Assembly (NCBI GenBank): GCA_963281255.1
Contig: OY725491.1
Coordinates: forward strand, 372,001-436,000
Origin: Aphrocallistes beatrix
Taxonomy: Eukaryota; Porifera; Hexactinellida; Sceptrulophora; Aphrocallistidae
Length of the DNA: 64,000 nucleotides
Direction of reading: 5' to 3'
Part shown: positions 1 to 64,000 of the stretch, in pieces
How positions within the stretch are numbered: position 1 is the stretch's first letter
How the letters are laid out: the number at the start of each line of letters is the position of its first letter
The notes under the pieces: model-generated
What the model was told of the DNA's origin: nothing
Databases searched by the model: none
The model's input: only the letters and a program-made list of their open reading frames with translations
Program-made: the position numbers and the translations under genes

Positions 1-548
1 ATGAATCCAGTGAGAAGAAAGAAAAGTCTAAATCTTATGGTTTTGCTCTCGGTGGTATTTGTGTGGATAATATTCATATTTATGTCGGTCATTGGTTTGG
101 AATGAATCTAATAGTGTTAACTCTAGATTTGATTGAAGAAAGCAGAATATCTCTCAAGACTGAATTCTGTAAACAAAATACCGAAATCAGAGATATATCT
201 CTATCTCAAGAATTGTTTTACATTTTGCTATCTGGAACAGAATTTCCAATTCAAGTATTTTCAAGAGAAGGCATTCTGACGAGATGTGTTGTTAAGAAAG
301 ATAGCATTGACTGTGCTTATTGTTTCTGTCTAGACCAGCAACACAACATCTTAGTAGCAGACTTTGGAGACTCTAAAGTGAAGATATTTTCCAATGAAGG
401 GAAGCTACTCACCCAATTCGGTGAGAAAGGATCTAAGAAAGGACAGTTCAGTTATATTCGTGGGATATCCGTTAACGAGTTTGGTTCTATTGTCACTGTT
501 GATCGGAAAAGCACTGACTGTCTTCAGTCTTTTACCGTTACCAGCTAA
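1..548 (+). CDS. N1: coiled-coil/NHL propeller family protein, C-terminal part (5' end outside window)
   Basis: The reading frame is open from base 3 to a TAA at 546-548. It corresponds to about residues 245-424 of the 424-aa family template, so the start codon, coiled coil and first propeller blades lie upstream of the window. What is visible is the end of blade 2 and blades 3-6, with the family signatures GICVDNIHIYVG, SQELFYILLSG and VADFGDSKVKIFSNEGK. An internal GTG or ATG is not a credible start because homology continues upstream to base 1. Variable-site residues are HWF in blade 3, DCAY and F in blade 5, and SK and SYIR in blade 6. It has the standard C-terminal cassette and the standard 3' flank. 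No molecular activity is visible beyond a propeller-type binding domain. Confidence 0.8.
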   Translation, partial: ESSEKKEKSKSYGFALGGICVDNIHIYVGHWFGMNLIVLTLDLIEESRISLKTEFCKQNTEIRDISLSQELFYILLSGTEFPIQVFSREGILTRCVVKKDSIDCAYCFCLDQQHNILVADFGDSKVKIFSNEGKLLTQFGEKGSKKGQFSYIRGISVNEFGSIVTVDRKSTDCLQSFTVTS

Positions 549-1426
549 TTTAATTTTGCTTTATGCTTAATTAAAATTGTTTCTCTTAACTAAAGTCCGT
601 TAATCGTTGATATTTTTTGACATTATTTTCTTTATTTTTATTTTGTATTCAACGTGTTAGCATCTTGTACTTATTGAGTAATAAGTATATTGTTGTAATT
701 GTAAAAAGCTTATATTAGAACGCATAAACAATTTTGTTTACTGCTACCATGTTGTCTTGATGATTCGAACTTCTGTTAACTCTTCTATTCTAGATGTTTA
801 TTATACTATACTTTTAACTTTTATTGATAATATTTCAAATCATATTCACTATCGTCACTTCTTCCATCTTATTGTACAGTATATATAATCCTACCTACCC
901 ACATGGACATTCCTTTCTGATAAATCCCTCCTAGGACACTCACTGCTCATGAAACTTGTCCAATTTCCTCTTGGTATAATCAATATTAAACTTGAGCAAT
1001 GAGGCATTCCATCTCATTTACATACTTACACACAAGAATTTGGTCTAATAAATACCATTTACTTTTGTTATCTGAAACGGAATAAATATAAACCATACAC
1101 GTACACTATGATGAAATGCTGTTTAATACGTCAATAGGACGATTGCTTGTCATAGAAACATCTGATAAGAAATGTCATTCAAAGAGCTAGCGACTATCTA
1201 CCATTGTATTGCTCACAATATTAAGTAAATCCACTACGCTATTAATAGCTAACTAACTCTAAATATAGATATATAGCAGAGTTCTAGTATACTACATGTG
1301 TGATAAAACCGTTGCCGAGATAAGTGAAAGACTAAGTTCGATAGAATTCTAATTCAAGAAATGACAATTCTAATAATGTTCGTAGTCAAAATAAACTAGA
1401 ACATAAACGAGCCCACAGGGTTACTA
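549..1426. other. Intergenic: conserved 3' flank of the family, then dispersed repeat R1
   Basis: About 549-860 is the roughly 300-nt AT-rich 3' flank found behind most array genes; it includes a shared ACTCTT(C/G)TATTCTAGATGTTTATT-like stretch. About 890-1190 is a copy of repeat R1, recognisable by GACATTCCTTTCTGA, AGGACACTCACTGC and GAGGCATTCCATCTCAT; related copies lie near 16700, 18900, 29250, 56750 and 59700. I see no coding capacity. Confidence 0.55.
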
Positions 1427-1990
1427 CGAGGGTCACTCAATAAGCTTTGAGCCTGGAGTAGTTGCTTCCATTTGATTGTGTTGAAAATTCCTAGGATTAT
1501 TCATCTACCTATTATTACTTGTATCTTTGGCTTTGAGTTTGATTAGACAAGTTTCTAAAATATTATGCCACATATAATGGAGTGTCCTTGTGGACTCCGA
1601 CACATTTGCAAGCCATTTCCTATGGAAATTTATTTATTCTCTTTATGAGAAATGATAACTGAGAACAAACTTTTGATAATTCAATATTATCAATGATGCG
1701 ATATATTCACAATCCGGGGGGATTCTATGATTATCATATTTAAATTTCGTTTGCAAAACATAAATAAATGTTCAAATATATCTCAATTCAACACTTGTGG
1801 TTTTGTTTTCATATATGCTAATACAAAATATCTTAGACAATTTCTTCATCACAATATTTTAGAAACTTGTCCGATTGAAATCAAACTCAAATTCAAAGAT
1901 AATAATAGGTAGGTGAATAATCCTAGAAACTTTCAACAAAATCAAACGGAAGCAACTACTCCAGGCTCAAAACATATTGAGTGACCCTCG
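1427..1990. mobile_element. Long-TIR MITE, Tc1/mariner-like, TA-flanked
   Basis: The two ends are inverted repeats of roughly 95 nt, beginning CGAGGGTCACTCAATAAG and ending in the near-perfect reverse complement (GAGTGACCCTCG). TA dinucleotides flank both sides (1425-1426 and 1991-1992). The 564-nt element has no transposase; the 61-codon ORF inside it is not convincing. TA duplication and long terminal inverted repeats are typical of non-autonomous Tc1/mariner elements. Confidence 0.7.
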
Positions 1991-2057
1991 TAGAACATAA
2001 TCCTACTGAAGTGAATATGACGTGTTGATACCCTCTAAGTACCCTGATCATATAAGA

Positions 2058-2237
2058 CATCCACTGTAGTATCAATGTGAAACTAAGAATGAGGTTGAAG
2101 TGTAGTCACTAGGATATAGAATTTCTTTGTGGTGTATTACGATGAAATATAAATGTGAGTAAACTGTATTCTTTTCTTATTGAATAAATTGTAATTGTTT
2201 GTACTCGGTTCTTAATTGAAATAATAGCGAATCTATA
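2058..2237 (+). promoter_or_regulatory. Type A upstream block of N2
   Basis: This 180-nt block runs from CATCCACTGTAGTATC to the ATG. It recurs at exactly the same distance upstream of N2, N3, N4, N5, N6, N8, N12, N13 and N15. It holds TATAAA at 2148-2153 (-90 relative to the ATG), suggesting transcription starts about 60 nt before the ATG. The start context (ATAATGG, A at -3 and G at +4) is good for animal initiation. Confidence 0.6.
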
Positions 2238-3512
2238 ATGGCAACAGCAGATCCAGGATCTGGTCCTGCTAGTTTATTCGGAGTGAGTAACAAACTCCAG
2301 AATAAAGTGAACTCGTTTAGAGAAATGATTGAACGGAAGAAGTTGGAAGTAAGAAGAGTCAGCAAAGAAATGAGAAGTCTTATCGAAACGAAAGAAGAAG
2401 AAATTATCCGAGAATTGAATGATATTTTGGAAGAAGTGAATACTAAAATGGAAAGAAAGAAAATTGGAGTTCAGAAAGAGATACGAGAGTTAGAGATTAA
2501 GAAAAGTGAAATCAACAAAATTCTTCAAAACCTCAATCAAAATATAACTGAATTTCCACAATTGTCTGAAGCAATCGAGAAGGCGAAAAGAGAAATGGAC
2601 ATTGATATTCCAAATGTGAAGTTAACGTGGAGAGTAGATGAATTGAAAGATTATATAAATAGAATGTGTCGTTGTGATCAACATATTCTAGTTTATAATG
2701 AAGATACTCGGTATCAACTGGAATGGAGTAAGTGCGAGTATGGAAGTGGAGACAATCAACTCTGTCATCCATGGGGTATAGCAACTAATCCTATGAATGA
2801 AAATATTTATGTAGCTGACAAATCGAATCACAGAGTTCAGATTTTCTCTAGAGAAGGTGAATGGATCAGATCTGTGAAAGATGAAGAAATGAAATATCCA
2901 GAGAATATTCTATTCCACAACCAATCAATTTACGTACAATGTAGTGAAGCAATTTTGAAATTGAATGAATTCCCTGAGAAGAAAGAAAAGTCTAAATCTT
3001 ATGGTTTTGCTCTCGGAGGTATCTGCACAGATAATATTCATATTTATGTTGGTCAATGGAAGGGAATGAATCTAATAGTGTTAACTCTAGCTTTGATTAA
3101 AGAAAACAGAATATTTCTCAAGACAGAATTCTGTAAACAAAATACTGAAATCAGAGATATATCTCTATCTCAAGAATTGTTTTACATTTTGCTATCTGAA
3201 AAAGAATTTCCAATTCAAGCATTTTCTAGAGAAGGCATTCTGACAAGATGTGTTGTTAAGAAAGGTAGCATTCACTCTGCTTTTTGTTTCTGTCTAGATC
3301 AGCAACAGAACATCTTAGTAGCAGACTGTGGAGACTCTAAAGTGAAGATATTTTCCAAAGAAGGGAAGCTACTCACTCAGTTCGGTAAGAAAGGATCTAT
3401 GAAAGGTCAGTTCAGTGGTCTTCTTGGGATTTCAATTAATGAGTTTGGTTCTATTGTCACTGTTGATCGGAAGAACACTTCCTGTCTCCAGTTCTTCACC
3501 ATTATTAGCTAA
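2238..3512 (+). CDS. N2: coiled-coil/NHL propeller protein, 424 aa
   Basis: This is a single-exon gene starting at the ATG of the invariant MATADPGSGPASLFG N-terminus. Residues about 17-120 are charged heptad-like coiled coil, followed by a linker with MCRCDQH and six NHL-like blades (about 164-424; for example PWGIATNPMNENIYVAD and NILVADCGDSKVKIFS). Its coil cassette (KEIRELEIKKSEINKILQNL) is unique in the window and more diverged than the others; the C-terminal cassette is standard. Variable-site residues include EYGSG, CH, KS in place of QW, QWK, HSAF, C and SGLL. There is no RING, B-box, signal peptide or membrane segment, so it is probably cytosolic. NHL propellers in TRIM/Brat proteins bind RNA or protein; which applies here is unknown. 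Confidence 0.87.
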   Translation: MATADPGSGPASLFGVSNKLQNKVNSFREMIERKKLEVRRVSKEMRSLIETKEEEIIRELNDILEEVNTKMERKKIGVQKEIRELEIKKSEINKILQNLNQNITEFPQLSEAIEKAKREMDIDIPNVKLTWRVDELKDYINRMCRCDQHILVYNEDTRYQLEWSKCEYGSGDNQLCHPWGIATNPMNENIYVADKSNHRVQIFSREGEWIRSVKDEEMKYPENILFHNQSIYVQCSEAILKLNEFPEKKEKSKSYGFALGGICTDNIHIYVGQWKGMNLIVLTLALIKENRIFLKTEFCKQNTEIRDISLSQELFYILLSEKEFPIQAFSREGILTRCVVKKGSIHSAFCFCLDQQQNILVADCGDSKVKIFSKEGKLLTQFGKKGSMKGQFSGLLGISINEFGSIVTVDRKNTSCLQFFTIIS

Positions 3513-4386
3513 TTTACTTCTTGTATTATGTCCACTTAAGATTGGCATTATTTTCAATATTCCTATTTTGTGTTCAATGATTTGTTAGGAATTTTATATC
3601 TTAGTATTATTACTGTATTTGTTAGGACTAAACTCTTTACTCACTACTATGTTGTCTTGCTAATTCAATCTTATCTGTTAACTCTTGTATTCTAAATGTT
3701 TATTAAACAATACGTTTACTTTTATTGATATTATTCAAAACCCTATTCTCTTAAATATTTTGAAATATTTTATTTATATTTTACAAGTCTTAAATACAAT
3801 GCTTACTAGCTCCCATTCTTCTACCTCAGTATTCTCGTATGTGTGTAAGTGCAGCTCTATTGATATAACAGAACTAGCGGAAGCAGTACGGTAGGCCCGA
3901 CATTTTCCATACAGCTTTTTCTCTGAATATTATCACAGACATCATAGGCGTAGGCTCCAGTAGGCTGGTAGGAGCAAAATATCCTCGTCTACACTCCTGA
4001 AATAGCAACGTCACGATTTGCCATAACACTTCCAGTTAGCTTCAGTCTGGTCTGATAATCGGTAAGTCAATCACGTAGATAAGCTTAGATTCCTTTGATG
4101 TATGGATCAACAACCCTATTCTTTCATAAATTCAAGTCTAAGATTCTACTCGAATTTGTTTACTCAACTTCAATCAGTCATAGCCTACTATATACAATAT
4201 TTATATATGCTGATAATACATTCCTAAGCTCTATTGTGCTTTGTTAATTATTTAAGGCAGCTCATGTATTAGTTCAACCATCTTCTACCGCATCCCTAGT
4301 CCCAAATTCGCAAGTTACTCTGAGGCCTTATTATAGTAGGCTATGAATCAGTGTAATTATGCATTGATTCAGTCATATAAGTTTAA
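3513..4386. other. Intergenic: 3' flank of N2 and unassigned DNA
   Basis: Bases 3513-3860 match the common family 3' flank. The rest, to the gypsy fragment, shows no ORF with recognisable homology. A segment near 3795-3850 (CTTACTAGCTCCCATTCTTC) recurs near 41620, so it belongs to the ancient duplicated intergenic DNA. Confidence 0.4.
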
Positions 4387-4700
4387 ACCAGCGGTACCAA
4401 TTTCCAGGAATTTAATGTGAATCAGACACTAAACCATTCTGAACGAGAAGCGATACACGAACATAGAGAAGTCTTTGCGGTGAACCCTAAAAGGCCTAAA
4501 GAAGTAAAGACCGAATCTCAATAGTCGCGTTCAAGGAAGTATCTCCGTAAGAGATTCAGATTATGAGTATTACATACTGTCCAACTCCCCCGACTTCGTT
4601 TGTCAATCCCGAGTCTCCCGGGAGCTATATAATCCTTATTTGACCAATTTTCTCTCTATTCAAACCGATATTCTACATTCTTAATTCAATATTTCACCCA
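4387..4700 (+). mobile_element. Gypsy fragment plus LTR-like segment
   Basis: Bases 4387-4515 match the protease/RT junction of the decayed gypsy family better preserved at 48180-48330 and 52195-52300 (for example FAVNPKRPKEVKT). Bases about 4545-4700 (AGAGATTCAGATTATG, then GGGAGCTATATAA) match about 51310-51480, just before another gag relic, so this may be an LTR or leader. The coding part is too short and broken to function. Confidence 0.5.
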
Positions 4701-4711
4701 ACTTTAAGACA

Positions 4712-5204
4712 ACAAGCGCGCTTCGCTTGCTTGCGCTGCGCGGCTGGCGAACACTTCGTGTCCGCCGGAGGCTCCCTTCGGTCGCCTGGGGTCACATTGA
4801 TTAATTATAAGGGAGATAACATCTCTAAATACGCCTGTCCTACTGGCATAACCGATATCGCACGAAAAATCAGCAAATTTGTCCATTTTTAAAATTTTGA
4901 TGCGTAATGATGACGTCATAACAGAGTGATGAGTCATCATTTTTTGATAATAGTTGGATCATATGTGAGGTATGTTAGTATACAGATTCTATTAAAATTT
5001 CAGGCTTCTATCTCCTATAAGAGCTGAGTTATGCTCGGAAAACTGTCTAGCTTAACTTTTTAAAATGTGACAATGACGTCATAATTCCATGATGAGTCAA
5101 CATTTTCGTCTGAGCTAAGAAATTACTGGAGCCATAGCCAAAAGACTCCCACATGCCAAAAATCAGCTTTCTACGCCTGGCAGTTTCTTCAATCAATTCG
5201 TTAC

Positions 5205-5265
<61 letters not shown>

Positions 5266-5299
5266 CACACATACACATTAATCGAGTTTTAATAGTAAG
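4712..5299. repeat. Dispersed repeat R4 with CRE and AP-1 sites
   Basis: It starts with a GC-rich hairpin run (ACAAGCGCGCTTCGC, then a GAACACTTCGTGTCCGCC hairpin) and ends in a TA microsatellite and AATAGTAAG. A closely similar full copy is at 43789-44346 and a 5' part at 38940-39145. It contains TGACGTCA at 4911-4918 and 5074-5081 and TGAGTCA at 4930-4936 and 5093-5099, the consensus CREB/ATF and AP-1 sites. I see no coding capacity. The class of element is unresolved. Confidence 0.6.
5207..5258. repeat. (TA)n microsatellite
   Basis: This is a run of about 26 TA units inside repeat R4, followed by ACACATACACACATAC. The same position in the 43789 copy has a shorter TA run, so the length is unstable. 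Confidence 0.9.
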
Positions 5300-5386
5300 G
5301 ATAACCACACGTATTAGGTTTTATATCACTGTCAGGTAACCATGGTTCCCGCAAGGCATCACTCAGATATATGCCTAGGATTATTA

Positions 5387-5568
5387 CAGTCAGGGTCGCT
5401 TATTATGAACCCGCATAATATGAACATTCGTTTAATATGAACTAACCTCCTGGTCCCAATTTCATTTTTTAGATAGGATTTGTATTGAATCAAGTTCCCT
5501 TATGAATTATCTTTATTATGAACAGATTTTTTGGTCCCCTGGTGATTCACAATAAACTACCCTGACTG
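5387..5568. mobile_element. Small MITE, CAGTCAGGGTC terminal repeats, TA-flanked
   Basis: It begins CAGTCAGGGTCGCTTATTAT and ends in an inverted, diverged copy (TACCCTGACTG), with TA on both sides (5385-5386, 5569-5570). Length is 182 nt. A relative is at 60765-60934 and a partial one at 39165-39231. The pattern fits a non-autonomous pogo/Tc1-mariner element. Confidence 0.65.
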
Positions 5569-5680
5569 TATGTCTATCTAGTCTAGCTATTATCTCAAAC
5601 AAGAATTTCATTAAACCCAAGCTTACTTGTCTTATGTTTCAGTCAGTTTCATTACATAAATTCTAGTTTGTTATTTATTC

Positions 5681-6625
5681 ATGGCAAAACGGACCAGTAT
5701 TCCTGAGTTGAGGAAGGATGAAAGAATCGAAAGATGGAAGCCTCTCTTCGAGGCAGCTACCGCCCGTATCTGTGCCACTGAAGGTGAGGGAAGAAATCGC
5801 TCCAGATGCTCTTTATCTACATCTGCAGGAACATTGCAGAAAGGGAGTTAGTCGTTGAGTGGTATCAGAGCACTTGGATACAGGAGATGTGGACGAGGCA
5901 CTCACAGTGTTAATTCAGAACCTGGACCCACCTACAGACTCTATGTCGAACTGATTGGGTCCAAGGGGAAGACATTGATGTGTTCTTCTATAGATTCAAG
6001 AATGCCGGAACAGAAGCGAAGGCTCCGATGCAGATGTTGTGCAGTGTGTTAGTTAGTCAGTTGCCTGAACAGGTTCAGCCGATAAAAGAATGGCTAGGAA
6101 GGGAAGAGAATGCAGAGATCACGGTACCTAAGGGTAGGGAGCTCTTACGACCATTCTGAACGGGAAGCGATATACGAACTGCTAGCGAAGCATAGAGAAG
6201 TTTTTGTGGTGAAGCCTAAAAGGCCGAACGAAGTAAAGAGCGCAAATCACCACATCACACTCCTAGATGAGTGCCCCGTGAAACACCGTCCGTTACGAAT
6301 GTCACCCGACACAGAACGTGAGGTAGCCAGGAAAATAGACAAATGTCGAGAAATAGGATTATAAGACCTTCTGACTCTCCGTGAGGGAGCAGGATAATCT
6401 TAATGCGATAATCTTAAATCGATGTGTAGACGCGAAGGACATTTTCGACCGCATTGCAGGTAGCCAGATATTCTCTACGCTTGATTGCGCTTCTGCATAC
6501 TGGAGTATCCCCGTCCAGGAAAAGGACAAGGAATATACAACCTTCGTCTCAGCCAGGGGGAAGTTTGAATTTAATCGAATGCCATTTGGGCTTTGTAGTT
6601 GTCAGGCATCCTACCAGCAGGACAG
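5681..6625 (+). mobile_element. Decayed Ty3/gypsy fragment (gag start, RT)
   Basis: Near 5681 an ATG opens a gag-like frame (ERWKPLFEAATARI) that resembles the Gag start of the intact element at 24378 (EDWRYLFEAATQHI). It breaks soon after. Bases 6150-6364 encode the N-terminal RT lead-in (EVFVVKPKRPNEVK) and 6430-6615 the RT core with LDCASAYWSIPV and FNRMPFGL. Zinc knuckles, protease and integrase are missing, and there are stops and frameshifts. The right edge is fused to repeat R3 sequence. Confidence 0.75.
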
Positions 6626-6818
6626 TTTTCAATATTGGCCCAATCCTGTTAAACCTGAACACTCCTAAAACCTTGGCATCAGCTGTAAAATCTGAGAAAA
6701 AATGTAATTCAAAAAGCAAGCGAATATTTACCATTCGATTGTTGACAATCTTAAGTTAATCCACTGAGTTATTAATCAACTAAATCTAAATATAGATCTA
6801 TAGCAGAGTTCTAGCATA

Positions 6819-6998
6819 CATCCACTGTAGTATCAATGTGAAACTAAGAATGAAGTTGAAGTGTAGTCACTAGGATATAGAATTTCTTTGTGGTGTATTA
6901 CGATGAAATATAAATGTGAATAAACTGTATTCTTTTCTTATTGAATAAATTGTAATTGTTTGTACTCTGTTCTTAATTGAAATAATAGTGAATCTATA
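6819..6998 (+). promoter_or_regulatory. Type A upstream block of N3
   Basis: Same 180-nt block as before N2, with TATAAA at 6909-6914. It has small differences (GAATGAAG in place of GAATGAGG, GTGAATAAAC in place of GTGAGTAAAC), so the GTGAGT beside the TATA box is not strictly kept. Confidence 0.6.
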
Positions 6999-8273
6999 AT
7001 GGCAACAGCAGATCCAGGATCTGGTCCTGCTAGTTTATTCGGAGTGAGTAACAAACTCCAGAGTAAAGTGAACTCGTTTAGAGAAATGATTGAACGGAAG
7101 AAGTTGGAAGTAAGAAGAGTCAGCAAAGAAATGAGAAGTCTTATCGAAACGAAAGAAGAAGAAATTATCCGAGAATTGAATGCTATTTGGGAAGAATTGA
7201 ACGCTAAAATGGAAAGAAAGAAGGTAGAAATACAGACGAAAATCGCAGCATTTGAAGAAAAAGCCAGAGAAATGGAGAAATTATACGAAGAATTGAGTGC
7301 AGAGAGTAGTCCACTCTTCAATGTCTCTGAAAAAGTCGATTCAGTGAAAAGAAAAATGGATATTGATATTCCTAATGTGAAGTTAACGTGGAGAGTAGAT
7401 AAATTGAAAGATTGTATAAATAGAATGTGTCGTTGTGATCAACAGATTCTAGTTTATAATGAAGATACTCAGTATCAACTGAAATGGAGTAAGTGCAAGT
7501 TTGGAAAAGGAGACAATCAACTCAATAGTTCATGGGGTATAGCGACTAATCCTATGAATGAGAATATTTATGTAGCTGACCAATGTAATCACAGAGTTCA
7601 GATTTTCTCTAGAGAAGGAGAATGGATCAGATCTGTGAAAGATGAAGAAATGAAATATCCACAAAATATTATATTTCACAACCAATCAATTTTCGTACAA
7701 TGTTTTAGAGCAATTCTGAAATTGAATGAATTTACTGAGAAGAAACAAAACTCTAAATCTTATGATTTTCTTCTCATAGGTATCTGTACAGATAATATTC
7801 ATATTTATGTCGGTCAACGGAATAGAATGAATCTAATAGTGTTAACTCTAGATTTGATTGAAGAAAACAGAATATCTCTCAAGACTGAATTCTGTAATCA
7901 AAATACTGAAATCAGAGATATATCTCTATCTCAAGAATTGTTTTACATTTTGCTATCTGGAACAGAATTTCCAATTCAAGTATTTTCTAGAGAAGGCATT
8001 CTGACAAGATGTGTTGTTAAGAAAGATAGCATTAACTCTGCTCATTGTTTCTGTCTAGATCAGCAACACAACATCTTCGTAGCAGACTTTGAAGACTCTA
8101 AAGTGAAGATATTTTCCAATGAAGGGAAGCTACTCACTCAGTTCGGTGAGAAAGGGTCTGAGAAAGGACAGTTCAGTTATATTCGTGGGATATCCGTCGA
8201 TGTGTTTGGTTCTATTGTCACTGTTGATTCTAAGAAATCTGACCCTCTTCAGTCTTTTGCGATTATCAGCTAA
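6999..8273 (+). CDS. N3: coiled-coil/NHL propeller protein, 424 aa
   Basis: Intact single-exon family member with the invariant start MATADPGSGPASLFG. Its coil cassette is the TKIAAFEEKAREMEKLYEEL type shared with N7, N11 and N12, ending SPLFNVSEKVDSVKRKMDI. Six NHL-like blades follow. Variable-site residues are KFGKG and NSS (blade 1 entry), C (VADQCNHR), FRA (blade 2), L and I around DFLLIG, QRNR (blade 3), SAH and F/E (VADFEDSK) in blade 5, and SYIR in blade 6. It is the only copy with E in place of G after VADF. The C-terminus is standard (LQSFAIIS). A MITE sits 195 nt past the stop. No RING, B-box or transmembrane segment is present. Confidence 0.87.
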   Translation: MATADPGSGPASLFGVSNKLQSKVNSFREMIERKKLEVRRVSKEMRSLIETKEEEIIRELNAIWEELNAKMERKKVEIQTKIAAFEEKAREMEKLYEELSAESSPLFNVSEKVDSVKRKMDIDIPNVKLTWRVDKLKDCINRMCRCDQQILVYNEDTQYQLKWSKCKFGKGDNQLNSSWGIATNPMNENIYVADQCNHRVQIFSREGEWIRSVKDEEMKYPQNIIFHNQSIFVQCFRAILKLNEFTEKKQNSKSYDFLLIGICTDNIHIYVGQRNRMNLIVLTLDLIEENRISLKTEFCNQNTEIRDISLSQELFYILLSGTEFPIQVFSREGILTRCVVKKDSINSAHCFCLDQQHNIFVADFEDSKVKIFSNEGKLLTQFGEKGSEKGQFSYIRGISVDVFGSIVTVDSKKSDPLQSFAIIS

Positions 8274-8467
8274 TTGACTTTTGTTGTATCTTTAGTTAAG
8301 ATTATTCCTCTAAACTAAGCTCACTAATCTTCAGTATATTTTAGCTTTTCTTTATTCTTATTTTGTATTTAACGATTGGTTAGGGTTTTATTTATAGATT
8401 TAGAAGTTTATTGTCGTTATTGTGAATAGCTTAAATATTATAACGCAAAAACCTTTGTTTGCTACTA

Positions 8468-8786
8468 CAGTACACCCTCGCTTATCCGAGCAACTCTGTT
8501 CCGATGTTCGAAAAAATCGTTCGGATTAGTGAATTTGTTCCGATTAGTGAAATAACACTAATTCAATGGGGCATTAATTATAATAAATTTGCATTGTTAG
8601 AATATTAAGGATATTATTTCGCTATGAATGTTTATTTAACGAGATTTCTCAATCTTATTGATAGATTTAAGTTTATAAACGTTTATTCAAATCATAGAAG
8701 CGAATAAAATTATATTTTGGGTGTTCGGAGTGTTCGGATTAGCGAGGGTTCGGATTGGCGAGGTTCGGACTAGCGAGGGTGTACTG
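8468..8786. mobile_element. MITE, CAGTACACCCTCGCT terminal repeats, pogo-like
   Basis: The ends are inverted: CAGTACACCCTCGCTTATCC at left and AGCGAGGGTGTACTG at right, with TA on both sides (8466-8467, 8787-8788). The paralogous flank behind N8 (near 31335) reads GCTACTACCATG without an insert, an empty site with one TA. A second copy is at 20933-21264. It has no transposase; such termini are typical of pogo/Tigger-type elements. Confidence 0.8.
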
Positions 8787-9255
8787 TACCATATTGTCTT
8801 AATGTTTCGAGATTTTCTTTCAACTCTTGTATTCTAGTACTAGTAGTTTGTTTTTCAATCCTTTAACTTTTATTGATTTTATTCCAAATCCCATTCTTTG
8901 AATATTTTGAAATACGTTGCACTTCTGTAAACACCTCGAGACCAGAGCTATGTTCCCTCAGGACTATTTGAAATAGCTCCAATTTTGAAATGTGCTGTTC
9001 ATTTGGGTAAATTTATATTATTTAACAACAAAATCACATTATTCGACAAGTTGAGCGTTTTAAATACCGCACTTAACGCGCTCTGTGGGAAACACTGGCC
9101 AGACACCCCAGTTATTGAGTAGTTAGATATACTGTGTCAAATAAGCATAGCTCGTTACAAAAACTAAGCGTTTTAAGAGAATAATCCTAGATCCGTGTAA
9201 ACTATCATCCTCAATCGTTATGTATATAGTAATACAACTTTAGAAAGATTAACAT
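8787..9255. other. Intergenic: rest of N3 3' flank
   Basis: The N3 3' flank continues after the MITE to about 8920 and further matches the N8 flank (near 31480-31680, for example CACTTAACGCGCTCTGTGGG). I see no gene. Confidence 0.45.
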
Positions 9256-9365
9256 TTGAACTGGCATCACTGGTCCGGTTTTAATTGGACCACTTTTCAA
9301 TCGTGGCTCGGAATGGTCTTAAACCTGACCACTCCTAGACTGTGGCGTCGGCTCACTTTGTACTT
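9256..9365. repeat. Dispersed repeat R3
   Basis: Contains the recurring string TCCGGTTTTAATTGGACCAC, then AAACCTGACCACTCCTA and GTGGCGTCGGCT. Similar copies occur near 16990, 29460, 31720, 38600 and 57160. Its outer ends tend toward GGCACCAC and GTGGCGTC, a weak inverted pair. I see no coding capacity. Confidence 0.5.
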
Positions 9366-9574
9366 TACATTCGTTATAATCAGTGGCATAGAGTGGCCTA
9401 TGCTCCTCAATCCTGGCAGACTGAATTATTTATTAAAAAAGATAGAAGAATGACTACTACCGCTTCGAAAGGACCTCCAAAACATACGTAGGTCTAGTAA
9501 TACTAGTTTGCTGTCTGTTACTTATTACTTTCTTATTTTTGCAGTTAATTAGATAGTTTATTTAATATAACAGC

Positions 9575-10549
9575 TGTCAAGCGCCAACAGCTAGACTTGA
9601 CAACTGCATTGGTCAAGGATATGACGGTGCATCATCGTTTTCAGGTGAAAGTACGGGAGCAGCTGTTCGATTTCTGATTGAAGCACCAAACGCACACTAC
9701 TACCATTGTCCATGCACTGTTTGAATCTGAGCACTGCGAAGCAATCTCTGTGAAATCTACCAATCACGCACAAGATGTCATCAAGGACACAATTTCGTGT
9801 TTTAAATCGAGCGCTAAGCGGGCAGATTTGCTGAAGTCCAGTATCCATGGTGAAGAGACACTCACATCTCCAAGACGCAGCTCATCACTCTCACAACGCA
9901 CTTCCTCGAGCAGCACACTTCAGTGGTTTACCTATGAAGTTTGCTGAAGTTTGTGATGGCTGCACTTCAAAGAATGTCTGACTGCAGTCACTGATGCTCG
10001 CAAGACGGCAATTATACTCATGAACTCCATTCCCAGCCTAACTTTGTGGTTTCTATAGTTGCGCTTGAGGAGCTCTCTGGTCTGTTATTGCCAACAACAC
10101 GACAACTGCAAAAACCGAGTCTTGATTTGTTTTGGTGATTGACAACATCAAAGATCTTAACGATACACTGCGTCAGATGAGATGTGCTGAGAAATTCAAG
10201 GAACTGTTTGCTGAGCTGAAGCGTCACTGTTTCCAACATGCTTGACATTGAACTGACCAATCCCTGGTTAGCATCAGCTCAGTCTACAGAGCTGCAGCAG
10301 TGGTACGGATCAGTCTGTTGAAGACTATTTTAGAATAAATGTCTTCTATCCAGACATAGACAGCATTGTCAATGACTTGGAACTTCGGTTTGGTGAGAGG
10401 CAGTGAAGAGTGGCGGAACTAGCACGACTGATTCCAGCATTCATGTCAGGAAATAGTGAGGACAACTGGTCTGTTGCGGAATCGACCATCTCCGTTTATG
10501 GTCACTCACTGGAAGATCTGATGGTTGTGGTCTGCAGTGACTACTGCCT
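9575..10549 (+). mobile_element. hAT-superfamily transposase relic
   Basis: Broken frames carry hAT (ZMYM/P52rIPK-type) landmarks: CIGQGYDGASSFSG near 9605-9650, then HCLNLSTAK near 9713 in another frame, and near 10320-10405 VEDYFRINVFYPDIDSIV followed by LELRF, matching the conserved region before the hAT dimerisation tail. There are many frameshifts and stops. A MITE interrupts the relic at 10560. Shorter copies of the same element lie at 20155-20725 and 32028-32420. Confidence 0.7.
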
Positions 10550-10559
10550 GTGGCATATA

Positions 10560-10948
10560 CAGTGGAACCTCCGTAATCCGGCATTTCTCTAAACCGACAT
10601 TATTTCTGTTCACGGATCGTTTTTCTATAGAAAACAACCTCTATAATCCGACACCTCGCTATTCCGGAATCCGACAATTTAATGATTTTCCAGTAATACA
10701 AATTCGACCTGTATAATCCGACAATTTTTTCGTCTATCAAAAAATGTCGGATTATGGAGGGGTTATTTTACCTCTTTGATCAGTCAAATTATTCGTCTGT
10801 CAAATATTGTCGGAGGTTATTTACCTCCATAATCCGACATTTTGCTGATTTTCCACAAATGTCGGGAGGTTATTCGATATTCCGACAATTTGATAATCCG
10901 ACATTTTTTTCGTCTCCCATTGAATGTCGGATTATGGAGGTTCCACTG
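10560..10948. mobile_element. MITE, CAGTGGAACCTCC terminal repeats, pogo-like
   Basis: Ends are CAGTGGAACCTCCGTAATCC and GGATTATGGAGGTTCCACTG, flanked by TA (10558-10559, 10949-10950). Inside are several further copies of TAATCCGACA and its complement (for example near 10645, 10690, 10745, 10830, 10900), giving a nested palindrome. It sits in the hAT relic; the related relic at about 20420 continues without it. Length is 389 nt with no transposase. Confidence 0.8.
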
Positions 10949-11261
10949 TACTACAAAGTATTTCACTGTTAAAGGGTAGAGGTAAAGGGTTTCTCAAACA
11001 ACAATATCTGTTGTTATTTACTATTCTTATAATTCATTTCCTCATTATAATAGCAATATAGCAAGCTTCCATTCATTTGATTGCGTTATTATATTTATTG
11101 ATATTCTTGCTTCTTAAACAAAACATGAGAGTTGCTTGTATCCTCCATTTAGAGATTGTACTGGGCAAAGCCAGTGTTGACAATATTGTAGTCAATCTAC
11201 TGAGCTATTAATAGCTAATCAAATAACTCTAAATATAGATCTATAGCAGAGTTCTAGCATA
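10949..11261. other. Intergenic stretch before the N4 promoter
   Basis: AT-rich DNA. The last about 70 nt (GAGCTATTAATAGCTAATC to GATCTATAGCAGAGTTCTAG) is the more distal part of the type A upstream region, shared with N5, N6, N8, N13 and N15. I see no gene. Confidence 0.4.
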
Positions 11262-11441
11262 CATCCACTGTAGTATCAATGTGAAACTAAGAATGAGGTT
11301 GAAGTGTAGTCACTAGGATATAGAATTTCTTTGTGGTGTATTACGATGAAATATAAATGTGAGTAAACTGTATTCTTTTCTCATTGAATAAATTGTAATT
11401 GTTTGTACTCTGTTCTTAATTGAAATAATAGCGAATCTATA
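11262..11441 (+). promoter_or_regulatory. Type A upstream block of N4
   Basis: The 180-nt conserved block with TATAAA at 11352-11357 and no insertions or deletions relative to the other type A copies. Confidence 0.6.
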
Positions 11442-12716
11442 ATGGCAACAGCAGATCCAGGATCTGGTCCTGCTAGTTTATTCGGAGTGAGTAACAAACT
11501 CCAGAGTAAAGTGAACTCGTTTAGAGAAATGATTGAACGGAAGAAGTTGGAAGTAAGAAGAGTCAGCAAAGAAATGAGAAATCTCATCGAAAAGAAAGAA
11601 GAAGCAATTATCCGTGAATTGAATGATATTTTAAAAGAAGTGAATACTAAATTGGAAAGAAAGAAGGCAGAAACTCAAAAAGAAATTGAAGGAATTGAGA
11701 CTCTTAGAAAGGAGATGGAGATAAAAATCCGTAAACTTAAGCCTACTTCAATTCATTTGACTCAAATATCCGAAGAAATCGATTCAATAAAAAGTGAAAT
11801 GGATATTGATATTCCTAATGTGAAGTTAACGTGGAGATTAGATAAATTGAAAGATTGTATAAATAGAATGTGTCGTTGTGATCAACAGATTCTAGTTTAT
11901 AATGAAGATACTCAGTATCAACTGAAATGGAGTAATTGCGAGAGAGGAATAGGAGACAATCAACTCAATAGTCCATGGGGTATAACGATAAATCCGATGA
12001 ATGAGAATATTTATGTAGCTGACCAATGGAATCACAGAGTTCAGATTTTCTCTAGAGAAGGAGAATGGATCAGATTTGTGAAAGATGAAGAAATGAAATA
12101 TCCACGAAATATTATATTCCACAACCAATCAATTTACGTTCAATGTAGTGAAGCAATTCTGAAATTGAATGAATTCACTGGAAAGAAAGAAAAGTCTAAA
12201 TCTTATGGTTTTGTTCTCGGAGGTATCTGTACAGATAATATTCATATTTATGTCGGTCAATGGAAGAGAATGAATCTAATAGTGTTAACTCTAGATTTGA
12301 TTGAAGAAAACAGAATATCTCTCAAGACTGAATTCTGCAAACAAAATACTGAAATCAGAGATATATCTCTATCTCAAGAATTGTTTTACATTTTGCTATC
12401 TGAAACAGAATTTCCAATTCAAGTATTTTCTAGAGAAGGCATTCTGACAAGATGTGTTGTTAAGAAAGATAGTATTAACTCTGCTGATTGTTTCTGTCTA
12501 GATCAGCAATACAACATCTTAGTAGCAGACTATGGAGACTCTAAAGTGAAGATATTTTCCAATGAAGGGAAGCTACTCACTCAGTTCGGTGAGAAAGGAT
12601 CTATGAAGGGACAGTTCAGTGATCTTACTGGGATTTCAATTGATGAGTTTGGTTCTATTGTTGCTGTTGATCAAAAGAATTCTGACCGTCTTCAGTCTTT
12701 TACCGTTTTCAGCTAA
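11442..12716 (+). CDS. N4: coiled-coil/NHL propeller protein, 424 aa (numbering template)
   Basis: Intact copy used here for numbering. Conserved N-terminus 1-45; coiled coil about 17-120 with the common KEIEGIETLRKEMEIKIRKL cassette; linker 121-163 with NRMCRCDQQILVYNEDT; blades about 171-216, 217-256, 257-300, 301-342, 343-386 and 387-424. Variable sites: 165-170 (CERGIG), 176-177 (NS), 196 (W), 222 (R), 236-238 (SEA), 256/258/260 (G, V, G), 273-276 (QWKR), 321 (E), 346-349 (NSAD), 357 (Y), 364 (Y), 387-388 (SM), 393-396 (SDLT) and 411-416. The residues between them hardly change across the array. No catalytic motif is visible; a ligand-binding scaffold that oligomerises through its coil is the simplest reading. 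Confidence 0.88.
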   Translation: MATADPGSGPASLFGVSNKLQSKVNSFREMIERKKLEVRRVSKEMRNLIEKKEEAIIRELNDILKEVNTKLERKKAETQKEIEGIETLRKEMEIKIRKLKPTSIHLTQISEEIDSIKSEMDIDIPNVKLTWRLDKLKDCINRMCRCDQQILVYNEDTQYQLKWSNCERGIGDNQLNSPWGITINPMNENIYVADQWNHRVQIFSREGEWIRFVKDEEMKYPRNIIFHNQSIYVQCSEAILKLNEFTGKKEKSKSYGFVLGGICTDNIHIYVGQWKRMNLIVLTLDLIEENRISLKTEFCKQNTEIRDISLSQELFYILLSETEFPIQVFSREGILTRCVVKKDSINSADCFCLDQQYNILVADYGDSKVKIFSNEGKLLTQFGEKGSMKGQFSDLTGISIDEFGSIVAVDQKNSDRLQSFTVFS

Positions 12717-12867
12717 TTATTTTGTTTCCTTAAAATAGTTTCCCTTAACTCAAGTACACTAATCTTTACTATTTTTGACATTATTTCCTTTATTCATATT
12801 TTGTGTTCAACGATTTGTTAGGGTTAATATTCATAGATTTAGGTGTATTATTGTTGTAATTGTAAAA
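12717..12867. other. 3' flank of N4, truncated
   Basis: The standard family 3' flank runs to about 12866 (TTGTTGTAATTGTAAAAAC) and is then cut by hAT-derived sequence, marking an old recombination or insertion junction. Confidence 0.5.
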
Positions 12868-13235
12868 ACAGTATGGAGGAGCAGACTTGAAGCTCTCTTC
12901 TGCTTCAGATCTATCGTTCTGACACACCATCAATTGATGGCATTAACTAACGATTTGGTACAACATCTTAACATGCTATATTCGTGACGAATTTAGTGAT
13001 TTTCAGAATCGGTTGAAGGACACGTGGCGACGAATAGATTGATGCTAAAATTTTGAAAGGAATTTGTCCTCACATAACAGAACCAGAAATAAGACACAAT
13101 TCGTATTTGACTAAGATCATTGATACAAATCGACAGAAATGATGTGCTACTTGAATGAATAAAATTGATTGTAAAATATCGATTCTTAAGTTTCTTAAGA
13201 ATTAATATTTCCTCACTGATAATTAATTGAAAGTG
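12868..13235 (+). mobile_element. hAT C-terminal relic fused to type B distal upstream DNA (R2)
   Basis: Bases 12868-12975 encode a broken tail like SRLEALFCFRSI plus a shifted SIDGIN frame, resembling the hAT transposase C-terminus. From about 12985 it runs into R2 (TTCGTGACGAATTTAGTGAT, then AAATTGATTGTAAAATATCG), which elsewhere precedes the type B genes N7, N9, N10, N11 and N14. Here no gene follows directly, so this is a displaced copy. Confidence 0.55.
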
Positions 13236-13479
13236 CATACTGCAACTCGTAATTATATTATCAATTTTGATGAAATTGAATTGCTGTCTTTCCCTGAATA
13301 TATACCCAGGCCCTTATTTTTTTCGTACTCAAAAACCGCCGGAGTACAAAGGTTTGAAGTGCTCTATTGTTTGAAAAACAGTCGCATTTGAAAGAGATAA
13401 CTATTTCAGAATAAACGGTACCTCTTTCAATGATTTATGAATATCTTTGTAAGAATGTTTATTTATAGATTTACGCAAA
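13236..13479. other. Intergenic, no gene seen
   Basis: Related to about 42215-42480 (AAACCGCCGGAGT and AATAAACGGTACCTCTTTCA occur in both), so it is part of an older duplicated intergenic segment. No feature recognised. Confidence 0.35.
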
Positions 13480-14000
13480 TAGATCTAATCTGGAGGACAT
13501 ACCAGATTCACTGTGGAAGACGAGGAGAATGAAATGACTCCCAGAAACCACATTTAAAAGGTTAAGAACAGAATGAATGAAAGGAGATTAATGATCCAAC
13601 AGCAAGTAGAGGAATCATAGAATCAACAGGACAGTGCAATCTTGTGTAGATAGATACAAGAGCAAATGCATAGCTCAGATCAAGCAAAGGCATAAAGAAG
13701 TGACAAAAGAAGAAGCAAAGTTATTGCACGAGATCCTTCGTCTGAAGACAAAACTGGATTCCCTGGAAAGACACCTCAAAGGAGAGGAGAGGAATCCCAA
13801 TCCACGCGATGAGAGGAAAAGGAAAAACTGAGCAGCGGCTTGCCATCCTGAATTCAAAGCGGGAGGAAATCTGCCCAGATTTCCGATGTTGTCCTGATAT
13901 TCAAGCGCTTAAAATTTACTGAATGAGAACCTTCCATTCGAGAAGGAGGTACAAGAAGCGCTACTGTGAATCATCAGGTTAGCGATGGTGATATCACAAT
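13480..14000 (+). pseudogene. Coiled-coil gene relic, copy 1
   Basis: Includes a short open frame 13634-13831 encoding CIAQIKQRHKEVTKEEAKLL then HEILRLKTKLDSLERHLKGE, with V/L residues at 7-residue spacing. The surrounding DNA (GATCTAATCTGGAGGACATA, then AGATTTCCGATGTTGTCCTG) is repeated at 42520-43030, with stops at different places; a third piece is at 19258-19372. The parent gene is not recognised. Conservation extends well past the short ORF, so this is a decayed larger gene or element rather than a small gene. Confidence 0.4.
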
Positions 14001-14393
14001 TTAGATTATTCTTATCTTTAATTATTAATTTTCCAACCTTTTGAGTTTATTACTTCACCTTTGTACTCTCCTCAAACATTGATACTTGTCATAATCCTCT
14101 TTATTTAGCAATTTAACTATATTGTTACAGTTCATTTTATAGTGATGGACAATAATATTGCTATATTCCTAGTTTATTAACAAGATACTCATGAGTAAAG
14201 TAAAAATTGCTCCTTTCATTTCATCAAATTGTGATATCATATTAATTGATTTTTTCTTGCTTCATAACGAAAAGGCAGAATTTAGAGATTGCACTAAGAA
14301 AGATTGTGATGCTAATCTTACAATAAATCTACTGAGCTATTAATAGCTAATCAACTAACTCTAAATATAGATCTATAGCAGAGTTCTAGCAGA
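14001..14393. other. Intergenic, no gene seen
   Basis: AT-rich. The segment after about 14040 resembles 43080-43330 behind the second coiled-coil relic, and the last 70 nt is the distal type A upstream region. Confidence 0.35.
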
Positions 14394-14573
14394 CATCCAC
14401 TGTAGTATCAATGTGAAACTAAGAATGAGGTTGAAGTGTAGTCACTAGGATATAGAATTTCTTTGTGGAGTATTACGATGAAATATAAATGTGAGTAAAC
14501 TGTATTCTTTTCTTATTGAATAAATTGTAATTGTTTGTACCCTGTTCTTAATTGAAATAATAGCGAATCTATA
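14394..14573 (+). promoter_or_regulatory. Type A upstream block of N5
   Basis: Conserved 180-nt block, TATAAA at 14484-14489. It is intact even though the gene behind it is broken, so loss of the gene is probably recent. Confidence 0.55.
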
Positions 14574-15842
14574 ATGGCAACAGCAGATCCAGGATCTGGT
14601 CCTGCTAGTTTATTCGGAGTGAGTAACAAACTCCAGAGTAAAGTGAACTCGTTTAGAGAAATGATTGAACGGAAGAAGTTGGAAGTGAGAAGAGTCAGCA
14701 AAGAAATGAGAAGTCTTATCGAAACGAAAGAAGGATCAATAATCCGAGAATTGAATGTTATTTGGGAAGAAGTGAATACTAAATTGGAAAGGAAGAAGAT
14801 TGATACTCAAAATGAAATTGAAGAAATAGAAACTCTTAGAAAGGAATTTTAGAAAAAATTCCGAAAACTTAAAACTACTTCAATTCAATTGAGTCAAATA
14901 TCTGAAGAAATCGATTTAGTGAAAAGCGAAATGGATATTGATGTTCCTAATGTGAAGTTAACGTGGAGAGTGGATGAATTGAAAGATTGTATAAATAAAA
15001 TGTGTCGTTGTGATCAACAGATTCTAGTTTATAATGAAGATACTCAGTATCAACTGAAATGGAGTAAGTGCGAGTATGGAGACAATCAACTCAACAGGCC
15101 ATGGGGTTTAGCGACTAATCCTATGAATGAGAATATTTATGTAGCTGACCAATTCAATCACAGAGTTCAGATTTTCTCTAGAGAAGGAGAAAGGATCAGA
15201 TCTGTGAAAGATGAAGAAATGAAAAATCCACTAAATATTCTAATTCACAACCAATCAATTTACGTTCAATGTCACAGAGTAATTCTGAAATTGAATGAAT
15301 TCACTGAGAAGAAAGAAAAGTCTAAATCTTATGATTTTCATCTCAGAGGTATCTGTACAGATAATATTCATATTTATGTCGGTCAATGGAAGGGAATGAA
15401 TCTAATAGTGTTAACTCTAGATTTAATTGAAGAAAACAGAATATCTCTCAAGACTGAATTCTGTAAACAAAATACTGAAATCAGAGATATATCTCTATCT
15501 CAAGAATTGTTTTATATTCTGCTATATGAAACAGAATTTCCAATTCAAGTATTTTCTAGAGAAGGCATTCTGACAAGATGTGTTGTTAAGAAAGATAGCA
15601 TTGACTCTGCTTATTGTTTCTGTCTAGACCAGCAACACAACATCTTAGTAGCAGATAATGAAAACACTAAGGTGAAGATATTTTCCAATGAAGGGAAGCT
15701 ACTCACTCAGTTCGGTGAGAAAGGTTTTAGGAAAGGACAGTTCAACAGTATTCGTGGGATATCCGTTGATGAGTTTGGTTCTATTGTCGCTGTTGATTGC
15801 AAGAACTCTGACTGTCTTCAGGTTTTGACCATTATCAGCTAG
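14574..15842 (+). pseudogene. N5: coiled-coil/NHL family member with premature stop
   Basis: Homology covers the whole family length in one frame, but codon 93 is TAG (14850-14852), in the coil after TLRKEF; relatives have a Glu codon there (N9 has KELEK). Otherwise the frame is open to 15840. It lacks two residues in blade 1 entry (CEYGDNQL where others have CEYGSGDNQL). Variable-site residues are NR, F, L, HRV, DFHLRG, QWKG, DSAY, N/E (VADNENTK), FR and NSIR. Either it is a young pseudogene, makes a 92-aa coil-only fragment, or restarts at ATG 14931, which would give an almost coil-less propeller. Pseudogene is the safest call. Confidence 0.75.
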
Positions 15843-16619
15843 TTAAGTTTGTTCTCACTTAATTGAGATTGTTCCTCTAAACTAAGCCTACTAATCTTCA
15901 ATATTTTTATTACTATTTTCTTTATTCTTGTTTTGTATTCAGCGATTTGTTGGATATTTATATTTCTAGATTTAATAATATTGTTCTAATTGTAAAAATC
16001 TTATGCTAGAAAACATATAAACATTTTATTTGATACTACCACGTTGTTTTAATAATTTGACTTTTTCTGTTAACTCTTGTATTCTAGATGTTTATTAAAC
16101 AATACATTTATTTTTTGATATTATTGCAAAACATATTCTCTTAAATCTTTTGAAATCTCTTGATTCTATCTTATAGCATTGTTAATTGATCAAAATTCAT
16201 TATTTTCTATTAATCAATGCAATTCGTTCAAAAGTCCTAAACGTCCTACCAATCCATATCCTCGTCTATGTCCCTGGATATAGCAACGTAACGATTTGCA
16301 GTACAACTTTCAGTTAGTTTCCTTCTAGCCTGATAAGTCATATACGTATATAATGTTAGTTTACTTTTCTGTATGAATCAGCAACTCAACTCTCTCATAA
16401 GTTCAAGTCTATAAGATTCAAGGCTGTGCTCGAATTTGTTCACTCAACTTCAGTCAGTATAATTATGCACTGATTAATGCCACTTTTCCCTGTGGTCTTT
16501 TCTATTTATAGTCTGGACCCCAAATATATTACTTCCCAAAATAGCTTAAACAGGAAATGACGCAACACATCCTTGGTACAGGCGAGATAACAGCATTTAT
16601 AACTGCACATATAGTTGAA
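15843..16619. other. Intergenic: 3' flank of N5 and unassigned DNA
   Basis: The family 3' flank runs to about 16150. After that there is AT-rich DNA with a stretch near 16290-16470 related to 4000-4170 behind N2 (AACGATTTGC, CTCGAATTTGTT(C/T)ACTCAACTTC). No gene seen. Confidence 0.4.
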
Positions 16620-17110
16620 TGCTGTTTCGTGTATATAAACGAACACAGGACTAGGGACATCATGGATGTTCTAGATGTCTGAACATTCACTGCTTCTTCA
16701 TTTATCTAAATGTACACTACATAACCCTATCTAATATGAACATTACTTTCTAACGAATCCCTCTTAGGACACTCACTGCCCATAAAACTTTCCATCTGCC
16801 TTTAAACCAGTGTCCAATTTCCTCTTGATACAATCAATATTAAACTTGACTAATGAGACATTCCATCTCATCTACATACTTGCACATAAGTATTTAATCT
16901 TCCTAAGTAAATACCACACACATACATTATGATGAGATACTGCTTAATATGTCAACAGAATGATTGGTTATCATGGAAATATTTGGGCAGGCACCACTTG
17001 CCATTTGGTCTGGTTTTAGCAGGATTTCAATAGTGACCTCAAATGATCCTGTTAAACCTGAACACTCCTAAAACTGTGGCGTCGACTATGAACATCTGAG
17101 AAGAAATGTA
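16620..17110. repeat. Dispersed repeats R1 and R3 in tandem
   Basis: R1 landmarks: AGGACACTCACTGCC, GACATTCCATCTCATCTACA and ACACACATACATTATGATGA. R3 landmarks follow: GGTCTGGTTTTAGCAGGA, AACCTGAACACTCCTAAAAC and GTGGCGTCGAC. The same R1-R3 order occurs upstream of N8 (29230-29560) and N15 (56700-57250), so these upstream regions share ancestry. Confidence 0.55.
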
Positions 17111-17228
17111 ATTCAAAGAACTAGCAAATATCTACCATTCTCTTATCGACAATCTTAAGTTAATCCACTGAGCTATTAATAGCTAATCAACTAATCTAAA
17201 TATAGATCTATAGCAGAGTTCTAGCATA

Positions 17229-17408
17229 CATCCACTGTAGTATCAATGTGAAACTAAGAATGAGGTTGAAGTGTAGTCACTAGGATATAGAATTTCTTTG
17301 TGGTGTATTACGATGAAATATAAATGTGAGTAAACTGTATTATTTTCTTATTGAATAAATTGTAATTGTTTATACTCTGTTCTTAATTGAAATAATAGCG
17401 AATCTATA
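17229..17408 (+). promoter_or_regulatory. Type A upstream block of N6
   Basis: Conserved 180-nt block, TATAAA at 17319-17324. Confidence 0.6.
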
Positions 17409-18680
17409 ATGGCAACAGCAGATCCAGGATCTGGTCCTGCTAGTTTATTCGGAGTGAGTAACAAACTCCAGAGTAAAGTGAACTCGTTTAGAGAAATGAT
17501 TGAACGGAAGAAGTTGGAAGTAAGAAGAGTCAGCAAAGAAATGAGAAGTCTTATCGAAAAGAAAGAAGAATCAATTATCCGAGAATTGAATGCTATTTGG
17601 GAAGAATTGAATGCTAAAATAGAAAGAAAGAAATCCGAAACTCAAAAAGAAATTGAAGAAATTGAGACTCTTAGAAAGGAAATGGAGAGAAAAATTCGTA
17701 AACTTAAAACTACTTCAATTCAATTGACTCAAATATCCGAAGAAATCGATTCTATAAAAAGCGAAATGGATATTGATATTCCTGATGTGAAGTTAACGTG
17801 GAGAATAGGTGAATTGAAAGATTGTATAAATAGAATGTGTCGTTGTGATCAACAAAATCTAGTTTATAATAAAGATACTCGGTTTCAACTGAAATGGAGT
17901 AAATGCGAGAATGAAAGAGGAGACAATCAACTCTGTAATCCATGTGGTATAGCGACTAATCCTATGAATGAGAATATTTATGTAGCTGACCAATCGAATC
18001 ACAGAGTTCAGATTTTCTCTAGAGAAGGAGAATGGATCAGATCTGTGAAAGATGAAGAAATGAAATATCCACAAAATATTATATTTCACAACCAATCAAT
18101 TTACGTACAATGTAATACAGCTATTCTGAAATTGAATGAATTCACTGAGAAGATAGAAAAGTCTAAATCTTATGGTTTTAATCTCAGAGGTATCTGTACA
18201 GATAATATTCATATTTATGTCGGAATTCGCCATGGAATGAATCTAATAGTGTTAACTCTAGATTTGATTGAAGAAAACAGAATATCTCTCAAGACTGAAT
18301 TCTGTAAACAAAATCCTGAAATCAGAGATATATCTCTATCCCAAGGATTGTTTTACATTTTGCTGTCTGAAACAGAATTTCCAATTCAAGTATTTTCTAG
18401 AGAAGGCATTCTGACAAGATGTGTTGTTAAGAAGGATAGCATTAACTCTGCTTTTTGTTTCTGTCTAGATCAGCAACACAACATCTTCGTAGCAGACTGT
18501 GGAGACTCTAAAGTGAAGATATTTTCCAATGAAGGGAAGCTACTCACTCAGTTTGGTGAGGAAGGATCTGAGAAAGGACAGTTCACTGATCTTCTTGGAA
18601 TTTTCGGTGATTTTGGTTCAATTCTCACAGTTGATTGGAAGAAATCTGGCCTTCTTCAGTCTTTCACCATTGTCAACTAA
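17409..18680 (+). CDS. N6: coiled-coil/NHL propeller protein, 423 aa
   Basis: Intact single-exon copy with the common coil cassette (KEIEEIETLRKEMERKIRKL). Variable-site residues are ENERG and CN (blade 1 entry, followed by PCGI where nearly all others have PWGI), S (VADQSNHR), Q, NTA, N and R around GFNLRG, IRH (blade 3, where most have QWK), SAF and C in blade 5, SE and TDLL in blade 6. Blade 6 is atypical: GIFGDFGSILTVD, one residue shorter than GISVDEFGSIVTVD, which accounts for 423 aa. The end is standard (LQSFTIVN). The Trp-to-Cys change at the blade 1 entry and the short blade 6 could alter propeller closure. Confidence 0.86.
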   Translation: MATADPGSGPASLFGVSNKLQSKVNSFREMIERKKLEVRRVSKEMRSLIEKKEESIIRELNAIWEELNAKIERKKSETQKEIEEIETLRKEMERKIRKLKTTSIQLTQISEEIDSIKSEMDIDIPDVKLTWRIGELKDCINRMCRCDQQNLVYNKDTRFQLKWSKCENERGDNQLCNPCGIATNPMNENIYVADQSNHRVQIFSREGEWIRSVKDEEMKYPQNIIFHNQSIYVQCNTAILKLNEFTEKIEKSKSYGFNLRGICTDNIHIYVGIRHGMNLIVLTLDLIEENRISLKTEFCKQNPEIRDISLSQGLFYILLSETEFPIQVFSREGILTRCVVKKDSINSAFCFCLDQQHNIFVADCGDSKVKIFSNEGKLLTQFGEEGSEKGQFTDLLGIFGDFGSILTVDWKKSGLLQSFTIVN

Positions 18681-19374
18681 TTTAATTTTGTCTTCAATTA
18701 ACATTGTTCCTATAAACTAAGCTCACTAATCTCTCATTATTTTATCATTCTTTTATTTACTCTTAGTTTGTATTCAGCGATTTGTTAGACATTTATTTTT
18801 ATAGATTTAGATTGTCATAATTGTAAAAAGTCTATATTAGAAAACATATAGACATTTGTTTACATTTTCCATACCTCAGTATTCTCGTATGTTACACATA
18901 CACATAACTGTTTAATCTTCCTAAGTAGATACCACACACGTACACTATGATGAAATGATGTTGCTTCATATTTAACAGGATGATTGGTTGTCATAGAAAC
19001 ATCTGGGCTGGCACTTGACCTCCAAATGGGATTCCGGTCCATTTTCCCGGGTTTAGATTTTTGAATCCTGAAATTTATCTCATTCTTTGATATTTACAAA
19101 GCAATGAATAACTCAAATGTTGTCTTATCGCATGATACATAATCCTATTTTTAAGGTGTATTTTGCCATTGTAAGGTTATCAATTATTATTGAATTGATT
19201 GATTAGACAATTACACCTCGGTTTCAGCTAAATCTAAATTATGTCTTCTTCAATCACAATCACAATCCACGCGATGTAAGGAAAACACATTAAGCAGCGG
19301 CTTGCCATCCTGAATTCAAAGTGGAAGGAAACTTTCCCCGATTTCCGATGTTGTCCTGATATTCAACCCGCAGC
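18681..19374. other. Intergenic: 3' flank, R1 fragment, coiled-coil relic fragment
   Basis: Family 3' flank to about 18865; R1 piece about 18890-19035 (ACACACGTACACTATGATGA); unassigned 19040-19255; then 19258-19372 matches the end of the coiled-coil relic (AGCAGCGGCTTGCCATCCTG). No intact gene. Confidence 0.45.
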
Positions 19375-19960
19375 CAAAGAACATATCTAAACTTCTATCT
19401 GTCCTCGGGTTAGTGGATTACTATGGTAGTTCCATTCAGAGTGTTTCAGCGGTCTTGGTTCCTCTATATTTTCTACTAAGAAATCAGACGGAAAGGTTTT
19501 GGGGAACAAATCAGGCCTCTTCTTTCGAGAAAGTGAAGAATTGCTAGTTTCTTCTTGAGTGTTGGTCCACTTTGACCTGATAAAGAGTTGATCGTTAGTT
19601 CGGATGCGTCACAGTACGGAATTGGGGCAGTTTTGTCTCATTTAATGGAAGATGGAAGCGAAAGGTCAATCTGCTATGCATCACGACCATTAGCTGCGGC
19701 AGAAAATAGGATATTCACAACTTGCCAAAGAGGCTCTGGCCATTATTTTTAAGGTTAAGAAGTTTCACCACTTTCTACATGGCCGGTCTTTTTCAATATA
19801 ATCTGACCACAAGCCCCTTCAACACATATTTGGTTGTGATTAACCTGTGCCACGGATTGTTTCGGCGAGGTTACAAAGGTGTGCACTGGTATTGAGTGCT
19901 TACGATTACAGATTAGTTACAAGAGGGGAATGAAATGGGTCATGCAGACTGTTTAAGCCG
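19375..19960 (+). mobile_element. Decayed Ty3/gypsy fragment (RNase H to integrase linker)
   Basis: Broken frames encode RNase H landmarks (LIVSSDASQYGIGAVLSHL near 19585-19640, and SICYASRPLAAAE) and further on MGHADCLSRLP at 19935, the usual end of the RNase H region in Ty3/gypsy Pol. The sequence is closely related to 35455-35820, so both derive from one element family distinct from the intact element at 24117. Frameshifts make it non-functional. Confidence 0.7.
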
Positions 19961-20126
19961 TCTTCCCCTATCAGAGCACCAAAGGATGCCCCATTACAAT
20001 GCCGCTCTTCCCTTGCTTCTTACATATATCTCATTGAAATGCTGGACAATTGTGGGAGTAGGACTAACGCCTACATCTGATAAAAGTAGGAGTAATGCCA
20101 ATTTTGGAGTAGGACTAGCGACCGCA

Positions 20127-20139
20127 CCCCCCCCCCCCC
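20127..20139. repeat. C13 homopolymer
   Basis: Thirteen consecutive C residues next to AGTAGGACTA-type short repeats (20053-20118). The length may be imprecise because such runs are error-prone in sequencing. Confidence 0.8.
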
Positions 20140-20154
20140 GGTTTGCATCACGCT

Positions 20155-20725
20155 CAGTGTAGAGAGCTGCAGCAGTGGTACGGATCAGTCTGTTGAAGAC
20201 TATTTTAGAATAAATGTCTTATATCGAGCCATCGACAGCATTGTCAATGACTTGGAACTTCGGTTTGGTGAGAGGCAGTGAAGAGTGGTGGAACTAGCAC
20301 GACTCACTCCAGCATTCATGTTAGAAAATAGTGAGGACAACTGGTCTGTTGTGGAATCGGCCATCTCCGTTTATGGTCACTCACTGGAAGATCTGATGGT
20401 TGTGGTCCGCTGTGAGTACTGCTTGTGGCAGAGGAAGTGGTCTAGTGTCTTAAAGAAGGACCGTCCAACATCCATCCTTACTGCACTGATAACTGCGCTT
20501 CATTTCCCAACATTTCTGCATTGCTGCAGATCTTGGAACTCTGCCAGTTAAGACTGCTAAGGCTGAGTGCTGTTCTCTAAGCTGGAGAGAACTCTAACAG
20601 CAATACGGAGCAGTATGGAGGAGCAGACTTGAAGCTCTCTTCTGCTTCAGATTCATCGTTCCGACACTCCACCAATTGATGGCATTAACCAACAATTTGG
20701 AGCAACATCTTAACATGTTATATTC
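20155..20725 (+). mobile_element. hAT transposase relic, C-terminal half
   Basis: Matches 10270-10550: VEDYFRINVL, then a broken IDSIVNDLELRFGERQ frame (20190-20280). It continues without the MITE to the tail with RLEALFCFRSIVPTLHQLMA near 20630 and SIDGINQQFG in another frame. Several frame breaks. It ends at the start of R2/type B upstream DNA. Confidence 0.65.
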
Positions 20726-21431
20726 GTGACGAATTCAGTGATTTTCAGAATCGGTTGGAGGACACGTGAGCGACGAATGGGTTGATGCTAAAATTTTGAA
20801 AGGAATTTGTACTCACACAGCAGAATCAGAAGTAAGACACATCTCGTACTTGAACTAAGATCATTAATAATACAAATCGAAAGAAATGATGTGCTACTAG
20901 AAATGAATAAAATTGATTGTAAAATATCGATACAGTGCACCCTCGCTAGTCCGAACCTCGCTAATCCGAACCCTCGCTAATCCGAACACTTCATTCTTAA
21001 AATCCGAACACCCAAAATATAATTTTATTCGCCTCTATGATTTGATTAAACGTTTATAAACTTGAATTTATCAATAAGATTGAGAAACCTCGTTAAATAA
21101 GCAATAATAGCGAAATAATATCCTTAATATTCTAACAATAAAAATTTATTATAATTAATGCCCTATTGAATTAGTGTTATTTCACTAATCAGAACAAATT
21201 CACTAATCCGAACGATTTTTTCGATCATTGGAACAGAGCTGTTCGGATTAGCGAGGGTGTACTGTACTACAAGACACGAAAATATCCAGTTTAAAATTAG
21301 AACAAAATCCATTATATAATAATATACTGATTTGGGATTACAGCTCATTCAGACTTGAGTTAATTGCTATGATGGATATATCCACTGTATTTGATCGTAT
21401 GTATTATCATGTGCTAACATCAAAATTGTTA
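20726..21431. repeat. R2: distal upstream region of type B genes (interrupted by a MITE)
   Basis: Starts TTCGTGACGAATTCAGTGAT and includes AAATTGATTGTAAAATATCG. After the MITE it resumes with CTACAAGACACGAAAATATC. Homologous DNA lies before N9 (32520), N10 (36350), N11 (39262) and N14 (53280). No coding capacity. Confidence 0.6.
20933..21264. mobile_element. MITE, second copy of the 8468 family
   Basis: Ends CAGTGCACCCTCGCTAGTCC and TAGCGAGGGTGTACTG, flanked by TA (20931-20932, 21265-21266). The paralogous position before N11 (about 39390-39400) reads ATCGATACTACAAG with a single TA, an empty site that fixes the boundaries. It lies about 330 nt before the N7 ATG and is in opposite orientation to the 8468 copy, judged by its internal sequence. 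Confidence 0.8.
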
Positions 21432-21593
21432 TAGCTTGAATCCACTGTCCAATCTATGAGTGAACTGATGGGAGAATAGTCACAAACAATACACACTATT
21501 TCACTGGGAAGTTATTCCAATTGAACTCTCATTTTCATAATTATTAGTGATATTTGTGTGTTCAGTCTTAATTGAAATAATAGCGAATCTATA
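21432..21593 (+). promoter_or_regulatory. Type B upstream block of N7
   Basis: Shared with N9, N10, N11 and N14: TTGAATCCACTGT, AGTCACAAACAATAC, GAAGTTATTCCAATTGAACT and CATAATTATTAGTGATATTT. The last about 35 nt (TCTTAATTGAAATAATAGCG) is common to type A. I see no TATAAA at the type A position, so initiation may differ. Confidence 0.5.
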
Positions 21594-22865
21594 ATGGCAA
21601 CAGCAGATCCAGGATCTGGTCCTGCTAGTTTATTCGGAGTGAATAACAAACTCCAGAGTAAAGTGAACTCGTTTAGAGAAATGATTGAACGGAAGAAGTT
21701 GGAAGTAAGAAGAGTCAGCAAAGAAATGAGAAATCTCATCGAAAAGAAAGAAGAAGCGATTATCCGAGAATTAAATGCTATTTGGGAAGAAGTGAATACT
21801 AAATTGGAAAGAAAGAAAATTGAAACTCAGACGAAAATCGCAGCATTTGAAGAAAAAGTGAGAGAAATGGATAGATTATACGAAGAATTGAGTGCAAAGA
21901 GTGGTCCACTCTTCGATGTTTCCGAAAAACTCGATTCAGTGAAGAGAGAAATGGATATTGATATTCCTAATGTGAAGTTAACGTGGAGAGTAGATGAATT
22001 GAAAGATCGTATAAATAGAATGTGTCGTTGCGATGAACAGATTCCAGTTTATAATGAAGATACTCAGTATCAACTGGAATGGAGTAAGTGCGAGTATGGA
22101 AGTGGAGACAATCAACTCTATGGTCCATGGGGTATAGCGTCTAATCCTATGAATGGGAATATTTATGTAGCTGACCAACGGAATCACAGAGTTCAGATTT
22201 TCTCTAGAGAAGGAGAATGGATCAGATCTGTGAAAGATGAAGAAATGAAAAATCCACTAAATATTCTATCTCACAACCAATCAATTTTCGTCCAATGTAG
22301 TGAAGCTATTCTGAAATTGAATGAATTCACTGAAAAGAAAGAAAAGTCTAAATCTTATGGTTTTAATCTCGAGAGTATCTGTACAGATAATATTCATATT
22401 TATGTCGGCCAATGTAAGGGAATGAATCTAATAGTGTTAACTCTAGATTTGACTGAAGAAAACAGAATATCTCTCAAGACTGAATTCTGTAAAAAAAGTA
22501 CTGAAATCAGAGATATATCTCTATCTCAAGAATTGTTTTACATTTTGCTATCTGGAACAGAATTTCCAATTCAAGTATTTTCTAGAGAAGGCATTCTGAC
22601 AAGATGTGTTGTTAAGAAAGATAGCATTAACTCTGCTTATTGTTTCTGTCTAGATCAACAACACAACATCTTAGTAGCAGACAATGGAGACTCTAAAGTG
22701 AAGATATTTTCCAATGAAGGGAAGCTGCTCACTCAGTTCGGTGAGAAAGGGATGAATGCAGGACAGTTGATCAATGTCCGTGGAATCTCATTGGGTGATT
22801 TAGGAACTATTCTTACTGTAGATTGGAATTTATCTCACATCCTTCAAGCATTTTCACGTATCTAG
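21594..22865 (+). CDS. N7: coiled-coil/NHL propeller protein, 423 aa, alternative C-terminus
   Basis: Intact copy combining a type B upstream block, the TKIAAFEEKVREMDRLYEEL coil cassette and the alternative C-terminus shared with N14 and N15: AGQLINVRGISLGDLGTILT, then LQAFSRI. Variable-site residues are YG (NQLYGPWG), R (VADQRNHR), NPL, S at LSHNQ, SEA, N and E (GFNLES), QCK (blade 3), SAY and N in blade 5. It has an unusual NNKLQ where others have SNKLQ. The DNA after the stop is the segmental duplication that carries a copied UBE2N exon 1. Confidence 0.87.
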   Translation: MATADPGSGPASLFGVNNKLQSKVNSFREMIERKKLEVRRVSKEMRNLIEKKEEAIIRELNAIWEEVNTKLERKKIETQTKIAAFEEKVREMDRLYEELSAKSGPLFDVSEKLDSVKREMDIDIPNVKLTWRVDELKDRINRMCRCDEQIPVYNEDTQYQLEWSKCEYGSGDNQLYGPWGIASNPMNGNIYVADQRNHRVQIFSREGEWIRSVKDEEMKNPLNILSHNQSIFVQCSEAILKLNEFTEKKEKSKSYGFNLESICTDNIHIYVGQCKGMNLIVLTLDLTEENRISLKTEFCKKSTEIRDISLSQELFYILLSGTEFPIQVFSREGILTRCVVKKDSINSAYCFCLDQQHNILVADNGDSKVKIFSNEGKLLTQFGEKGMNAGQLINVRGISLGDLGTILTVDWNLSHILQAFSRI

Positions 22866-24080
22866 TTATTTTTCTTACACTCCCATTGTTATTTATTTGT
22901 TCTCTATTTATAATATTATTTTTGAGATTTCCTACGGGTATTTATTAGTTCAATTTTCTTGTATTTTATCAATATATTTTTCAAAAATTATTTTCATCAT
23001 TTCGCCCTATTTACGATCCAATCTCGATAATAATCCGTAAACCGAAGATAATTCTGAAAAATCTATTGTAATAATAGTTTGGTGACCTCACTTTTTTCTG
23101 ACTGATTGATTGCCACATTAAACATTTCCCTGTCTGTTCCCCTTCTTCAAAATAGTCCCACTATACCACATATGTTGTTTCACTCTGAAAGATGTCTTTG
23201 GAAATGATTCACTGGAATGATTTCTGATTTTGAGGATATTTATTTCCATGTTCTTAATATAAGAATCCATAGTCCTTTAAGTTATTTAGTTTGGACAGGA
23301 ATCAGTGACTACTCAAGTTGTATTTACTTGATTTGTGAGTCGAATCAAGAAAGTATCTAGGATATTGAGCCACCCTTTTAGGCCAATTATTTCTAGTTTG
23401 ATCTTGTTTGGGACTAACAATTTAGTGACTCTTATCTTCATATCGTCGAAGTGATTTTTTGTCAGGGTCATTTCATAGTCTCTGGCTAAAAGACGATGGA
23501 CAAGAAACCGACTATTTTGTAATGGAGTACTACCACTAATGAAACAATGTCACAGCATTGCTCGACGAAATCATAATTTGGTGGTGACTACCTTAACCCC
23601 ATTTAACTTTTTCGGTGGTTAATAGACTCCAAATCCTGAATGTGCTTATAAATAGACCAGTACAATAGAATTCGGATAATACGTACCCTTCGGGAAGGAA
23701 TTATTAGTACGTGCTAGCCTTAAGCACGTACTAACCGAGTTTGTACTACATTGAAATCTATATTGCTTATTGTTACATTTTATTAATTGCCACCAAACCA
23801 CCAGATTTGTCGAGCTACAAAGTAATGCTGAACCAATAAAACTGAATTCAACTGTATCTCTACCATAGAGAATATTCTGTCCTATTTATAGTCTCCCTGT
23901 TAAGCCTATTGTGAGTAGAGAGAATGTCAGGAGGTCTTCCTAAGCGCATACTGAGAGAGACAGAGAAGCTCCTCTCTGAACCTGTACCAGGGATACTAGG
24001 CCAGGTATACTAGGGATACCAGGGATACTAGGCCTGACGAACAGAATGCCAGGTACTGCTGACTCATTTCTTTACAGCTT
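22866..24080. repeat. Segmental duplication copy A (3' of N7)
   Basis: Matches 55079-56430 and 58849-60560 over most of its length, for example CTGTCTGTTCCCCTTCTTCA, CTACTCAAGTTGTATTTACT and AGACGATGGACAAGAAACCG. It begins inside the alternative C-terminal coding cassette and ends in a copied UBE2N exon 1. It lacks about 60 nt (GTGGACTATGCAGATCTTCG) present in the other two. At about 23660-23752 it holds a small palindromic insert also present in copy B. Confidence 0.8.
23924..24052 (+). pseudogene. UBE2N exon 1 copy, broken (copy A)
   Basis: Encodes [20 protein letters not shown] and VPGI as in the real exon 1 at 60430, then a 28-nt expansion of GATACTAGG-like units shifts the frame and creates a stop (LGQVY, then TAG). 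The donor AG|GTACTG is still present. No exon 2 or 3 follows; a retrotransposon lies 64 nt downstream. The upstream 80 nt of UBE2N promoter, including TATTTATA, was copied with it. Confidence 0.8.
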
Positions 24081-24116
24081 AGAATTAATATCCTACATTC
24101 TCCATATTGGAGATAC

Positions 24117-24340
24117 TGTTGTAGAGTAGATTAGTTCAGTTATTAGTTTACCATTAACAGAGAGTGGAATAACCAGCTAATACTTAGGTATCACTTTAGG
24201 CATAGGCATTCACTTATTGTTTACATTTATTTTCTGTATTTCTATCCTTCTTACTTGTGGCTCCTTGCTTATCATAACTTGTTTCCTTCTCAGTTAAATC
24301 TATTGATAAGACTAGGCTCGCCCCCTTTTAAATCGCAACA
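24117..24340 (+). repeat. 5' LTR
   Basis: Begins TGTTGTAGAGTAGATTAG and ends TTTTAAATCGCAACA. Following DNA (TAAATACAGAAAATATC) should contain the primer-binding site, but I do not recognise the priming tRNA. Confidence 0.9.
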
Positions 24341-24377
24341 TAAATACAGAAAATATCAACCGATTAGCTAATTGTGA

Positions 24378-24596
24378 ATGGCAGCCCCTCCACCTGTCAT
24401 ACCGCCCTTGACGAAGGGAGACCGCATCGAAGACTGGCGATACTTATTTGAAGCAGCCACTCAGCACATTCTAACCTTGGAGGGGGGACAACAGAAGGCC
24501 ATCCAGTTAATACCAGCCTACGTGAACCGGGATATCGTGGACCGTGAAGCAGCCAGGGATATAACCAAGGTAGCAACCCACTTAAAGAAGCATTAG
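24378..24596 (+). CDS. Gag N-terminal segment (Ty3/gypsy), ends at a frame break
   Basis: The ATG at 24378 is the first after the leader and opens MAAPPPVIPPLTKGDRIEDW, then LFEAATQHIL, resembling the Gag start relic at 5681. The frame stops at 24594-24596, while homologous coding continues in the -1 frame (LKEALDGLSEVVDPP from about 24581), so one base appears to be missing near 24582-24590. No good slippery heptamer is visible. Together the two parts would be one Gag; as it stands, this copy makes only 72 residues from this start. Confidence 0.75.
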   Translation: MAAPPPVIPPLTKGDRIEDWRYLFEAATQHILTLEGGQQKAIQLIPAYVNRDIVDREAARDITKVATHLKKH

Positions 24597-25738
24597 ATGG
24601 GCTATCCGAGGTGGTAGACCCCCCCATGGATACCTACACGGCTATGCAGGAGGTATGCCATCTCCACTGGCAACCGGGTCAGAATATCGGAGAGTTCTTC
24701 TTTACCTTAAAGCGTAAGGCGGCTTACGCGAAGTTGGGGCTCAAACATGTCGCGTCAATCATGGCGGGTCAATTGCCGAGAGAAATCCAAAACAAAATAA
24801 AGGGTAGTATCACCGAGATTCAGGACGACCTCGAGCATGCTGATGCGCATAAACTCTTACGTACGATAAAAGTAGAATTGGTGGATAAGGGATACGCATT
24901 GGATAAAGGAAACCGGAGCTTCGAGGCTGTTTCGAAAGTGGCGACTATCCAGTCAAAAGAGCCTGAAGAAGGGACTGAACACGACCCTACGGCTAGGGTT
25001 GCTTACGCAAGGGGAAAGACCCATCCAGTCCGTCCTAAGCAAAGGTTCGGGCCGAATCGCGGCGAAGGATGCTATATATGTGGAGGGGATCACCCTTGGC
25101 GGTACTGCAAGGAAAAGAGGTGTCCGGCATGTGGGCAGAAGGGTCACTTATTAAAAGACTGCAGCGATAGGAAGTCAAGCGGAAGCAAGTACAAAGTAAT
25201 GCAGGCAGGACAGCGTAACGGTAACAGCGAACTGTCGGCTGTTTTACCCGTAACACTAAACGGAGAACCTATAACTGCCTTACTCGACAGTGGAGCCGGA
25301 CCATCTGTTCTAGATATACGCACCGTGTGTGACCTAGGCTTGGATTCTAAGATGACGCGCAAAACAGGAAAAGTTTTTGGTTTATCTCAAGATCCCGTCG
25401 AAGTAATTGGTAGAGTCACTCTCACCCTGGACTTGGGTGACGAGCAAGTCATTCAGCACTCATTTGAGATACTCGATAGGGCTCAGGATACTTGTATCCT
25501 AGGCCGTGACCTCCTCGCGAAATTCGATACAACTGAATTTAACTGGCTGAACCGACAAGTACGACTAGGTGCGGTTTGGAAGAATCCTACTGCAACTATG
25601 GAAGGTGGTGAACCATTAACGAGGGCTTACATCCTAGAGTCGTTGGCGTTGGATCCTTCGACGCCAGAGGTAGGCGAGTCTAAGGTACCGGGTTTCAACG
25701 TAAATCCCAACCTAACCCAAGAAAGAAGGGAAGTATGA
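24581..25738 (+). CDS. Gag capsid/nucleocapsid and aspartic protease (Ty3/gypsy)
   Basis: Open frame from about 24581 (no ATG until codon 24626; GTG at 24611). It carries the Gag C-terminal region (IMAGQLPREIQNKIKG), two CCHC zinc knuckles (CYICGGDHPWRYC near 25069 and CPACGQKGHLLKDC near 25120), and a retropepsin with active-site LDSGAGPSVLD near 25284 and the later ILGRDLL. The protease shares the Gag frame rather than the Pol frame. The stop TGA (25736-25738) overlaps the Pol ATG as ATGA, so Pol is probably reached by -1 shifting or by termination-reinitiation. Confidence 0.85.
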   Translation, partial: LKEALDGLSEVVDPPMDTYTAMQEVCHLHWQPGQNIGEFFFTLKRKAAYAKLGLKHVASIMAGQLPREIQNKIKGSITEIQDDLEHADAHKLLRTIKVELVDKGYALDKGNRSFEAVSKVATIQSKEPEEGTEHDPTARVAYARGKTHPVRPKQRFGPNRGEGCYICGGDHPWRYCKEKRCPACGQKGHLLKDCSDRKSSGSKYKVMQAGQRNGNSELSAVLPVTLNGEPITALLDSGAGPSVLDIRTVCDLGLDSKMTRKTGKVFGLSQDPVEVIGRVTLTLDLGDEQVIQHSFEILDRAQDTCILGRDLLAKFDTTEFNWLNRQVRLGAVWKNPTATMEGGEPLTRAYILESLALDPSTPEVGESKVPGFNVNPNLTQERREV

Positions 25739-28668
25739 TCAAGGTCCTCCAGAAGTACCATGATGTATTTGCCATCAACCCAAAATGTCCACAAGCAGCG
25801 AGAGGGGTGGTGCATCGCATCGATACGGGCGATGCACAACCAGTGAAACAGAGACTGAGTCCCGTAGCTCCCGTGGTAGAGGAGGAAATAACCCGCCAAG
25901 TAGAGGAGATGCTCCATAACAATATATGTCGACCGTCCAATTCACCGTGGGCAAGTAGGGTGATTTTAGTCACGAAGCGCGATGGAACCAAGCGATTCTG
26001 CGTGGACTTCAGAGAACTGAACAGGACGACGAGAGTGGATTCATATCCGATGCCGAATCCAAGAGACATATTGGACCGAATGCATGGAGACACACATTAT
26101 TCTTTTCTGGATGGAGCGTCGGCTTACTGGGCAGTCGAAATAAACGAGGCGGATAAATTCAAAACAGCCTTCGCAACACCTAAGGGGCTCTTTGAATTTA
26201 ATCGGATGCCTTTTGGCCTGGTTAACAGCGGTTCCACCTACCAAAGGTTAATGGACGAGACTTTAAGACCAATAGAACACGCTGACCCGTACATTGACGA
26301 CGTATGCGTGCATTCCAACGGATTCGACCATCATCTCTCTGACCTGGAAGGAACGCTAAAGGCTCTTCGGAAAGCCCGAATACAACTCAGACGAGACAAG
26401 TGCACATTTGGATATCTTCAAGGAGAATTCTTGGGCCATGTGGTTTCAAGAGAGGGACACATACAGAGCCCCAGGCTGGTTGACAAGATTCGTAATGCCG
26501 CGACCCCCAGATCTAAGAAGGATCTCTTGAGGTTCCTAGGCCTGGCAAATTTCTATAGAGAATACGTTCCAAATTTCGCTGCCATCGCAGGACCGTTATA
26601 CCAGTTGACTCAGGACAAGTCACATTGGGAATGGAACGATAACGCCGCGTCTGCTTTTGATTCTCTTAAGAGCAAATTAACGGCTTCCCCGGTGATACTC
26701 GCATTCCCAGATTGGGAGAGTGAATTTGTACTTCAGGTGGATGCGTCTTCGACAGCCGTGGGGGGTATTTTGTCACAGAGAGAAGGGGAACACATACTAA
26801 AACCGTTAGCATTCTTTTCTTCAGGACTCACGCCGGCACAGAAGAATTATTCAGCAGGGAAGCTGGAATGTTGGGCAGTAATTGCCGCAAGCCGCAAATT
26901 CCGAAAATACTTGCAGGCAGCTCCAAGCTTATGTTTCCTTACAGATCACAACCCTTTGGTCTGGCTACGTAGGCAGAAGGACCCCCGTGGAAAATTTGCC
27001 AGGTGGATTCAAGAGTTAGAATCCTTGGAATATCGCATAGAACACGTCAAGGGAGTCGAAAATGCTCCAGCCGATTACCTTTCTAGGGTTGAAGCAGAGA
27101 TAGATTGGGAGGTCAACAACGAAACGGAGTATTTCGAGAGGCACGTTTACGCAACGAGAGGAGAAGAGGTCACTGGCATTCGAGGGAGACTAATACTGGG
27201 GCAAAAGCACAATCCTGCAACGTCATCCGCAATCAACCAGTTGAAGTCTTCTGGGGGTATCACCGAAGGGCAGTTCAAAAATCAATTAGGAGTCAATCTG
27301 ACAGAAGGATTATTGTGTCGTGGGCGTAAAGTAATTGTTCCGAGTGAAATGAAGAACGAAATATTAACTCTGGTACACAACGAAGGACATTTGGGCATAG
27401 ACAAAACGACGCGGCTAGTTCGGCAACAGTTTTACTGGAAAAGGATGGACGCCGACATTGAGACATTCTGTAGAGGATGTCTCACATGCCACAGAAACAA
27501 GCCCAAGAATACGCCTAGGGAGAAACTGGTACCTCTCAATATAGCATCGAGACCAAGGGAGATAGTCGCGTTCGACGTAGCGACTCTCCCATGGGCTACG
27601 AATAACCACAGGTATTTTCTACTTATGGTGGACCTGTTTTCGAAATTCATCGAATTATATCCGATGGCGGATCAAGAGTCAGGGACTATAGTGGACGCAA
27701 TAAAGAACGGATGGATATATAAACATGGCCCGCCAAGCTATGTACTTAGTGATCAAGGGCCCAATGTCGATAGCACTGAAGTCAGGGAAGCTTTGGCAGT
27801 ATATGGGATCAGTAAGAGACGCAGTTCTCCCTATCACCCAGAAGGAGATGGACAAAGCGAACGAGGAATTCAGTCGGTAAAACAGGTGTTACGTTGTGTA
27901 TTGGAGGAGAGGAACATAGCGAAAAACAGTTGGCCGTCACTACTCCCGGAGGTTTCCTACATTCTGAATTCCAGCCCGAATACAAGCACGCGTTTCACTC
28001 CCTACAGAGTTATGTATGGGGTAGATCCTAAACCTGTAGCTACTGCGACATTGAACATCAATACCCAAGACCATGGTTACGACCCCCTCGAGTGGACGAA
28101 AGAGATCCAATCTTCCAGTGAAATAGTAAATGAAGAAGTGAAAGAGAATTTAGGACTATCTCGAGGTAGGATGAAAGAGGCCTATGACAAGGGCAAGGGT
28201 AATTCTGACGTCAAACCCGGGGACCTAGTACTACTGGATAACCGAGTTAAGAAAAGCGGTCTGGACCGGAGATTCGAAGGACCTTTGACCGTGATAGAGA
28301 GAATAGGTCCAAACGTTCGTATTAGAAAGGAAGATCGGAAGGGAAAAATGTCAGAAAAGTGGGTACATCTCAATAGATGTAAGGTATTGGGTCCTCCAAG
28401 TTGGTATCGCACAGAAATCCCAAGTTCACTAGCGAGCCCGGAGGCAAACGAGAACGAATCGGAGGCCACAACCGAAGCGAATGATTATCAAGGTGAAACT
28501 TCATGGCACGATGAACAAGGTTCCGAAAGCCCCTCAGAATATAGTGTACCCGAGTCTTCGGAAGTTGACACGATACCGCGCAGATCAGGTAGAATATGCA
28601 GACCTCCGCGGAAACTACTGGATTCGGGATGGTCTAATTATCCCGACTCGTCTGGAGACGAGAAATAA
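25735..28668 (+). CDS. Pol: RT, RNase H, integrase (Ty3/gypsy), 977 aa
   Basis: Single uninterrupted frame. RT: FLDGASAYWAVEI (about 124-136), FNRMPFGL and active-site YIDD (about 186-189). RNase H: LQVDASSTAVGG (about 332), then AGKLECWAVI and TDHNPLVWL. Integrase: HHCC finger (HNEGHLGIDKTT about 547, CRGCLTC about 578), catalytic core with FDVATLP (about 612), LSDQGPN (about 670) and HPEGDGQSERG (about 701), and a C-terminal region with GDLVLLDN (about 828) and WVHLNRCK. No chromodomain follows. It starts at the ATG overlapping the Gag-protease stop, and the Pol frame is open back to 25684, so a frameshift fusion is possible. All catalytic residues I can check are present. Confidence 0.93.
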   Translation: MIKVLQKYHDVFAINPKCPQAARGVVHRIDTGDAQPVKQRLSPVAPVVEEEITRQVEEMLHNNICRPSNSPWASRVILVTKRDGTKRFCVDFRELNRTTRVDSYPMPNPRDILDRMHGDTHYSFLDGASAYWAVEINEADKFKTAFATPKGLFEFNRMPFGLVNSGSTYQRLMDETLRPIEHADPYIDDVCVHSNGFDHHLSDLEGTLKALRKARIQLRRDKCTFGYLQGEFLGHVVSREGHIQSPRLVDKIRNAATPRSKKDLLRFLGLANFYREYVPNFAAIAGPLYQLTQDKSHWEWNDNAASAFDSLKSKLTASPVILAFPDWESEFVLQVDASSTAVGGILSQREGEHILKPLAFFSSGLTPAQKNYSAGKLECWAVIAASRKFRKYLQAAPSLCFLTDHNPLVWLRRQKDPRGKFARWIQELESLEYRIEHVKGVENAPADYLSRVEAEIDWEVNNETEYFERHVYATRGEEVTGIRGRLILGQKHNPATSSAINQLKSSGGITEGQFKNQLGVNLTEGLLCRGRKVIVPSEMKNEILTLVHNEGHLGIDKTTRLVRQQFYWKRMDADIETFCRGCLTCHRNKPKNTPREKLVPLNIASRPREIVAFDVATLPWATNNHRYFLLMVDLFSKFIELYPMADQESGTIVDAIKNGWIYKHGPPSYVLSDQGPNVDSTEVREALAVYGISKRRSSPYHPEGDGQSERGIQSVKQVLRCVLEERNIAKNSWPSLLPEVSYILNSSPNTSTRFTPYRVMYGVDPKPVATATLNINTQDHGYDPLEWTKEIQSSSEIVNEEVKENLGLSRGRMKEAYDKGKGNSDVKPGDLVLLDNRVKKSGLDRRFEGPLTVIERIGPNVRIRKEDRKGKMSEKWVHLNRCKVLGPPSWYRTEIPSSLASPEANENESEATTEANDYQGETSWHDEQGSESPSEYSVPESSEVDTIPRRSGRICRPPRKLLDSGWSNYPDSSGDEK

Positions 28669-28670
28669 TT

Positions 28671-28683
28671 AGGGAGGGGGTGA
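28671..28683 (+). other. Polypurine tract before the 3' LTR
   Basis: AGGGAGGGGG followed by TGA directly abuts the 3' LTR start TGTTG at 28684, the expected place for plus-strand priming. Confidence 0.75.
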
Positions 28684-28907
28684 TGTTGTAGAGTAGATTA
28701 GTTCAGTTATTAGTTTACCATTAACAGAGAGTGGAATAACCAGCTAATACTTAGGTATCACTTTAGGCATAGGCATTCACTTATTGTTTACATTTATTTT
28801 CTGTATTTCTATCCTTCTTACTTGTGGCTCCTTGCTTATCATAACTTGTTTCCTTCTCAGTTAAATCTATTGATAAGACTAGGCTCGCCCCCTTTTAAAT
28901 CGCAACA
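28684..28907 (+). repeat. 3' LTR
   Basis: Same 224 nt as the 5' LTR with no difference seen by eye, followed by the ATAC target duplication at 28908-28911. Confidence 0.9.
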
Positions 28908-28911
28908 ATAC

Positions 28912-29691
28912 TATATGTCAGTTTATTATGTCTGAGTTTTGCGTGTTGGCGTAATTGATCCTTGAATTGAGGGTTTTAAAATTGACTATTAATTAACATT
29001 TACCGCAGAGGTGGCAAGTTTTGTCTGAATGGTCAAAACCCAAACCTTCTCGTCCAGGCTTTGCCCGTTCTTTTCTGGTTTTAACGAGGTTGTGTTCACT
29101 CACGTCTTAAAACGGACAAATCCAACTCAATACTGTATAACTGATGGAGCATCAGCTAAGCTTGATTGTATCAAATATTACAAAACTATCTCATTTAGCT
29201 AAGTATACAGTATATAGCCCTATCTACCATGAAATAACGACTTTCGACCATGGACATTCCTTTCTGACAATTCCCTCTTAAGACACTCACAGCCCATAAA
29301 ATTTGGCGTCGGCCATGAAACCTGCGTCCAATTTCTTATTAATATAATCAATATTAAACTTGTTCAAAGAGGCATTCAATCTCATCTGCATACTTACACA
29401 TAAGCTCCTTGATATGTCAGCAGGATGATTTGTTATTAAAGAAATATTTGGACTGGCACCACTTACCAGTTGGTCTGGTTTTAGCAGGACAGTTTTCAAT
29501 AGTAGCCCACAATTGTCCTGTTAACCCTGAACACTCCTAAATCTCGGCATCGGCTGTAAAATCTGAAAAGAAATGTAATTCAAAGAGCAAGCGACTATCT
29601 ACCATTCTGCTGTCGACAATCTTAAGTTAATCCACTGAGCTATCAATAGCTAACTAACTCTAATATAGATCTATAACAGAGTTCTAGCATA
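28912..29691. other. Intergenic: R1 and R3 repeats upstream of N8
   Basis: From about 29080 (GTTGTGTTCACTCACGTCTT) this matches 56555 onward behind N14, so it is the right half of the same segmental duplication. R1 covers about 29230-29420 and R3 about 29450-29560. No gene. Confidence 0.55.
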
Positions 29692-29871
29692 CATCCACTG
29701 TAGTATCAATGTGAAACTAAGAATGAGGTTGAAGTGTAGTCACTAGGATATAGAATTTCTTTGTGGTGTATTACGATGAAATATAAATGTGAGTAAACTG
29801 TATTCTTTTCTTTTTGAATAAATTGTAATTGATTGTACTCTGTTCTTAATTGAAATAATAGCGAATCTATA
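29692..29871 (+). promoter_or_regulatory. Type A upstream block of N8
   Basis: Conserved 180-nt block, TATAAA at 29782-29787. Confidence 0.6.
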
Positions 29872-31146
29872 ATGGCAACAGCAGATCCAGGATCTGGTCC
29901 TGCTAGTTTATTCGGAGTGAGTGACAAACTCCAGAGTAAAGTGAACTCGTTTAGAGAAATGATTGAACGGAAGAAGTTGGAAGTAAGAAGAGTCAGCAAA
30001 GAAATGAGAAGTCTTATCGAAACGAAAGAAGAAGCAATTATCCAAGAATTGAATGCCATTTTGAAAGAAGTGAATAATGAAGTTGAGACAAAGAAGGCCG
30101 AAATTCAGGGAGAAATTAACAAAATAGAAAGTCACAGAATGGAAATGGAAAAACTCTTTGAGAAACTTAGCCCAAATAGTGGACCGCTTGTTAATATTTC
30201 CGATAGGCTCAATTCAGTGAAAAGCGAGATGGATATTGATATTCCTAATGTGAAGTTAACGTGGAGAGTGGATGAATTGAAAGATTGTATAAATAGAATG
30301 TGTCGTTGTGATCAACAGATTCTAGTTTATAATGAAGATACTCGGTATCAACTGAAATGGAGTAAGTGCGAGTATGGAAGTGGAGACAATCAACTCAATT
30401 ATCCATGGGGTATAGCGACTAATCCTATGAATGAGAATATTTATGTAGCTGACCAACGGAATCACAGAGTTCAGATTTTCTCTAGAGAAGGAGAATGGAT
30501 CAGATCTGTGAAAGATGAAGAAATGAAATATCCACTAAATATTCTATTTCACAACCAATCAATTTACGTACAATGTATTACAGCTATTCTGAAATTGAAT
30601 GAATTCACTGAGAAGAAAGAAAAGTCTAAATCTTATGGTTTTAAGCTCATAGGTATCTGTACAGATAATATTCATATTTATGTCGGTGAATGGGTGGGAA
30701 TGAATCTAATAGTGTTAACTCTAGATTTGATTGAAGAAAACAGAATATCTCTCAAGACTGAATTCTGTAAACAAAAAGCTCAAATCAGAGATATATCTCT
30801 ATCTCAAGAATTGTTTTACATTTTGCTATCTGGAACAGACTTTCCGATTCAAGTATTTTCTAGAGAAGGCATTCTGACAAGATGTGTTGTTAAGAAAGAT
30901 AGCATTAACTCTGCTTATTGTTTCTGTCTAGATCAGCTACACAACATCTACGTAGCAGACTGTGGGGACTCTAAAGTGAAGATATTTTCCAATGAAGGGA
31001 AGCTACTCACTCAGTTCGGTGAGAAAGGATCTAAGAAAGGACAGTTCAGTGATATTCGTGGGATATGCGTCGATGTGTTTTGTTCTATTGTCACTGTTGA
31101 TTGGAAGAGCACTGACTCTCTTCAGTCTTTTGAGATTATCAACTAA
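29872..31146 (+). CDS. N8: coiled-coil/NHL propeller protein, 424 aa
   Basis: Intact copy with a coil cassette seen only here (EINKIESHRMEMEKLFEKLS, then PNSGPLVNISDRLNSVKSEM). It resembles the TKIAAFEEK type in its second half (LxEKLS..SGPL) and could be a recombinant or older variant. Variable-site residues are EYGSG and NY, R, L, ITA, K and I (GFKLIG), EWV in blade 3, SAY with L for Q (DQLHNIYVAD) and C in blade 5, SK and SDIR in blade 6. It has FCSIVTVD where most have FGSIVTVD. The end is standard (LQSFEIIN). It is the first array gene after the retrotransposon, which did not touch its promoter. Confidence 0.87.
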   Translation: MATADPGSGPASLFGVSDKLQSKVNSFREMIERKKLEVRRVSKEMRSLIETKEEAIIQELNAILKEVNNEVETKKAEIQGEINKIESHRMEMEKLFEKLSPNSGPLVNISDRLNSVKSEMDIDIPNVKLTWRVDELKDCINRMCRCDQQILVYNEDTRYQLKWSKCEYGSGDNQLNYPWGIATNPMNENIYVADQRNHRVQIFSREGEWIRSVKDEEMKYPLNILFHNQSIYVQCITAILKLNEFTEKKEKSKSYGFKLIGICTDNIHIYVGEWVGMNLIVLTLDLIEENRISLKTEFCKQKAQIRDISLSQELFYILLSGTDFPIQVFSREGILTRCVVKKDSINSAYCFCLDQLHNIYVADCGDSKVKIFSNEGKLLTQFGEKGSKKGQFSDIRGICVDVFCSIVTVDWKSTDSLQSFEIIN

Positions 31147-31709
31147 TTGACTTTTGTTGTATTTTTAGTTAAGATTGTTCCTCTAAACTAAGCTCACTAA
31201 TCTTCAATATTTTTGACTTTATTTTCTTTATTTTTACTTTGCATTCTACGATTTGTTAGGTTTTTGTTTCTAGATTTACAAGTTTATTGTCGTTATTGTG
31301 ATTAGTTTGTATATTTGAACGTAGAAACATTTGTTTGCTACTACCATGTTGTCTTAATGATTCAGATTTTCTGTCAACTCTTGTATTCTATTAGTTTCTT
31401 TTTTCAATCCTTTAACTTTTATTGATATTATTACAAATCTCATTCTTTAATATTTTGAAATACTTTGCACTAAAATACGTTGCATCACATTATTCAATAA
31501 ATTATGCGTGTTAGATACCACACTTAACGCGCTCTGTGGGAATAACTGGCTAGACACCCCGGTTATTGAGTGGTTAGATATACTGTGTTAAGTTAGTATA
31601 GCTCGTGACAAAAAGAAGCTTTTTAAGAGAATAATCTTAGACCTAAACTATCATCCTCAATCGTTATGTTATAGTTAGACCACTCTAAAAAGAGTAACAT
31701 TTGAGTTGG
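31147..31709. other. Intergenic: 3' flank of N8
   Basis: Family 3' flank to about 31460, then DNA paralogous to the N3 flank (AACGCGCTCTGTGGG). It carries the empty site for the 8468 MITE near 31335. No gene. Confidence 0.5.
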
Positions 31710-31850
31710 TACTACTTAACTGGTTTTAATCGAACCACATTTCAATAGTGGCCCGGAATGATCTTAACCTGACCACTCCTAAAACTGTAGCGTCAGCTGT
31801 GAATCAAACGAATGTAGATTAACGATGGTGAATCATATTCTCTCTTATGC
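31710..31850. repeat. R3 repeat plus tail of an alternative C-terminal cassette
   Basis: R3 strings (ACTGGTTTTAATCGAACCAC, CCTGACCACTCCTAAAAC) run to about 31800. Then TCAAACGAATGTAGATTAAC and GATGGTGAATCATAT match the N11 C-terminal codons (FKRM, stop) and its 3' flank (40993-41028). So the very end of an N11-type gene was left here. Confidence 0.5.
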
Positions 31851-32027
31851 TTATCTTCAATTGTAACATTTTAAACAAATTTGTGTGTATAATTCCCTCT
31901 TTTGTGCTTTATATTCATCATAATCAGTGGCGTAGGTTGGGAGTTAGGGCCTTAGGTAGCCTAGGACCACATTCTGGCAGACTGAATTTTTTATCAGGAA
32001 CGGAGGACTAGATGTATATTATTATTA

Positions 32028-32420
32028 TTTCTGGTTGAAGCACCAAACGCACACTACTACCATTGTTCATGCACTGTTTGAATCTGAGCACTGCAAAGCA
32101 ATCACTGTGAAATCTACCAATCACGCACAAGATGTCATCAAGGACACAATTTCGTGTTTTAAATCGAGCGCAAAGCGGGCCGATTTGCTGAAGTCCAGTA
32201 TCCATGGTGAATAGACACTCACATCTCCAAGACGCAGCTCATCACTCTCACAACGCACTTCCTCGACCAGCACACTTCAGTGGTTTACCTACGAAGTTTG
32301 CTGAAGTTTGTGATGGCTGCACTTCAAAGAATGTCTGACTGGCAGTCACTGATGCTAGCAAGACTGCAATTATACTCTTGAACTCCATTCCCAGCCTAAC
32401 TTTGTGGTTTCAAAATATTT
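32028..32420 (+). mobile_element. hAT transposase relic, central part
   Basis: Near-identical to 9673-10045 (ACGCACACTACTACCATTGT, CACAAGATGTCATCAAGGAC), with stops and frame breaks. The GQGYDGAS part is missing. Confidence 0.65.
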
Positions 32421-32519
32421 TGTAATTAAAATAATTTATAATTTCAAGCAATTTCTGCGAAGGCGATGGTTTTAGAAATGATGCGTTTAATGGGAACAAC
32501 TGGGGCCACTTTTGAAAAT

Positions 32520-32990
32520 GTGTCTAGATAAATTTGGACGAGAAGTAAGACACAATTCGTACTTGAATTAAGATGATTAAATAATGACAGATATGATGTG
32601 TGACTTGAAATTCATATTTACGAAAATGTCTAAAATTAGAACCAAATCCATCATACAGATAACTGATTTCGAGGCGCAAAGGCTTAAAATAGTGAAATTC
32701 ATGAAATCTCACGATTTTGTCGTTATGAATTTCATAATTGATTCTACAAATAAGTAAGACATAGACCTATCAAATCAGGGCTCTCAATTGAAAGAGAGCA
32801 AATCGAGATATTTGATAGAAGCGGTGTGATGTTTTGAGACGAAATCGTGTAACACAGGACGGGATCCTGAGAGTTGAGAGGCCTGGGATTTATGTTTACA
32901 GTCCATTCAGACTATTATAGTTATTTAGTATATATTGGTTAAATCCATTGTAACTGATCGTGTATAGTAAATATAGATTCAAATTGTTCT
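32520..32990. repeat. R2 type B distal upstream region, with a roughly 150-nt foreign insert
   Basis: Has GTAAGACACAATTCGTACTTGA and ACCAAATCCATCATACAG as in other R2 copies. Bases about 32690-32890 have no counterpart there and include a CTCTCAATTGAAAGAGAG hairpin. No coding capacity seen. Confidence 0.5.
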
Positions 32991-33164
32991 TGTTTGAATC
33001 CACTGTTTAATCTATGAATACACTGAGTAGCCTGATTGTAGAATAGTCACAAACAATACGCATACTATTTCACTCAGAAGTTATCCCAATTGAACTCTTT
33101 CATTTTCATAATTATTATTGATATTTGTGTACTGAGTCTTAATTGAAATAATAGCGAATCTATA
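32991..33164 (+). promoter_or_regulatory. Type B upstream block of N9
   Basis: TTTGAATCCACTGT, AGTCACAAACAATACGCATA and TCATAATTATTATTGATATT as in the other type B copies, then the common TCTTAATTGAAATAATAGCG. Confidence 0.5.
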
Positions 33165-34439
33165 ATGGCAACAGCAGATCCAGGATCTGGTCCTGCTAGT
33201 TTATTCGGAGTGAGTAACAAACTCCAGAGTAAAGTGAACTCGTTTAGAGAAATGATTGAACGGAAGAAGTTGGAAGTAAGAAGAGTCAGCAAAGAAATGA
33301 GAAGTCTTATCGAGACGAAAGAAAAAGCAATTATCCGAGAATTAAATGCTATTTTGGAAGAAGTGGATGCTAAATTGGAAAGAAAGAAGGCAGAAACTCA
33401 AAATGAAATTGAAGAAATTGAGACTCTTAGAAAGGAATTGGAGAAAAGGTTTCGTAAACTTAAAACTACTTCAATTCAATTGAGCCAAATATCTGAAGAA
33501 ATCGATTTAGTGAAAAGCGAAATGGATATTGATACTCCTAATGTGAAGTTAACGTGGAGAGTAGATGAATTGAAAGATTGTATAAATAGAATGTGTCGTT
33601 GTGATCAACAGATTCTAGTTTATAATGAAGATACTCAGCATCAACTGAAATGGAGTAAATGCGGCAGTGGAAGTGGAGACAATCAACTCTGTTATCCATG
33701 GGGTATAGCGACTAATCCTATGAATGAGAATATTTATATAGCTGACCAATGCAATGACAGAGTTCAGATTTTCTCAAGAGAAGGAGAATGGATCAGATCT
33801 GTGAAAGATGAAGAAATGAAAAATCCACGAAATATTATATTTCATAACCAATCAATTTACGTACAATGTAAAATAGCTATTCTGAAATTGAAAGAATTCA
33901 CTGAAAAGAAAGAAAAGTCTAAATCTTATGGTTTTTATCTCAGAGGTATCTGTACAGATAATATTCATATTTATGTCGGTCATTGGGATGGAATGAATCT
34001 AATAGTGTTAACTCAAGATTTGATTGAAGAAAACAGAATATCTCTCAAGACTGAATTCTGTAAACAAAATACTCAAATCAGAGATATATCTTTAAATCAA
34101 GAATTGTTTTACATTTTGCTATCTGAAACAGAATTTCCAATTCAAGTATTTTCTAGAGAAGGCATTCTGACAAGATGTGTTGTTAAGAAAGATAGCATTA
34201 ACTCTGCTTATTGTTTCTGTCTAGATCAGCAACACAACATCTTCGTAGCAGACTGTGGAGACTCTAAAGTGAAGATATTTTCCAATGAAGGGAAGCTGCT
34301 CACTCAGTTCGGTGAGAAAGGATTTGAGAAGGGAAAGTTCAGTTCTATTCATGGGATATCCGTCGATGAGTTTCGTTCTGCTGTCACTGTTGATCGAAAG
34401 AATTCTGACCGTCTTCAGTTTTTTACCGTTATCAGCTAA
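33165..34439 (+). CDS. N9: coiled-coil/NHL propeller protein, 424 aa
   Basis: Intact copy: type B upstream block, common coil cassette (NEIEEIETLRKELEKRFRKL, close to broken N5) and standard C-terminus (LQFFTVIS). Variable-site residues are GSGSG and CY (blade 1 entry), IADQCNDR (the only copy with Asp for His in NHR), NPR, KIA, Y and R (GFYLRG), HWD (blade 3), SAY and C in blade 5, FE and SSIH in blade 6, plus FRSAVTVD. The loss of the otherwise fixed His in the NHR signature may matter, as that residue is typical of NHL repeats. Confidence 0.87.
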   Translation: MATADPGSGPASLFGVSNKLQSKVNSFREMIERKKLEVRRVSKEMRSLIETKEKAIIRELNAILEEVDAKLERKKAETQNEIEEIETLRKELEKRFRKLKTTSIQLSQISEEIDLVKSEMDIDTPNVKLTWRVDELKDCINRMCRCDQQILVYNEDTQHQLKWSKCGSGSGDNQLCYPWGIATNPMNENIYIADQCNDRVQIFSREGEWIRSVKDEEMKNPRNIIFHNQSIYVQCKIAILKLKEFTEKKEKSKSYGFYLRGICTDNIHIYVGHWDGMNLIVLTQDLIEENRISLKTEFCKQNTQIRDISLNQELFYILLSETEFPIQVFSREGILTRCVVKKDSINSAYCFCLDQQHNIFVADCGDSKVKIFSNEGKLLTQFGEKGFEKGKFSSIHGISVDEFRSAVTVDRKNSDRLQFFTVIS

Positions 34440-35104
34440 TTTACTTTTGTTCTATCCTTAATTTAGATTCCTCTAAACTAAATCCCGCTAATCTTTAATA
34501 TTTTTGGACTTTATTTTCTTTAATCTTTTTTTGTGTTCAATGATTTTTAAGGATTTTATATTCATAGCTTTAGGAGTATTAATATAAGGACTATATTCAA
34601 ATACATAAACATTATTGTTTACTACTATCGTATCGTTTTGATAATTCAATATTACCTCTCAACTATTGTAATCTAGATGTTTGTTCAACATTAAACTTTT
34701 ATTGATATTATAGCGAATCCTATTCTCTTAACTTTTTGAGATATTTTTATTTTTATGTATTGTTAAATCCAAATGCTTACTAGTTCTGATTTTTGTACCT
34801 ATTCAGGCGAATAACAATATTCAAAAATCGTTATGAATGACAAATTCGGAAAGAAGAATAAATTCCAGGTATTTTCTTCTGAGTAGATGATGACTTTCTG
34901 TTTCTATTATCCGTGTTTGAATTAGCTAGATTCTACTCATGAGTGTGTGCTCCTTTTGAAATATTAGGAACAAAAGGTGGAATACACTCTAAATATTCGG
35001 GAGTTCGCTCCTTATAAAGAAGTTTTTTCCCACAATTTCCTTAAAGTTTCTTGAGAATTTATATTTCCTCACTGATAATAAACTGAAAGTGCACATTGCA
35101 ACAA
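34440..35104. other. Intergenic: 3' flank of N9 and older duplicated DNA
   Basis: Family 3' flank to about 34740. Bases 34790-35100 match 41660-42200 behind N11 (TGTTTGAATTAGCTAG(A/G)TTCTAC, CCTCACTGATAATA). No gene. Confidence 0.45.
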
Positions 35105-35825
35105 GGTTCTATTCCAATACACTCGTCTACCATTCGGAATATCTACGACATCTGCCATCTTCCAGAGGATAATGGAAGGAGTATTACGTAATCTACCTCA
35201 TGTCTGTGTTTTCTTGGACGACATTCTTGTCGCTGGGAGGAGCACTGAGGAAAACTAACTTGAAAGAAGTGTTTAAGCGATTGAACGATGTTGAGTTTCT
35301 TCTCAAACGGGGTGAGTATAAATTCCTTCCTGCCCTCAGTAGAATATCTCGGCCATGTGATAAATTCAGAACTCAAACCAAGTGGAAAGAAGGAAAGCGC
35401 TATATTACACGCCCGGCGCCAAAAACATATCTCAACTTCGATCTTTCCTCGGGTTAGTAAGTTACTATAGTAGTTCATTTAGAGTGTTTCAGCGGTCTTG
35501 GCTCCTCTATATTTGCTGCTAAGAAATCAGACGGAATGGTTTTAGGGAACAAATCAGGCCTCTTCTTTCGAGAAAGTAAAAGAATTGCTAGTTTCTTCTC
35601 GAGTGTTGGTCCACTTTGACCTGATAAAGAGTTGATCGTTAGTTCGGATGCGTCACAGTACGGAATTGGGGCAGTTTTGTCTCATTTAATGGAAGATGGA
35701 AGAGAAAGGTCAATCTACTATGCATCACGATCATTAGCTGCGGCAGAAAAAGATACTCACAACTTGACAAAGATGCTCTGGCCATTACCAATATCTATCG
35801 TTTCCCTTTTGGATAATGTGTAGTA
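35105..35825 (+). mobile_element. Decayed Ty3/gypsy fragment (RT end, RNase H)
   Basis: Starts inside RT (TRLPFGISTTSAIFQRIMEG, then VCVFLDDILVAG holding the catalytic FLDD), continues through thumb/connection in shifted frames, and reaches RNase H LIVSSDASQYGIGAVLSHL near 35632 and YYASRSLAAAEKDTHNLTK. Frameshifts and stops throughout. It is close to 19375-19960. Confidence 0.75.
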
Positions 35826-36599
35826 GATTATTTGAATCGTTAAAATCATGGCTCCACAGGTTAGGACCCGCCTGACTCGTAAATGATTTCACTCCAAATG
35901 GTTTTCCAGGCTTTATTGACACAAATTATTGATCGTCAATCAATAAACATTCGGAAGAGATAATTATGAGCGAGATAATTATGAGCCACAAAACATGGCA
36001 TGAGACATTTTTCTCAAATAATCTAAACTGCGTACGGTGGGTGCTGCTTGTTATTGATAATATGTACGTAGACATGTGATACATATTAATTACTATTGAA
36101 TTAGTTTGAAAGTAGATTTAATGTCTCATATAGGATTAGTTTTATCGTTAAATTAATGCTTGCTTCTGGTTTATTCAATCTAGTCCTATTTCGACATGGC
36201 TCCCTCAGCCTATTGGCCCAGGAGTTGTGTTATAGCTACCTCTTTCTCTCTCTAGAGTTATTGAGGCTATAGCCTCTGTCAACAAGGTCATGAATCATAT
36301 ATGATTAAACATACCATTAGAAAATGTATTGTTTGTTTTTATATACTCGAAACAGAAATAAGATACAATTCCTACTCAAACTAGGATAATGAATACAAGT
36401 CGACAGATATAACGTGTGACCTGAAATTTCTGTTTACATACAATTGACTGTAATATACTAATCTGCCAAGAAAGGAATATCGGGTTTTAAATTAGAAATA
36501 GTTCCACCATACAATAAACTGATTAGTGCTTACAGCTCATTCAGACTGTGAGTTATTTGCTATAATAGGCATATCCATTAATGTACATTCCAATTGCTA
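35826..36599. other. Intergenic: unassigned, then R2 before N10
   Basis: Bases 35826-36350 show no recognisable feature. From about 36350 R2 is present in a diverged form (GAAACAGAAATAAGATACAA, TTAGAAATAGTTCCACCATA). No gene. Confidence 0.4.
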
Positions 36600-36771
36600 T
36601 AGCTTGAATCCACTGTCCAACCTATGAGTAATATAGTAGATTGATTGGAGAATAGTCACAAACAATATGCATACTATTTCACAGAAGTTATTCCAATTGA
36701 AGTATTTCATTTTCATAATTATTAGTGATATTTGTGTGCTCAGTCTTAATTGAAATAATAGCGAATCTATA
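36600..36771 (+). promoter_or_regulatory. Type B upstream block of N10
   Basis: TTGAATCCACTGTCCAACC, AGTCACAAACAATATGCATA and CATAATTATTAGTGATATTT; then the common last 35 nt. Confidence 0.5.
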
Positions 36772-38046
36772 ATGGCAACAGCAGATCCAGGATCTGGTCC
36801 TGCTAGTTTATTCGGAGTGAGTAACAAACTCCAGAGTAAAGTGAACTCGTTTAGAGAAATGATTGAACGGAAGAAGTTGGAAGTAAGAAGAGTCAGCAAA
36901 GAAATGAGAATTCTTATCGAAACGAAAGAAGAAGCAGTTATCCAAGAATTAGATGCTATTTGGGAAGAAGTGAATATTAAAATGGAAAAAAAGAAGATTG
37001 AAACGCAAAAAGAGATTGAAGAAATTGAGACTCTTAGAAAGGAGTTGGAGAGAAAAATTCATAAACTTATGCCTACTTCAATTCAATTGACTCAAATATC
37101 AGAAGTAATCGATTCTCTAAAAAGCGAAATGGATATTGATATTCCTAATGTGAAGTTAACGTGGAGAGTAGATGAATTGAAGGATTGTATAAATAGAATG
37201 TGTCGTTGTGATCAACAGATTCTAATTTATAATGAAGATACTCGGTTTCAACTGAAATGGAGTAAGTGCGAGAATGGAAGTGGAGACAATCAACTCAATA
37301 GTCCATGGGGTATAGCGACTAATCCTATGAATGAGAATATTTATGTAGCTGACCAATGGAATCACAGAGTTCAGATTTTCTCTAGAGAAGGAGAATGGAT
37401 CAGATCTGTGAAAGATGAAGAACTCAAAGATCCAGAAAATATTCTGATTCACAACCAATCAATTTACGTTCAATGTCACAGATTAATTCTGAAATTGAAT
37501 GAATTCACTGAGAAGAAAGAAAAGTCTAAATCTTATGGTTTTGCTCTCGGAGGTATCTGTACAGATAATATTCATATTTATGTCGGTCAATGGAAGGGAA
37601 TGAATCTAATAGTGTTAACTCTAGATTTGATTGAAGAAAACAGAATATCTCTCAAGACTGAATTCTGTAATCAAAATACTGAAATCAGAGATATATCTCT
37701 ATCTCAAGAATTGTTTTACATTTTGCTATATGAAACAGAATTTCCAATTCAAGTATTTTCTAGAGAAGGCATTCTGACAAGATGTATTGTTAAGAAAGAT
37801 AGCATTAACTCTGCTTTTTGTTTCCGTCTAGATCAGCAACGCAACATCTTTATAGCAGACTTTGGAGACTCTAAAGTGAAGATATTCTCCAATGAAGCGA
37901 AACTACCCACTCAGTTCGGTGAGAAAGGATCTGAGAAAGGACAGTTCAAGGGTATTCGTGGGATTTCCGTTGATCAGGTTTGTTCTATTATCACTGTTGA
38001 TTGGAAGAATTCTGACTGTCTTCAGTCTTTTGCCGTTTTCAGCTAA
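36772..38046 (+). CDS. N10: coiled-coil/NHL propeller protein, 424 aa
   Basis: Intact copy: type B upstream block, common coil cassette (KEIEEIETLRKELERKIHKL) with MPTSIQLTQISEVIDS as in N14 and N15, and standard C-terminus (LQSFAVFS). Variable-site residues are ENGSG and NS, W, DPE, HRL, A and G (GFALGG as in N1 and N2), QWKG, LYETEF, SAF with R (FRLDQQRN) and F in blade 5, SE and KGIR in blade 6. It has NEAKLPTQF where others have NEGKLLTQF, and QVCSIITVD. It shares short residue sets with N2, N4 and N5 at separate sites, as expected from patchwork exchange. Confidence 0.87.
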   Translation: MATADPGSGPASLFGVSNKLQSKVNSFREMIERKKLEVRRVSKEMRILIETKEEAVIQELDAIWEEVNIKMEKKKIETQKEIEEIETLRKELERKIHKLMPTSIQLTQISEVIDSLKSEMDIDIPNVKLTWRVDELKDCINRMCRCDQQILIYNEDTRFQLKWSKCENGSGDNQLNSPWGIATNPMNENIYVADQWNHRVQIFSREGEWIRSVKDEELKDPENILIHNQSIYVQCHRLILKLNEFTEKKEKSKSYGFALGGICTDNIHIYVGQWKGMNLIVLTLDLIEENRISLKTEFCNQNTEIRDISLSQELFYILLYETEFPIQVFSREGILTRCIVKKDSINSAFCFRLDQQRNIFIADFGDSKVKIFSNEAKLPTQFGEKGSEKGQFKGIRGISVDQVCSIITVDWKNSDCLQSFAVFS

Positions 38047-38594
38047 TTTTTTTTGTTTCCTTAAGACAGTTTCCCTAAACTCAAGCACACTAATCTTTAA
38101 TATATTTTGAAGTTATTTTATTTACTCTAATTTTGTTTTCAACTATTTGTTAGGGTTAATTTTTATAGATTTACGAGTATTTTCTTGTAATTGTAAAAAG
38201 TTTATTTTAGGATATAAACATTTTGTTTACTACCACCATGTTATCCTATTAATTCGAGCTTTTGTTAACTCTTGTCTTCTTGATGTTTATTGACAAAATC
38301 TTTAGATTTATCGATATTTTTGCAAACCATATTCTCTTAAATCTTTTGAACTAAAGTGCACTTCTGTAAACAGGGGCGCCTCATAACCAGAGCTATGTTC
38401 CTTCAGGCATATTATAGAGCTAGGCGCCGCTTTTTCGTAAGTGCTCCTGTTATTCAGTGGTTAGTTGTACTGCGTAAAGTTAGCATAGCTCGTGACAAAA
38501 AAACGTTTTAAGAGAATAATCGTAGACCCGTGTAAACTAGTATCCTCAATCGTTGTGTTAAAGTAAGTCCACTTTATAAAGAGTAACATTTGAG
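38047..38594. other. Intergenic: 3' flank of N10
   Basis: Family 3' flank to about 38350; then DNA related to the N3 and N8 flanks (GTGCACTTCTGTAAACA, AGAGCTATGTTCC). No gene. Confidence 0.45.
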
Positions 38595-38700
38595 CTTGCA
38601 CCACTGGTCCGGTTTTATTAGGACCACTTTCAATAGTGTCCCTGAATGGTATTAAACCTGACCACTCTTAAAACTGTGGCGTCCGCTGTGAACATCTGGA
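38595..38700. repeat. R3 repeat
   Basis: ACCACTGGTCCGGTTTTATT, TTAAACCTGACCACTCTTAA and GTGGCGTCCGCTGTG. It sits directly before the C-terminal relic. Confidence 0.5.
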
Positions 38701-38725
38701 AAGAAATGAAATACAAATAAAGGAT

Positions 38726-38850
38726 CTGAGAGGGGACTGTTTGCACTGGTAAATGGAATTTTTCTTTTTATGTACGAATTCATCATTACCACAGGTACTC
38801 CGAAACCTCAAGACAAATACAATTGTTCAAAAAATATAGATTAACGATGG
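38726..38850 (+). pseudogene. Orphan C-terminal cassette of an N11-type gene
   Basis: GGATCTGAGAGGGGACTGTT and GGTAAATGGAATTTTTCTTT align with the last coding part of N11 (40889-41006), including ACGAATT(C/T)ATCATTACCAC and AATTGTTCAAA, followed by the same ATTAACGATGGTAAATCATA flank. The rest of a gene is absent. It lies between N10 and N11 and shows that such C-terminal pieces get separated and left behind. Confidence 0.65.
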
Positions 38851-38939
38851 TAAATCATATGGTCTCTTATGCTTATCTTCAGTTGTTACATTTTAAATAA
38901 ATTTGTGTTTATTTAATTCTCCTTTCGTGCTTTATATTC

Positions 38940-39145
38940 ACAAGCGAGCTTTGCTTGCTTGCGCTGCGCGGCTGGCGGACACTTTGTGTCCGCCGGAGGC
39001 TCCCTTCTGTCGCCTGTGGTCACATTGGTGAAATATAAAGGAGATAGTATCTCAAAATATGTCTGTCCTACTGTTATAATCTATATCGGAAGAAAAACCA
39101 CCAAATTTTCCAATTTTAAAATTTTTGATGCGTAATGATGACGTC
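38940..39145. repeat. R4 repeat, 5' part only
   Basis: GC-rich hairpin start (GGCGGACACTTTGTGTCCGCC) to TGACGTCATAAC near 39140, then truncated. One CRE site is retained. Confidence 0.6.
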
Positions 39146-39164
39146 ATAACAATGCTTAATCTGA

Positions 39165-39231
39165 AGTATCACTACGTATTATGAACATATGCTTGGTCCC
39201 CTAGTGGTTCACAAAAAGGGACCCTGACTGT
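39165..39231. mobile_element. Partial CAGTCAGGGTC-type MITE
   Basis: Only the right part remains (TTATGAACATATGCTTGGTC, GGGACCCTGACTG then TA). It relates to the complete copy at 5387-5568. Confidence 0.5.
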
Positions 39232-39261
39232 ATAATTATCCATGAACTACCGATTACGCAA

Positions 39262-39554
39262 CATATTATATTCGTGACGAATTTAGTGATTTTCAGAATC
39301 AGTTCAAGGACACGTGAGATAATATCATTAGTACAAATCAACAGAAATGATGTGCTACATGAAATGCATAAAATTGATTGTAAAATATCGATACTACAAG
39401 ACACGAAAATATCCAATTTAAAATTAGAACCAAATCCATTATATAATAATATACTGATTTGGGATTACAGTTCATTCAGACTGAGAGTTATTTGCTATGA
39501 TGGATATATCCATTGTATTTGATTGGATATACAAGTATTATATCAAAATTGTTC
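39262..39554. repeat. R2 type B distal upstream region (MITE-free)
   Basis: TTCGTGACGAATTTAGTGAT to TGATGGATATATCCATTGTA. At about 39394-39397 it holds the single-TA empty site of the MITE found before N7. Confidence 0.6.
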
Positions 39555-39731
39555 TAACTTGAATCCACTGTTCAATCTATGAGTAAATATAGTAGACTGA
39601 TGGGAAAATAGTCACAAACAATACGCATACTATTTCACTGAGAAGATATTCCAATTGAACTCTTTCATTTTCATAATTATCATTGATATTTGTGTGCTCA
39701 GTTCTTTAATTGAAATGATAGCGAATCTATA
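39555..39731 (+). promoter_or_regulatory. Type B upstream block of N11
   Basis: ACTTGAATCCACTGTTC, AGTCACAAACAATACGCATA and CATAATTATCATTGATATTT, with one extra T before the common TTAATTGAAATGATAGCG. Confidence 0.5.
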
Positions 39732-41006
39732 ATGGCAACAGCAGATCCAGGATCTGGTCCTGCTAGTTTATTCGGAGTGAGTAACAAACTCCAGAGTAAA
39801 GTGAACTCGTTTAGAGAAATAATTGAACGGAAAAAGTTGGAAGTGAGAAGAGTCAGCAAAGAAATGAGAAGTCTTATCGAAACGAAAGAAGAAGCAATTA
39901 TCCGAGAATTGAATGCTATTTTAGAAGAAGTGAATACTAAATTGGTAAGTAAGAAGGCAGAAACTCAGACGAAAATCGCAGCATTTGAAGAAAAAGTAAG
40001 AGAAATGGAAAAATTATACAAAGAATTAAGTACAGAAAGTGGTCCACTCTTCAATGTCTCTGAAAAACTCGTATCAGTGAAAAGAGAAATGGATATTGAT
40101 ATTCCTAATGTGAAGCTAACGTGGAGAGTGGATGAATTGAAAGATTGTATAAATAGAATGTGTCGTTGTGATCAACAGATTCTAGTTTATAATGAAGACA
40201 CTCAGTATCAACTGAAATGGAGTAAGTGCGAGTATGGAAGTGGAGACAATCAACTCAATAGTTCATGGGGTATAGCAACTAATCCTATGAATGAGAATAT
40301 TTATGTAGCTGACCAATTGAATCACAGAGTTCAGATTTTCTCTAGAGAAGGAGAATGGATCAAATCTGTGAAAGACGAAGAAATGAAAAATCCACAAAAT
40401 ATTCTATTTCACAACCAATCAATTTACGTACAATGTAATGGAGCCATTCTGAAATTGAATGAATTCACTGAGAAGAAAGAAAAGTCTAAATCTTATGATT
40501 TTTATCTCAGAGGTATCTGTACAGATAATATTCATATTTATGTCGGTCAATGGAATGGAATGAATCTAATAGTGTTAACTCTAGACTTGATTGAAGAAAA
40601 CAGAATATCTCTCAAGACTGAATTCTGTAAACAAAATACTGAAATCAGAGATGTATCTCTATCTCAAGAATTGTTTTATATTTTGATATTAAATTCAGAA
40701 TTTCCAATTCAAGTATTTTCCAGAGAAGGCATTCTGACAAGATGTGTTGTTAAGAAAGATAGCATTAAGTCTGCTCATTGTTTCTGTCTAGATCAGCAAC
40801 ACAACATCTTAGTTTCAGACCGTGGAGACTCTAAAGTGAAAATATTCTCCAATGAAGGGAAGCTGCTGACTCAATTCGGTGAGAAAGGATATGAGAAAGG
40901 ACTTTTTGGACAGGTAAATGGAATTTCTCTCTTGATACACGAATTTATCATTACCACTGATAGTGCAAAAAATGAAAACAAATTGCAATTGTTCAAACGA
41001 ATGTAG
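39732..41006 (+). CDS. N11: coiled-coil/NHL propeller protein, 424 aa, third type of C-terminus
   Basis: Intact copy: type B upstream block and TKIAAFEEKVREMEKLYKEL coil. Its last about 40 residues differ from all others: YEKGLFGQVNGISLLIHEFI, then ITTDSAKNENKLQLFKRM. The blade 6 frame of the fold is kept (NGIS, ITTD, LQLF), so this looks like a replaced closing blade, not a mutation. Variable-site residues are EYGSG and NSS, L, NPQ, NGA, Y and R (DFYLRG), QWN, ILNS in place of LSET in blade 4, KSAH and R (VSDRGDSK). It has LVSKK where others have LERKK in the coil. Its 3' flank also differs from the standard one. Confidence 0.87.
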   Translation: MATADPGSGPASLFGVSNKLQSKVNSFREIIERKKLEVRRVSKEMRSLIETKEEAIIRELNAILEEVNTKLVSKKAETQTKIAAFEEKVREMEKLYKELSTESGPLFNVSEKLVSVKREMDIDIPNVKLTWRVDELKDCINRMCRCDQQILVYNEDTQYQLKWSKCEYGSGDNQLNSSWGIATNPMNENIYVADQLNHRVQIFSREGEWIKSVKDEEMKNPQNILFHNQSIYVQCNGAILKLNEFTEKKEKSKSYDFYLRGICTDNIHIYVGQWNGMNLIVLTLDLIEENRISLKTEFCKQNTEIRDVSLSQELFYILILNSEFPIQVFSREGILTRCVVKKDSIKSAHCFCLDQQHNILVSDRGDSKVKIFSNEGKLLTQFGEKGYEKGLFGQVNGISLLIHEFIITTDSAKNENKLQLFKRM

Positions 41007-42454
41007 GTTAACGATGGTGAATCATATGTTCTGTTAATCTTATCTTCTGTGAAAACTTATTTTGAACTTTTTCTCCATTTTTCTTCTTTATGCTCTCCCT
41101 AGACTTTTGTATCCATCTTAATTCTCTTTATTTACTAAACTTTTTAAAGTCTCATTTTACTCAACTTTAGTTTTGCTTACATTTTATTTCTTTCTTAAAT
41201 AAATTAAATGATATTTCTCTCATTTCATTGAAAGCTTCGTGTATCTTTGAATTATGTTTAACACAAGATCTTCAGCAAATATTATTGAGGGAATTTTCAA
41301 AAATTAGGTGTAAATAATCAAATCTTGTCAAAATTTAGCTTAATAGAGTATCAGTGGTGTTTTGTAACGATCGTTACATTTTATCTGTTAATTATTGTAA
41401 TCTAGATTTTCCTTTACCATTACATTAACTTTTATTGATATTTTTGCGAATCCTATTCTCTTGAATCTTTTACCTAAGATTACTAGAGGTCAAAAGTATA
41501 AATAGAAAAAAACCCACTTCCATTTTCATTTTCAATTCACTTTCAATTCAACATTCCTAGCAAAATTTGATATATTAAATATTTAAATTCTATTCTATAA
41601 GCAGTGTTGAATATAAATGCTTACTAGCTCCCATTCTTCTACCTCAGCATTCGGGCAAATGACAATATTCCAAATTTTCGTTTCAAATGAAAACTTAGAA
41701 ATTCGGACAAATACATGCGCCTCATCGACTTTCACTATTCTTAATCAATACTGACTCCATGGTATGGTTGTCGCATACCCTCAATTTGTGTCATGTGCCA
41801 CTATTTGGTGGCAGAGATTTTCAAGCTACGATGAAACCGATTGAGCCACAAAGCCATTTGAGTAACCGAAACAAAATCTCAGAATACTACGCTATATCTC
41901 AAAAATGCCATTAATTAATCCATGGTTAGTTGATACTAAGATCTAAAAATACCACGACACAGTAACCGGAGTGATTTCCATGTATTTTCCGCTGAGGAGA
42001 CTATCTGTTTGTATTAGCCGTGTTTGAATGAGCTAGGTTCTACCAATGAGTGTGCGTTCCCTTTGAAATATTAGTAGCGGAAGGTAGAGTGTGCGGGAAA
42101 TTTTCCAGAGTACACTCCTTATATAGAAGTTTGTTTTCACATTTTTCTTAAGTTTCTTAAGAATTCATATTTCCTCACTGATAATATATTGAAAGTGCAT
42201 ACTGCGAATGAGAATTATATAATCAATTTTGATGAAATTGAATTGCTCTATTTCGTTGATATACGCTATGGCGCTTATTTTGTTTAAGCTCAAAAACCGC
42301 CGGAGTTCAAAAGTTTAAAAAACCCTATCGGCTTATAATCAGTTTAAGCCTATCGGTTTATAGAAATAGTTTAAAGAGATAACTATTTCCAAACTCATTA
42401 CTAATCACTAGCTTAAATAACTGCTCGCTTCTTATCTAACCCCTAGGACTGATT
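41007..42454. other. Intergenic, no gene seen
   Basis: N11-specific 3' flank to about 41340; then the end of the standard 3' flank reappears at about 41385-41470 (AACTTTTATTGATATTTTTG). Bases 41600-42200 are duplicated DNA related to 34770-35080, and 42200-42450 relate to 13230-13440. Confidence 0.4.
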
Positions 42455-43050
42455 CAGGAATAAACGGTACCTCTTTCAATGATTTATGAATTATTATGTA
42501 AGATTGTTTATTTATAGATACACGTACTAGATCTAATCTGGAGGACATACCAGATTAACTGTGGCAGACGAGAAGATTGAAATGACTCCCAAAAACCACA
42601 TTCAAGAGGTTACGTAAGAACAGAATGAATGAAAGGAGATTAATGATCCAACAGCAAGTAGAGGAATCATCGAATCAACTGGACAGTACAATCTTGTGTC
42701 GATAGATACAAGAGCAAATGCATAGCTCAGATCAAGCAAAGGCATAAAGAAGTGACAAAAGAAGAAGCAAAATTATTGCACGAGATCCTTCGTCTGAAGA
42801 CAAAACTGGATTCCCTGGAAAGACACCTCAAAGAAGAGGAGAGGAATCCCAATCCACGCGATGAGAGGAAAAGGAAAACATTGAGTAGCGGCTTGCCATC
42901 CTGAATTCTAAGCGAGAGGAAATCTTCCCAGATTTCCGATGTTATCCTGATATTCAAGCGCTTGAGAATTTACTGAATGAGAACATTCCATTCGAGAAAG
43001 AGGAACAAGACGAAGCGCTGCTGTGAATCACCAGGTTAGCGATGGTGATA
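42455..43050 (+). pseudogene. Coiled-coil gene relic, copy 2
   Basis: Repeats 13430-14000 with small differences: KCIAQIKQRHKEVTKEEAKL then HEILRLKTKLDSLERHLKEE near 42715-42850. It reads on slightly further (RKRKTLSSGLPS) before a stop. Stops upstream fall at other places than in copy 1. Parent gene not recognised; a larger decayed gene or element is likely. Confidence 0.4.
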
Positions 43051-43788
43051 TCACCTATTAAATTTTCTAATCTTTAATTATTAGTTTTCTAAACTTTTTA
43101 GGTTATAATTTTCCCTTTGTACTCTCGACATTGAGACTTGTCATAAATCTCTATATTTATCTAATTAACTTCATATTCTTAGTTATACAAGTACTTCTTT
43201 ATTATTACTTTTGCTTACATTTTTTCCTTCTTAATCTCGTAACTGAGATTTCCCACATTTCATTGAAGCCTTCCTTTATCCTTGAAACCTGTTTAACAGA
43301 ATATTGTCAGCAATTTTAAGATTTTAAGTATAAATAAGCAAATGCTGTCGTAAATTAGACTAATAAAGTAGTCAATGGTGTTTTGTAGCGATCGTTACAC
43401 TTTGGCAAATATCAAATCTGATTAGTTTCACTCTAACAATTGTCTCTTTAAGAGATTCGGTTTATTAGTATTGCTCTTGAGCGAACTGACGGTATGTCAC
43501 TCAATAATTATTTCTATCAGCTGACAGTCTTGTATTGACTGTTACTTTGATATACTTATCATCACAAGAATTCAGTATTTCATTATAACAATGATCATAA
43601 CAAACTTCCAATTATTTAATTGCATTATTAAATTAATTAATGGTCTCTTGCTTCTTTAACAAAAAATGAAAGTTGATTTTATCCAAAGCAGAATTTAGAT
43701 ATTGTACTGGGAAAATCTGTGTTGACAATCTTGCAGTACATAAATCCACTGAGTTATTAGCAAATCAACTAACTCTAAATATAGATAT
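43051..43788. other. Intergenic, no gene seen
   Basis: AT-rich. Related in part to 14030-14380 before N5, ending in the distal type A region (AACTCTAAATATAGATAT), which is then broken by the R4 insertion. Confidence 0.4.
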
Positions 43789-44283
43789 ACAAGCGCGCTT
43801 CGCGCTTGCTTGCGCTGCGCGGCTGGCGGACACTTCGTGTCCGCCGGAGGCTCCCTTCGGTCGCCTGGAGTCACATTGGTTAATTATAAGGGAGATAACA
43901 TCTCTAAATATGTCTGTTCTACTGTGCTAATCGATATCACTCGAAAAATCACCAAATTTGTGAATTTAAAAATTTTTGATGCGTAATGATGACGTCATAA
44001 CAAAGTGATGAGTCATTATTTTTCGATGAAAGTCGCATCATATGTGAGATATGTTAGTATACAGATTCTATTAAAATTTCAGCCTTCTATCTCCTATAAT
44101 GGCTGAGTTATGCCCGAATAACTGTGTTGCTTAACTTTTAAAAATGTGACAATGACGTCATAATTCCATGATGAGTCGACATTTTGCTCTGAACTCAGAA
44201 CTTACTGGAGCCATAGCCAAAAGACTCTCACATGCCAAAAATCAGCCTTCTGCGCCCGGCAGTTTCTTCAATCAATTCGTTAC

Positions 44284-44320
<37 letters not shown>

Positions 44321-44346
44321 CACAATAATCGAGTTTTAATAGTAAG
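43789..44346. mobile_element. R4 repeat inserted just upstream of N12
   Basis: Full-length copy of the repeat at 4712, with GGCGGACACTTCGTGTCCGCC hairpin, TGACGTCA at 43990-43997 and 44153-44160, TGAGTCA at 44009-44015, and a TA microsatellite at 44286-44314. GATAT flanks both sides (43784-43788, 44347-44351), a probable 5-bp target duplication. Other type A genes read CTATAGCAGAGTTC through this point, so the element split the type A upstream region about 200 nt before the N12 ATG. Confidence 0.7.
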
Positions 44347-44366
44347 GATATCAGAGTTCTAGCAGA

Positions 44367-44546
44367 CATCCACTGTAGTATCAATGTGAAACTAAGAATG
44401 AGGTTGAAGTGTAGTCACTAGGATATAGAATTTCTTTGTGGTGTATTACGATGAAATATAAATGTGAGTAAACTGTATTCTTTTCTTATTGAATAAATTG
44501 TAAATGTTTGTACTCTGTTCCTAATTGAAATAATAGCGAATCTATA
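44367..44546 (+). promoter_or_regulatory. Type A upstream block of N12
   Basis: Conserved 180-nt block, TATAAA at 44457-44462. It begins 20 nt after the R4 insertion. Confidence 0.6.
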
Positions 44547-45821
44547 ATGGCAACAGCAGATCCAGGATCTGGTCCTGCTATTTTATTCGAAGTGAGTAAC
44601 AAACTCCAGAGTAAAGTGAACTCGTTTAGAGAAATGATTGAACGGAAGAAGTTAGAAGTAAGAAGAGTCAGCAAAGAAATGAGAATTCTCATCGAAACGA
44701 AAGAAGCAACAATTATCCGAGAATTGAATGCTATTTGGGAAGAAGTGAATACTAAATTGGAAAGAAAGAAAGTAGAAACTCAGACGAAAATCGCAGCATT
44801 TGAAGAAAAATTGAGAGAAATGGAGAAATTATACGAAGAATTGAGTACAGAGAGTAGTCCTCTCTTCAATTTCTCTGAAAAACTCGATTCAGTTAAAAGC
44901 AAAATGGATATTGATATTCCTAGTGTGAAGTTAACGTGGAGAGTAGATGAATTAAAAGATTGTATAAATCGAATGTGTCGTTGTGATCAACAGATTCTAG
45001 TTTATAATGAAGATACTCAGTATCAACTGAAATGGAGTAAATGCGAGAAAGGAAGAGGAGACAATCAACTCTATAATCCATGGGGTATAGCGACTAATTC
45101 TATGGATGAGAATATTTATGTAGCTGACCAATGCAATCACAGAGTTCAGATTTTCTCTAGAGAAGGAGAATGGATCAGATCTGTGAAAGATGAAGAAATG
45201 AAATATCCGCAAAATATTCTATTTCACAACCAATCAATTTATATAGAGTGTTACAAAACAATATTGAGAATGAATAGGTTCACTGAAAATAAGGGAAAGT
45301 CCAAATCTTATGACTTTGTTCTCAGAGGTATCTCTAATAGTGATAGCCATATTTATGTCGGAAATCGCGACGGAATGAATCTAATAGTGTTAACTCTAGA
45401 TTTGATTGAAGAAAACAGAATATCTCTCAAGACTGAATTCTGTAATCAAAATACTGAAATTAGAGATATATCTCTATCCCAAGGATTGTTTTACATTTTG
45501 CTGTCTGAAACAGAATTTCCAATTCAAGTATTTTCTAGAGAAGGCATTCTGACAAGATGTGTTGTTAAGAAAGATAGCATTAACTATGCTCATTGTTTCT
45601 GTCTAGATCAGCAACACAACATCTTCGTAGCAGACTATGGAGACTCTAAAGTGAAGATATTTTCCAATGAAGGGAAGCTACTCACTCAGTTCGGTGAGAA
45701 AGGACTTGAGAAGGAACAGTTCAATGGACTCTATGGAATATCAGTGAATGAGTTTTGTTCTATTGTCACTGTTGATTGCAAACAATCCAACCTACTCCAG
45801 TATTTTAGAGTTGTTAACTAA
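44547..45821 (+). CDS. N12: coiled-coil/NHL propeller protein, 424 aa, with a diverged block
   Basis: Intact copy: type A upstream block, TKIAAFEEKLREMEKLYEEL coil, standard C-terminus (LQYFRVVN). Substitutions cluster between about 45237 and 45360: YIECYKTILRMNRFTENKGK, then RGISNSDSHIYVGNRDG, where others have YVQC..AILKLNEFTEKKEK and RGICTDNIHIYVGQWKG. This about 120-nt block looks imported from a more distant family member. It also starts MATADPGSGPAILFEV, the only copy deviating in SLFG. Variable-site residues are EKGRG and YN, C, Q, YKT, NRD, YAH, Y, LE and NGLY. The 3' flank after the stop is not the standard family flank. Confidence 0.86.
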   Translation: MATADPGSGPAILFEVSNKLQSKVNSFREMIERKKLEVRRVSKEMRILIETKEATIIRELNAIWEEVNTKLERKKVETQTKIAAFEEKLREMEKLYEELSTESSPLFNFSEKLDSVKSKMDIDIPSVKLTWRVDELKDCINRMCRCDQQILVYNEDTQYQLKWSKCEKGRGDNQLYNPWGIATNSMDENIYVADQCNHRVQIFSREGEWIRSVKDEEMKYPQNILFHNQSIYIECYKTILRMNRFTENKGKSKSYDFVLRGISNSDSHIYVGNRDGMNLIVLTLDLIEENRISLKTEFCNQNTEIRDISLSQGLFYILLSETEFPIQVFSREGILTRCVVKKDSINYAHCFCLDQQHNIFVADYGDSKVKIFSNEGKLLTQFGEKGLEKEQFNGLYGISVNEFCSIVTVDCKQSNLLQYFRVVN

Positions 45822-46317
45822 TTATTGCGTCATTGTTAAAGTTGAAAAGTTAGTATGATACTCCTTCATGTACAGTTATTTTATTTGCTCTTTTGCTGGT
45901 ATTTCTCTTTATTAGTGCGATAGTATCATTCCTACGGATTATTTGCTTTGCTAAGTAAACTCAAATTTTAGCGTTTGAGGTGAGATATTCAGTGATTGTT
46001 TTAAATTTTTGTATCTTTCTCTTTAACACATTTGTTTTGCATTTCAACCATTTCTGCTCCATTTCCTTTTTTGTTAAATATCATTTTTATATTAAACAAG
46101 CGCGCTTCTCTTGCTTTCGCTGCGCGGCTTGCAGACACTGCGTGTCCGCAGATTTACCCAATGGGCGTTGGGGGATATTAGAGAAATATTACGTCGCTTT
46201 CTTGTTCTATACTAAGTACGCTGGATTGTCATTTGTCTACGGTTACATTAATGAAATCAGAACTGTAGCAGAAATTTTGTTTCGTGATAAATATAATTTA
46301 CTTCGTATTATAGCATA
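45822..46317. other. Intergenic with a degenerate R4 hairpin
   Basis: Not the usual family 3' flank. At about 46097-46152 a diverged start of R4 appears (ACAAGCGCGCTTCTCTTGCT, GCAGACACTGCGTGTCCGC). The 125-codon ORF at 45980-46357 crosses this repeat and an orphan promoter and is not credible. Confidence 0.45.
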
Positions 46318-46415
46318 CATCCACTGTAGTATCAATGTGAAACTAAGAATGAGGTAGAAGTGTAGTCACTAGGATATAGAATTATTTGTGGTGTATTACG
46401 ATGAAATATATGTGT
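46318..46415 (+). promoter_or_regulatory. Orphan type A upstream block with no gene
   Basis: CATCCACTGTAGTATCAATG through ATTACGATGAAATATATGTG follows the type A block for about 95 nt, with the TATAAA changed to TATATG and a small deletion. No MATADPG coding start follows, so this is a leftover of a deleted gene or a broken exchange. Confidence 0.7.
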
Positions 46416-46994
46416 GATTAATATTTGTTTACTTTTGTTTACAGTAACTACATAAACTAAACTAATCTCAAAAATAGTAGAAACTTGACTTGACCAACGC
46501 CTAAATGGGGTTTTCTTGGGTGTAGATTTCGAATATCACAGTTTCTAGTAAATTTGTGATCAATTTGATTACTTGTGTTTACAATAAATGAATAAAGTAA
46601 ACAAATTACAAGATTATGTTAAAGACTAGCTTCTAACGGTTGAAATGGGTTTTTAGTGCCAAACGTAGATTTCGAATATTAAATTTCGGATCCATATGAA
46701 AAATTTTTCATTGACCATTGCACACAATATGTACATCAATATCAATACAATTTCTAATATGTTAGATTGAGCAACTCCAGCCACACACAAGGAGACTTTT
46801 TAAGATATTCCTTCTAATTTACATACTTATCTCCCGAGTCCCACCTGCTGCTTTATAATTCTGATTTGATCTATTTTCTCCATATTTAATCCAATATTCT
46901 ACATTGTTAATTCAATATTTCACCGACTTTATTGACATATACTTAGCTACATATTTTTGTACTGTTATGTTTTGTGGTAAAGGACCTATAATTT
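46416..46994. other. Intergenic, no gene seen
   Basis: Contains two loosely similar about 40-nt stretches around GTAGATTTCGAATAT (46524-46538 and 46664-46678). Near 46890-46925, CTACATTGTTAATTCAATAT resembles the leader before other gypsy gag relics. Confidence 0.35.
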
Positions 46995-48930
46995 TTGCAG
47001 GGCCCTCTGAGCAAATCCTTAAAAGGACCCTGAGTGTGTTAGTTAGTCAGTTGCCTGAACAGGTTCAGCCGCCGATGAAAGAATGGCTAGGAAGGGAAGA
47101 GAATGCAGAGATCACGGTACCGAAGGGTGGGGAGTTTTTGCGCAAAGTCAAGAGCCTTCTACTCGAAAAAGGTTTCAAGGGTGACCATGTATTTCGGAAC
47201 TTAGGGATAATTTCTTTAATAGACAAAGGAATGGCCACTCGGGCTAAGCACAATCAAGGAAGAGATGGAGTTGTCAACCAGGATGAGGATGATCCGAGAG
47301 ACACAGATTCTGCTAAGACAAATCCGCGCGTACCGGGTTCGGCCAAACCCCGATGTTTCAGAGTCACGACGAATGAAGAGGATCCTAGACCTAGAGATAT
47401 GGTGTAATGAAGTATCCCAATATTCCCAAGCTCCGCCCAGGACCAGAAGCTATGGGGGAGAGACTAGGATGGCAAGCAGAGATCCACAACGTTGTTCCAT
47501 CTGTAATTCCGATAATCATCTTATGGCACGCTGTCCCGAAAGATGTTGCCCGCGGTGTGGAAATAAAGGACATGATGTATTTCTAAACAAATCTATTGTC
47601 TGTGCAGAGAAGATCGCGATCTGATTGTATACCCAGAAACCTCTGTGGTGATTCCAGTTCAGTTCAATGGTAACCTGATCAGTGTAATGCTTGACACTGG
47701 AGCTCAACCCTCAGTAGTCGACCGAACTACGCTCGAAAGGATGAACCAGGGATACTCTGAGAGGCAAGGTGAAGTTTATGGGATCGGAAAATTTCCCATA
47801 TCGATATGTGGGACAGAAGTGGAGGTCGACATTGGAGCTCAACCCTCAGTAGTCGACCGAACTACGCTCGAAAGGATGAACCAGGGATACTCTGAGAGGC
47901 AAGGTGAAGTTTATGGGATCGGAAAATTTCCCATATCGATATGTGGGACAGAAGTGGAGGTCGACGTGGGGGATGGACAGATAATGAACCATCGATTGGA
48001 AGTTTTAAACACGAGCGTTAGGATAGCAGTTCTAGGCAGAAACTTTTTGGCGAACTTCCACGAGGTCTGTTTTGACTTGAAGGGGTTTCGCGTAAGGCTA
48101 GATAGTTATTGGAAAGAGGAAGGCGGCTGAGTGCATGGAAGCCAGGCGTTGGAACGAGCGGAAGTCATGGAAATGGAAACGAGCGGTACCAATTCCCAGG
48201 AATTTGATGGGAATCAGACACTAGACCATCCTGAACGGGATGCGATATACGAACTGCTAGCGAAGCTTAAAGAAATCTTTGCGGTGAACCCTAAAAGGCC
48301 AAAGGAAGTAAAGACCGCAAATCACCATATCACACTCCTAGATGAGTGCCTGTGAAACACCGTCCGTTACGAATGTGACCTGACACAGAACGTGAGGTAG
48401 CCCGAAAAAATAGACAAATGTCAAGAAATGGGATTATAAGACCTGACTCTCCGTGGGAGAGCAGGATAATCTTAGTACCAAAAAGACGGAACCCAAGATT
48501 TACGGTCGATTACCGCAGTCTAAATAGTTCGACTAAAGAAGATGCATACCTGATGTGCAGACACAAGGACATTTTCGACCGCATTGCAGGTAGCCAGATA
48601 TTCTCTACGCTTGATTGCGCTTCTGCATACTGGAGTATCCCCGTCTAGGAAAAGGACAAGGAATATACAGCCTTCGTCTCAGCCAGGGGGCAGTTTGAAT
48701 TTATTCGAATGCCATTTGGGCTTTGTAGTTGTCAGGCAGCCTACCAGCGAGCAGTGGAAGAGGCATTAAAAGAGGCCGTGAATACTGAAGCATTCGTAGA
48801 CGATACGCTGGTGCATTGGAAGACTTCACGCTACATTTGAAACATTTGGATCAGGGATTGAACTGTTTCCAGAAGGCGGGAATCCAGCTTAGAGCGGATT
48901 AGAATACTCGTCTTGTCGAGTATATGGCTA
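46995..48930 (+). mobile_element. Decayed Ty3/gypsy element (gag to RT)
   Basis: In order: Gag C-terminal part (LVSQLPEQVQPPMKEWLGRE near 47037), zinc knuckles (CSICNSDNHLMARC near 47497, CCPRCGNKGHDVF in part), protease (MLDTGAQPSVVD near 47690, AVLGRNFL), RT lead-in (FAVNPKRPKEVK) and RT core (LDCASAYWSIPV, MPFGLCSCQAAYQ, AFVDDTLVH holding the catalytic FVDD). Stops and frameshifts separate the parts, and RNase H and integrase are missing. No LTR pair could be defined. It is the best-preserved copy of the family also found at 4387, 5681 and 51481, and a distant relative of the intact 24117 element. Confidence 0.8.
47696..47965 (+). repeat. 135-nt tandem duplication inside the protease relic
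   Basis: The segment from GGAGCTCAACCCTCAGTAGT to GTGGAGGTCGAC occurs twice with a period of 135 nt (45 codons), so the frame is kept. The second unit carries ATTGGAGC in place of ACTGGAGC at its start, turning the active-site DTG into DIG. Units are otherwise the same by eye, so the duplication is young compared with the other breaks. Confidence 0.9.
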
Positions 48931-49517
48931 GCGGATGGAGCGTTTAAAACTGTGTCTGCTATATTTTACCAACTGTATAGGCCTATAGTAGTATATTTGA
49001 GAGGTATTGATTTAAGAACTATATTTTAATTATCATTTCATAAACATATTTATATCTCTGGTTATGAAATTACAACTCCCACTTTAAAATTAATTAGTAT
49101 AATAAGTTTGTGTGAAAAAGTGACTAATGTATGAAACTGTGAATGATAGAATTGCACGCAAAAGTGAGTGCTAGACACTTCTGTCTTTGTGTAATGACAT
49201 ACACAAATTATAACATTATATCCAGTATAGCCTTCTGCCATTACAGATAATGAGTTCAATTACAATATTCTAATATACCTCACTTGTGATAATCATGAGT
49301 TATAGCAAATTAATGCTAGTTTTATTCATTAAATTGCGTTATTATTATAAGTAATAGCGTTTTGCTCTCCCAAAAACATGAAAGTTGCTTCTGACCAAAG
49401 CAGAATTTAGAGATAGTAATGGGAAGAATCTGAATCGACAATCTTAAGCAAATCTATTGAACTATTAATAGCAAATCAAATAATCTAAATATAGATCTAT
49501 AGCAGAGTTCTAGCATA
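48931..49517. other. Intergenic, no gene seen
   Basis: AT-rich, unassigned to about 49300. From about 49375 (ACATGAAAGTTGCTT, AGCAGAATTTAGAGATAGTA) it relates to DNA before N4, N5 and N12, ending in the distal type A region. Confidence 0.4.
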
Positions 49518-49697
49518 CATCCACTGTAGTATCAATGTGAAACTAAGAATGAGGTTGAAGTGTAGTCACTAGGATATAGAATTTCTTTGTGGTGTATTAC
49601 GATGAAATATAAATGTGAGTAAACTGTATTCTTTTCTTATTGAATAAATTGTAATTGTTTGTACTCTGTTCTTAATTGAAATAATAGCAAATCTATA
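49518..49697 (+). promoter_or_regulatory. Type A upstream block of N13
   Basis: Conserved 180-nt block, TATAAA at 49608-49613; ATAGCAAATC in place of ATAGCGAATC near the ATG. Confidence 0.6.
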
Positions 49698-50972
49698 ATG
49701 GCAACAGCAGATCCAGGATCTGGTCCTGCTAGTTTATTCGGAGTGAGCAACAAACTCCAGAGTAAAGTGAACTCGTTTAGAGAAATGATTGAACGGAAGA
49801 AGTTGGAAGTAAGAAGAGTCAGTAAAGAAATGAGAAGTCTTATCGAAACGAAAGAAGAAGCAATTATCCGAGAATTGAATGCTATTTGGGAAGAATTGAA
49901 CGCTAAAATGGAAAGAAAGAAAATTGAAACTCAAAAAGAAATTGAAGAAATTGAAACTCTTAGAAAGGAAATGGAGAGAAAAATTCATAAACTTAGGCCT
50001 AATTCAATTCAATTCACTCAAATATCCCAAGAAATCGATTCTATAAAAAGCGAAATAGATATTGATATTCCTAATGTGAAGTTAACGTGGAGAATAGATG
50101 AATTGAAAGATTGTATAAATAGAATGTGTCGTTGTGATCAACAGATTCTAGTTTATAATGAAGATACTCGGTTTCAACTGAAATGGAGTAAGTGCGAGAA
50201 AGGAAGTGGAGACAATCAACTCAATATTCCATATGGTATAGCGACTAATCCTATGAATGAGAATATTTATGTAGCTGACCAATTGAATCACAGAGTTCAG
50301 ATTTTCTCTAGAGAAGGAGAATGGATCAGATCTGTGAAAGATGAAGAAATGAAATTTCCACTAAATATTCTATTTCACAACCAATCAATTTACGTGCAAT
50401 GTAGTGAAGCAGTTCTGAAATTGAATGAATTCACTGAGAAGAAAGAAAAGTCTAAATCTTATAGTTTTAGTCTCAGAGGTATCTGTACAGATAATATTCA
50501 TATTTATGTCGGTCAAAGGAAGGGAATGAATCTAATAGTGTTAACTCTAGATTTGATTGAAGAAAACAAAATATCTCTCAAGACTGAATTCTGTCAACAA
50601 AATACTCAAATCAGAGATATATCTCTATCTCAAGAATTGTTTTACATTTTGCTATCTGAAACAGAATTTCCAATTCAAGTATTTTCTAGAGAAGGCATTC
50701 TGACAAGATGTGTTGTTAAGAAAGATAGCATTAACTCTGCTTTTTGTTTCTGTCTAGATCAGCAACACAACATCTTAGTAACAGACAATGGAAATTCTAA
50801 AGTGAAGATATTTTCCAAAGACGGGAATCTACTCACTCAGTTCGGTGAGAAAGGATTTAGGAAAGGACAGTTCACTGATATTCATGGGATATACGTTGAT
50901 GAGTTTGGTTCTATTGTCACTGTTGATCGAAAAGACACTAACCGACTTCAGTCTTTCACCATCAGTAGCTAA
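49698..50972 (+). CDS. N13: coiled-coil/NHL propeller protein, 424 aa
   Basis: Intact copy: type A upstream block, common coil cassette (KEIEEIETLRKEMERKIHKL), standard C-terminus (LQSFTISS). Variable-site residues are EKGSG and NI (blade 1 entry, then PYGI with Tyr for Trp), L, FPL, SEA with V (AVLK), S, S and R (SFSLRG), QRK (blade 3), SAF and N with N (VTDNGNSK), FR and TDIH. It has SKDGNLLTQF where others have SNEGKLLTQF, and GIYVDEFGSIVTVDRKDTNR. Like N6 it replaces the otherwise fixed Trp at the blade 1 entry. Confidence 0.87.
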   Translation: MATADPGSGPASLFGVSNKLQSKVNSFREMIERKKLEVRRVSKEMRSLIETKEEAIIRELNAIWEELNAKMERKKIETQKEIEEIETLRKEMERKIHKLRPNSIQFTQISQEIDSIKSEIDIDIPNVKLTWRIDELKDCINRMCRCDQQILVYNEDTRFQLKWSKCEKGSGDNQLNIPYGIATNPMNENIYVADQLNHRVQIFSREGEWIRSVKDEEMKFPLNILFHNQSIYVQCSEAVLKLNEFTEKKEKSKSYSFSLRGICTDNIHIYVGQRKGMNLIVLTLDLIEENKISLKTEFCQQNTQIRDISLSQELFYILLSETEFPIQVFSREGILTRCVVKKDSINSAFCFCLDQQHNILVTDNGNSKVKIFSKDGNLLTQFGEKGFRKGQFTDIHGIYVDEFGSIVTVDRKDTNRLQSFTISS

Positions 50973-51309
50973 TTCGCTTTTTGTTTTATTACTTAATATT
51001 TTTCGTCAAACTAAAGCCCACTAATCTTCATAGCTTTTGACATAATTATCTTACTCTTATTATGTGTTCATGATTAGTCAGTATTTTATATTTTTAGATT
51101 TCGATGTATTATTGTTGTAATAGTACAAAGCTTATATTAGAACTAAACATTTTTGTTCATTTCTACCATTTTGTCTTGATAATTCTGACTCTGTTAACTC
51201 TTATTATATTCTAATAGTTTATTAAAATCCTACGTTTTGATTTCATTGAAACTTTATAAATCATATTCTCTTTAATCATTTGAATATTAATTCTGTTTTA
51301 TAAGCAGTG
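50973..51309. other. 3' flank of N13
   Basis: Standard family 3' flank in diverged form (ACTAAAGCCCACTAATCTTC, TTATATTAGAACTAAACATT). No gene. Confidence 0.5.
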
Positions 51310-52770
51310 TTAAGAGATTCAGATTATGGGTATTACGACTGTCAAACCTTCTCCATTGCTTCGGGATCCTCCCGACTTCGTTTCTCAATCCCGAATCCCG
51401 CCGGGAGCTATATAAATTGACCTATTTTTCCATATTTAACAGATATTCTACATTGTTAATTCATTATTTCTCTCAACTTTGATCACGGTACCGAAGGTAG
51501 GGAGCTTTTACGCAAAGTCAAGAGCCTTCTAATCGAAAAAGCTTTCAAATGTGATCATGAATTTCGGGATTTAGGGAGAATTTCTTTAATAGACAAAGGA
51601 ATAGACATTCGGGATGAGAACAATAAAAGAGGAGATGGAGTTGTCAACCAGGGTGAGGATGATCCGTGGGACACAGAATCTGCTAAGACAAATCCGCGCG
51701 TACCGGGTTCGGCCAAACCCCGATGTTTTGGCACGACGAATGAAGAGGTCTGAGACTGTGAAGAGGATCCTAGACCTAGAGATATGATGTAATGAAGTAT
51801 CCCAATATTCCCTAGCTCCGCCCAGGACCAGAAGCTATGGGGAGAGACTAGGATGGAGAGCAGATATCCACAACGTTGTTCCATCTGTAATTCCGATAAT
51901 CACCTTATGGCGCGCTGTACGGAAATAAGTTGCCCGCGGTGTGGAAATAAAGGACAAGATCTGCGGAAATGTAGTTCTAAACAAATGTATTGTCTGCACA
52001 GAGAAGATCGCGATCTGATTGAATACCCAGAAACCTCTGTGGTGATTCCAGTTCAATTCAATGGTAACCCGATCAGTGTAATGCTTGACACTGGAGCTCA
52101 ACCCTCAGTATTCGACCGAACTAAGCTCGAAAGGATGAACCAAGGATACTCTGAGAGACAAGGTGAAGTTTATGGGAACGAAAAATTTTGAAGAATCAGA
52201 CACTAGACCATTCTGAAAGACAAACGATGTACGAACTGCTAGCGAATCATAGAGAAGTCTTTGCGGTGAACCCTGAAAGGCCGAACGAAGTAAAGACCAC
52301 AAATCACCATATCACACTCCTAGATGAATGCCACGTAAAACACCGTCCGTTACGAATGTCACCTGACACAGAACGTGAGGTAGCCCGAAAAATAGACAAA
52401 TGTCAAGAAATGGGATTATAAGACCTTTTAACTCTCCGTGGGGAGCAGAATAATCTTAGTGCGAAAAAGACGGAACCCAAGATTTTCTGTCGATTACCGA
52501 AGTCTAAATAGTGCGACTAAAAAGATGCATACCAGATATGAAGACGCAAGGACATTTTCTACAGCATTGCAGGTAGCCAGATATCCTCTACGCTTGATTG
52601 CGCTTCTGCATACTGGAATATCCCCGTCCAGGAAAAAGACAAGGAATATACAGCCTTCTTCTCTGCCAGGGGACAGTTTGAATTTAATTGAATGCCATTT
52701 GGGCTTTGTAATTCTCAGGCAGCCTACCAGCGCGCATTTGACGAGGCATTAATCCTTTCTAGTGGATAGA
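51310..52770 (+). mobile_element. Decayed Ty3/gypsy element with internal deletions
   Basis: Leader or LTR-like segment 51310-51480 (AGAGATTCAGATTATGGG, GGGAGCTATATAAATTG, like 4545-4700). Then come remnants of Gag, zinc knuckles (CSICNSDNHLMARC and CPRCGNKGQDLRKC near 51881-51975), protease start (MLDTGAQPSVFD near 52081), a deletion joining protease directly to the RT lead-in (FAVNPERPNEVKT near 52258), and the RT core with shifted frames. Same family as 46995-48930 but with most of the protease removed. Confidence 0.75.
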
Positions 52771-53279
52771 GGCTACTGCAAAGGGTTTCTCAAACTACAA
52801 AATATGTTGTTAGTTACAGTAATTTTAAAAAGTTCGCTGGAAGCTTCGCCCCAACCCCCCGAATAAACCTCGCTCCGCTCGCTCAAGACTCCCCAATCCG
52901 AAATCTTAGCTACGCACCTTTATAATTCGCTTTATTTGTCTACTAAACTTTATAGTCAAAGTTTCAACATTTGCTTCGCTTCGAATTAAATTCCTTCCTA
53001 ATCTACTCAACTGAGATATCCCACACTTTTTGAAGGCTTCCTAGATCCCCTGAATCCTGTTTAAGAATGTCAACAATTTTAAAGTGATATTTTCAAATTT
53101 TTCAAGATTTTTATTGGTGTACTCGTAAATAGGCGATTTTTATCATAAATTGCCATAAAAATAGAATAGAGGTTTATAATGATCGTTCACTTCCACAGAT
53201 ATTAACTCTCAATAATTTCACTATAACAATCTCCCCGTGAAAGATTCGGTTTATTAGTATTGCTCATAAACGTAATATA
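52771..53279. other. Intergenic, no gene seen
   Basis: Partly related to 43130-43450 (CTACTCAACTGAGATATCCCAC, TAATGATCGTTCAC). A short stretch 52840-52885 (TCGCTCCGCTCGCTCAAGAC) is GC-richer and unassigned. Confidence 0.35.
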
Positions 53280-53804
53280 TTATATTCGTGACGAAGTTAG
53301 TTTGTTTCAGAATCGGTTCAAAGACACGTGAGCGGCGAATGGGTTGATGCTAAAATTTTGGAAGGAATTTGTCCTCACATATCAGAACCAGAAGACACAA
53401 TTCGTGCTTGAAGTAAGGTCATTGAGATACAAATCGACAGAAATGATGTGCTACTAGAAATGCATAAAATTGATTGCAACTATCGATATACCAAGACACA
53501 AGAATGTCCAATTTAAAATTAGAACAATATCCATCATCCAGTAAACTGATTTGTTACAGTTAATTCAGACTATTGAGTTTTAGACATTGTATTCAATTGT
53601 ATGTAGCATAATGTACATTCCAATTCTTCATGTTTGATTCCACTGTTCAATTTATGAATAATTAATCAATTGCTGATGAGAGAATATTCACAAAAGATAC
53701 GCATACTATTTACTGTTAAGTTATTCCGATTGAACTCTTTCATTCTCATAATTATTAGTGATATTTGCGTGCTCAGTCTTAATTGAAATAATAGCGAATC
53801 TATA
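53280..53804 (+). promoter_or_regulatory. R2 and type B upstream block of N14
   Basis: R2 from TTCGTGACGAAGTTAG; proximal type B block from about 53631 (TTTGATTCCACTGTTC, CATAATTATTAGTGATATTT) to the common last 35 nt. The gene behind it is frameshifted. Confidence 0.5.
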
Positions 53805-55078
53805 ATGGCAACAGCAGATCCAGGATCTGGTCCTGCAAGTTTTTTCGGAGTGAGTAACAAACTCCAGAGTAAAGTGAGCTCGTTTAGAGAAATGATTGAA
53901 CGGAAGAAGTTGGAAGTGAGAAGAGTCAGCAAAGAAATGAGAAGTCTTATCGAAAAGAAAGAAGAAGCAATTATCCGAGAACTAAATGCCATTTGGGAAG
54001 AATTGAATACTAAATTGGAAAGAAAAAAGATTGAAACGCAAAATGAAATTGAAGAATTGAGACTCTTAGAAAGGAGATGGAGAGAAAAATTCATAAACTT
54101 ATGCCTACTTCAATTCAATTGACTCAAATATCAGAAGTAATCGATTCTGTAAAAAGAGAAATGGATATTGATATTCCTAATGTGAAGTTAACGTGGAGAG
54201 TAGATGAATTGAAAGATTGTATAAATAGAATGTGTCGTTGTGATCAACAGATTCTAGTTTATAATGAAGATACTCAGTATCAACTGGAATGGAGTAAATG
54301 TGAGTATGGAAGAGGAGGAAATCAACTCTGTAGTCCAAGGGGTATAGCGACTAATCCTATGAATGAAAATATTTATGTAGCTGACCAATTGAATCACAGA
54401 GTTCAGATTTTCTCTAGAGAAGGAGAATGGATCAGATCTGTGAAAGATGAAGAAATGAAATATCCACAAAATATTCTATTTCACAACCATTCAATTTACG
54501 TACAATGTAATACAGCTATTCTGAAATTAAATGAATCCACTGAGAAGAAAGAGAAGTCTAAATCTCATGATTTTGATCTCAGAGGTATCTGTACAGATAA
54601 TATTCATATTTATGTCGGTCAACGATATGGAATGAATCTAATAGTGTTGACTCTAGATTTGATTGAAGAAAACAGAATATCTCTCAAGACTGAATTCTGT
54701 AAACAAAATACTGAAATCAGAGATATATCTCTATCTCAAGAACTGTTTTACGTTTTGCTGTCTGAAACAAAATTTCCAATTCAAGTATTTTCTAGAGAAG
54801 GCATTCTGACAAGATGTGTTGTTAAGAAAGATAGCATTAACTGTGCTTATTGTTTCTGTCTAGATCAGCAACAAAACATCTTAGTAGCAGACTTTGGAGA
54901 ATCTAAAGTGAAGATATTTTCTAATGAAGGGAAGCTACTCACTCATTTCGGTGAAGAAGGATTTTGTCCAGGACAGTTGATAAACGTCCATGGAATCTCA
55001 TTAGATGATTTAGGAACTATACTTACTATAGATTGGAAATTCTCATCTCACATTCTTCAAGCTTTTTCACGTATTTAG
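53805..55078 (+). pseudogene. N14: coiled-coil/NHL family member with a one-base frameshift
   Basis: Homology covers the full family, but the total is 1274 nt, one short of 1275. One A is missing at about 54055-54058 (GAAGAATTGAGACTC where others read GAAGAAATTGAGACTC). The first frame ends at 54120-54122 after 105 codons; the rest, from the coil to the stop at 55076-55078, is open in the next frame. It has a type B upstream block, the common coil and the alternative C-terminus with N7 and N15 (GQLINVHGISLDDLGTILTI, LQAFSRI). Variable-site residues are EYGRG and CS (then PRGI), L, NTA, DFDLRG, QRY, NCAY, F and FC. It may be a young pseudogene or a sequencing error. Confidence 0.75.
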
Positions 55079-55956
55079 TTATATTTTTAACACTCCCATT
55101 TTATTTTATTTTATATAATTATTTGTTTTATATTTTTATTATTATTATTGATATTTCCTGCAAGTATTTATTATTCCAACTTGCTTGTATTTTATGAATA
55201 GCTTTTTCAAAAATTATTATCATCTTTTCGCCATATTTCCGATCCATTATCGATAACTATCCTAGAACTGCAGATAATTCCTTTTGAATTCCGGAAGGTC
55301 TATTGTATTCTTTATAATTCCATAGAAAGTGGACTATGCAGATCTTCGCAGATGCGTAGTAATAGTTTGGTGACGGGTGACCACTTTTTTCTGACTGATT
55401 GATTGCCACATTAAACATTTCCCTGTCTGTTCCCCTTCTTTAAAATAGTCCACTATGCCACATATGTTGTTTCACTCTGAAAGATGTCTTTGGAAATGAT
55501 TCACTGGAATGATTTCTGATTTTGAGGATATTTATTTCCATGTTCTTAATATAAGAATCCATAGTCCTTTAAGTTATTTAGTTTGGACAGGAATCAGTGA
55601 CTACTCAAGCTGTATTTACTTGATTTGTGAGTCGAATCAAGAAAGTATCTAGGATATTGAGCCACCCTTTTAAGCCAATTATTTCTAGTTCGATCGTGTT
55701 TTGGGACTAACAATTTAGTGACTCTTATCTTCATATCGTCGAAGTGATTTTTTATCATTGGTTCATTTCATTGTCTCTGGCTAAAAGACGATGGACAAGA
55801 AACCGAGTATTTTGTAGTGGAGTACTACCACTAATGAAACAATGTCACAGCATTGCTCGACGAAATCATAATTTGGTGGTGACTACCTTAACCCCATTTA
55901 ACTTTTTCGGTGCTTAATAGACACCAAATCCTGAATGTGCTTATTAATAGACCAGT

Positions 55957-56041
55957 ACAGTAGAACTCGGATATGACGTACCCTTCGGGAAGGAATTATT
56001 AGTACGTGCTATCCTTAAGTACGTACTAACCGAGTTTGTAC
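55957..56041. mobile_element. Short palindromic MITE-like insert
   Basis: CAGTAGAACTCGG at left and CCGAGTTTGTACT at right are imperfect inverted repeats. The copy in segment A is at about 23660-23752. In segment C the same position reads ACCAGTACGTACGTACTTGA, which is either the pre-insertion state or an excision scar. Confidence 0.45.
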
Positions 56042-56292
56042 TACATTGAAATCTATTTTATAAATGGATTTTCATTCAGAGAAATGAGTACGTACTAAAC
56101 CGAAGAATGTATTATCTAATAGTTAGTTACCATGCTCATGAATTTGATGGTTTATTGTTACATTTTATTAATTGCCACCAAAACTTTTGTCGAGCTACAA
56201 AACAAAAAAACTGATTTCAACTGTATCTCTACCGTAGAGAATATTCTGTCCTATTTATAGTCTCCCTGTTAAGCCTATTGTGAGTAGAGAGA

Positions 56293-56391
56293 ATGTCAGG
56301 AGGTCTTCCTAAGCGCATACTGAGAGACAGAGAAGCTCCTCTCTGAACCTGTACCAGGGATAGAGGCTAGGCCTGACGAACAGAATGCCAG
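56293..56391 (+). pseudogene. UBE2N exon 1 copy, frameshifted (copy B)
   Basis: Starts [11 protein letters not shown], then a 2-nt loss (CTGAGAGACAG in place of CTGAGAGAGACAG) shifts the frame. It keeps the upstream TATTTATA and a GT donor (AG|GTACTG) but has no following exons. Confidence 0.8.
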
Positions 56392-56430
56392 GTACTGCTG
56401 ACTCATTTCTTTACGGCCTAGAATTATATT

Positions 56431-57396
56431 CAAATCGTTTATATTGAATCAAGCTATTATCTATTATTTAACTCATCCTAATAAATCTCAAATGGTTAGA
56501 ACGGGCCTTTCTCAAAGCTCCTCGCCCAGGTTTTATCCATTTATTTCCGGTTTGAACGAGGTTGTGTTCACTCATGTCTTAAAACAGATAAATCCAACTC
56601 TGTTACTGTATAACTGGTTGAGCATTAATTAAGCTTGATTGCTATCAAATAGAACGAAACAATCTCATTTAGCTAATTATACAGGATATATCTCTATCGA
56701 ACATGGATATTCCTTTCTAACAAATCCCTCTTAGGACAACATGGCGCTGTCATGAGTCTCCAATTTATCTTGGTGTAATCAATATTAAACTTGATCAATG
56801 AGGCATTCCATTTCATTCACATACTTAGTGTTTTGGCGCCTTTCTAGGTGTCTGGACAGTGGACACTCATTCCCTTTCATTTATCTAATTGTACAATTTA
56901 TAACCTTACCGATATAGACATTACTTTCTGACTAATTCCTCCTAGGACTCACTGCCCATAAAGTTGGCCATTAAACTTGCGCCCAATTTCCTCTTGATCT
57001 AATTAATATTAAATTTGAACAATGAGGCATTCCACCTCATCTACATACAGTGTTGAATCTTCCTCAGTAGATACCACACACGCACACCATGATGAAATGC
57101 TGCGTAAGGTGTCAACAGGATTATTGGTTGTCATAGAAACATATGGATAGCACCACCGGTACGGGTGGTGCTTTTTAATCTGAATCACTTTTCAAATGTG
57201 GCCCCGAATGATTCAGTTAAACCTGACCACTTTTCAAACCATAGCGCTGGTGGTGAATATCAAATAATAAGTGTAATATTCAAAAAGCTAGCGACTATCT
57301 ATCACTGTCTTACTGACAATCTTAAGTTAATCCACTGAGCTATTAATAGCTAATCAGCTAATTCTAAATATAGATCTATAGCAGAGTTCTAGCATA
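56431..57396. other. Intergenic: R1 twice, R3, then distal type A region
   Basis: R1 landmarks appear at about 56700-56830 and again at about 56880-57120 (GAGGCATTCCA(T/C)(C/T)TCAT), R3 at about 57150-57255 (AACCTGACCACTTTTCAAAC), then GAGCTATTAATAGCTAATC. Paralogous to 29080-29690. No gene. Confidence 0.5.
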
Positions 57397-57576
57397 CATC
57401 CACTGTAGTATCAATGTGAAACTAAGAATGAGGTTGAAGTGTAGTCACTAGGATATAGAATTTCTTTGTGGTGTATTACGATGAAATATAAATGTGAGTA
57501 AACTGTATTCTTTTCTTATTGAATAAATTGTAATTGTTTGTACTCTGTTCTTAATTGAAATAATAGCGAATCTATA
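57397..57576 (+). promoter_or_regulatory. Type A upstream block of N15
   Basis: Conserved 180-nt block, TATAAA at 57487-57492. Confidence 0.6.
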
Positions 57577-58848
57577 ATGGCAACAGCAGATCCAGGATCT
57601 GGTCCTGCTAGTTTATTCGGAGTGAGTAACAAACTCCAGAGTAAAGTGAACTCGTTTAGAGAAATGATTGAACGGAAGAAGTTGGAAGTAAGAAGAGTCA
57701 GCAAAGAAATGAGAAGTCTTATCGAAACGAAAGAAGAAGAAATTATCCGAGAATTGAATGCTATTTGGGAAGAAGTGAATGCTAAAATGAAAAAAAAGAA
57801 GATTGAAACGCAAAAGGAAATTGAAGAAATTGAGACCCTTAGAAAGGAGATGGAGAGAAAAATTCATAAACTTATGCCTACTTCAATTCAATTGACTCAA
57901 ATATCAGAAGTAATCGATTCAGTGAAAAGCGAAATGGATATTGATATTCCTAATGTGAAGTTAACGTGGAGAGTGGATGAATTGAAAGATTGTATAGATA
58001 GAATGTGTCGTTGTGATCAACAGATTCTAGTTTATAATGAAGATACTCAGTATCAACTGAAATGGAGTAAGTGCGAGTGGGGAACGGGAGACAATCAACT
58101 CTATAGTCCATGGGGTATTGCGACTAATCCTATGAATGAGAATATTTATGTAGCTGACCAAGGGAATCACAGAGTTCAGATTTTCTCTAGAGAAGGAGAA
58201 TGGATCAGATCTGTGAAAGATGAAGAAATGAAATATCCACTAAATATTCTATTTCACAACCAATCAATTTACGTACAATGTAGAACAGCAATTCTGAAAT
58301 TGAATGAATTCACTGCAAAGAAAGAGAAGTCTAAATCTTATGGTTTTGATCTCAGAGGTATCTGTACAGATAATATTCATATTTATGTCGGTCAATGGAA
58401 GGGAATGAATCTAATAGTGTTAACTCTAGATTTGATTGAAGAAAACAGAATATCTCTCAAGACTGAATTCTGCAATCAAAATACTGAAATCAGAGATATA
58501 TCTCTATCTCAAGAATTGTTTTACATTTTGCTATCTGGAACAGAATTTCCAATTCAAGTATTTTCTAGAGAAGGCATTCTGACAAGATGTGTTGTTAAGA
58601 AAGATAGCATTAACTATGCTCTTTGTTTCTGTCTAGATCAGCAACACAACATCTTAATAGCAGACAATGGAGACTCTAAAGTGAAGATATTTTCCAATGA
58701 AGGGAAGCTACTCACTCAGTTCGGTGAGAAAGGAATTAAGGCAGGACAATTTATGAAAGTCAATGGAATCTCATTGGATGATTTAGGAACTATTTTTATT
58801 GTAGATTGGAAGATGTCTCCCGTCCTTCAAGCATTTTCACGTATCTAG
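57577..58848 (+). CDS. N15: coiled-coil/NHL propeller protein, 423 aa, alternative C-terminus
   Basis: Intact last copy of the array, next to UBE2N. Type A upstream block, common coil cassette (KEIEEIETLRKEMERKIHKL, with MKKKK before it), and the alternative C-terminus of N7 and N14 (AGQFMKVNGISLDDLGTIFI, LQAFSRI). Variable-site residues are EWGTG and YS, G (VADQGNHR), L, RTA, D and R (GFDLRG), QWKG, NYAL and N in blade 5, IK and MKVN. Since its 3' flank runs uninterrupted into the functional UBE2N gene, its arrangement is probably the source of the duplications behind N7 and N14. No RING or B-box is present. Confidence 0.88.
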   Translation: MATADPGSGPASLFGVSNKLQSKVNSFREMIERKKLEVRRVSKEMRSLIETKEEEIIRELNAIWEEVNAKMKKKKIETQKEIEEIETLRKEMERKIHKLMPTSIQLTQISEVIDSVKSEMDIDIPNVKLTWRVDELKDCIDRMCRCDQQILVYNEDTQYQLKWSKCEWGTGDNQLYSPWGIATNPMNENIYVADQGNHRVQIFSREGEWIRSVKDEEMKYPLNILFHNQSIYVQCRTAILKLNEFTAKKEKSKSYGFDLRGICTDNIHIYVGQWKGMNLIVLTLDLIEENRISLKTEFCNQNTEIRDISLSQELFYILLSGTEFPIQVFSREGILTRCVVKKDSINYALCFCLDQQHNILIADNGDSKVKIFSNEGKLLTQFGEKGIKAGQFMKVNGISLDDLGTIFIVDWKMSPVLQAFSRI

Positions 58849-59663
58849 TTATATTTTTAGAACACTCCCATTTCTATTTTTTACATCATTATTTGTTTTC
58901 TATTTTATTATTATTTTTGAGATTTCCCACGGGTATTTCTCGGTTCAATTTAGTTACATTTTATACTAGAATTTTCAAAAATTATTATTATCATTTCGCC
59001 CTATTTACGATCCAATATCGATAATAATCCTTAAACTCAGGATGATACCTTTTGAATTCTGAAAAGTCGATTAACTTCTTTCTAATTCCATAGAAAGTGG
59101 ACTATGCAGATCTTCGCACATACGTAGTAATAGTTTGGTGACTTGACTTTTTTTCTGACCGATTGAGTGCCACTTTAAACATTTCCCTGTCTGCTAACTG
59201 TCTTCAAAATAGTCCCACTATACCACATATGTTGTTTCACTCTGAAAGATAGTTCATTGGAAGCGATCCACTGAAATTATTTCTGATTTTGAGAGTACTT
59301 CTTTCCATGTTCTTATTTTAAAAAATTCATAGTCCTTTAAAGTTATTTAGTATTGACAGGAATCAGTGACTATTCAAGTTGTATTTACTTCTCGATTTGT
59401 GAGTGGAATCAAGGAAGTATCAAGGAGCTTGAGCCACTCTTTTAAGCCAATTATTTCTTGTTCGATCGTGTTTTGGGACTAACAATTTAGTGACTCTTAT
59501 CTTCATATTGTCGATGTGATTTTTTGTCAGGTTTATTTCATAGTCTCGGACAAAAATAACAACGGACAAGAAACCGAGTATTTTGTAATGGAGTACTACC
59601 ACTAATAAAACAATGTCACAGCATTGTTCGATGAAATCATAATTTGGTGGTGACTATCTTAAC

Positions 59664-59818
59664 AAGGCCGGCGCCACTGGGGTGTCTTAGGTGTCCAGAC
59701 GCCCACTGCCTCCCATCTTATCTAACTGTACAGTATATATCCCTCCATAAATGGGCACCCAATTTCAGAGAAATCTCTCTTAGGATACCCATTGCCAATA
59801 AAACATGTTCCAGCCATG
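59664..59818. mobile_element. R1-type insertion with CTTAAC direct repeats
   Basis: CTTAAC flanks both sides (59658-59663 and 59819-59824). Copies A and B read CTACCTTAACCCCATTTAAC with no insert. The insert starts AAGGCCGGCGCCACTGGGGT and carries R1 landmarks, showing that at least part of R1 is mobile. Element class unclear. Confidence 0.65.
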
Positions 59819-59962
59819 CTTAACCATTTTACTTTTTCAGTGGGTAATAGACACGAAATTCTGAATGTACTTATAAATAGACCAGTACGTACGTACTTGA
59901 TAAATTTGGTGGCTTAGTTAGCCACCATGCTCAGGAATTTGGTGGTTTATTGTTACATTTTA

Positions 59963-60293
59963 ACGAATGAGAAGTTGGCAGCGAATTCAATTTCAAAAAC
60001 CATGTTCACATCAATCACATATTTAACTCACTCCCTTTTAGTTAGAGATCTAAACTTTATATCATTTGAAAGTACAGGGTTGGTGGATGTTAGACATGGC
60101 CGAATTATTTTCAATGGCTTAATGCTAAGTCATCATCCATATTTTGACAAATCTGTCATAAAATAATCCACCAACCCTGTACTTTCAAATGATATAAAGT
60201 TTATACCTCTAGCTAAATGGGAAGTGGGTTAAATATGTGATTGAAATGAACATGGTTTTTGGAATTGAATTCGCTACCAACTTCTTACTCATT
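59963..60293. mobile_element. Foldback/MITE with 8-bp target duplication, hAT-like
   Basis: Long imperfect inverted arms: GAAGTTGGCAGCGAATTCAA and later CAGGGTTGGTGGA at left against TCCACCAACCCTG and GAATTCGCTACCAACTTCTT at right. ACATTTTA occurs on both sides (59955-59962, 60294-60301). Copies A (about 23773) and B (about 56158) read TGTTACATTTTATTAATTGCC, an empty site. An 8-bp duplication is typical of hAT elements. There is no credible coding frame. Confidence 0.8.
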
Positions 60294-60429
60294 ACATTTT
60301 ATTAATTGTCACCAAACCATCAGATTTGTCGAGCTACAAAAAAAACCCCGATTTCAACTGTATCTCTACCGTAGAGAATATTCTGTCCTATTTATAGTCT
60401 CCCTGTTAAGCCTATTGCGAGTAGAGAGA

Positions 60430-62517
60430 ATGTCAGGAGGTCTTCCTAAGCGCATACTGAGAGAGACAGAGAAACTCCTCTCTGAACCTGTACCAGGGAT
60501 AGAGGCTAGGCCTGACGAACAGAATGCCAGGTAATGCTGACTCATTTCTTTACGGTTTAGAATCAATATTAGTATTGAATCAAAACGTTTTCTATTATTT
60601 ACCTCATCCTACATCATACATACCAACTGTCCCGCTTTTTAATTCTCATTATTATGTTGTAATTCTCACGAATGTCCCTCTTTATATGAAATTTCCTCAT
60701 TATGTCCCGCGAAATTCAACGCCGCGTCCTATTTTTATCATTCCTCAAAAATAATTATTTAGTACAGTCAGGGTCGCTTATTGTGAACACTTTAGGGACC
60801 AAAAGGTCTGCTCATAATAGAGAGACTTCATATTAAGCCAACTCGACCTAATACAAATCCTATGGAACCTGTTGAATTGGGACCAGAGAGTTAGTTCATA
60901 ATAAACGAATGTTCATAATGAGCGAACCTGATTGTATTTATTTATAATATCTTGAGGTGAATCCTGGTATATATATTACTTATACACATTCCTATCAACC
61001 ATAGGTATTTCCATGTTATCGTGAACGGGCCTAAGGACACTCCGTTTGAGGGAGGGAAGTTTCGCATGGAGCTGTTTCTCCCAGAAGATTACCCCATGAC
61101 TCCACCCAAACTCAGATTCATCACCAAGATATACCATCCAAACATCGACCAACTAGGTGAGGAGACTGTGTTGTCAGAAAATATTATAATTTTGTCAGAA
61201 ATTTAGAATTTGTATTATTAATTATTACCGTAAACTGGGGCGACTTTGGCCCAAAATAGCAATTTTAATAAAATATACTCAAACTTAGAAATATTGCGGT
61301 TTAAATACGTTTGGATATATTGAGAGTTTCATTCAACATAGTAGTGTGATTACATTGATTCATAAGTTTGAGTATATTTTATTAAAATTGCTATTGTGGG
61401 ACAAAGTCACCTCCTAGAGCCAAAGTCGCCCCAGTTTACGGTATTGAAATTCCACACCAAGTATATTATTTTTGAATGGCGGAATTTCCGTCCCCTGAAA
61501 TGTCCCTTTCACATTTACTGATTTCTCAATCAAAATGCCTCATTTTCACCTTTTTTTTCAAACATACTCCACTCCAAAAGCCTCACTTACCGTTCCTTAC
61601 ATATTAACGCCTATTTATTATATTAAAATTCCAGGGACGAGAATTCCGCTTCCCATTATTTTCTGGTCAAAGTATACTTCAGTAGATATGTTAATCTTTG
61701 TTAGAATCAAATTACATACTTGCCAACTGTCCCGCTTTTTCGGACATATGTTGATAGTAATGTCCCGTGAAAACTTTCCAAAAAGTGGAATTATCCCGCT
61801 TTCAGTGTATCAGGCCCGGCGCCACAGATACGGTTGGTACGGTTTTACCTGACCAATTGTCCGGTTTAACAGGACCAACCGGACAACTTTTGAAAAGCGA
61901 TCCGGTAAAAACCGTATCAACCGTGCCTGTTTTACTTTAAAACCGGACCAGTTCTCATATCCAGGCCAGGGCATTATACAGCCCTCCAGAGATACGCTCC
62001 TAATCTCAAACCCCTAATTTTTCATACGCCTAAATCGATAAATAACATATATTATAAGGTAAATTGGGTATTATTCTGGATTTTTACGCTCCTAAACACT
62101 TTGAAGCTTAAAATCATACGCCTAAAGGAGCCTCTCGCGCTCCTAGATAATGCCTTGATCGAGGCGCCGTCGCTATATACTATAACCCCTTGTTACTATA
62201 TATATTCCCTTGTTACTATATATATCCCTTTGTCACTATGTATATAACCTTTGTTACTATATATAACTCTTTGTTATTATATGTATCCCCTTGTTACTGG
62301 CTATGTCTCGATAGGTCGCATTTGTCTGGACACTCTGAAGGACAAATGGACGCCAGCCCTCACAATCCGCACTGTCCTCCTGACCATTCAAGGCCTTCTC
62401 TCTGCGCCGAATCCAGACGATCCACTCGCCAACGACGTAGCTGCCGCTTGGAAGGCAAACGAAGTTAAAGCCATCGCCACGGCGAGACAATGGACGCACA
62501 TGTATGCACAGACCTGA
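60430..62517 (+). CDS. UBE2N: Ubiquitin-conjugating enzyme E2 N (Ubc13), three exons, 151 aa
   Basis: Exons 60430-60530, 61005-61156 and 62315-62517, introns GT-AG (AG|GTAATG, ATAG|G; G|GTGAGG, ATAG|GT), total 456 nt. Ubc13 charges ubiquitin on its active-site cysteine and, with a UEV partner (Uev1a/Mms2), builds Lys63-linked chains in immune signalling and DNA damage tolerance. Seen here: N-terminal [23 protein letters not shown] motif (about 78-80), catalytic Cys88 in [12 protein letters not shown], and [15 protein letters not shown]. Human UBE2N has 152 aa; this copy has one extra residue near the start and ends [14 protein letters not shown] keeps the Met used by known Ubc13 for RING partners. 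Introns hold MITEs and a minisatellite. It lies on the same strand as the NHL array and about 600 nt before IARS. Confidence 0.95.
60765..60934. mobile_element. CAGTCAGGGTC-type MITE in UBE2N intron 1
   Basis: CAGTCAGGGTCGCTTATTGT at left, AATGAGCGAACCTGATTG at right, TA flanks (60763-60764, 60935-60936). 170 nt, related to 5387-5568. Confidence 0.65.
61228..61441. mobile_element. Long-TIR MITE in UBE2N intron 2
   Basis: CCGTAAACTGGGGCGACTTT at left and AAAGTCGCCCCAGTTTACGG at right form perfect inverted repeats; a second inverted pair (AATTTTAATAAAATATACTC and its complement) lies inside. TA flanks (61226-61227, 61442-61443). 214 nt, no coding. Confidence 0.8.
61820..61935. repeat. Foldback palindrome rich in CCGGTTT/AAACCGG
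   Basis: GATACGGTTGGTACGGTTTT pairs with AAAACCGTATCAACCGT; inside, TTGTCCGGTTTAACAGGACC and ACCGGACAA form further palindromes. It starts next to CGGCGCCAC, the edge motif also seen with R1/R3. Possibly an R3 relative in inverted arrangement. Confidence 0.5.
62187..62300. repeat. Roughly 20-nt minisatellite before UBE2N exon 3
   Basis: About six degenerate units of CCCTTGTTACTATATATATT. The last unit ends 14 nt before the exon 3 acceptor AG, so the array supplies the branch-point and pyrimidine region. Confidence 0.8.
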
Positions 62518-63125
62518 TTCTGTACTAATGACTAGTTAACCGTTTGAGTAGATGTTTGTTTAACTACTGTACAGGTGGATAGACTGTTGATTGTTTGTTT
62601 GATTGATGTTCTAAATTAAATTTTGTTGTTTAATAGTTTAATTATACAACATATTTATGGAAAATTATGTGTATATTCCTTAAAGAATTTAAGGATCTAT
62701 TTCCTATAAAATGAAGCGCTCTCATAAGTCCGTTAGAGAAATTACTGATTCAAATATTTACACGGAAAATGTATTTTCCAGAAAATAGTTTGTGTGTATA
62801 AAGCCATATTTTCCGAATAAGTGCCGGGATTTCTATGTACGGAAAGTACCGGTATCTCTGTTTCTGGAGAGAATGATATTTTGAGACTTTTTTACTTCTA
62901 AAATTAGACTGACTATGCGTTTAAATTCAGAACACATTAACAGTTAAATTATATCTTCAGTCATCTTGTATAAGCGAATCTGTAACCAGTGTATTGGAGA
63001 ATTCCACAATTTTAAGTGGTCGTTACGTTGAGTTCATTAAAGACACATCGGCTGTTATTGAGGTCGTTATGTGTAAACAATATTTGTTGTTATTTACTCT
63101 GCAGACATAGCTATTTATAGTACAA
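62518..63125. other. Intergenic between UBE2N and IARS
   Basis: Holds the UBE2N 3' UTR and IARS promoter. No clear AATAAA or TATA box is seen. Short inverted or repeated bits such as CGGAAAATGTATTTTCC and GTGCCGGGATTTC lie around 62760-62860. No other gene. Confidence 0.5.
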
Positions 63126-64000
63126 ATGGACCTATCAGGACTGAAGCCTGTCTCTTCCAATATTGACTTTCCAAAAGAGGAAGAGAAGATTCTAGAATTC
63201 TGGAGACAGATCCACGTATTCCAGCAACAACTGAAACTCTCCAAAGACAGACCCAAGTACACATTCTACGACGGTCCACCTTTCGCCACAGGACTGCCAC
63301 ATTATGGACACATTCTAGCAGGAACCATAAAGGATGTGGTCACCCGGTATGTCACATTCCATATATCCATGGTACTATTCATAGGGTTTCCCCAGTTGAG
63401 CGAAACTAAATTGAGCGAAACCTAACTTAAAAATTGGAGGGAGAGTGAATGTGAACATTTTGATGAGTGATATGTATAAGAACTTAGTGAAAGGAGGAGG
63501 GGCATTTTAGGTTTGAAATAGTTTCCAACTGAGCGTGAAAGTGGCATTTTTATTTCATGAGGGGGGTACTGTGTGGCATTTTTGGTCTTATTCGTATTTG
63601 CAGTTTTAGGTCTTATTCTTACTTCAAATTAGGCCTTATTTCATCGATTCGGCTGAAGATATGATAGGAAAGGAAACTAAGTTGTCGGACAAATCAAATG
63701 CAAAATGCAGGCGCAGCACACGCTGTAGAGAATTCAAGTCGAATCCTGGCTATCAATCCATTTAATACTTCGCTCAATTAAGTTTCGCTCAACTGGGGAC
63801 AAATCTATTTATAGTATCGATTCTGTGCTAGATTTAAGGTGTAGTGATTTTCCATTCTATTCATAGCTACGCCACTGCGAGTGGTTTCTACGTGGAGAGG
63901 AGGTTCGGCTGGGACTGCCACGGTCTTCCAGTGGAATACGAGATCGACAAAGCTAACAACATTACTGGTCCAGCTGACGTGGAGAAGATGGGAATAGACG
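63126..64000 (+). CDS. IARS1: Cytosolic isoleucyl-tRNA synthetase, first two exons (3' end outside window)
   Basis: Exon 1 is 63126-63346, exon 2 is 63867 to beyond 64000; intron GT-AG (ACCCG|GTATGT, TCATAG|C). The enzyme attaches isoleucine to tRNA-Ile in the cytosol and in animals belongs to the multi-synthetase complex. Exon 1 encodes [14 protein letters not shown] and [12 protein letters not shown], then the class I HIGH-type motif LPHYGH (residues about 57-62). Exon 2 continues [20 protein letters not shown], which is highly characteristic of cytosolic IleRS. The chosen ATG gives MDLSGLKPV, close to the usual N-terminus. About 118 residues are visible of roughly 1,200 expected. The intron contains a MITE-like palindrome. 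Confidence 0.93.
63389..63800. mobile_element. MITE-like element in IARS intron 1
   Basis: TCCCCAGTTGAGCGAAACTA at left and AGTTTCGCTCAACTGGGGA at right are inverted repeats, each with a second nearby GAGCGAAA/TTTCGCTC unit. The target duplication is not clear. No coding frame. Confidence 0.65.

Follow-up and report, generated by a model that had tools for sequence, protein, structure and literature searches.

A tandem NHL propeller gene family of the glass sponge Aphrocallistes beatrix with a selected ring on one face: a candidate recognition repertoire

Where in the protein the variability of tandem coiled-coil/NHL genes falls, and what drives it, is the question raised by a window of 64,000 nucleotides of Aphrocallistes beatrix (contig OY725491.1, positions 372,001 to 436,000), by which the whole stretch analysed is meant. 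Fifteen copies of the family were located in it by tblastn, all on the + strand, as the initial annotation had claimed; 12 are intact, with open reading frames (ORFs) of 423–424 aa, two are broken and one is truncated by the left edge. The edge-cut copy (L001) contributes its C-terminal part at positions 1–548 and is intact as a whole at G000:C4:371274-372542. Intact copies of 424 aa, supported by ORF and tblastn, lie at 2238–3512 (coiled coil and NHL propeller, also by Pfam scan), 6999–8273, 11442–12716 (the numbering reference and source of the AlphaFold model), 29872–31146, 33165–34439, 36772–38046 and 39732–41006, and copies of 423 aa at 17409–18680 and 21594–22865. Three more, found by tblastn at 44547–45821 (424 aa), 49698–50972 (424 aa) and 57577–58848 (423 aa), have no identical or nearly identical match among the 120 listed public proteins. 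The broken copies, also from tblastn, are at 14574–15842 (a single internal TAG stop) and 53805–55078 (two frames, with the shift near 54060). The copies had been described as nearly identical, which is too strong, since the remaining full-length copies are 74–81% identical to the first (tblastn). A Ty3-like element, apparently young in that its 224-bp ends are identical, also lies within the array. No tRNA was found in the window, nor any non-coding RNA at Rfam gathering thresholds.

Pfam scans of six members (three window copies and P0166, P0237 and P0103) returned no RING family, no B-box (PF00643) and no effector domain, in line with the earlier statement that RING and B-box are lacking; the 24 B-box matches listed for the genome all lie outside the window. 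The TRIM coil PF25600 appeared only below cut-off, in four of the six, and is precomputed for several family members in public records. A hydrophobic N-terminal leader was judged absent from the sequence, and the proteins are probably intracellular. The AlphaFold model of the reference copy is confident and shows a long helix (residues 11–99) and a six-bladed NHL propeller (codons 158–424, positions 11913–12713), on which the strongly variable residues are mostly found on the top rim, the single face that had been proposed. They were described by a rule applied to each of the six blades, taking the neighbours on both sides of the residue that opens strand A, together with the two residues that follow strand B, which gives a ring of 24 sites (177, 179, 195, 196, 220, 222, 236, 237, 258, 260, 274, 275, 304, 306, 320, 321, 347, 349, 364, 365, 394, 396, 411 and 412, in reference numbering).

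Entropy was evaluated for 13 copies of the C4 array (the 12 intact copies of the window and L001). At 2 bits or more, 19 propeller sites were found, 15 in the D-A or B-C loops, two at A+1, two in the last strand and none in the bottom loops (P = 5e-6), whereas at 1.5 bits or more 32 sites were divided among top loops (18), strands (12) and bottom loops (2) (P = 6e-4). The variable sites listed in the initial annotation were thereby found to be correct and beyond chance (P = 5e-6), but the list omits 179, 195, 220, 300–306, 320 and 411–416, which vary in window copies or in other arrays, and it missed a variable coil segment (61–118) and the synonymous variation of blade 6. The entropy profile was repeated in 25 second-assembly proteins outside the fetched genome copies (Spearman 0.54). 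The ring rule was chosen once entropy had been inspected in the 13 C4 copies, in all 59 copies and in these 25 proteins, and these sets give no independent test of it; to arrays C12 and C3 it was applied by motif, their entropies having likewise been seen beforehand. Proteins of the glass sponge Oopsacas minuta, further ENA proteins and a second subfamily were looked at after the rule had been set. The ring pattern was found at the same registers in the O. minuta and further ENA proteins, in a comparison made without P0089, P0098 and P0113 (near-identical to A. beatrix copies) and without P0091–P0093 and P0119, in which other ENA proteins may be from A. beatrix, and also in the subfamily, which is 22–25% identical (101 proteins, all longer than 395 aa). 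The set of 59 copies excludes 13 of the 72 G000 and window copies (L048–L060) as distant, short or broken, and the C3 set excludes L078, whose C terminus is disrupted; additional upstream starts were trimmed from L038 and L041, and L061–L082 were trimmed to a MAT start if one was present close to the N terminus.

The ring is altered by natural selection while the remaining propeller is conserved. Pairwise dN/dS at the ring was 2.18 (1.14–4.96) for the 13 C4 copies and 2.36 (1.18–5.82) for the C1 array, against about 0.4 for the propeller outside the ring; in the C3 array it was 1.21, with an interval spanning 1 (0.67–2.60). In a home-made site-wise analysis that assumes a single tree, 12 of the 13 sites with a posterior of at least 0.95 for dN > dS in the C4 copies lie in top loops or ring, the sole exception being site 402 in a bottom loop, as do all 16 such sites in C1. 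Both a dN/dS at or below 1 and a scatter over both faces, either of which would have spoken against the initial reading, are thus ruled out for the C4 copies and the C1 array. Recombination within the propeller was detectable in C1 (P = 0.002) and was not detected in the C4 copies (P = 0.51). Ring geometry and dN/dS together support diversity aimed at one binding surface on a constant scaffold, and the family is probably a germline-encoded, diversified recognition repertoire with a selected propeller ring.

The best sequence and fold matches of the family are the TRIM-NHL proteins (TRIM2, TRIM3, TRIM71/LIN41, Brat, Thin and Mei-P26; TRIM class VII), which likewise carry a coiled coil followed by a C-terminal six-bladed NHL propeller. 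They differ in having the RING and B-box absent from the six sponge members, and the sponge genes form large tandem arrays of single ORFs with a diversified rather than conserved rim; most RNA-binding residues of LIN41 are reported to be identical across species (PMC5908797). RNA binding by this same top face is reported for several of the closest relatives with solved structures (PMC9070667, PMC5908797), and the ten RNA-contacting residues that were tested in human TRIM71 all fall in ring registers, one of them placed by counting. A repertoire for RNA-directed genome defence or regulation, in which the ring of each paralog would read a distinct RNA motif (of transposons, viruses or own transcripts) in an arms race with transposable elements or RNA viruses, would suit these contacts, the positive mean net charge of the ring (+2.3) and the presence of the Ty3-like element inside the array. 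KRAB zinc fingers, which follow retroelements, offer a partial parallel. However, ring charge ranges from -3 to +6 in the 59 copies and the ring residues are often W, Y, F, C, N, S or E, whereas the corresponding patch in Brat and LIN41 is basic, and this explanation is considered rather unlikely.

At least 100 matches to the family are listed in the 100.5 Mb genome, with large tandem arrays that include C4, C1, C12 and C3, and the closest named relatives among the matches listed are O. minuta proteins. Many A. beatrix copies are matched exactly by public proteins of a second assembly, which represents the same animal, its other haplotype or another animal, and some copies or proteins are without a close counterpart between that assembly and the compared copies; copy content appears to differ between the two, which bears in part on the variation between individuals that the initial reading requires. 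Five inter-assembly pairs are at least 99.5% identical, and a site-by-site comparison covered four of them, all but P0091; in two pairs that are 95–97% identical the ring sites account for just one difference out of 18 and one out of 15. The paralogs of a scaffold or ubiquitin-adaptor family might also have undergone ordinary subfunctionalisation, each acquiring a fixed endogenous protein partner, which would fit a conserved scaffold with diverse coils suited to specific complexes. Every array, both subfamilies and O. minuta, however, show the excess at matching registers, which points to continuing rather than one-off change and together with the apparent difference in copy content makes this a very improbable account.

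Selection could be mimicked by a hot spot of mutation or by targeted mutagenesis, such as the adenine-directed kind known from diversity-generating retroelements. Ring codons are strongly varied at positions 1 and 2, with a constant T as third base at six codons and an almost constant one at a seventh; the third base has a mean entropy of 0.59 bits in the ring versus 0.29 elsewhere (amino-acid-changing third bases included), and pS by the counting method is raised at ring codons in C12 (0.25 vs 0.13) and C3 (0.32 vs 0.12), so that the mutation rate may be locally higher in these two arrays. In blades 1–5, nevertheless, synonymous third-base differences were not higher at the ring than elsewhere, either in the C4 copies (0.037 vs 0.052) or in C1 (0.016 vs 0.044), in a test restricted to pairs that agree at the first two bases, which favours recent pairs; when blade 6 is added, whose synonymous sites are variable too, the ring value becomes 0.090 and 0.033, respectively. 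Third-base A is retained at ring codons 195, 222, 237, 260 and 304 in 28–31 of 32 copies, and mutation is therefore not adenine-directed. Without a synonymous excess in blades 1–5 a hot spot was rejected as extremely improbable, although the C4 value with blade 6 included and pS in C12 and C3 point otherwise. Relaxed constraint or decay of duplicates, for which the two broken copies of the 15 and others elsewhere in the genome might speak, can practically be dismissed, with 12 of 15 window copies intact, the excess change concentrated on 24 registers and a ring dN/dS above 1 within a scaffold held at about 0.4.

A second diversified layer, overlooked earlier, consists of shuffled coil cassettes and is older than the ring layer. 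In the reference copy the cassette occupies codons 55–118 (positions 11604–11795), where synonymous and nonsynonymous differences are both high. No coil site reached 0.9 in the site-wise analysis, and no positive selection was detected in the coil; coil classes were defined on 52 copies.

Among other known systems, the family resembles the HNWD proteins of Podospora anserina (HET-D, HET-E and HET-R), for which positive selection is reported in the same two top-face loops of the WD40 domain (PMC1805685, PMC2873952, PMC4986451). Two position pairs are selected per blade, codons 7 and 9 of the d-a loop, which flank a conserved residue, and codons 25 and 27 of the b-c turn, and exchange between family members is described, as here. 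The selected top-face d-a and b-c positions are thus shared, but the fold is WD40 in the fungus and NHL in the sponge, and the b-c pair flanks a conserved codon in HNWD whereas the sponge residues are adjacent. HNWD repeats are near-identical, evolve in concert and are shuffled within and between genes; in the sponge, whole genes are duplicated and blades differ within a copy, by inspection. HNWD proteins also carry HET and NACHT domains, neither of which was seen in the Pfam scans of the six members, and have a known function in heterokaryon incompatibility. Lamprey VLRs and other leucine-rich repeat repertoires similarly place variability on one binding surface of a constant repeat scaffold. 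VLRs are, however, somatically assembled from leucine-rich repeats, of which none appeared in the Pfam scans or the model, whereas the sponge genes are germline-encoded propellers. In Aphrocallistes vastus, a large tandem block of mostly single-exon AIG1 genes, whose authors discuss a link to immunity, resembles the present arrays (PMC10282587), but the domain is different, the available part of the description contains no ring-like diversification, and it was rejected as the same family. NHL-repeat orthogroups are also reported to be expanded in merulinid corals.

For the recognition repertoire that we favour, the following mechanism may be proposed. Each gene would encode a probably intracellular protein with a long helix, which may dimerise it and set partner choice, and a rigid six-bladed NHL propeller, whose top rim would contact ligand through four positions per blade. 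Tandem duplication supplies the copies, recombination between them reshuffles coil cassettes against propellers, and selection repeatedly alters the rim positions with the scaffold held. The ring may bind a changing nonself or conflict ligand, such as a pathogen protein or RNA or a product of another individual, and binding would trigger a response via a separate effector, proposed because no effector domain was found in the six Pfam scans. A sensor or allorecognition role, as initially suggested, is one that we infer. Glass sponges have syncytial tissue, and the cytoplasm of a fused neighbour would therefore mix with their own. It is tentatively conceivable that hundreds of cytosolic propellers, with diversity in the rim loops that are also diversified in HET-D and HET-E, discriminate self from nonself, and shared viruses, in this common cytoplasm, as an animal equivalent of the heterokaryon incompatibility of fungi.

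In the literature searched, which largely comprised papers outside subscription, we found neither an account of a sponge family of diversified NHL propellers nor any named nonself-recognition genes of glass sponges; in word searches, "NHL" and "TRIM" were absent from the O. minuta genome paper and "NHL" from that of A. vastus. The family appears to be an inherited recognition repertoire of an early animal lineage that had so far gone unreported. If this is true, a propeller, and not Ig, LRR or NLR domains, would serve an early-branching animal lineage as a large scaffold for recognition, and the WD40 propeller of fungi and the unrelated NHL propeller of sponges would have been diversified in the same two loops per blade. 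The family also provides a concrete candidate gene set for nonself recognition in glass sponges.

The window was found to carry 15 copies of one gene, all on the plus strand, 12 of them intact ORFs of 423–424 aa, which agrees with the same-orientation array described in the initial annotation. Of the remaining copies, one has an internal TAG, one is frameshifted and one is cut by the left edge of the window but intact in the genome (100.5 Mb in 28 contigs, where the window is C4:372001-436000). Family matches in the same genome, fragments included, numbered at least 100, chiefly on C1 (9.49–10.48 Mb), C4 and C16, a lower bound with 99 of 1,977 first-look candidates scored. The back-translated motif N-x-R-V-Q-[VIM]-F occurred 485 times versus four for a reversed control; since some genes carry the motif twice, the total of NHL genes and remnants probably runs to some hundreds. 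Among the public proteins listed, the closest named relatives came from the glass sponge Oopsacas minuta, making a glass sponge the most likely host, and a query from the second subfamily (relatives of the type on contigs C12 and C3) matched 2,224 public proteins.

The approximately 200–250 bp preceding the start codon are conserved in 13 copies, with an almost invariant stretch ending at the ATG, suggesting a promoter common to the window copies. Past the array, exons at 61021-61203 and 63126-63422, from genes for a ubiquitin-conjugating enzyme (PF00179) and a class I tRNA synthetase (PF00133), seem to mark its right boundary. A Ty3-like retroelement (24117-28907) with protease and RT-RNase H-integrase ORFs is inserted in the array; its 224-bp ends (24117-24340 and 28684-28907) are identical, and it is apparently a young insertion. 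Remnants of a second retroelement family (46904-48130 and 51481-52752; copies about 88–90% identical) include a protease ORF containing an internal tandem duplication.

The proposal that variation is aimed at one face of the propeller was upheld in the 13 C4 copies (the 12 intact ones and the copy cut by the window edge). Of the 19 propeller sites with at least 2 bits of entropy, 15 fell in the D-A or B-C top loops, two at residue A+1, two in the last strand and none in the bottom loops; at a threshold of 1.5 bits, 32 sites were divided into 18 top, 12 strand and two bottom. The pattern was captured by a rule of four sites per blade, namely A-1 (before strand A), A+1 (the second position within strand A) and the first two positions past strand B, giving a 24-site ring. 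Mean ring entropy was 1.62–1.84 bits in the C4, C1, second-assembly (ENA proteins) and second-subfamily sets and 2.57 bits in a set of O. minuta and other public proteins, falling to 0.63–0.88 and 1.55 bits, respectively, when the ring was shifted by one residue, and none of 20,000 random 24-site sets matched the ring in any of the five sets. The residue between A-1 and A+1 was conserved (0.18–0.36 bits for the three same-species sets and 0.73 for the other). The rule was fixed after inspection of the C4, 59-copy and second-assembly sets, and the O. minuta/other public and second-subfamily sets were inspected only afterwards.

Ring dN/dS (Nei-Gojobori, bootstrap over codons) was 2.18 (1.14–4.96) for the 13 C4 copies, 2.36 (1.18–5.82) for 19 C1 copies and 1.76 (1.19–2.64) for the 59 copies, the values above 1 anticipated for the variable sites. 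Lower values were obtained for propeller sites outside the variable set (0.38–0.44), bottom loops (0.35–0.51), non-ring top-loop sites (0.51–0.79) and the coil (0.43–0.51). Variable sites chosen solely from second-assembly entropies gave 2.12 (1.23–3.76), 2.31 (1.22–5.13) and 1.40 (1.02–2.08) for C4, C1 and the 59 copies, respectively. A home-made, FUBAR-like analysis (kappa fixed, one tree, coarse grid, best global value at the grid edge) assigned posteriors of at least 0.95 to 13 C4 sites, of which eight belong to the ring and 12 to the ring or top loops, and to 16 C1 sites, of which 14 belong to the ring and all 16 to the ring or top loops. No excess of synonymous third-base change was found at ring codons of blades 1–5 (0.037 vs. 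0.052 in C4; 0.016 vs. 0.044 in C1); with blade 6 included, the C4 ring value was 0.090.

The same ring recurs in distant relatives. Copies from C12 (12 sampled) and C3 (nine used of 10 sampled) share 22–25% identity with the reference window copy on an unchanged plan, with ring dN/dS of 1.56 (1.01–2.51) vs. 0.42 in the remaining propeller for C12 and 1.21 (0.67–2.60) vs. 0.53 for C3. Among the 24 propeller sites ranked highest for nonsynonymous variability, 15 (C12) and 16 (C3) belonged to the ring, and pS was higher at ring codons than elsewhere (0.25 vs. 0.13 and 0.32 vs. 0.12, respectively). In an AlphaFold model of the second subfamily (45 sequences), strand A begins at 170, 217, 263, 306, 351 and 392, which matches the ring defined by motif at 23 of 24 sites. 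Six groups of public proteins without a close match in the fetched copies (35 sequences) differed in 0.58–0.86 of ring comparisons vs. 0.13–0.24 elsewhere, including a six-member group wholly from O. minuta (0.58 vs. 0.15). Six second-subfamily groups, at least one from this species and one containing the four named O. minuta proteins, gave 0.39–0.70 vs. 0.08–0.15; two O. minuta proteins differed at 18 of 23 ring sites vs. 15 of 237 others. On C12, at about 4254386-4264612, four equal-score NHL matches spaced exactly 3,380 bp suggest a very recent tandem duplication.

Synonymous divergence is uneven along the gene, with pS of 0.04–0.05 at codons 1–54, 0.32–0.62 at 61–120, mostly below 0.16 at 121–380 (exceptions 0.25 and 0.22) and 0.20–0.44 at 381–420. 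The coil segment (codons 55–118), with pS several-fold above neighbouring codons, forms 25 classes at 15% nucleotide distance in 52 copies, and its distances barely correlate with those of other segments (rho 0.06–0.22), whereas the three middle segments (119–380) correlate mutually (rho 0.41–0.56). Recombination was significant for the whole gene in both the C4 and C1 arrays (P = 0.002) and for the C1 propeller (P = 0.002), but not for the C4 propeller (P = 0.51). Together, these sequence patterns indicate coil cassettes that are old and shuffled and ring sites changing on a young background.

Between assemblies, proteins assigned to an ENA contig of 376,751 bases were 100% identical to seven of the intact copies in the window and to three others nearby on C4, of which one is a truncated ORF; two more window copies differed from their counterparts by a single residue. 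Five other full-length proteins on this contig reach no more than 86% identity with any of the compared copies (P0003 searched genome-wide, the other four against the fetched copies only), and the intact window copies at 44547, 49698 and 57577 were absent from the best 120 of 186 public proteins. Another 20 full-length proteins lie on a second ENA contig (418,513 bases); against the copies compared, 19 of them stay below 89% and one reaches 96%. P0011, from this contig, had a best genome-wide match of 88%. Its likely counterpart, C1:9.49–9.60 Mb, has many fragments and stops. These comparisons point to gene content differing strongly between haplotypes or individuals, although assembly error may also be responsible. 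Ring sites made up two of five differences in four near-identical inter-assembly pairs (at least 99.5%), but just one of 18 and one of 15 in two less close pairs.

For human TRIM71, ten residues are described as tested RNA contacts (PMC5908797). In an alignment through 7qrx, residues 608, 655, 702 and, by counting only, 796 lie at A-1 and 751 at A+1; of the two positions past strand B, the first takes 625 and 672 and the second 673, 720 and 814. The nine displayed in the alignment match the published residue type. As all ten fall in ring registers, the ring corresponds by alignment to the residues with which a known relative contacts its ligand, in line with the initial annotation's placing of the variation on the TRIM71 RNA-binding face. 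Ring net charge among copies ranges from -3 to +6, so the copies need not share one type of RNA ligand. In the WD40 repeats of Podospora HET-D/HET-E, positive selection is described for two pairs of codons on the top platform: 7 and 9, on either side of purifying codon 8 in the d-a loop, and 25 and 27, on either side of codon 26 in the b-c turn (PMC1805685). These are also the two loops used by the sponge ring, which likewise has a flanked pair at d-a, but its pair after strand B is adjacent, whereas the Podospora b-c pair flanks codon 26. By analogy, the sponge family resembles HET-D/HET-E in how specificity would be diversified; it is not a member of that system, since Pfam scans of six members returned no WD40, NACHT or HET domain.

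The family would most simply have arisen from TRIM-NHL proteins through loss of the RING and B-box. The analysis shows the predicted fold, ring, selection, recombination and recurrence; beyond these, the protein would probably be intracellular and dimerise, with the coil determining partner choice, the ring binding a nonself or conflict ligand and the response passing through a separate effector. Because glass sponges are described as having syncytia (PMC5684314), intracellular allorecognition may be entertained as a testable, if rather unlikely, role.
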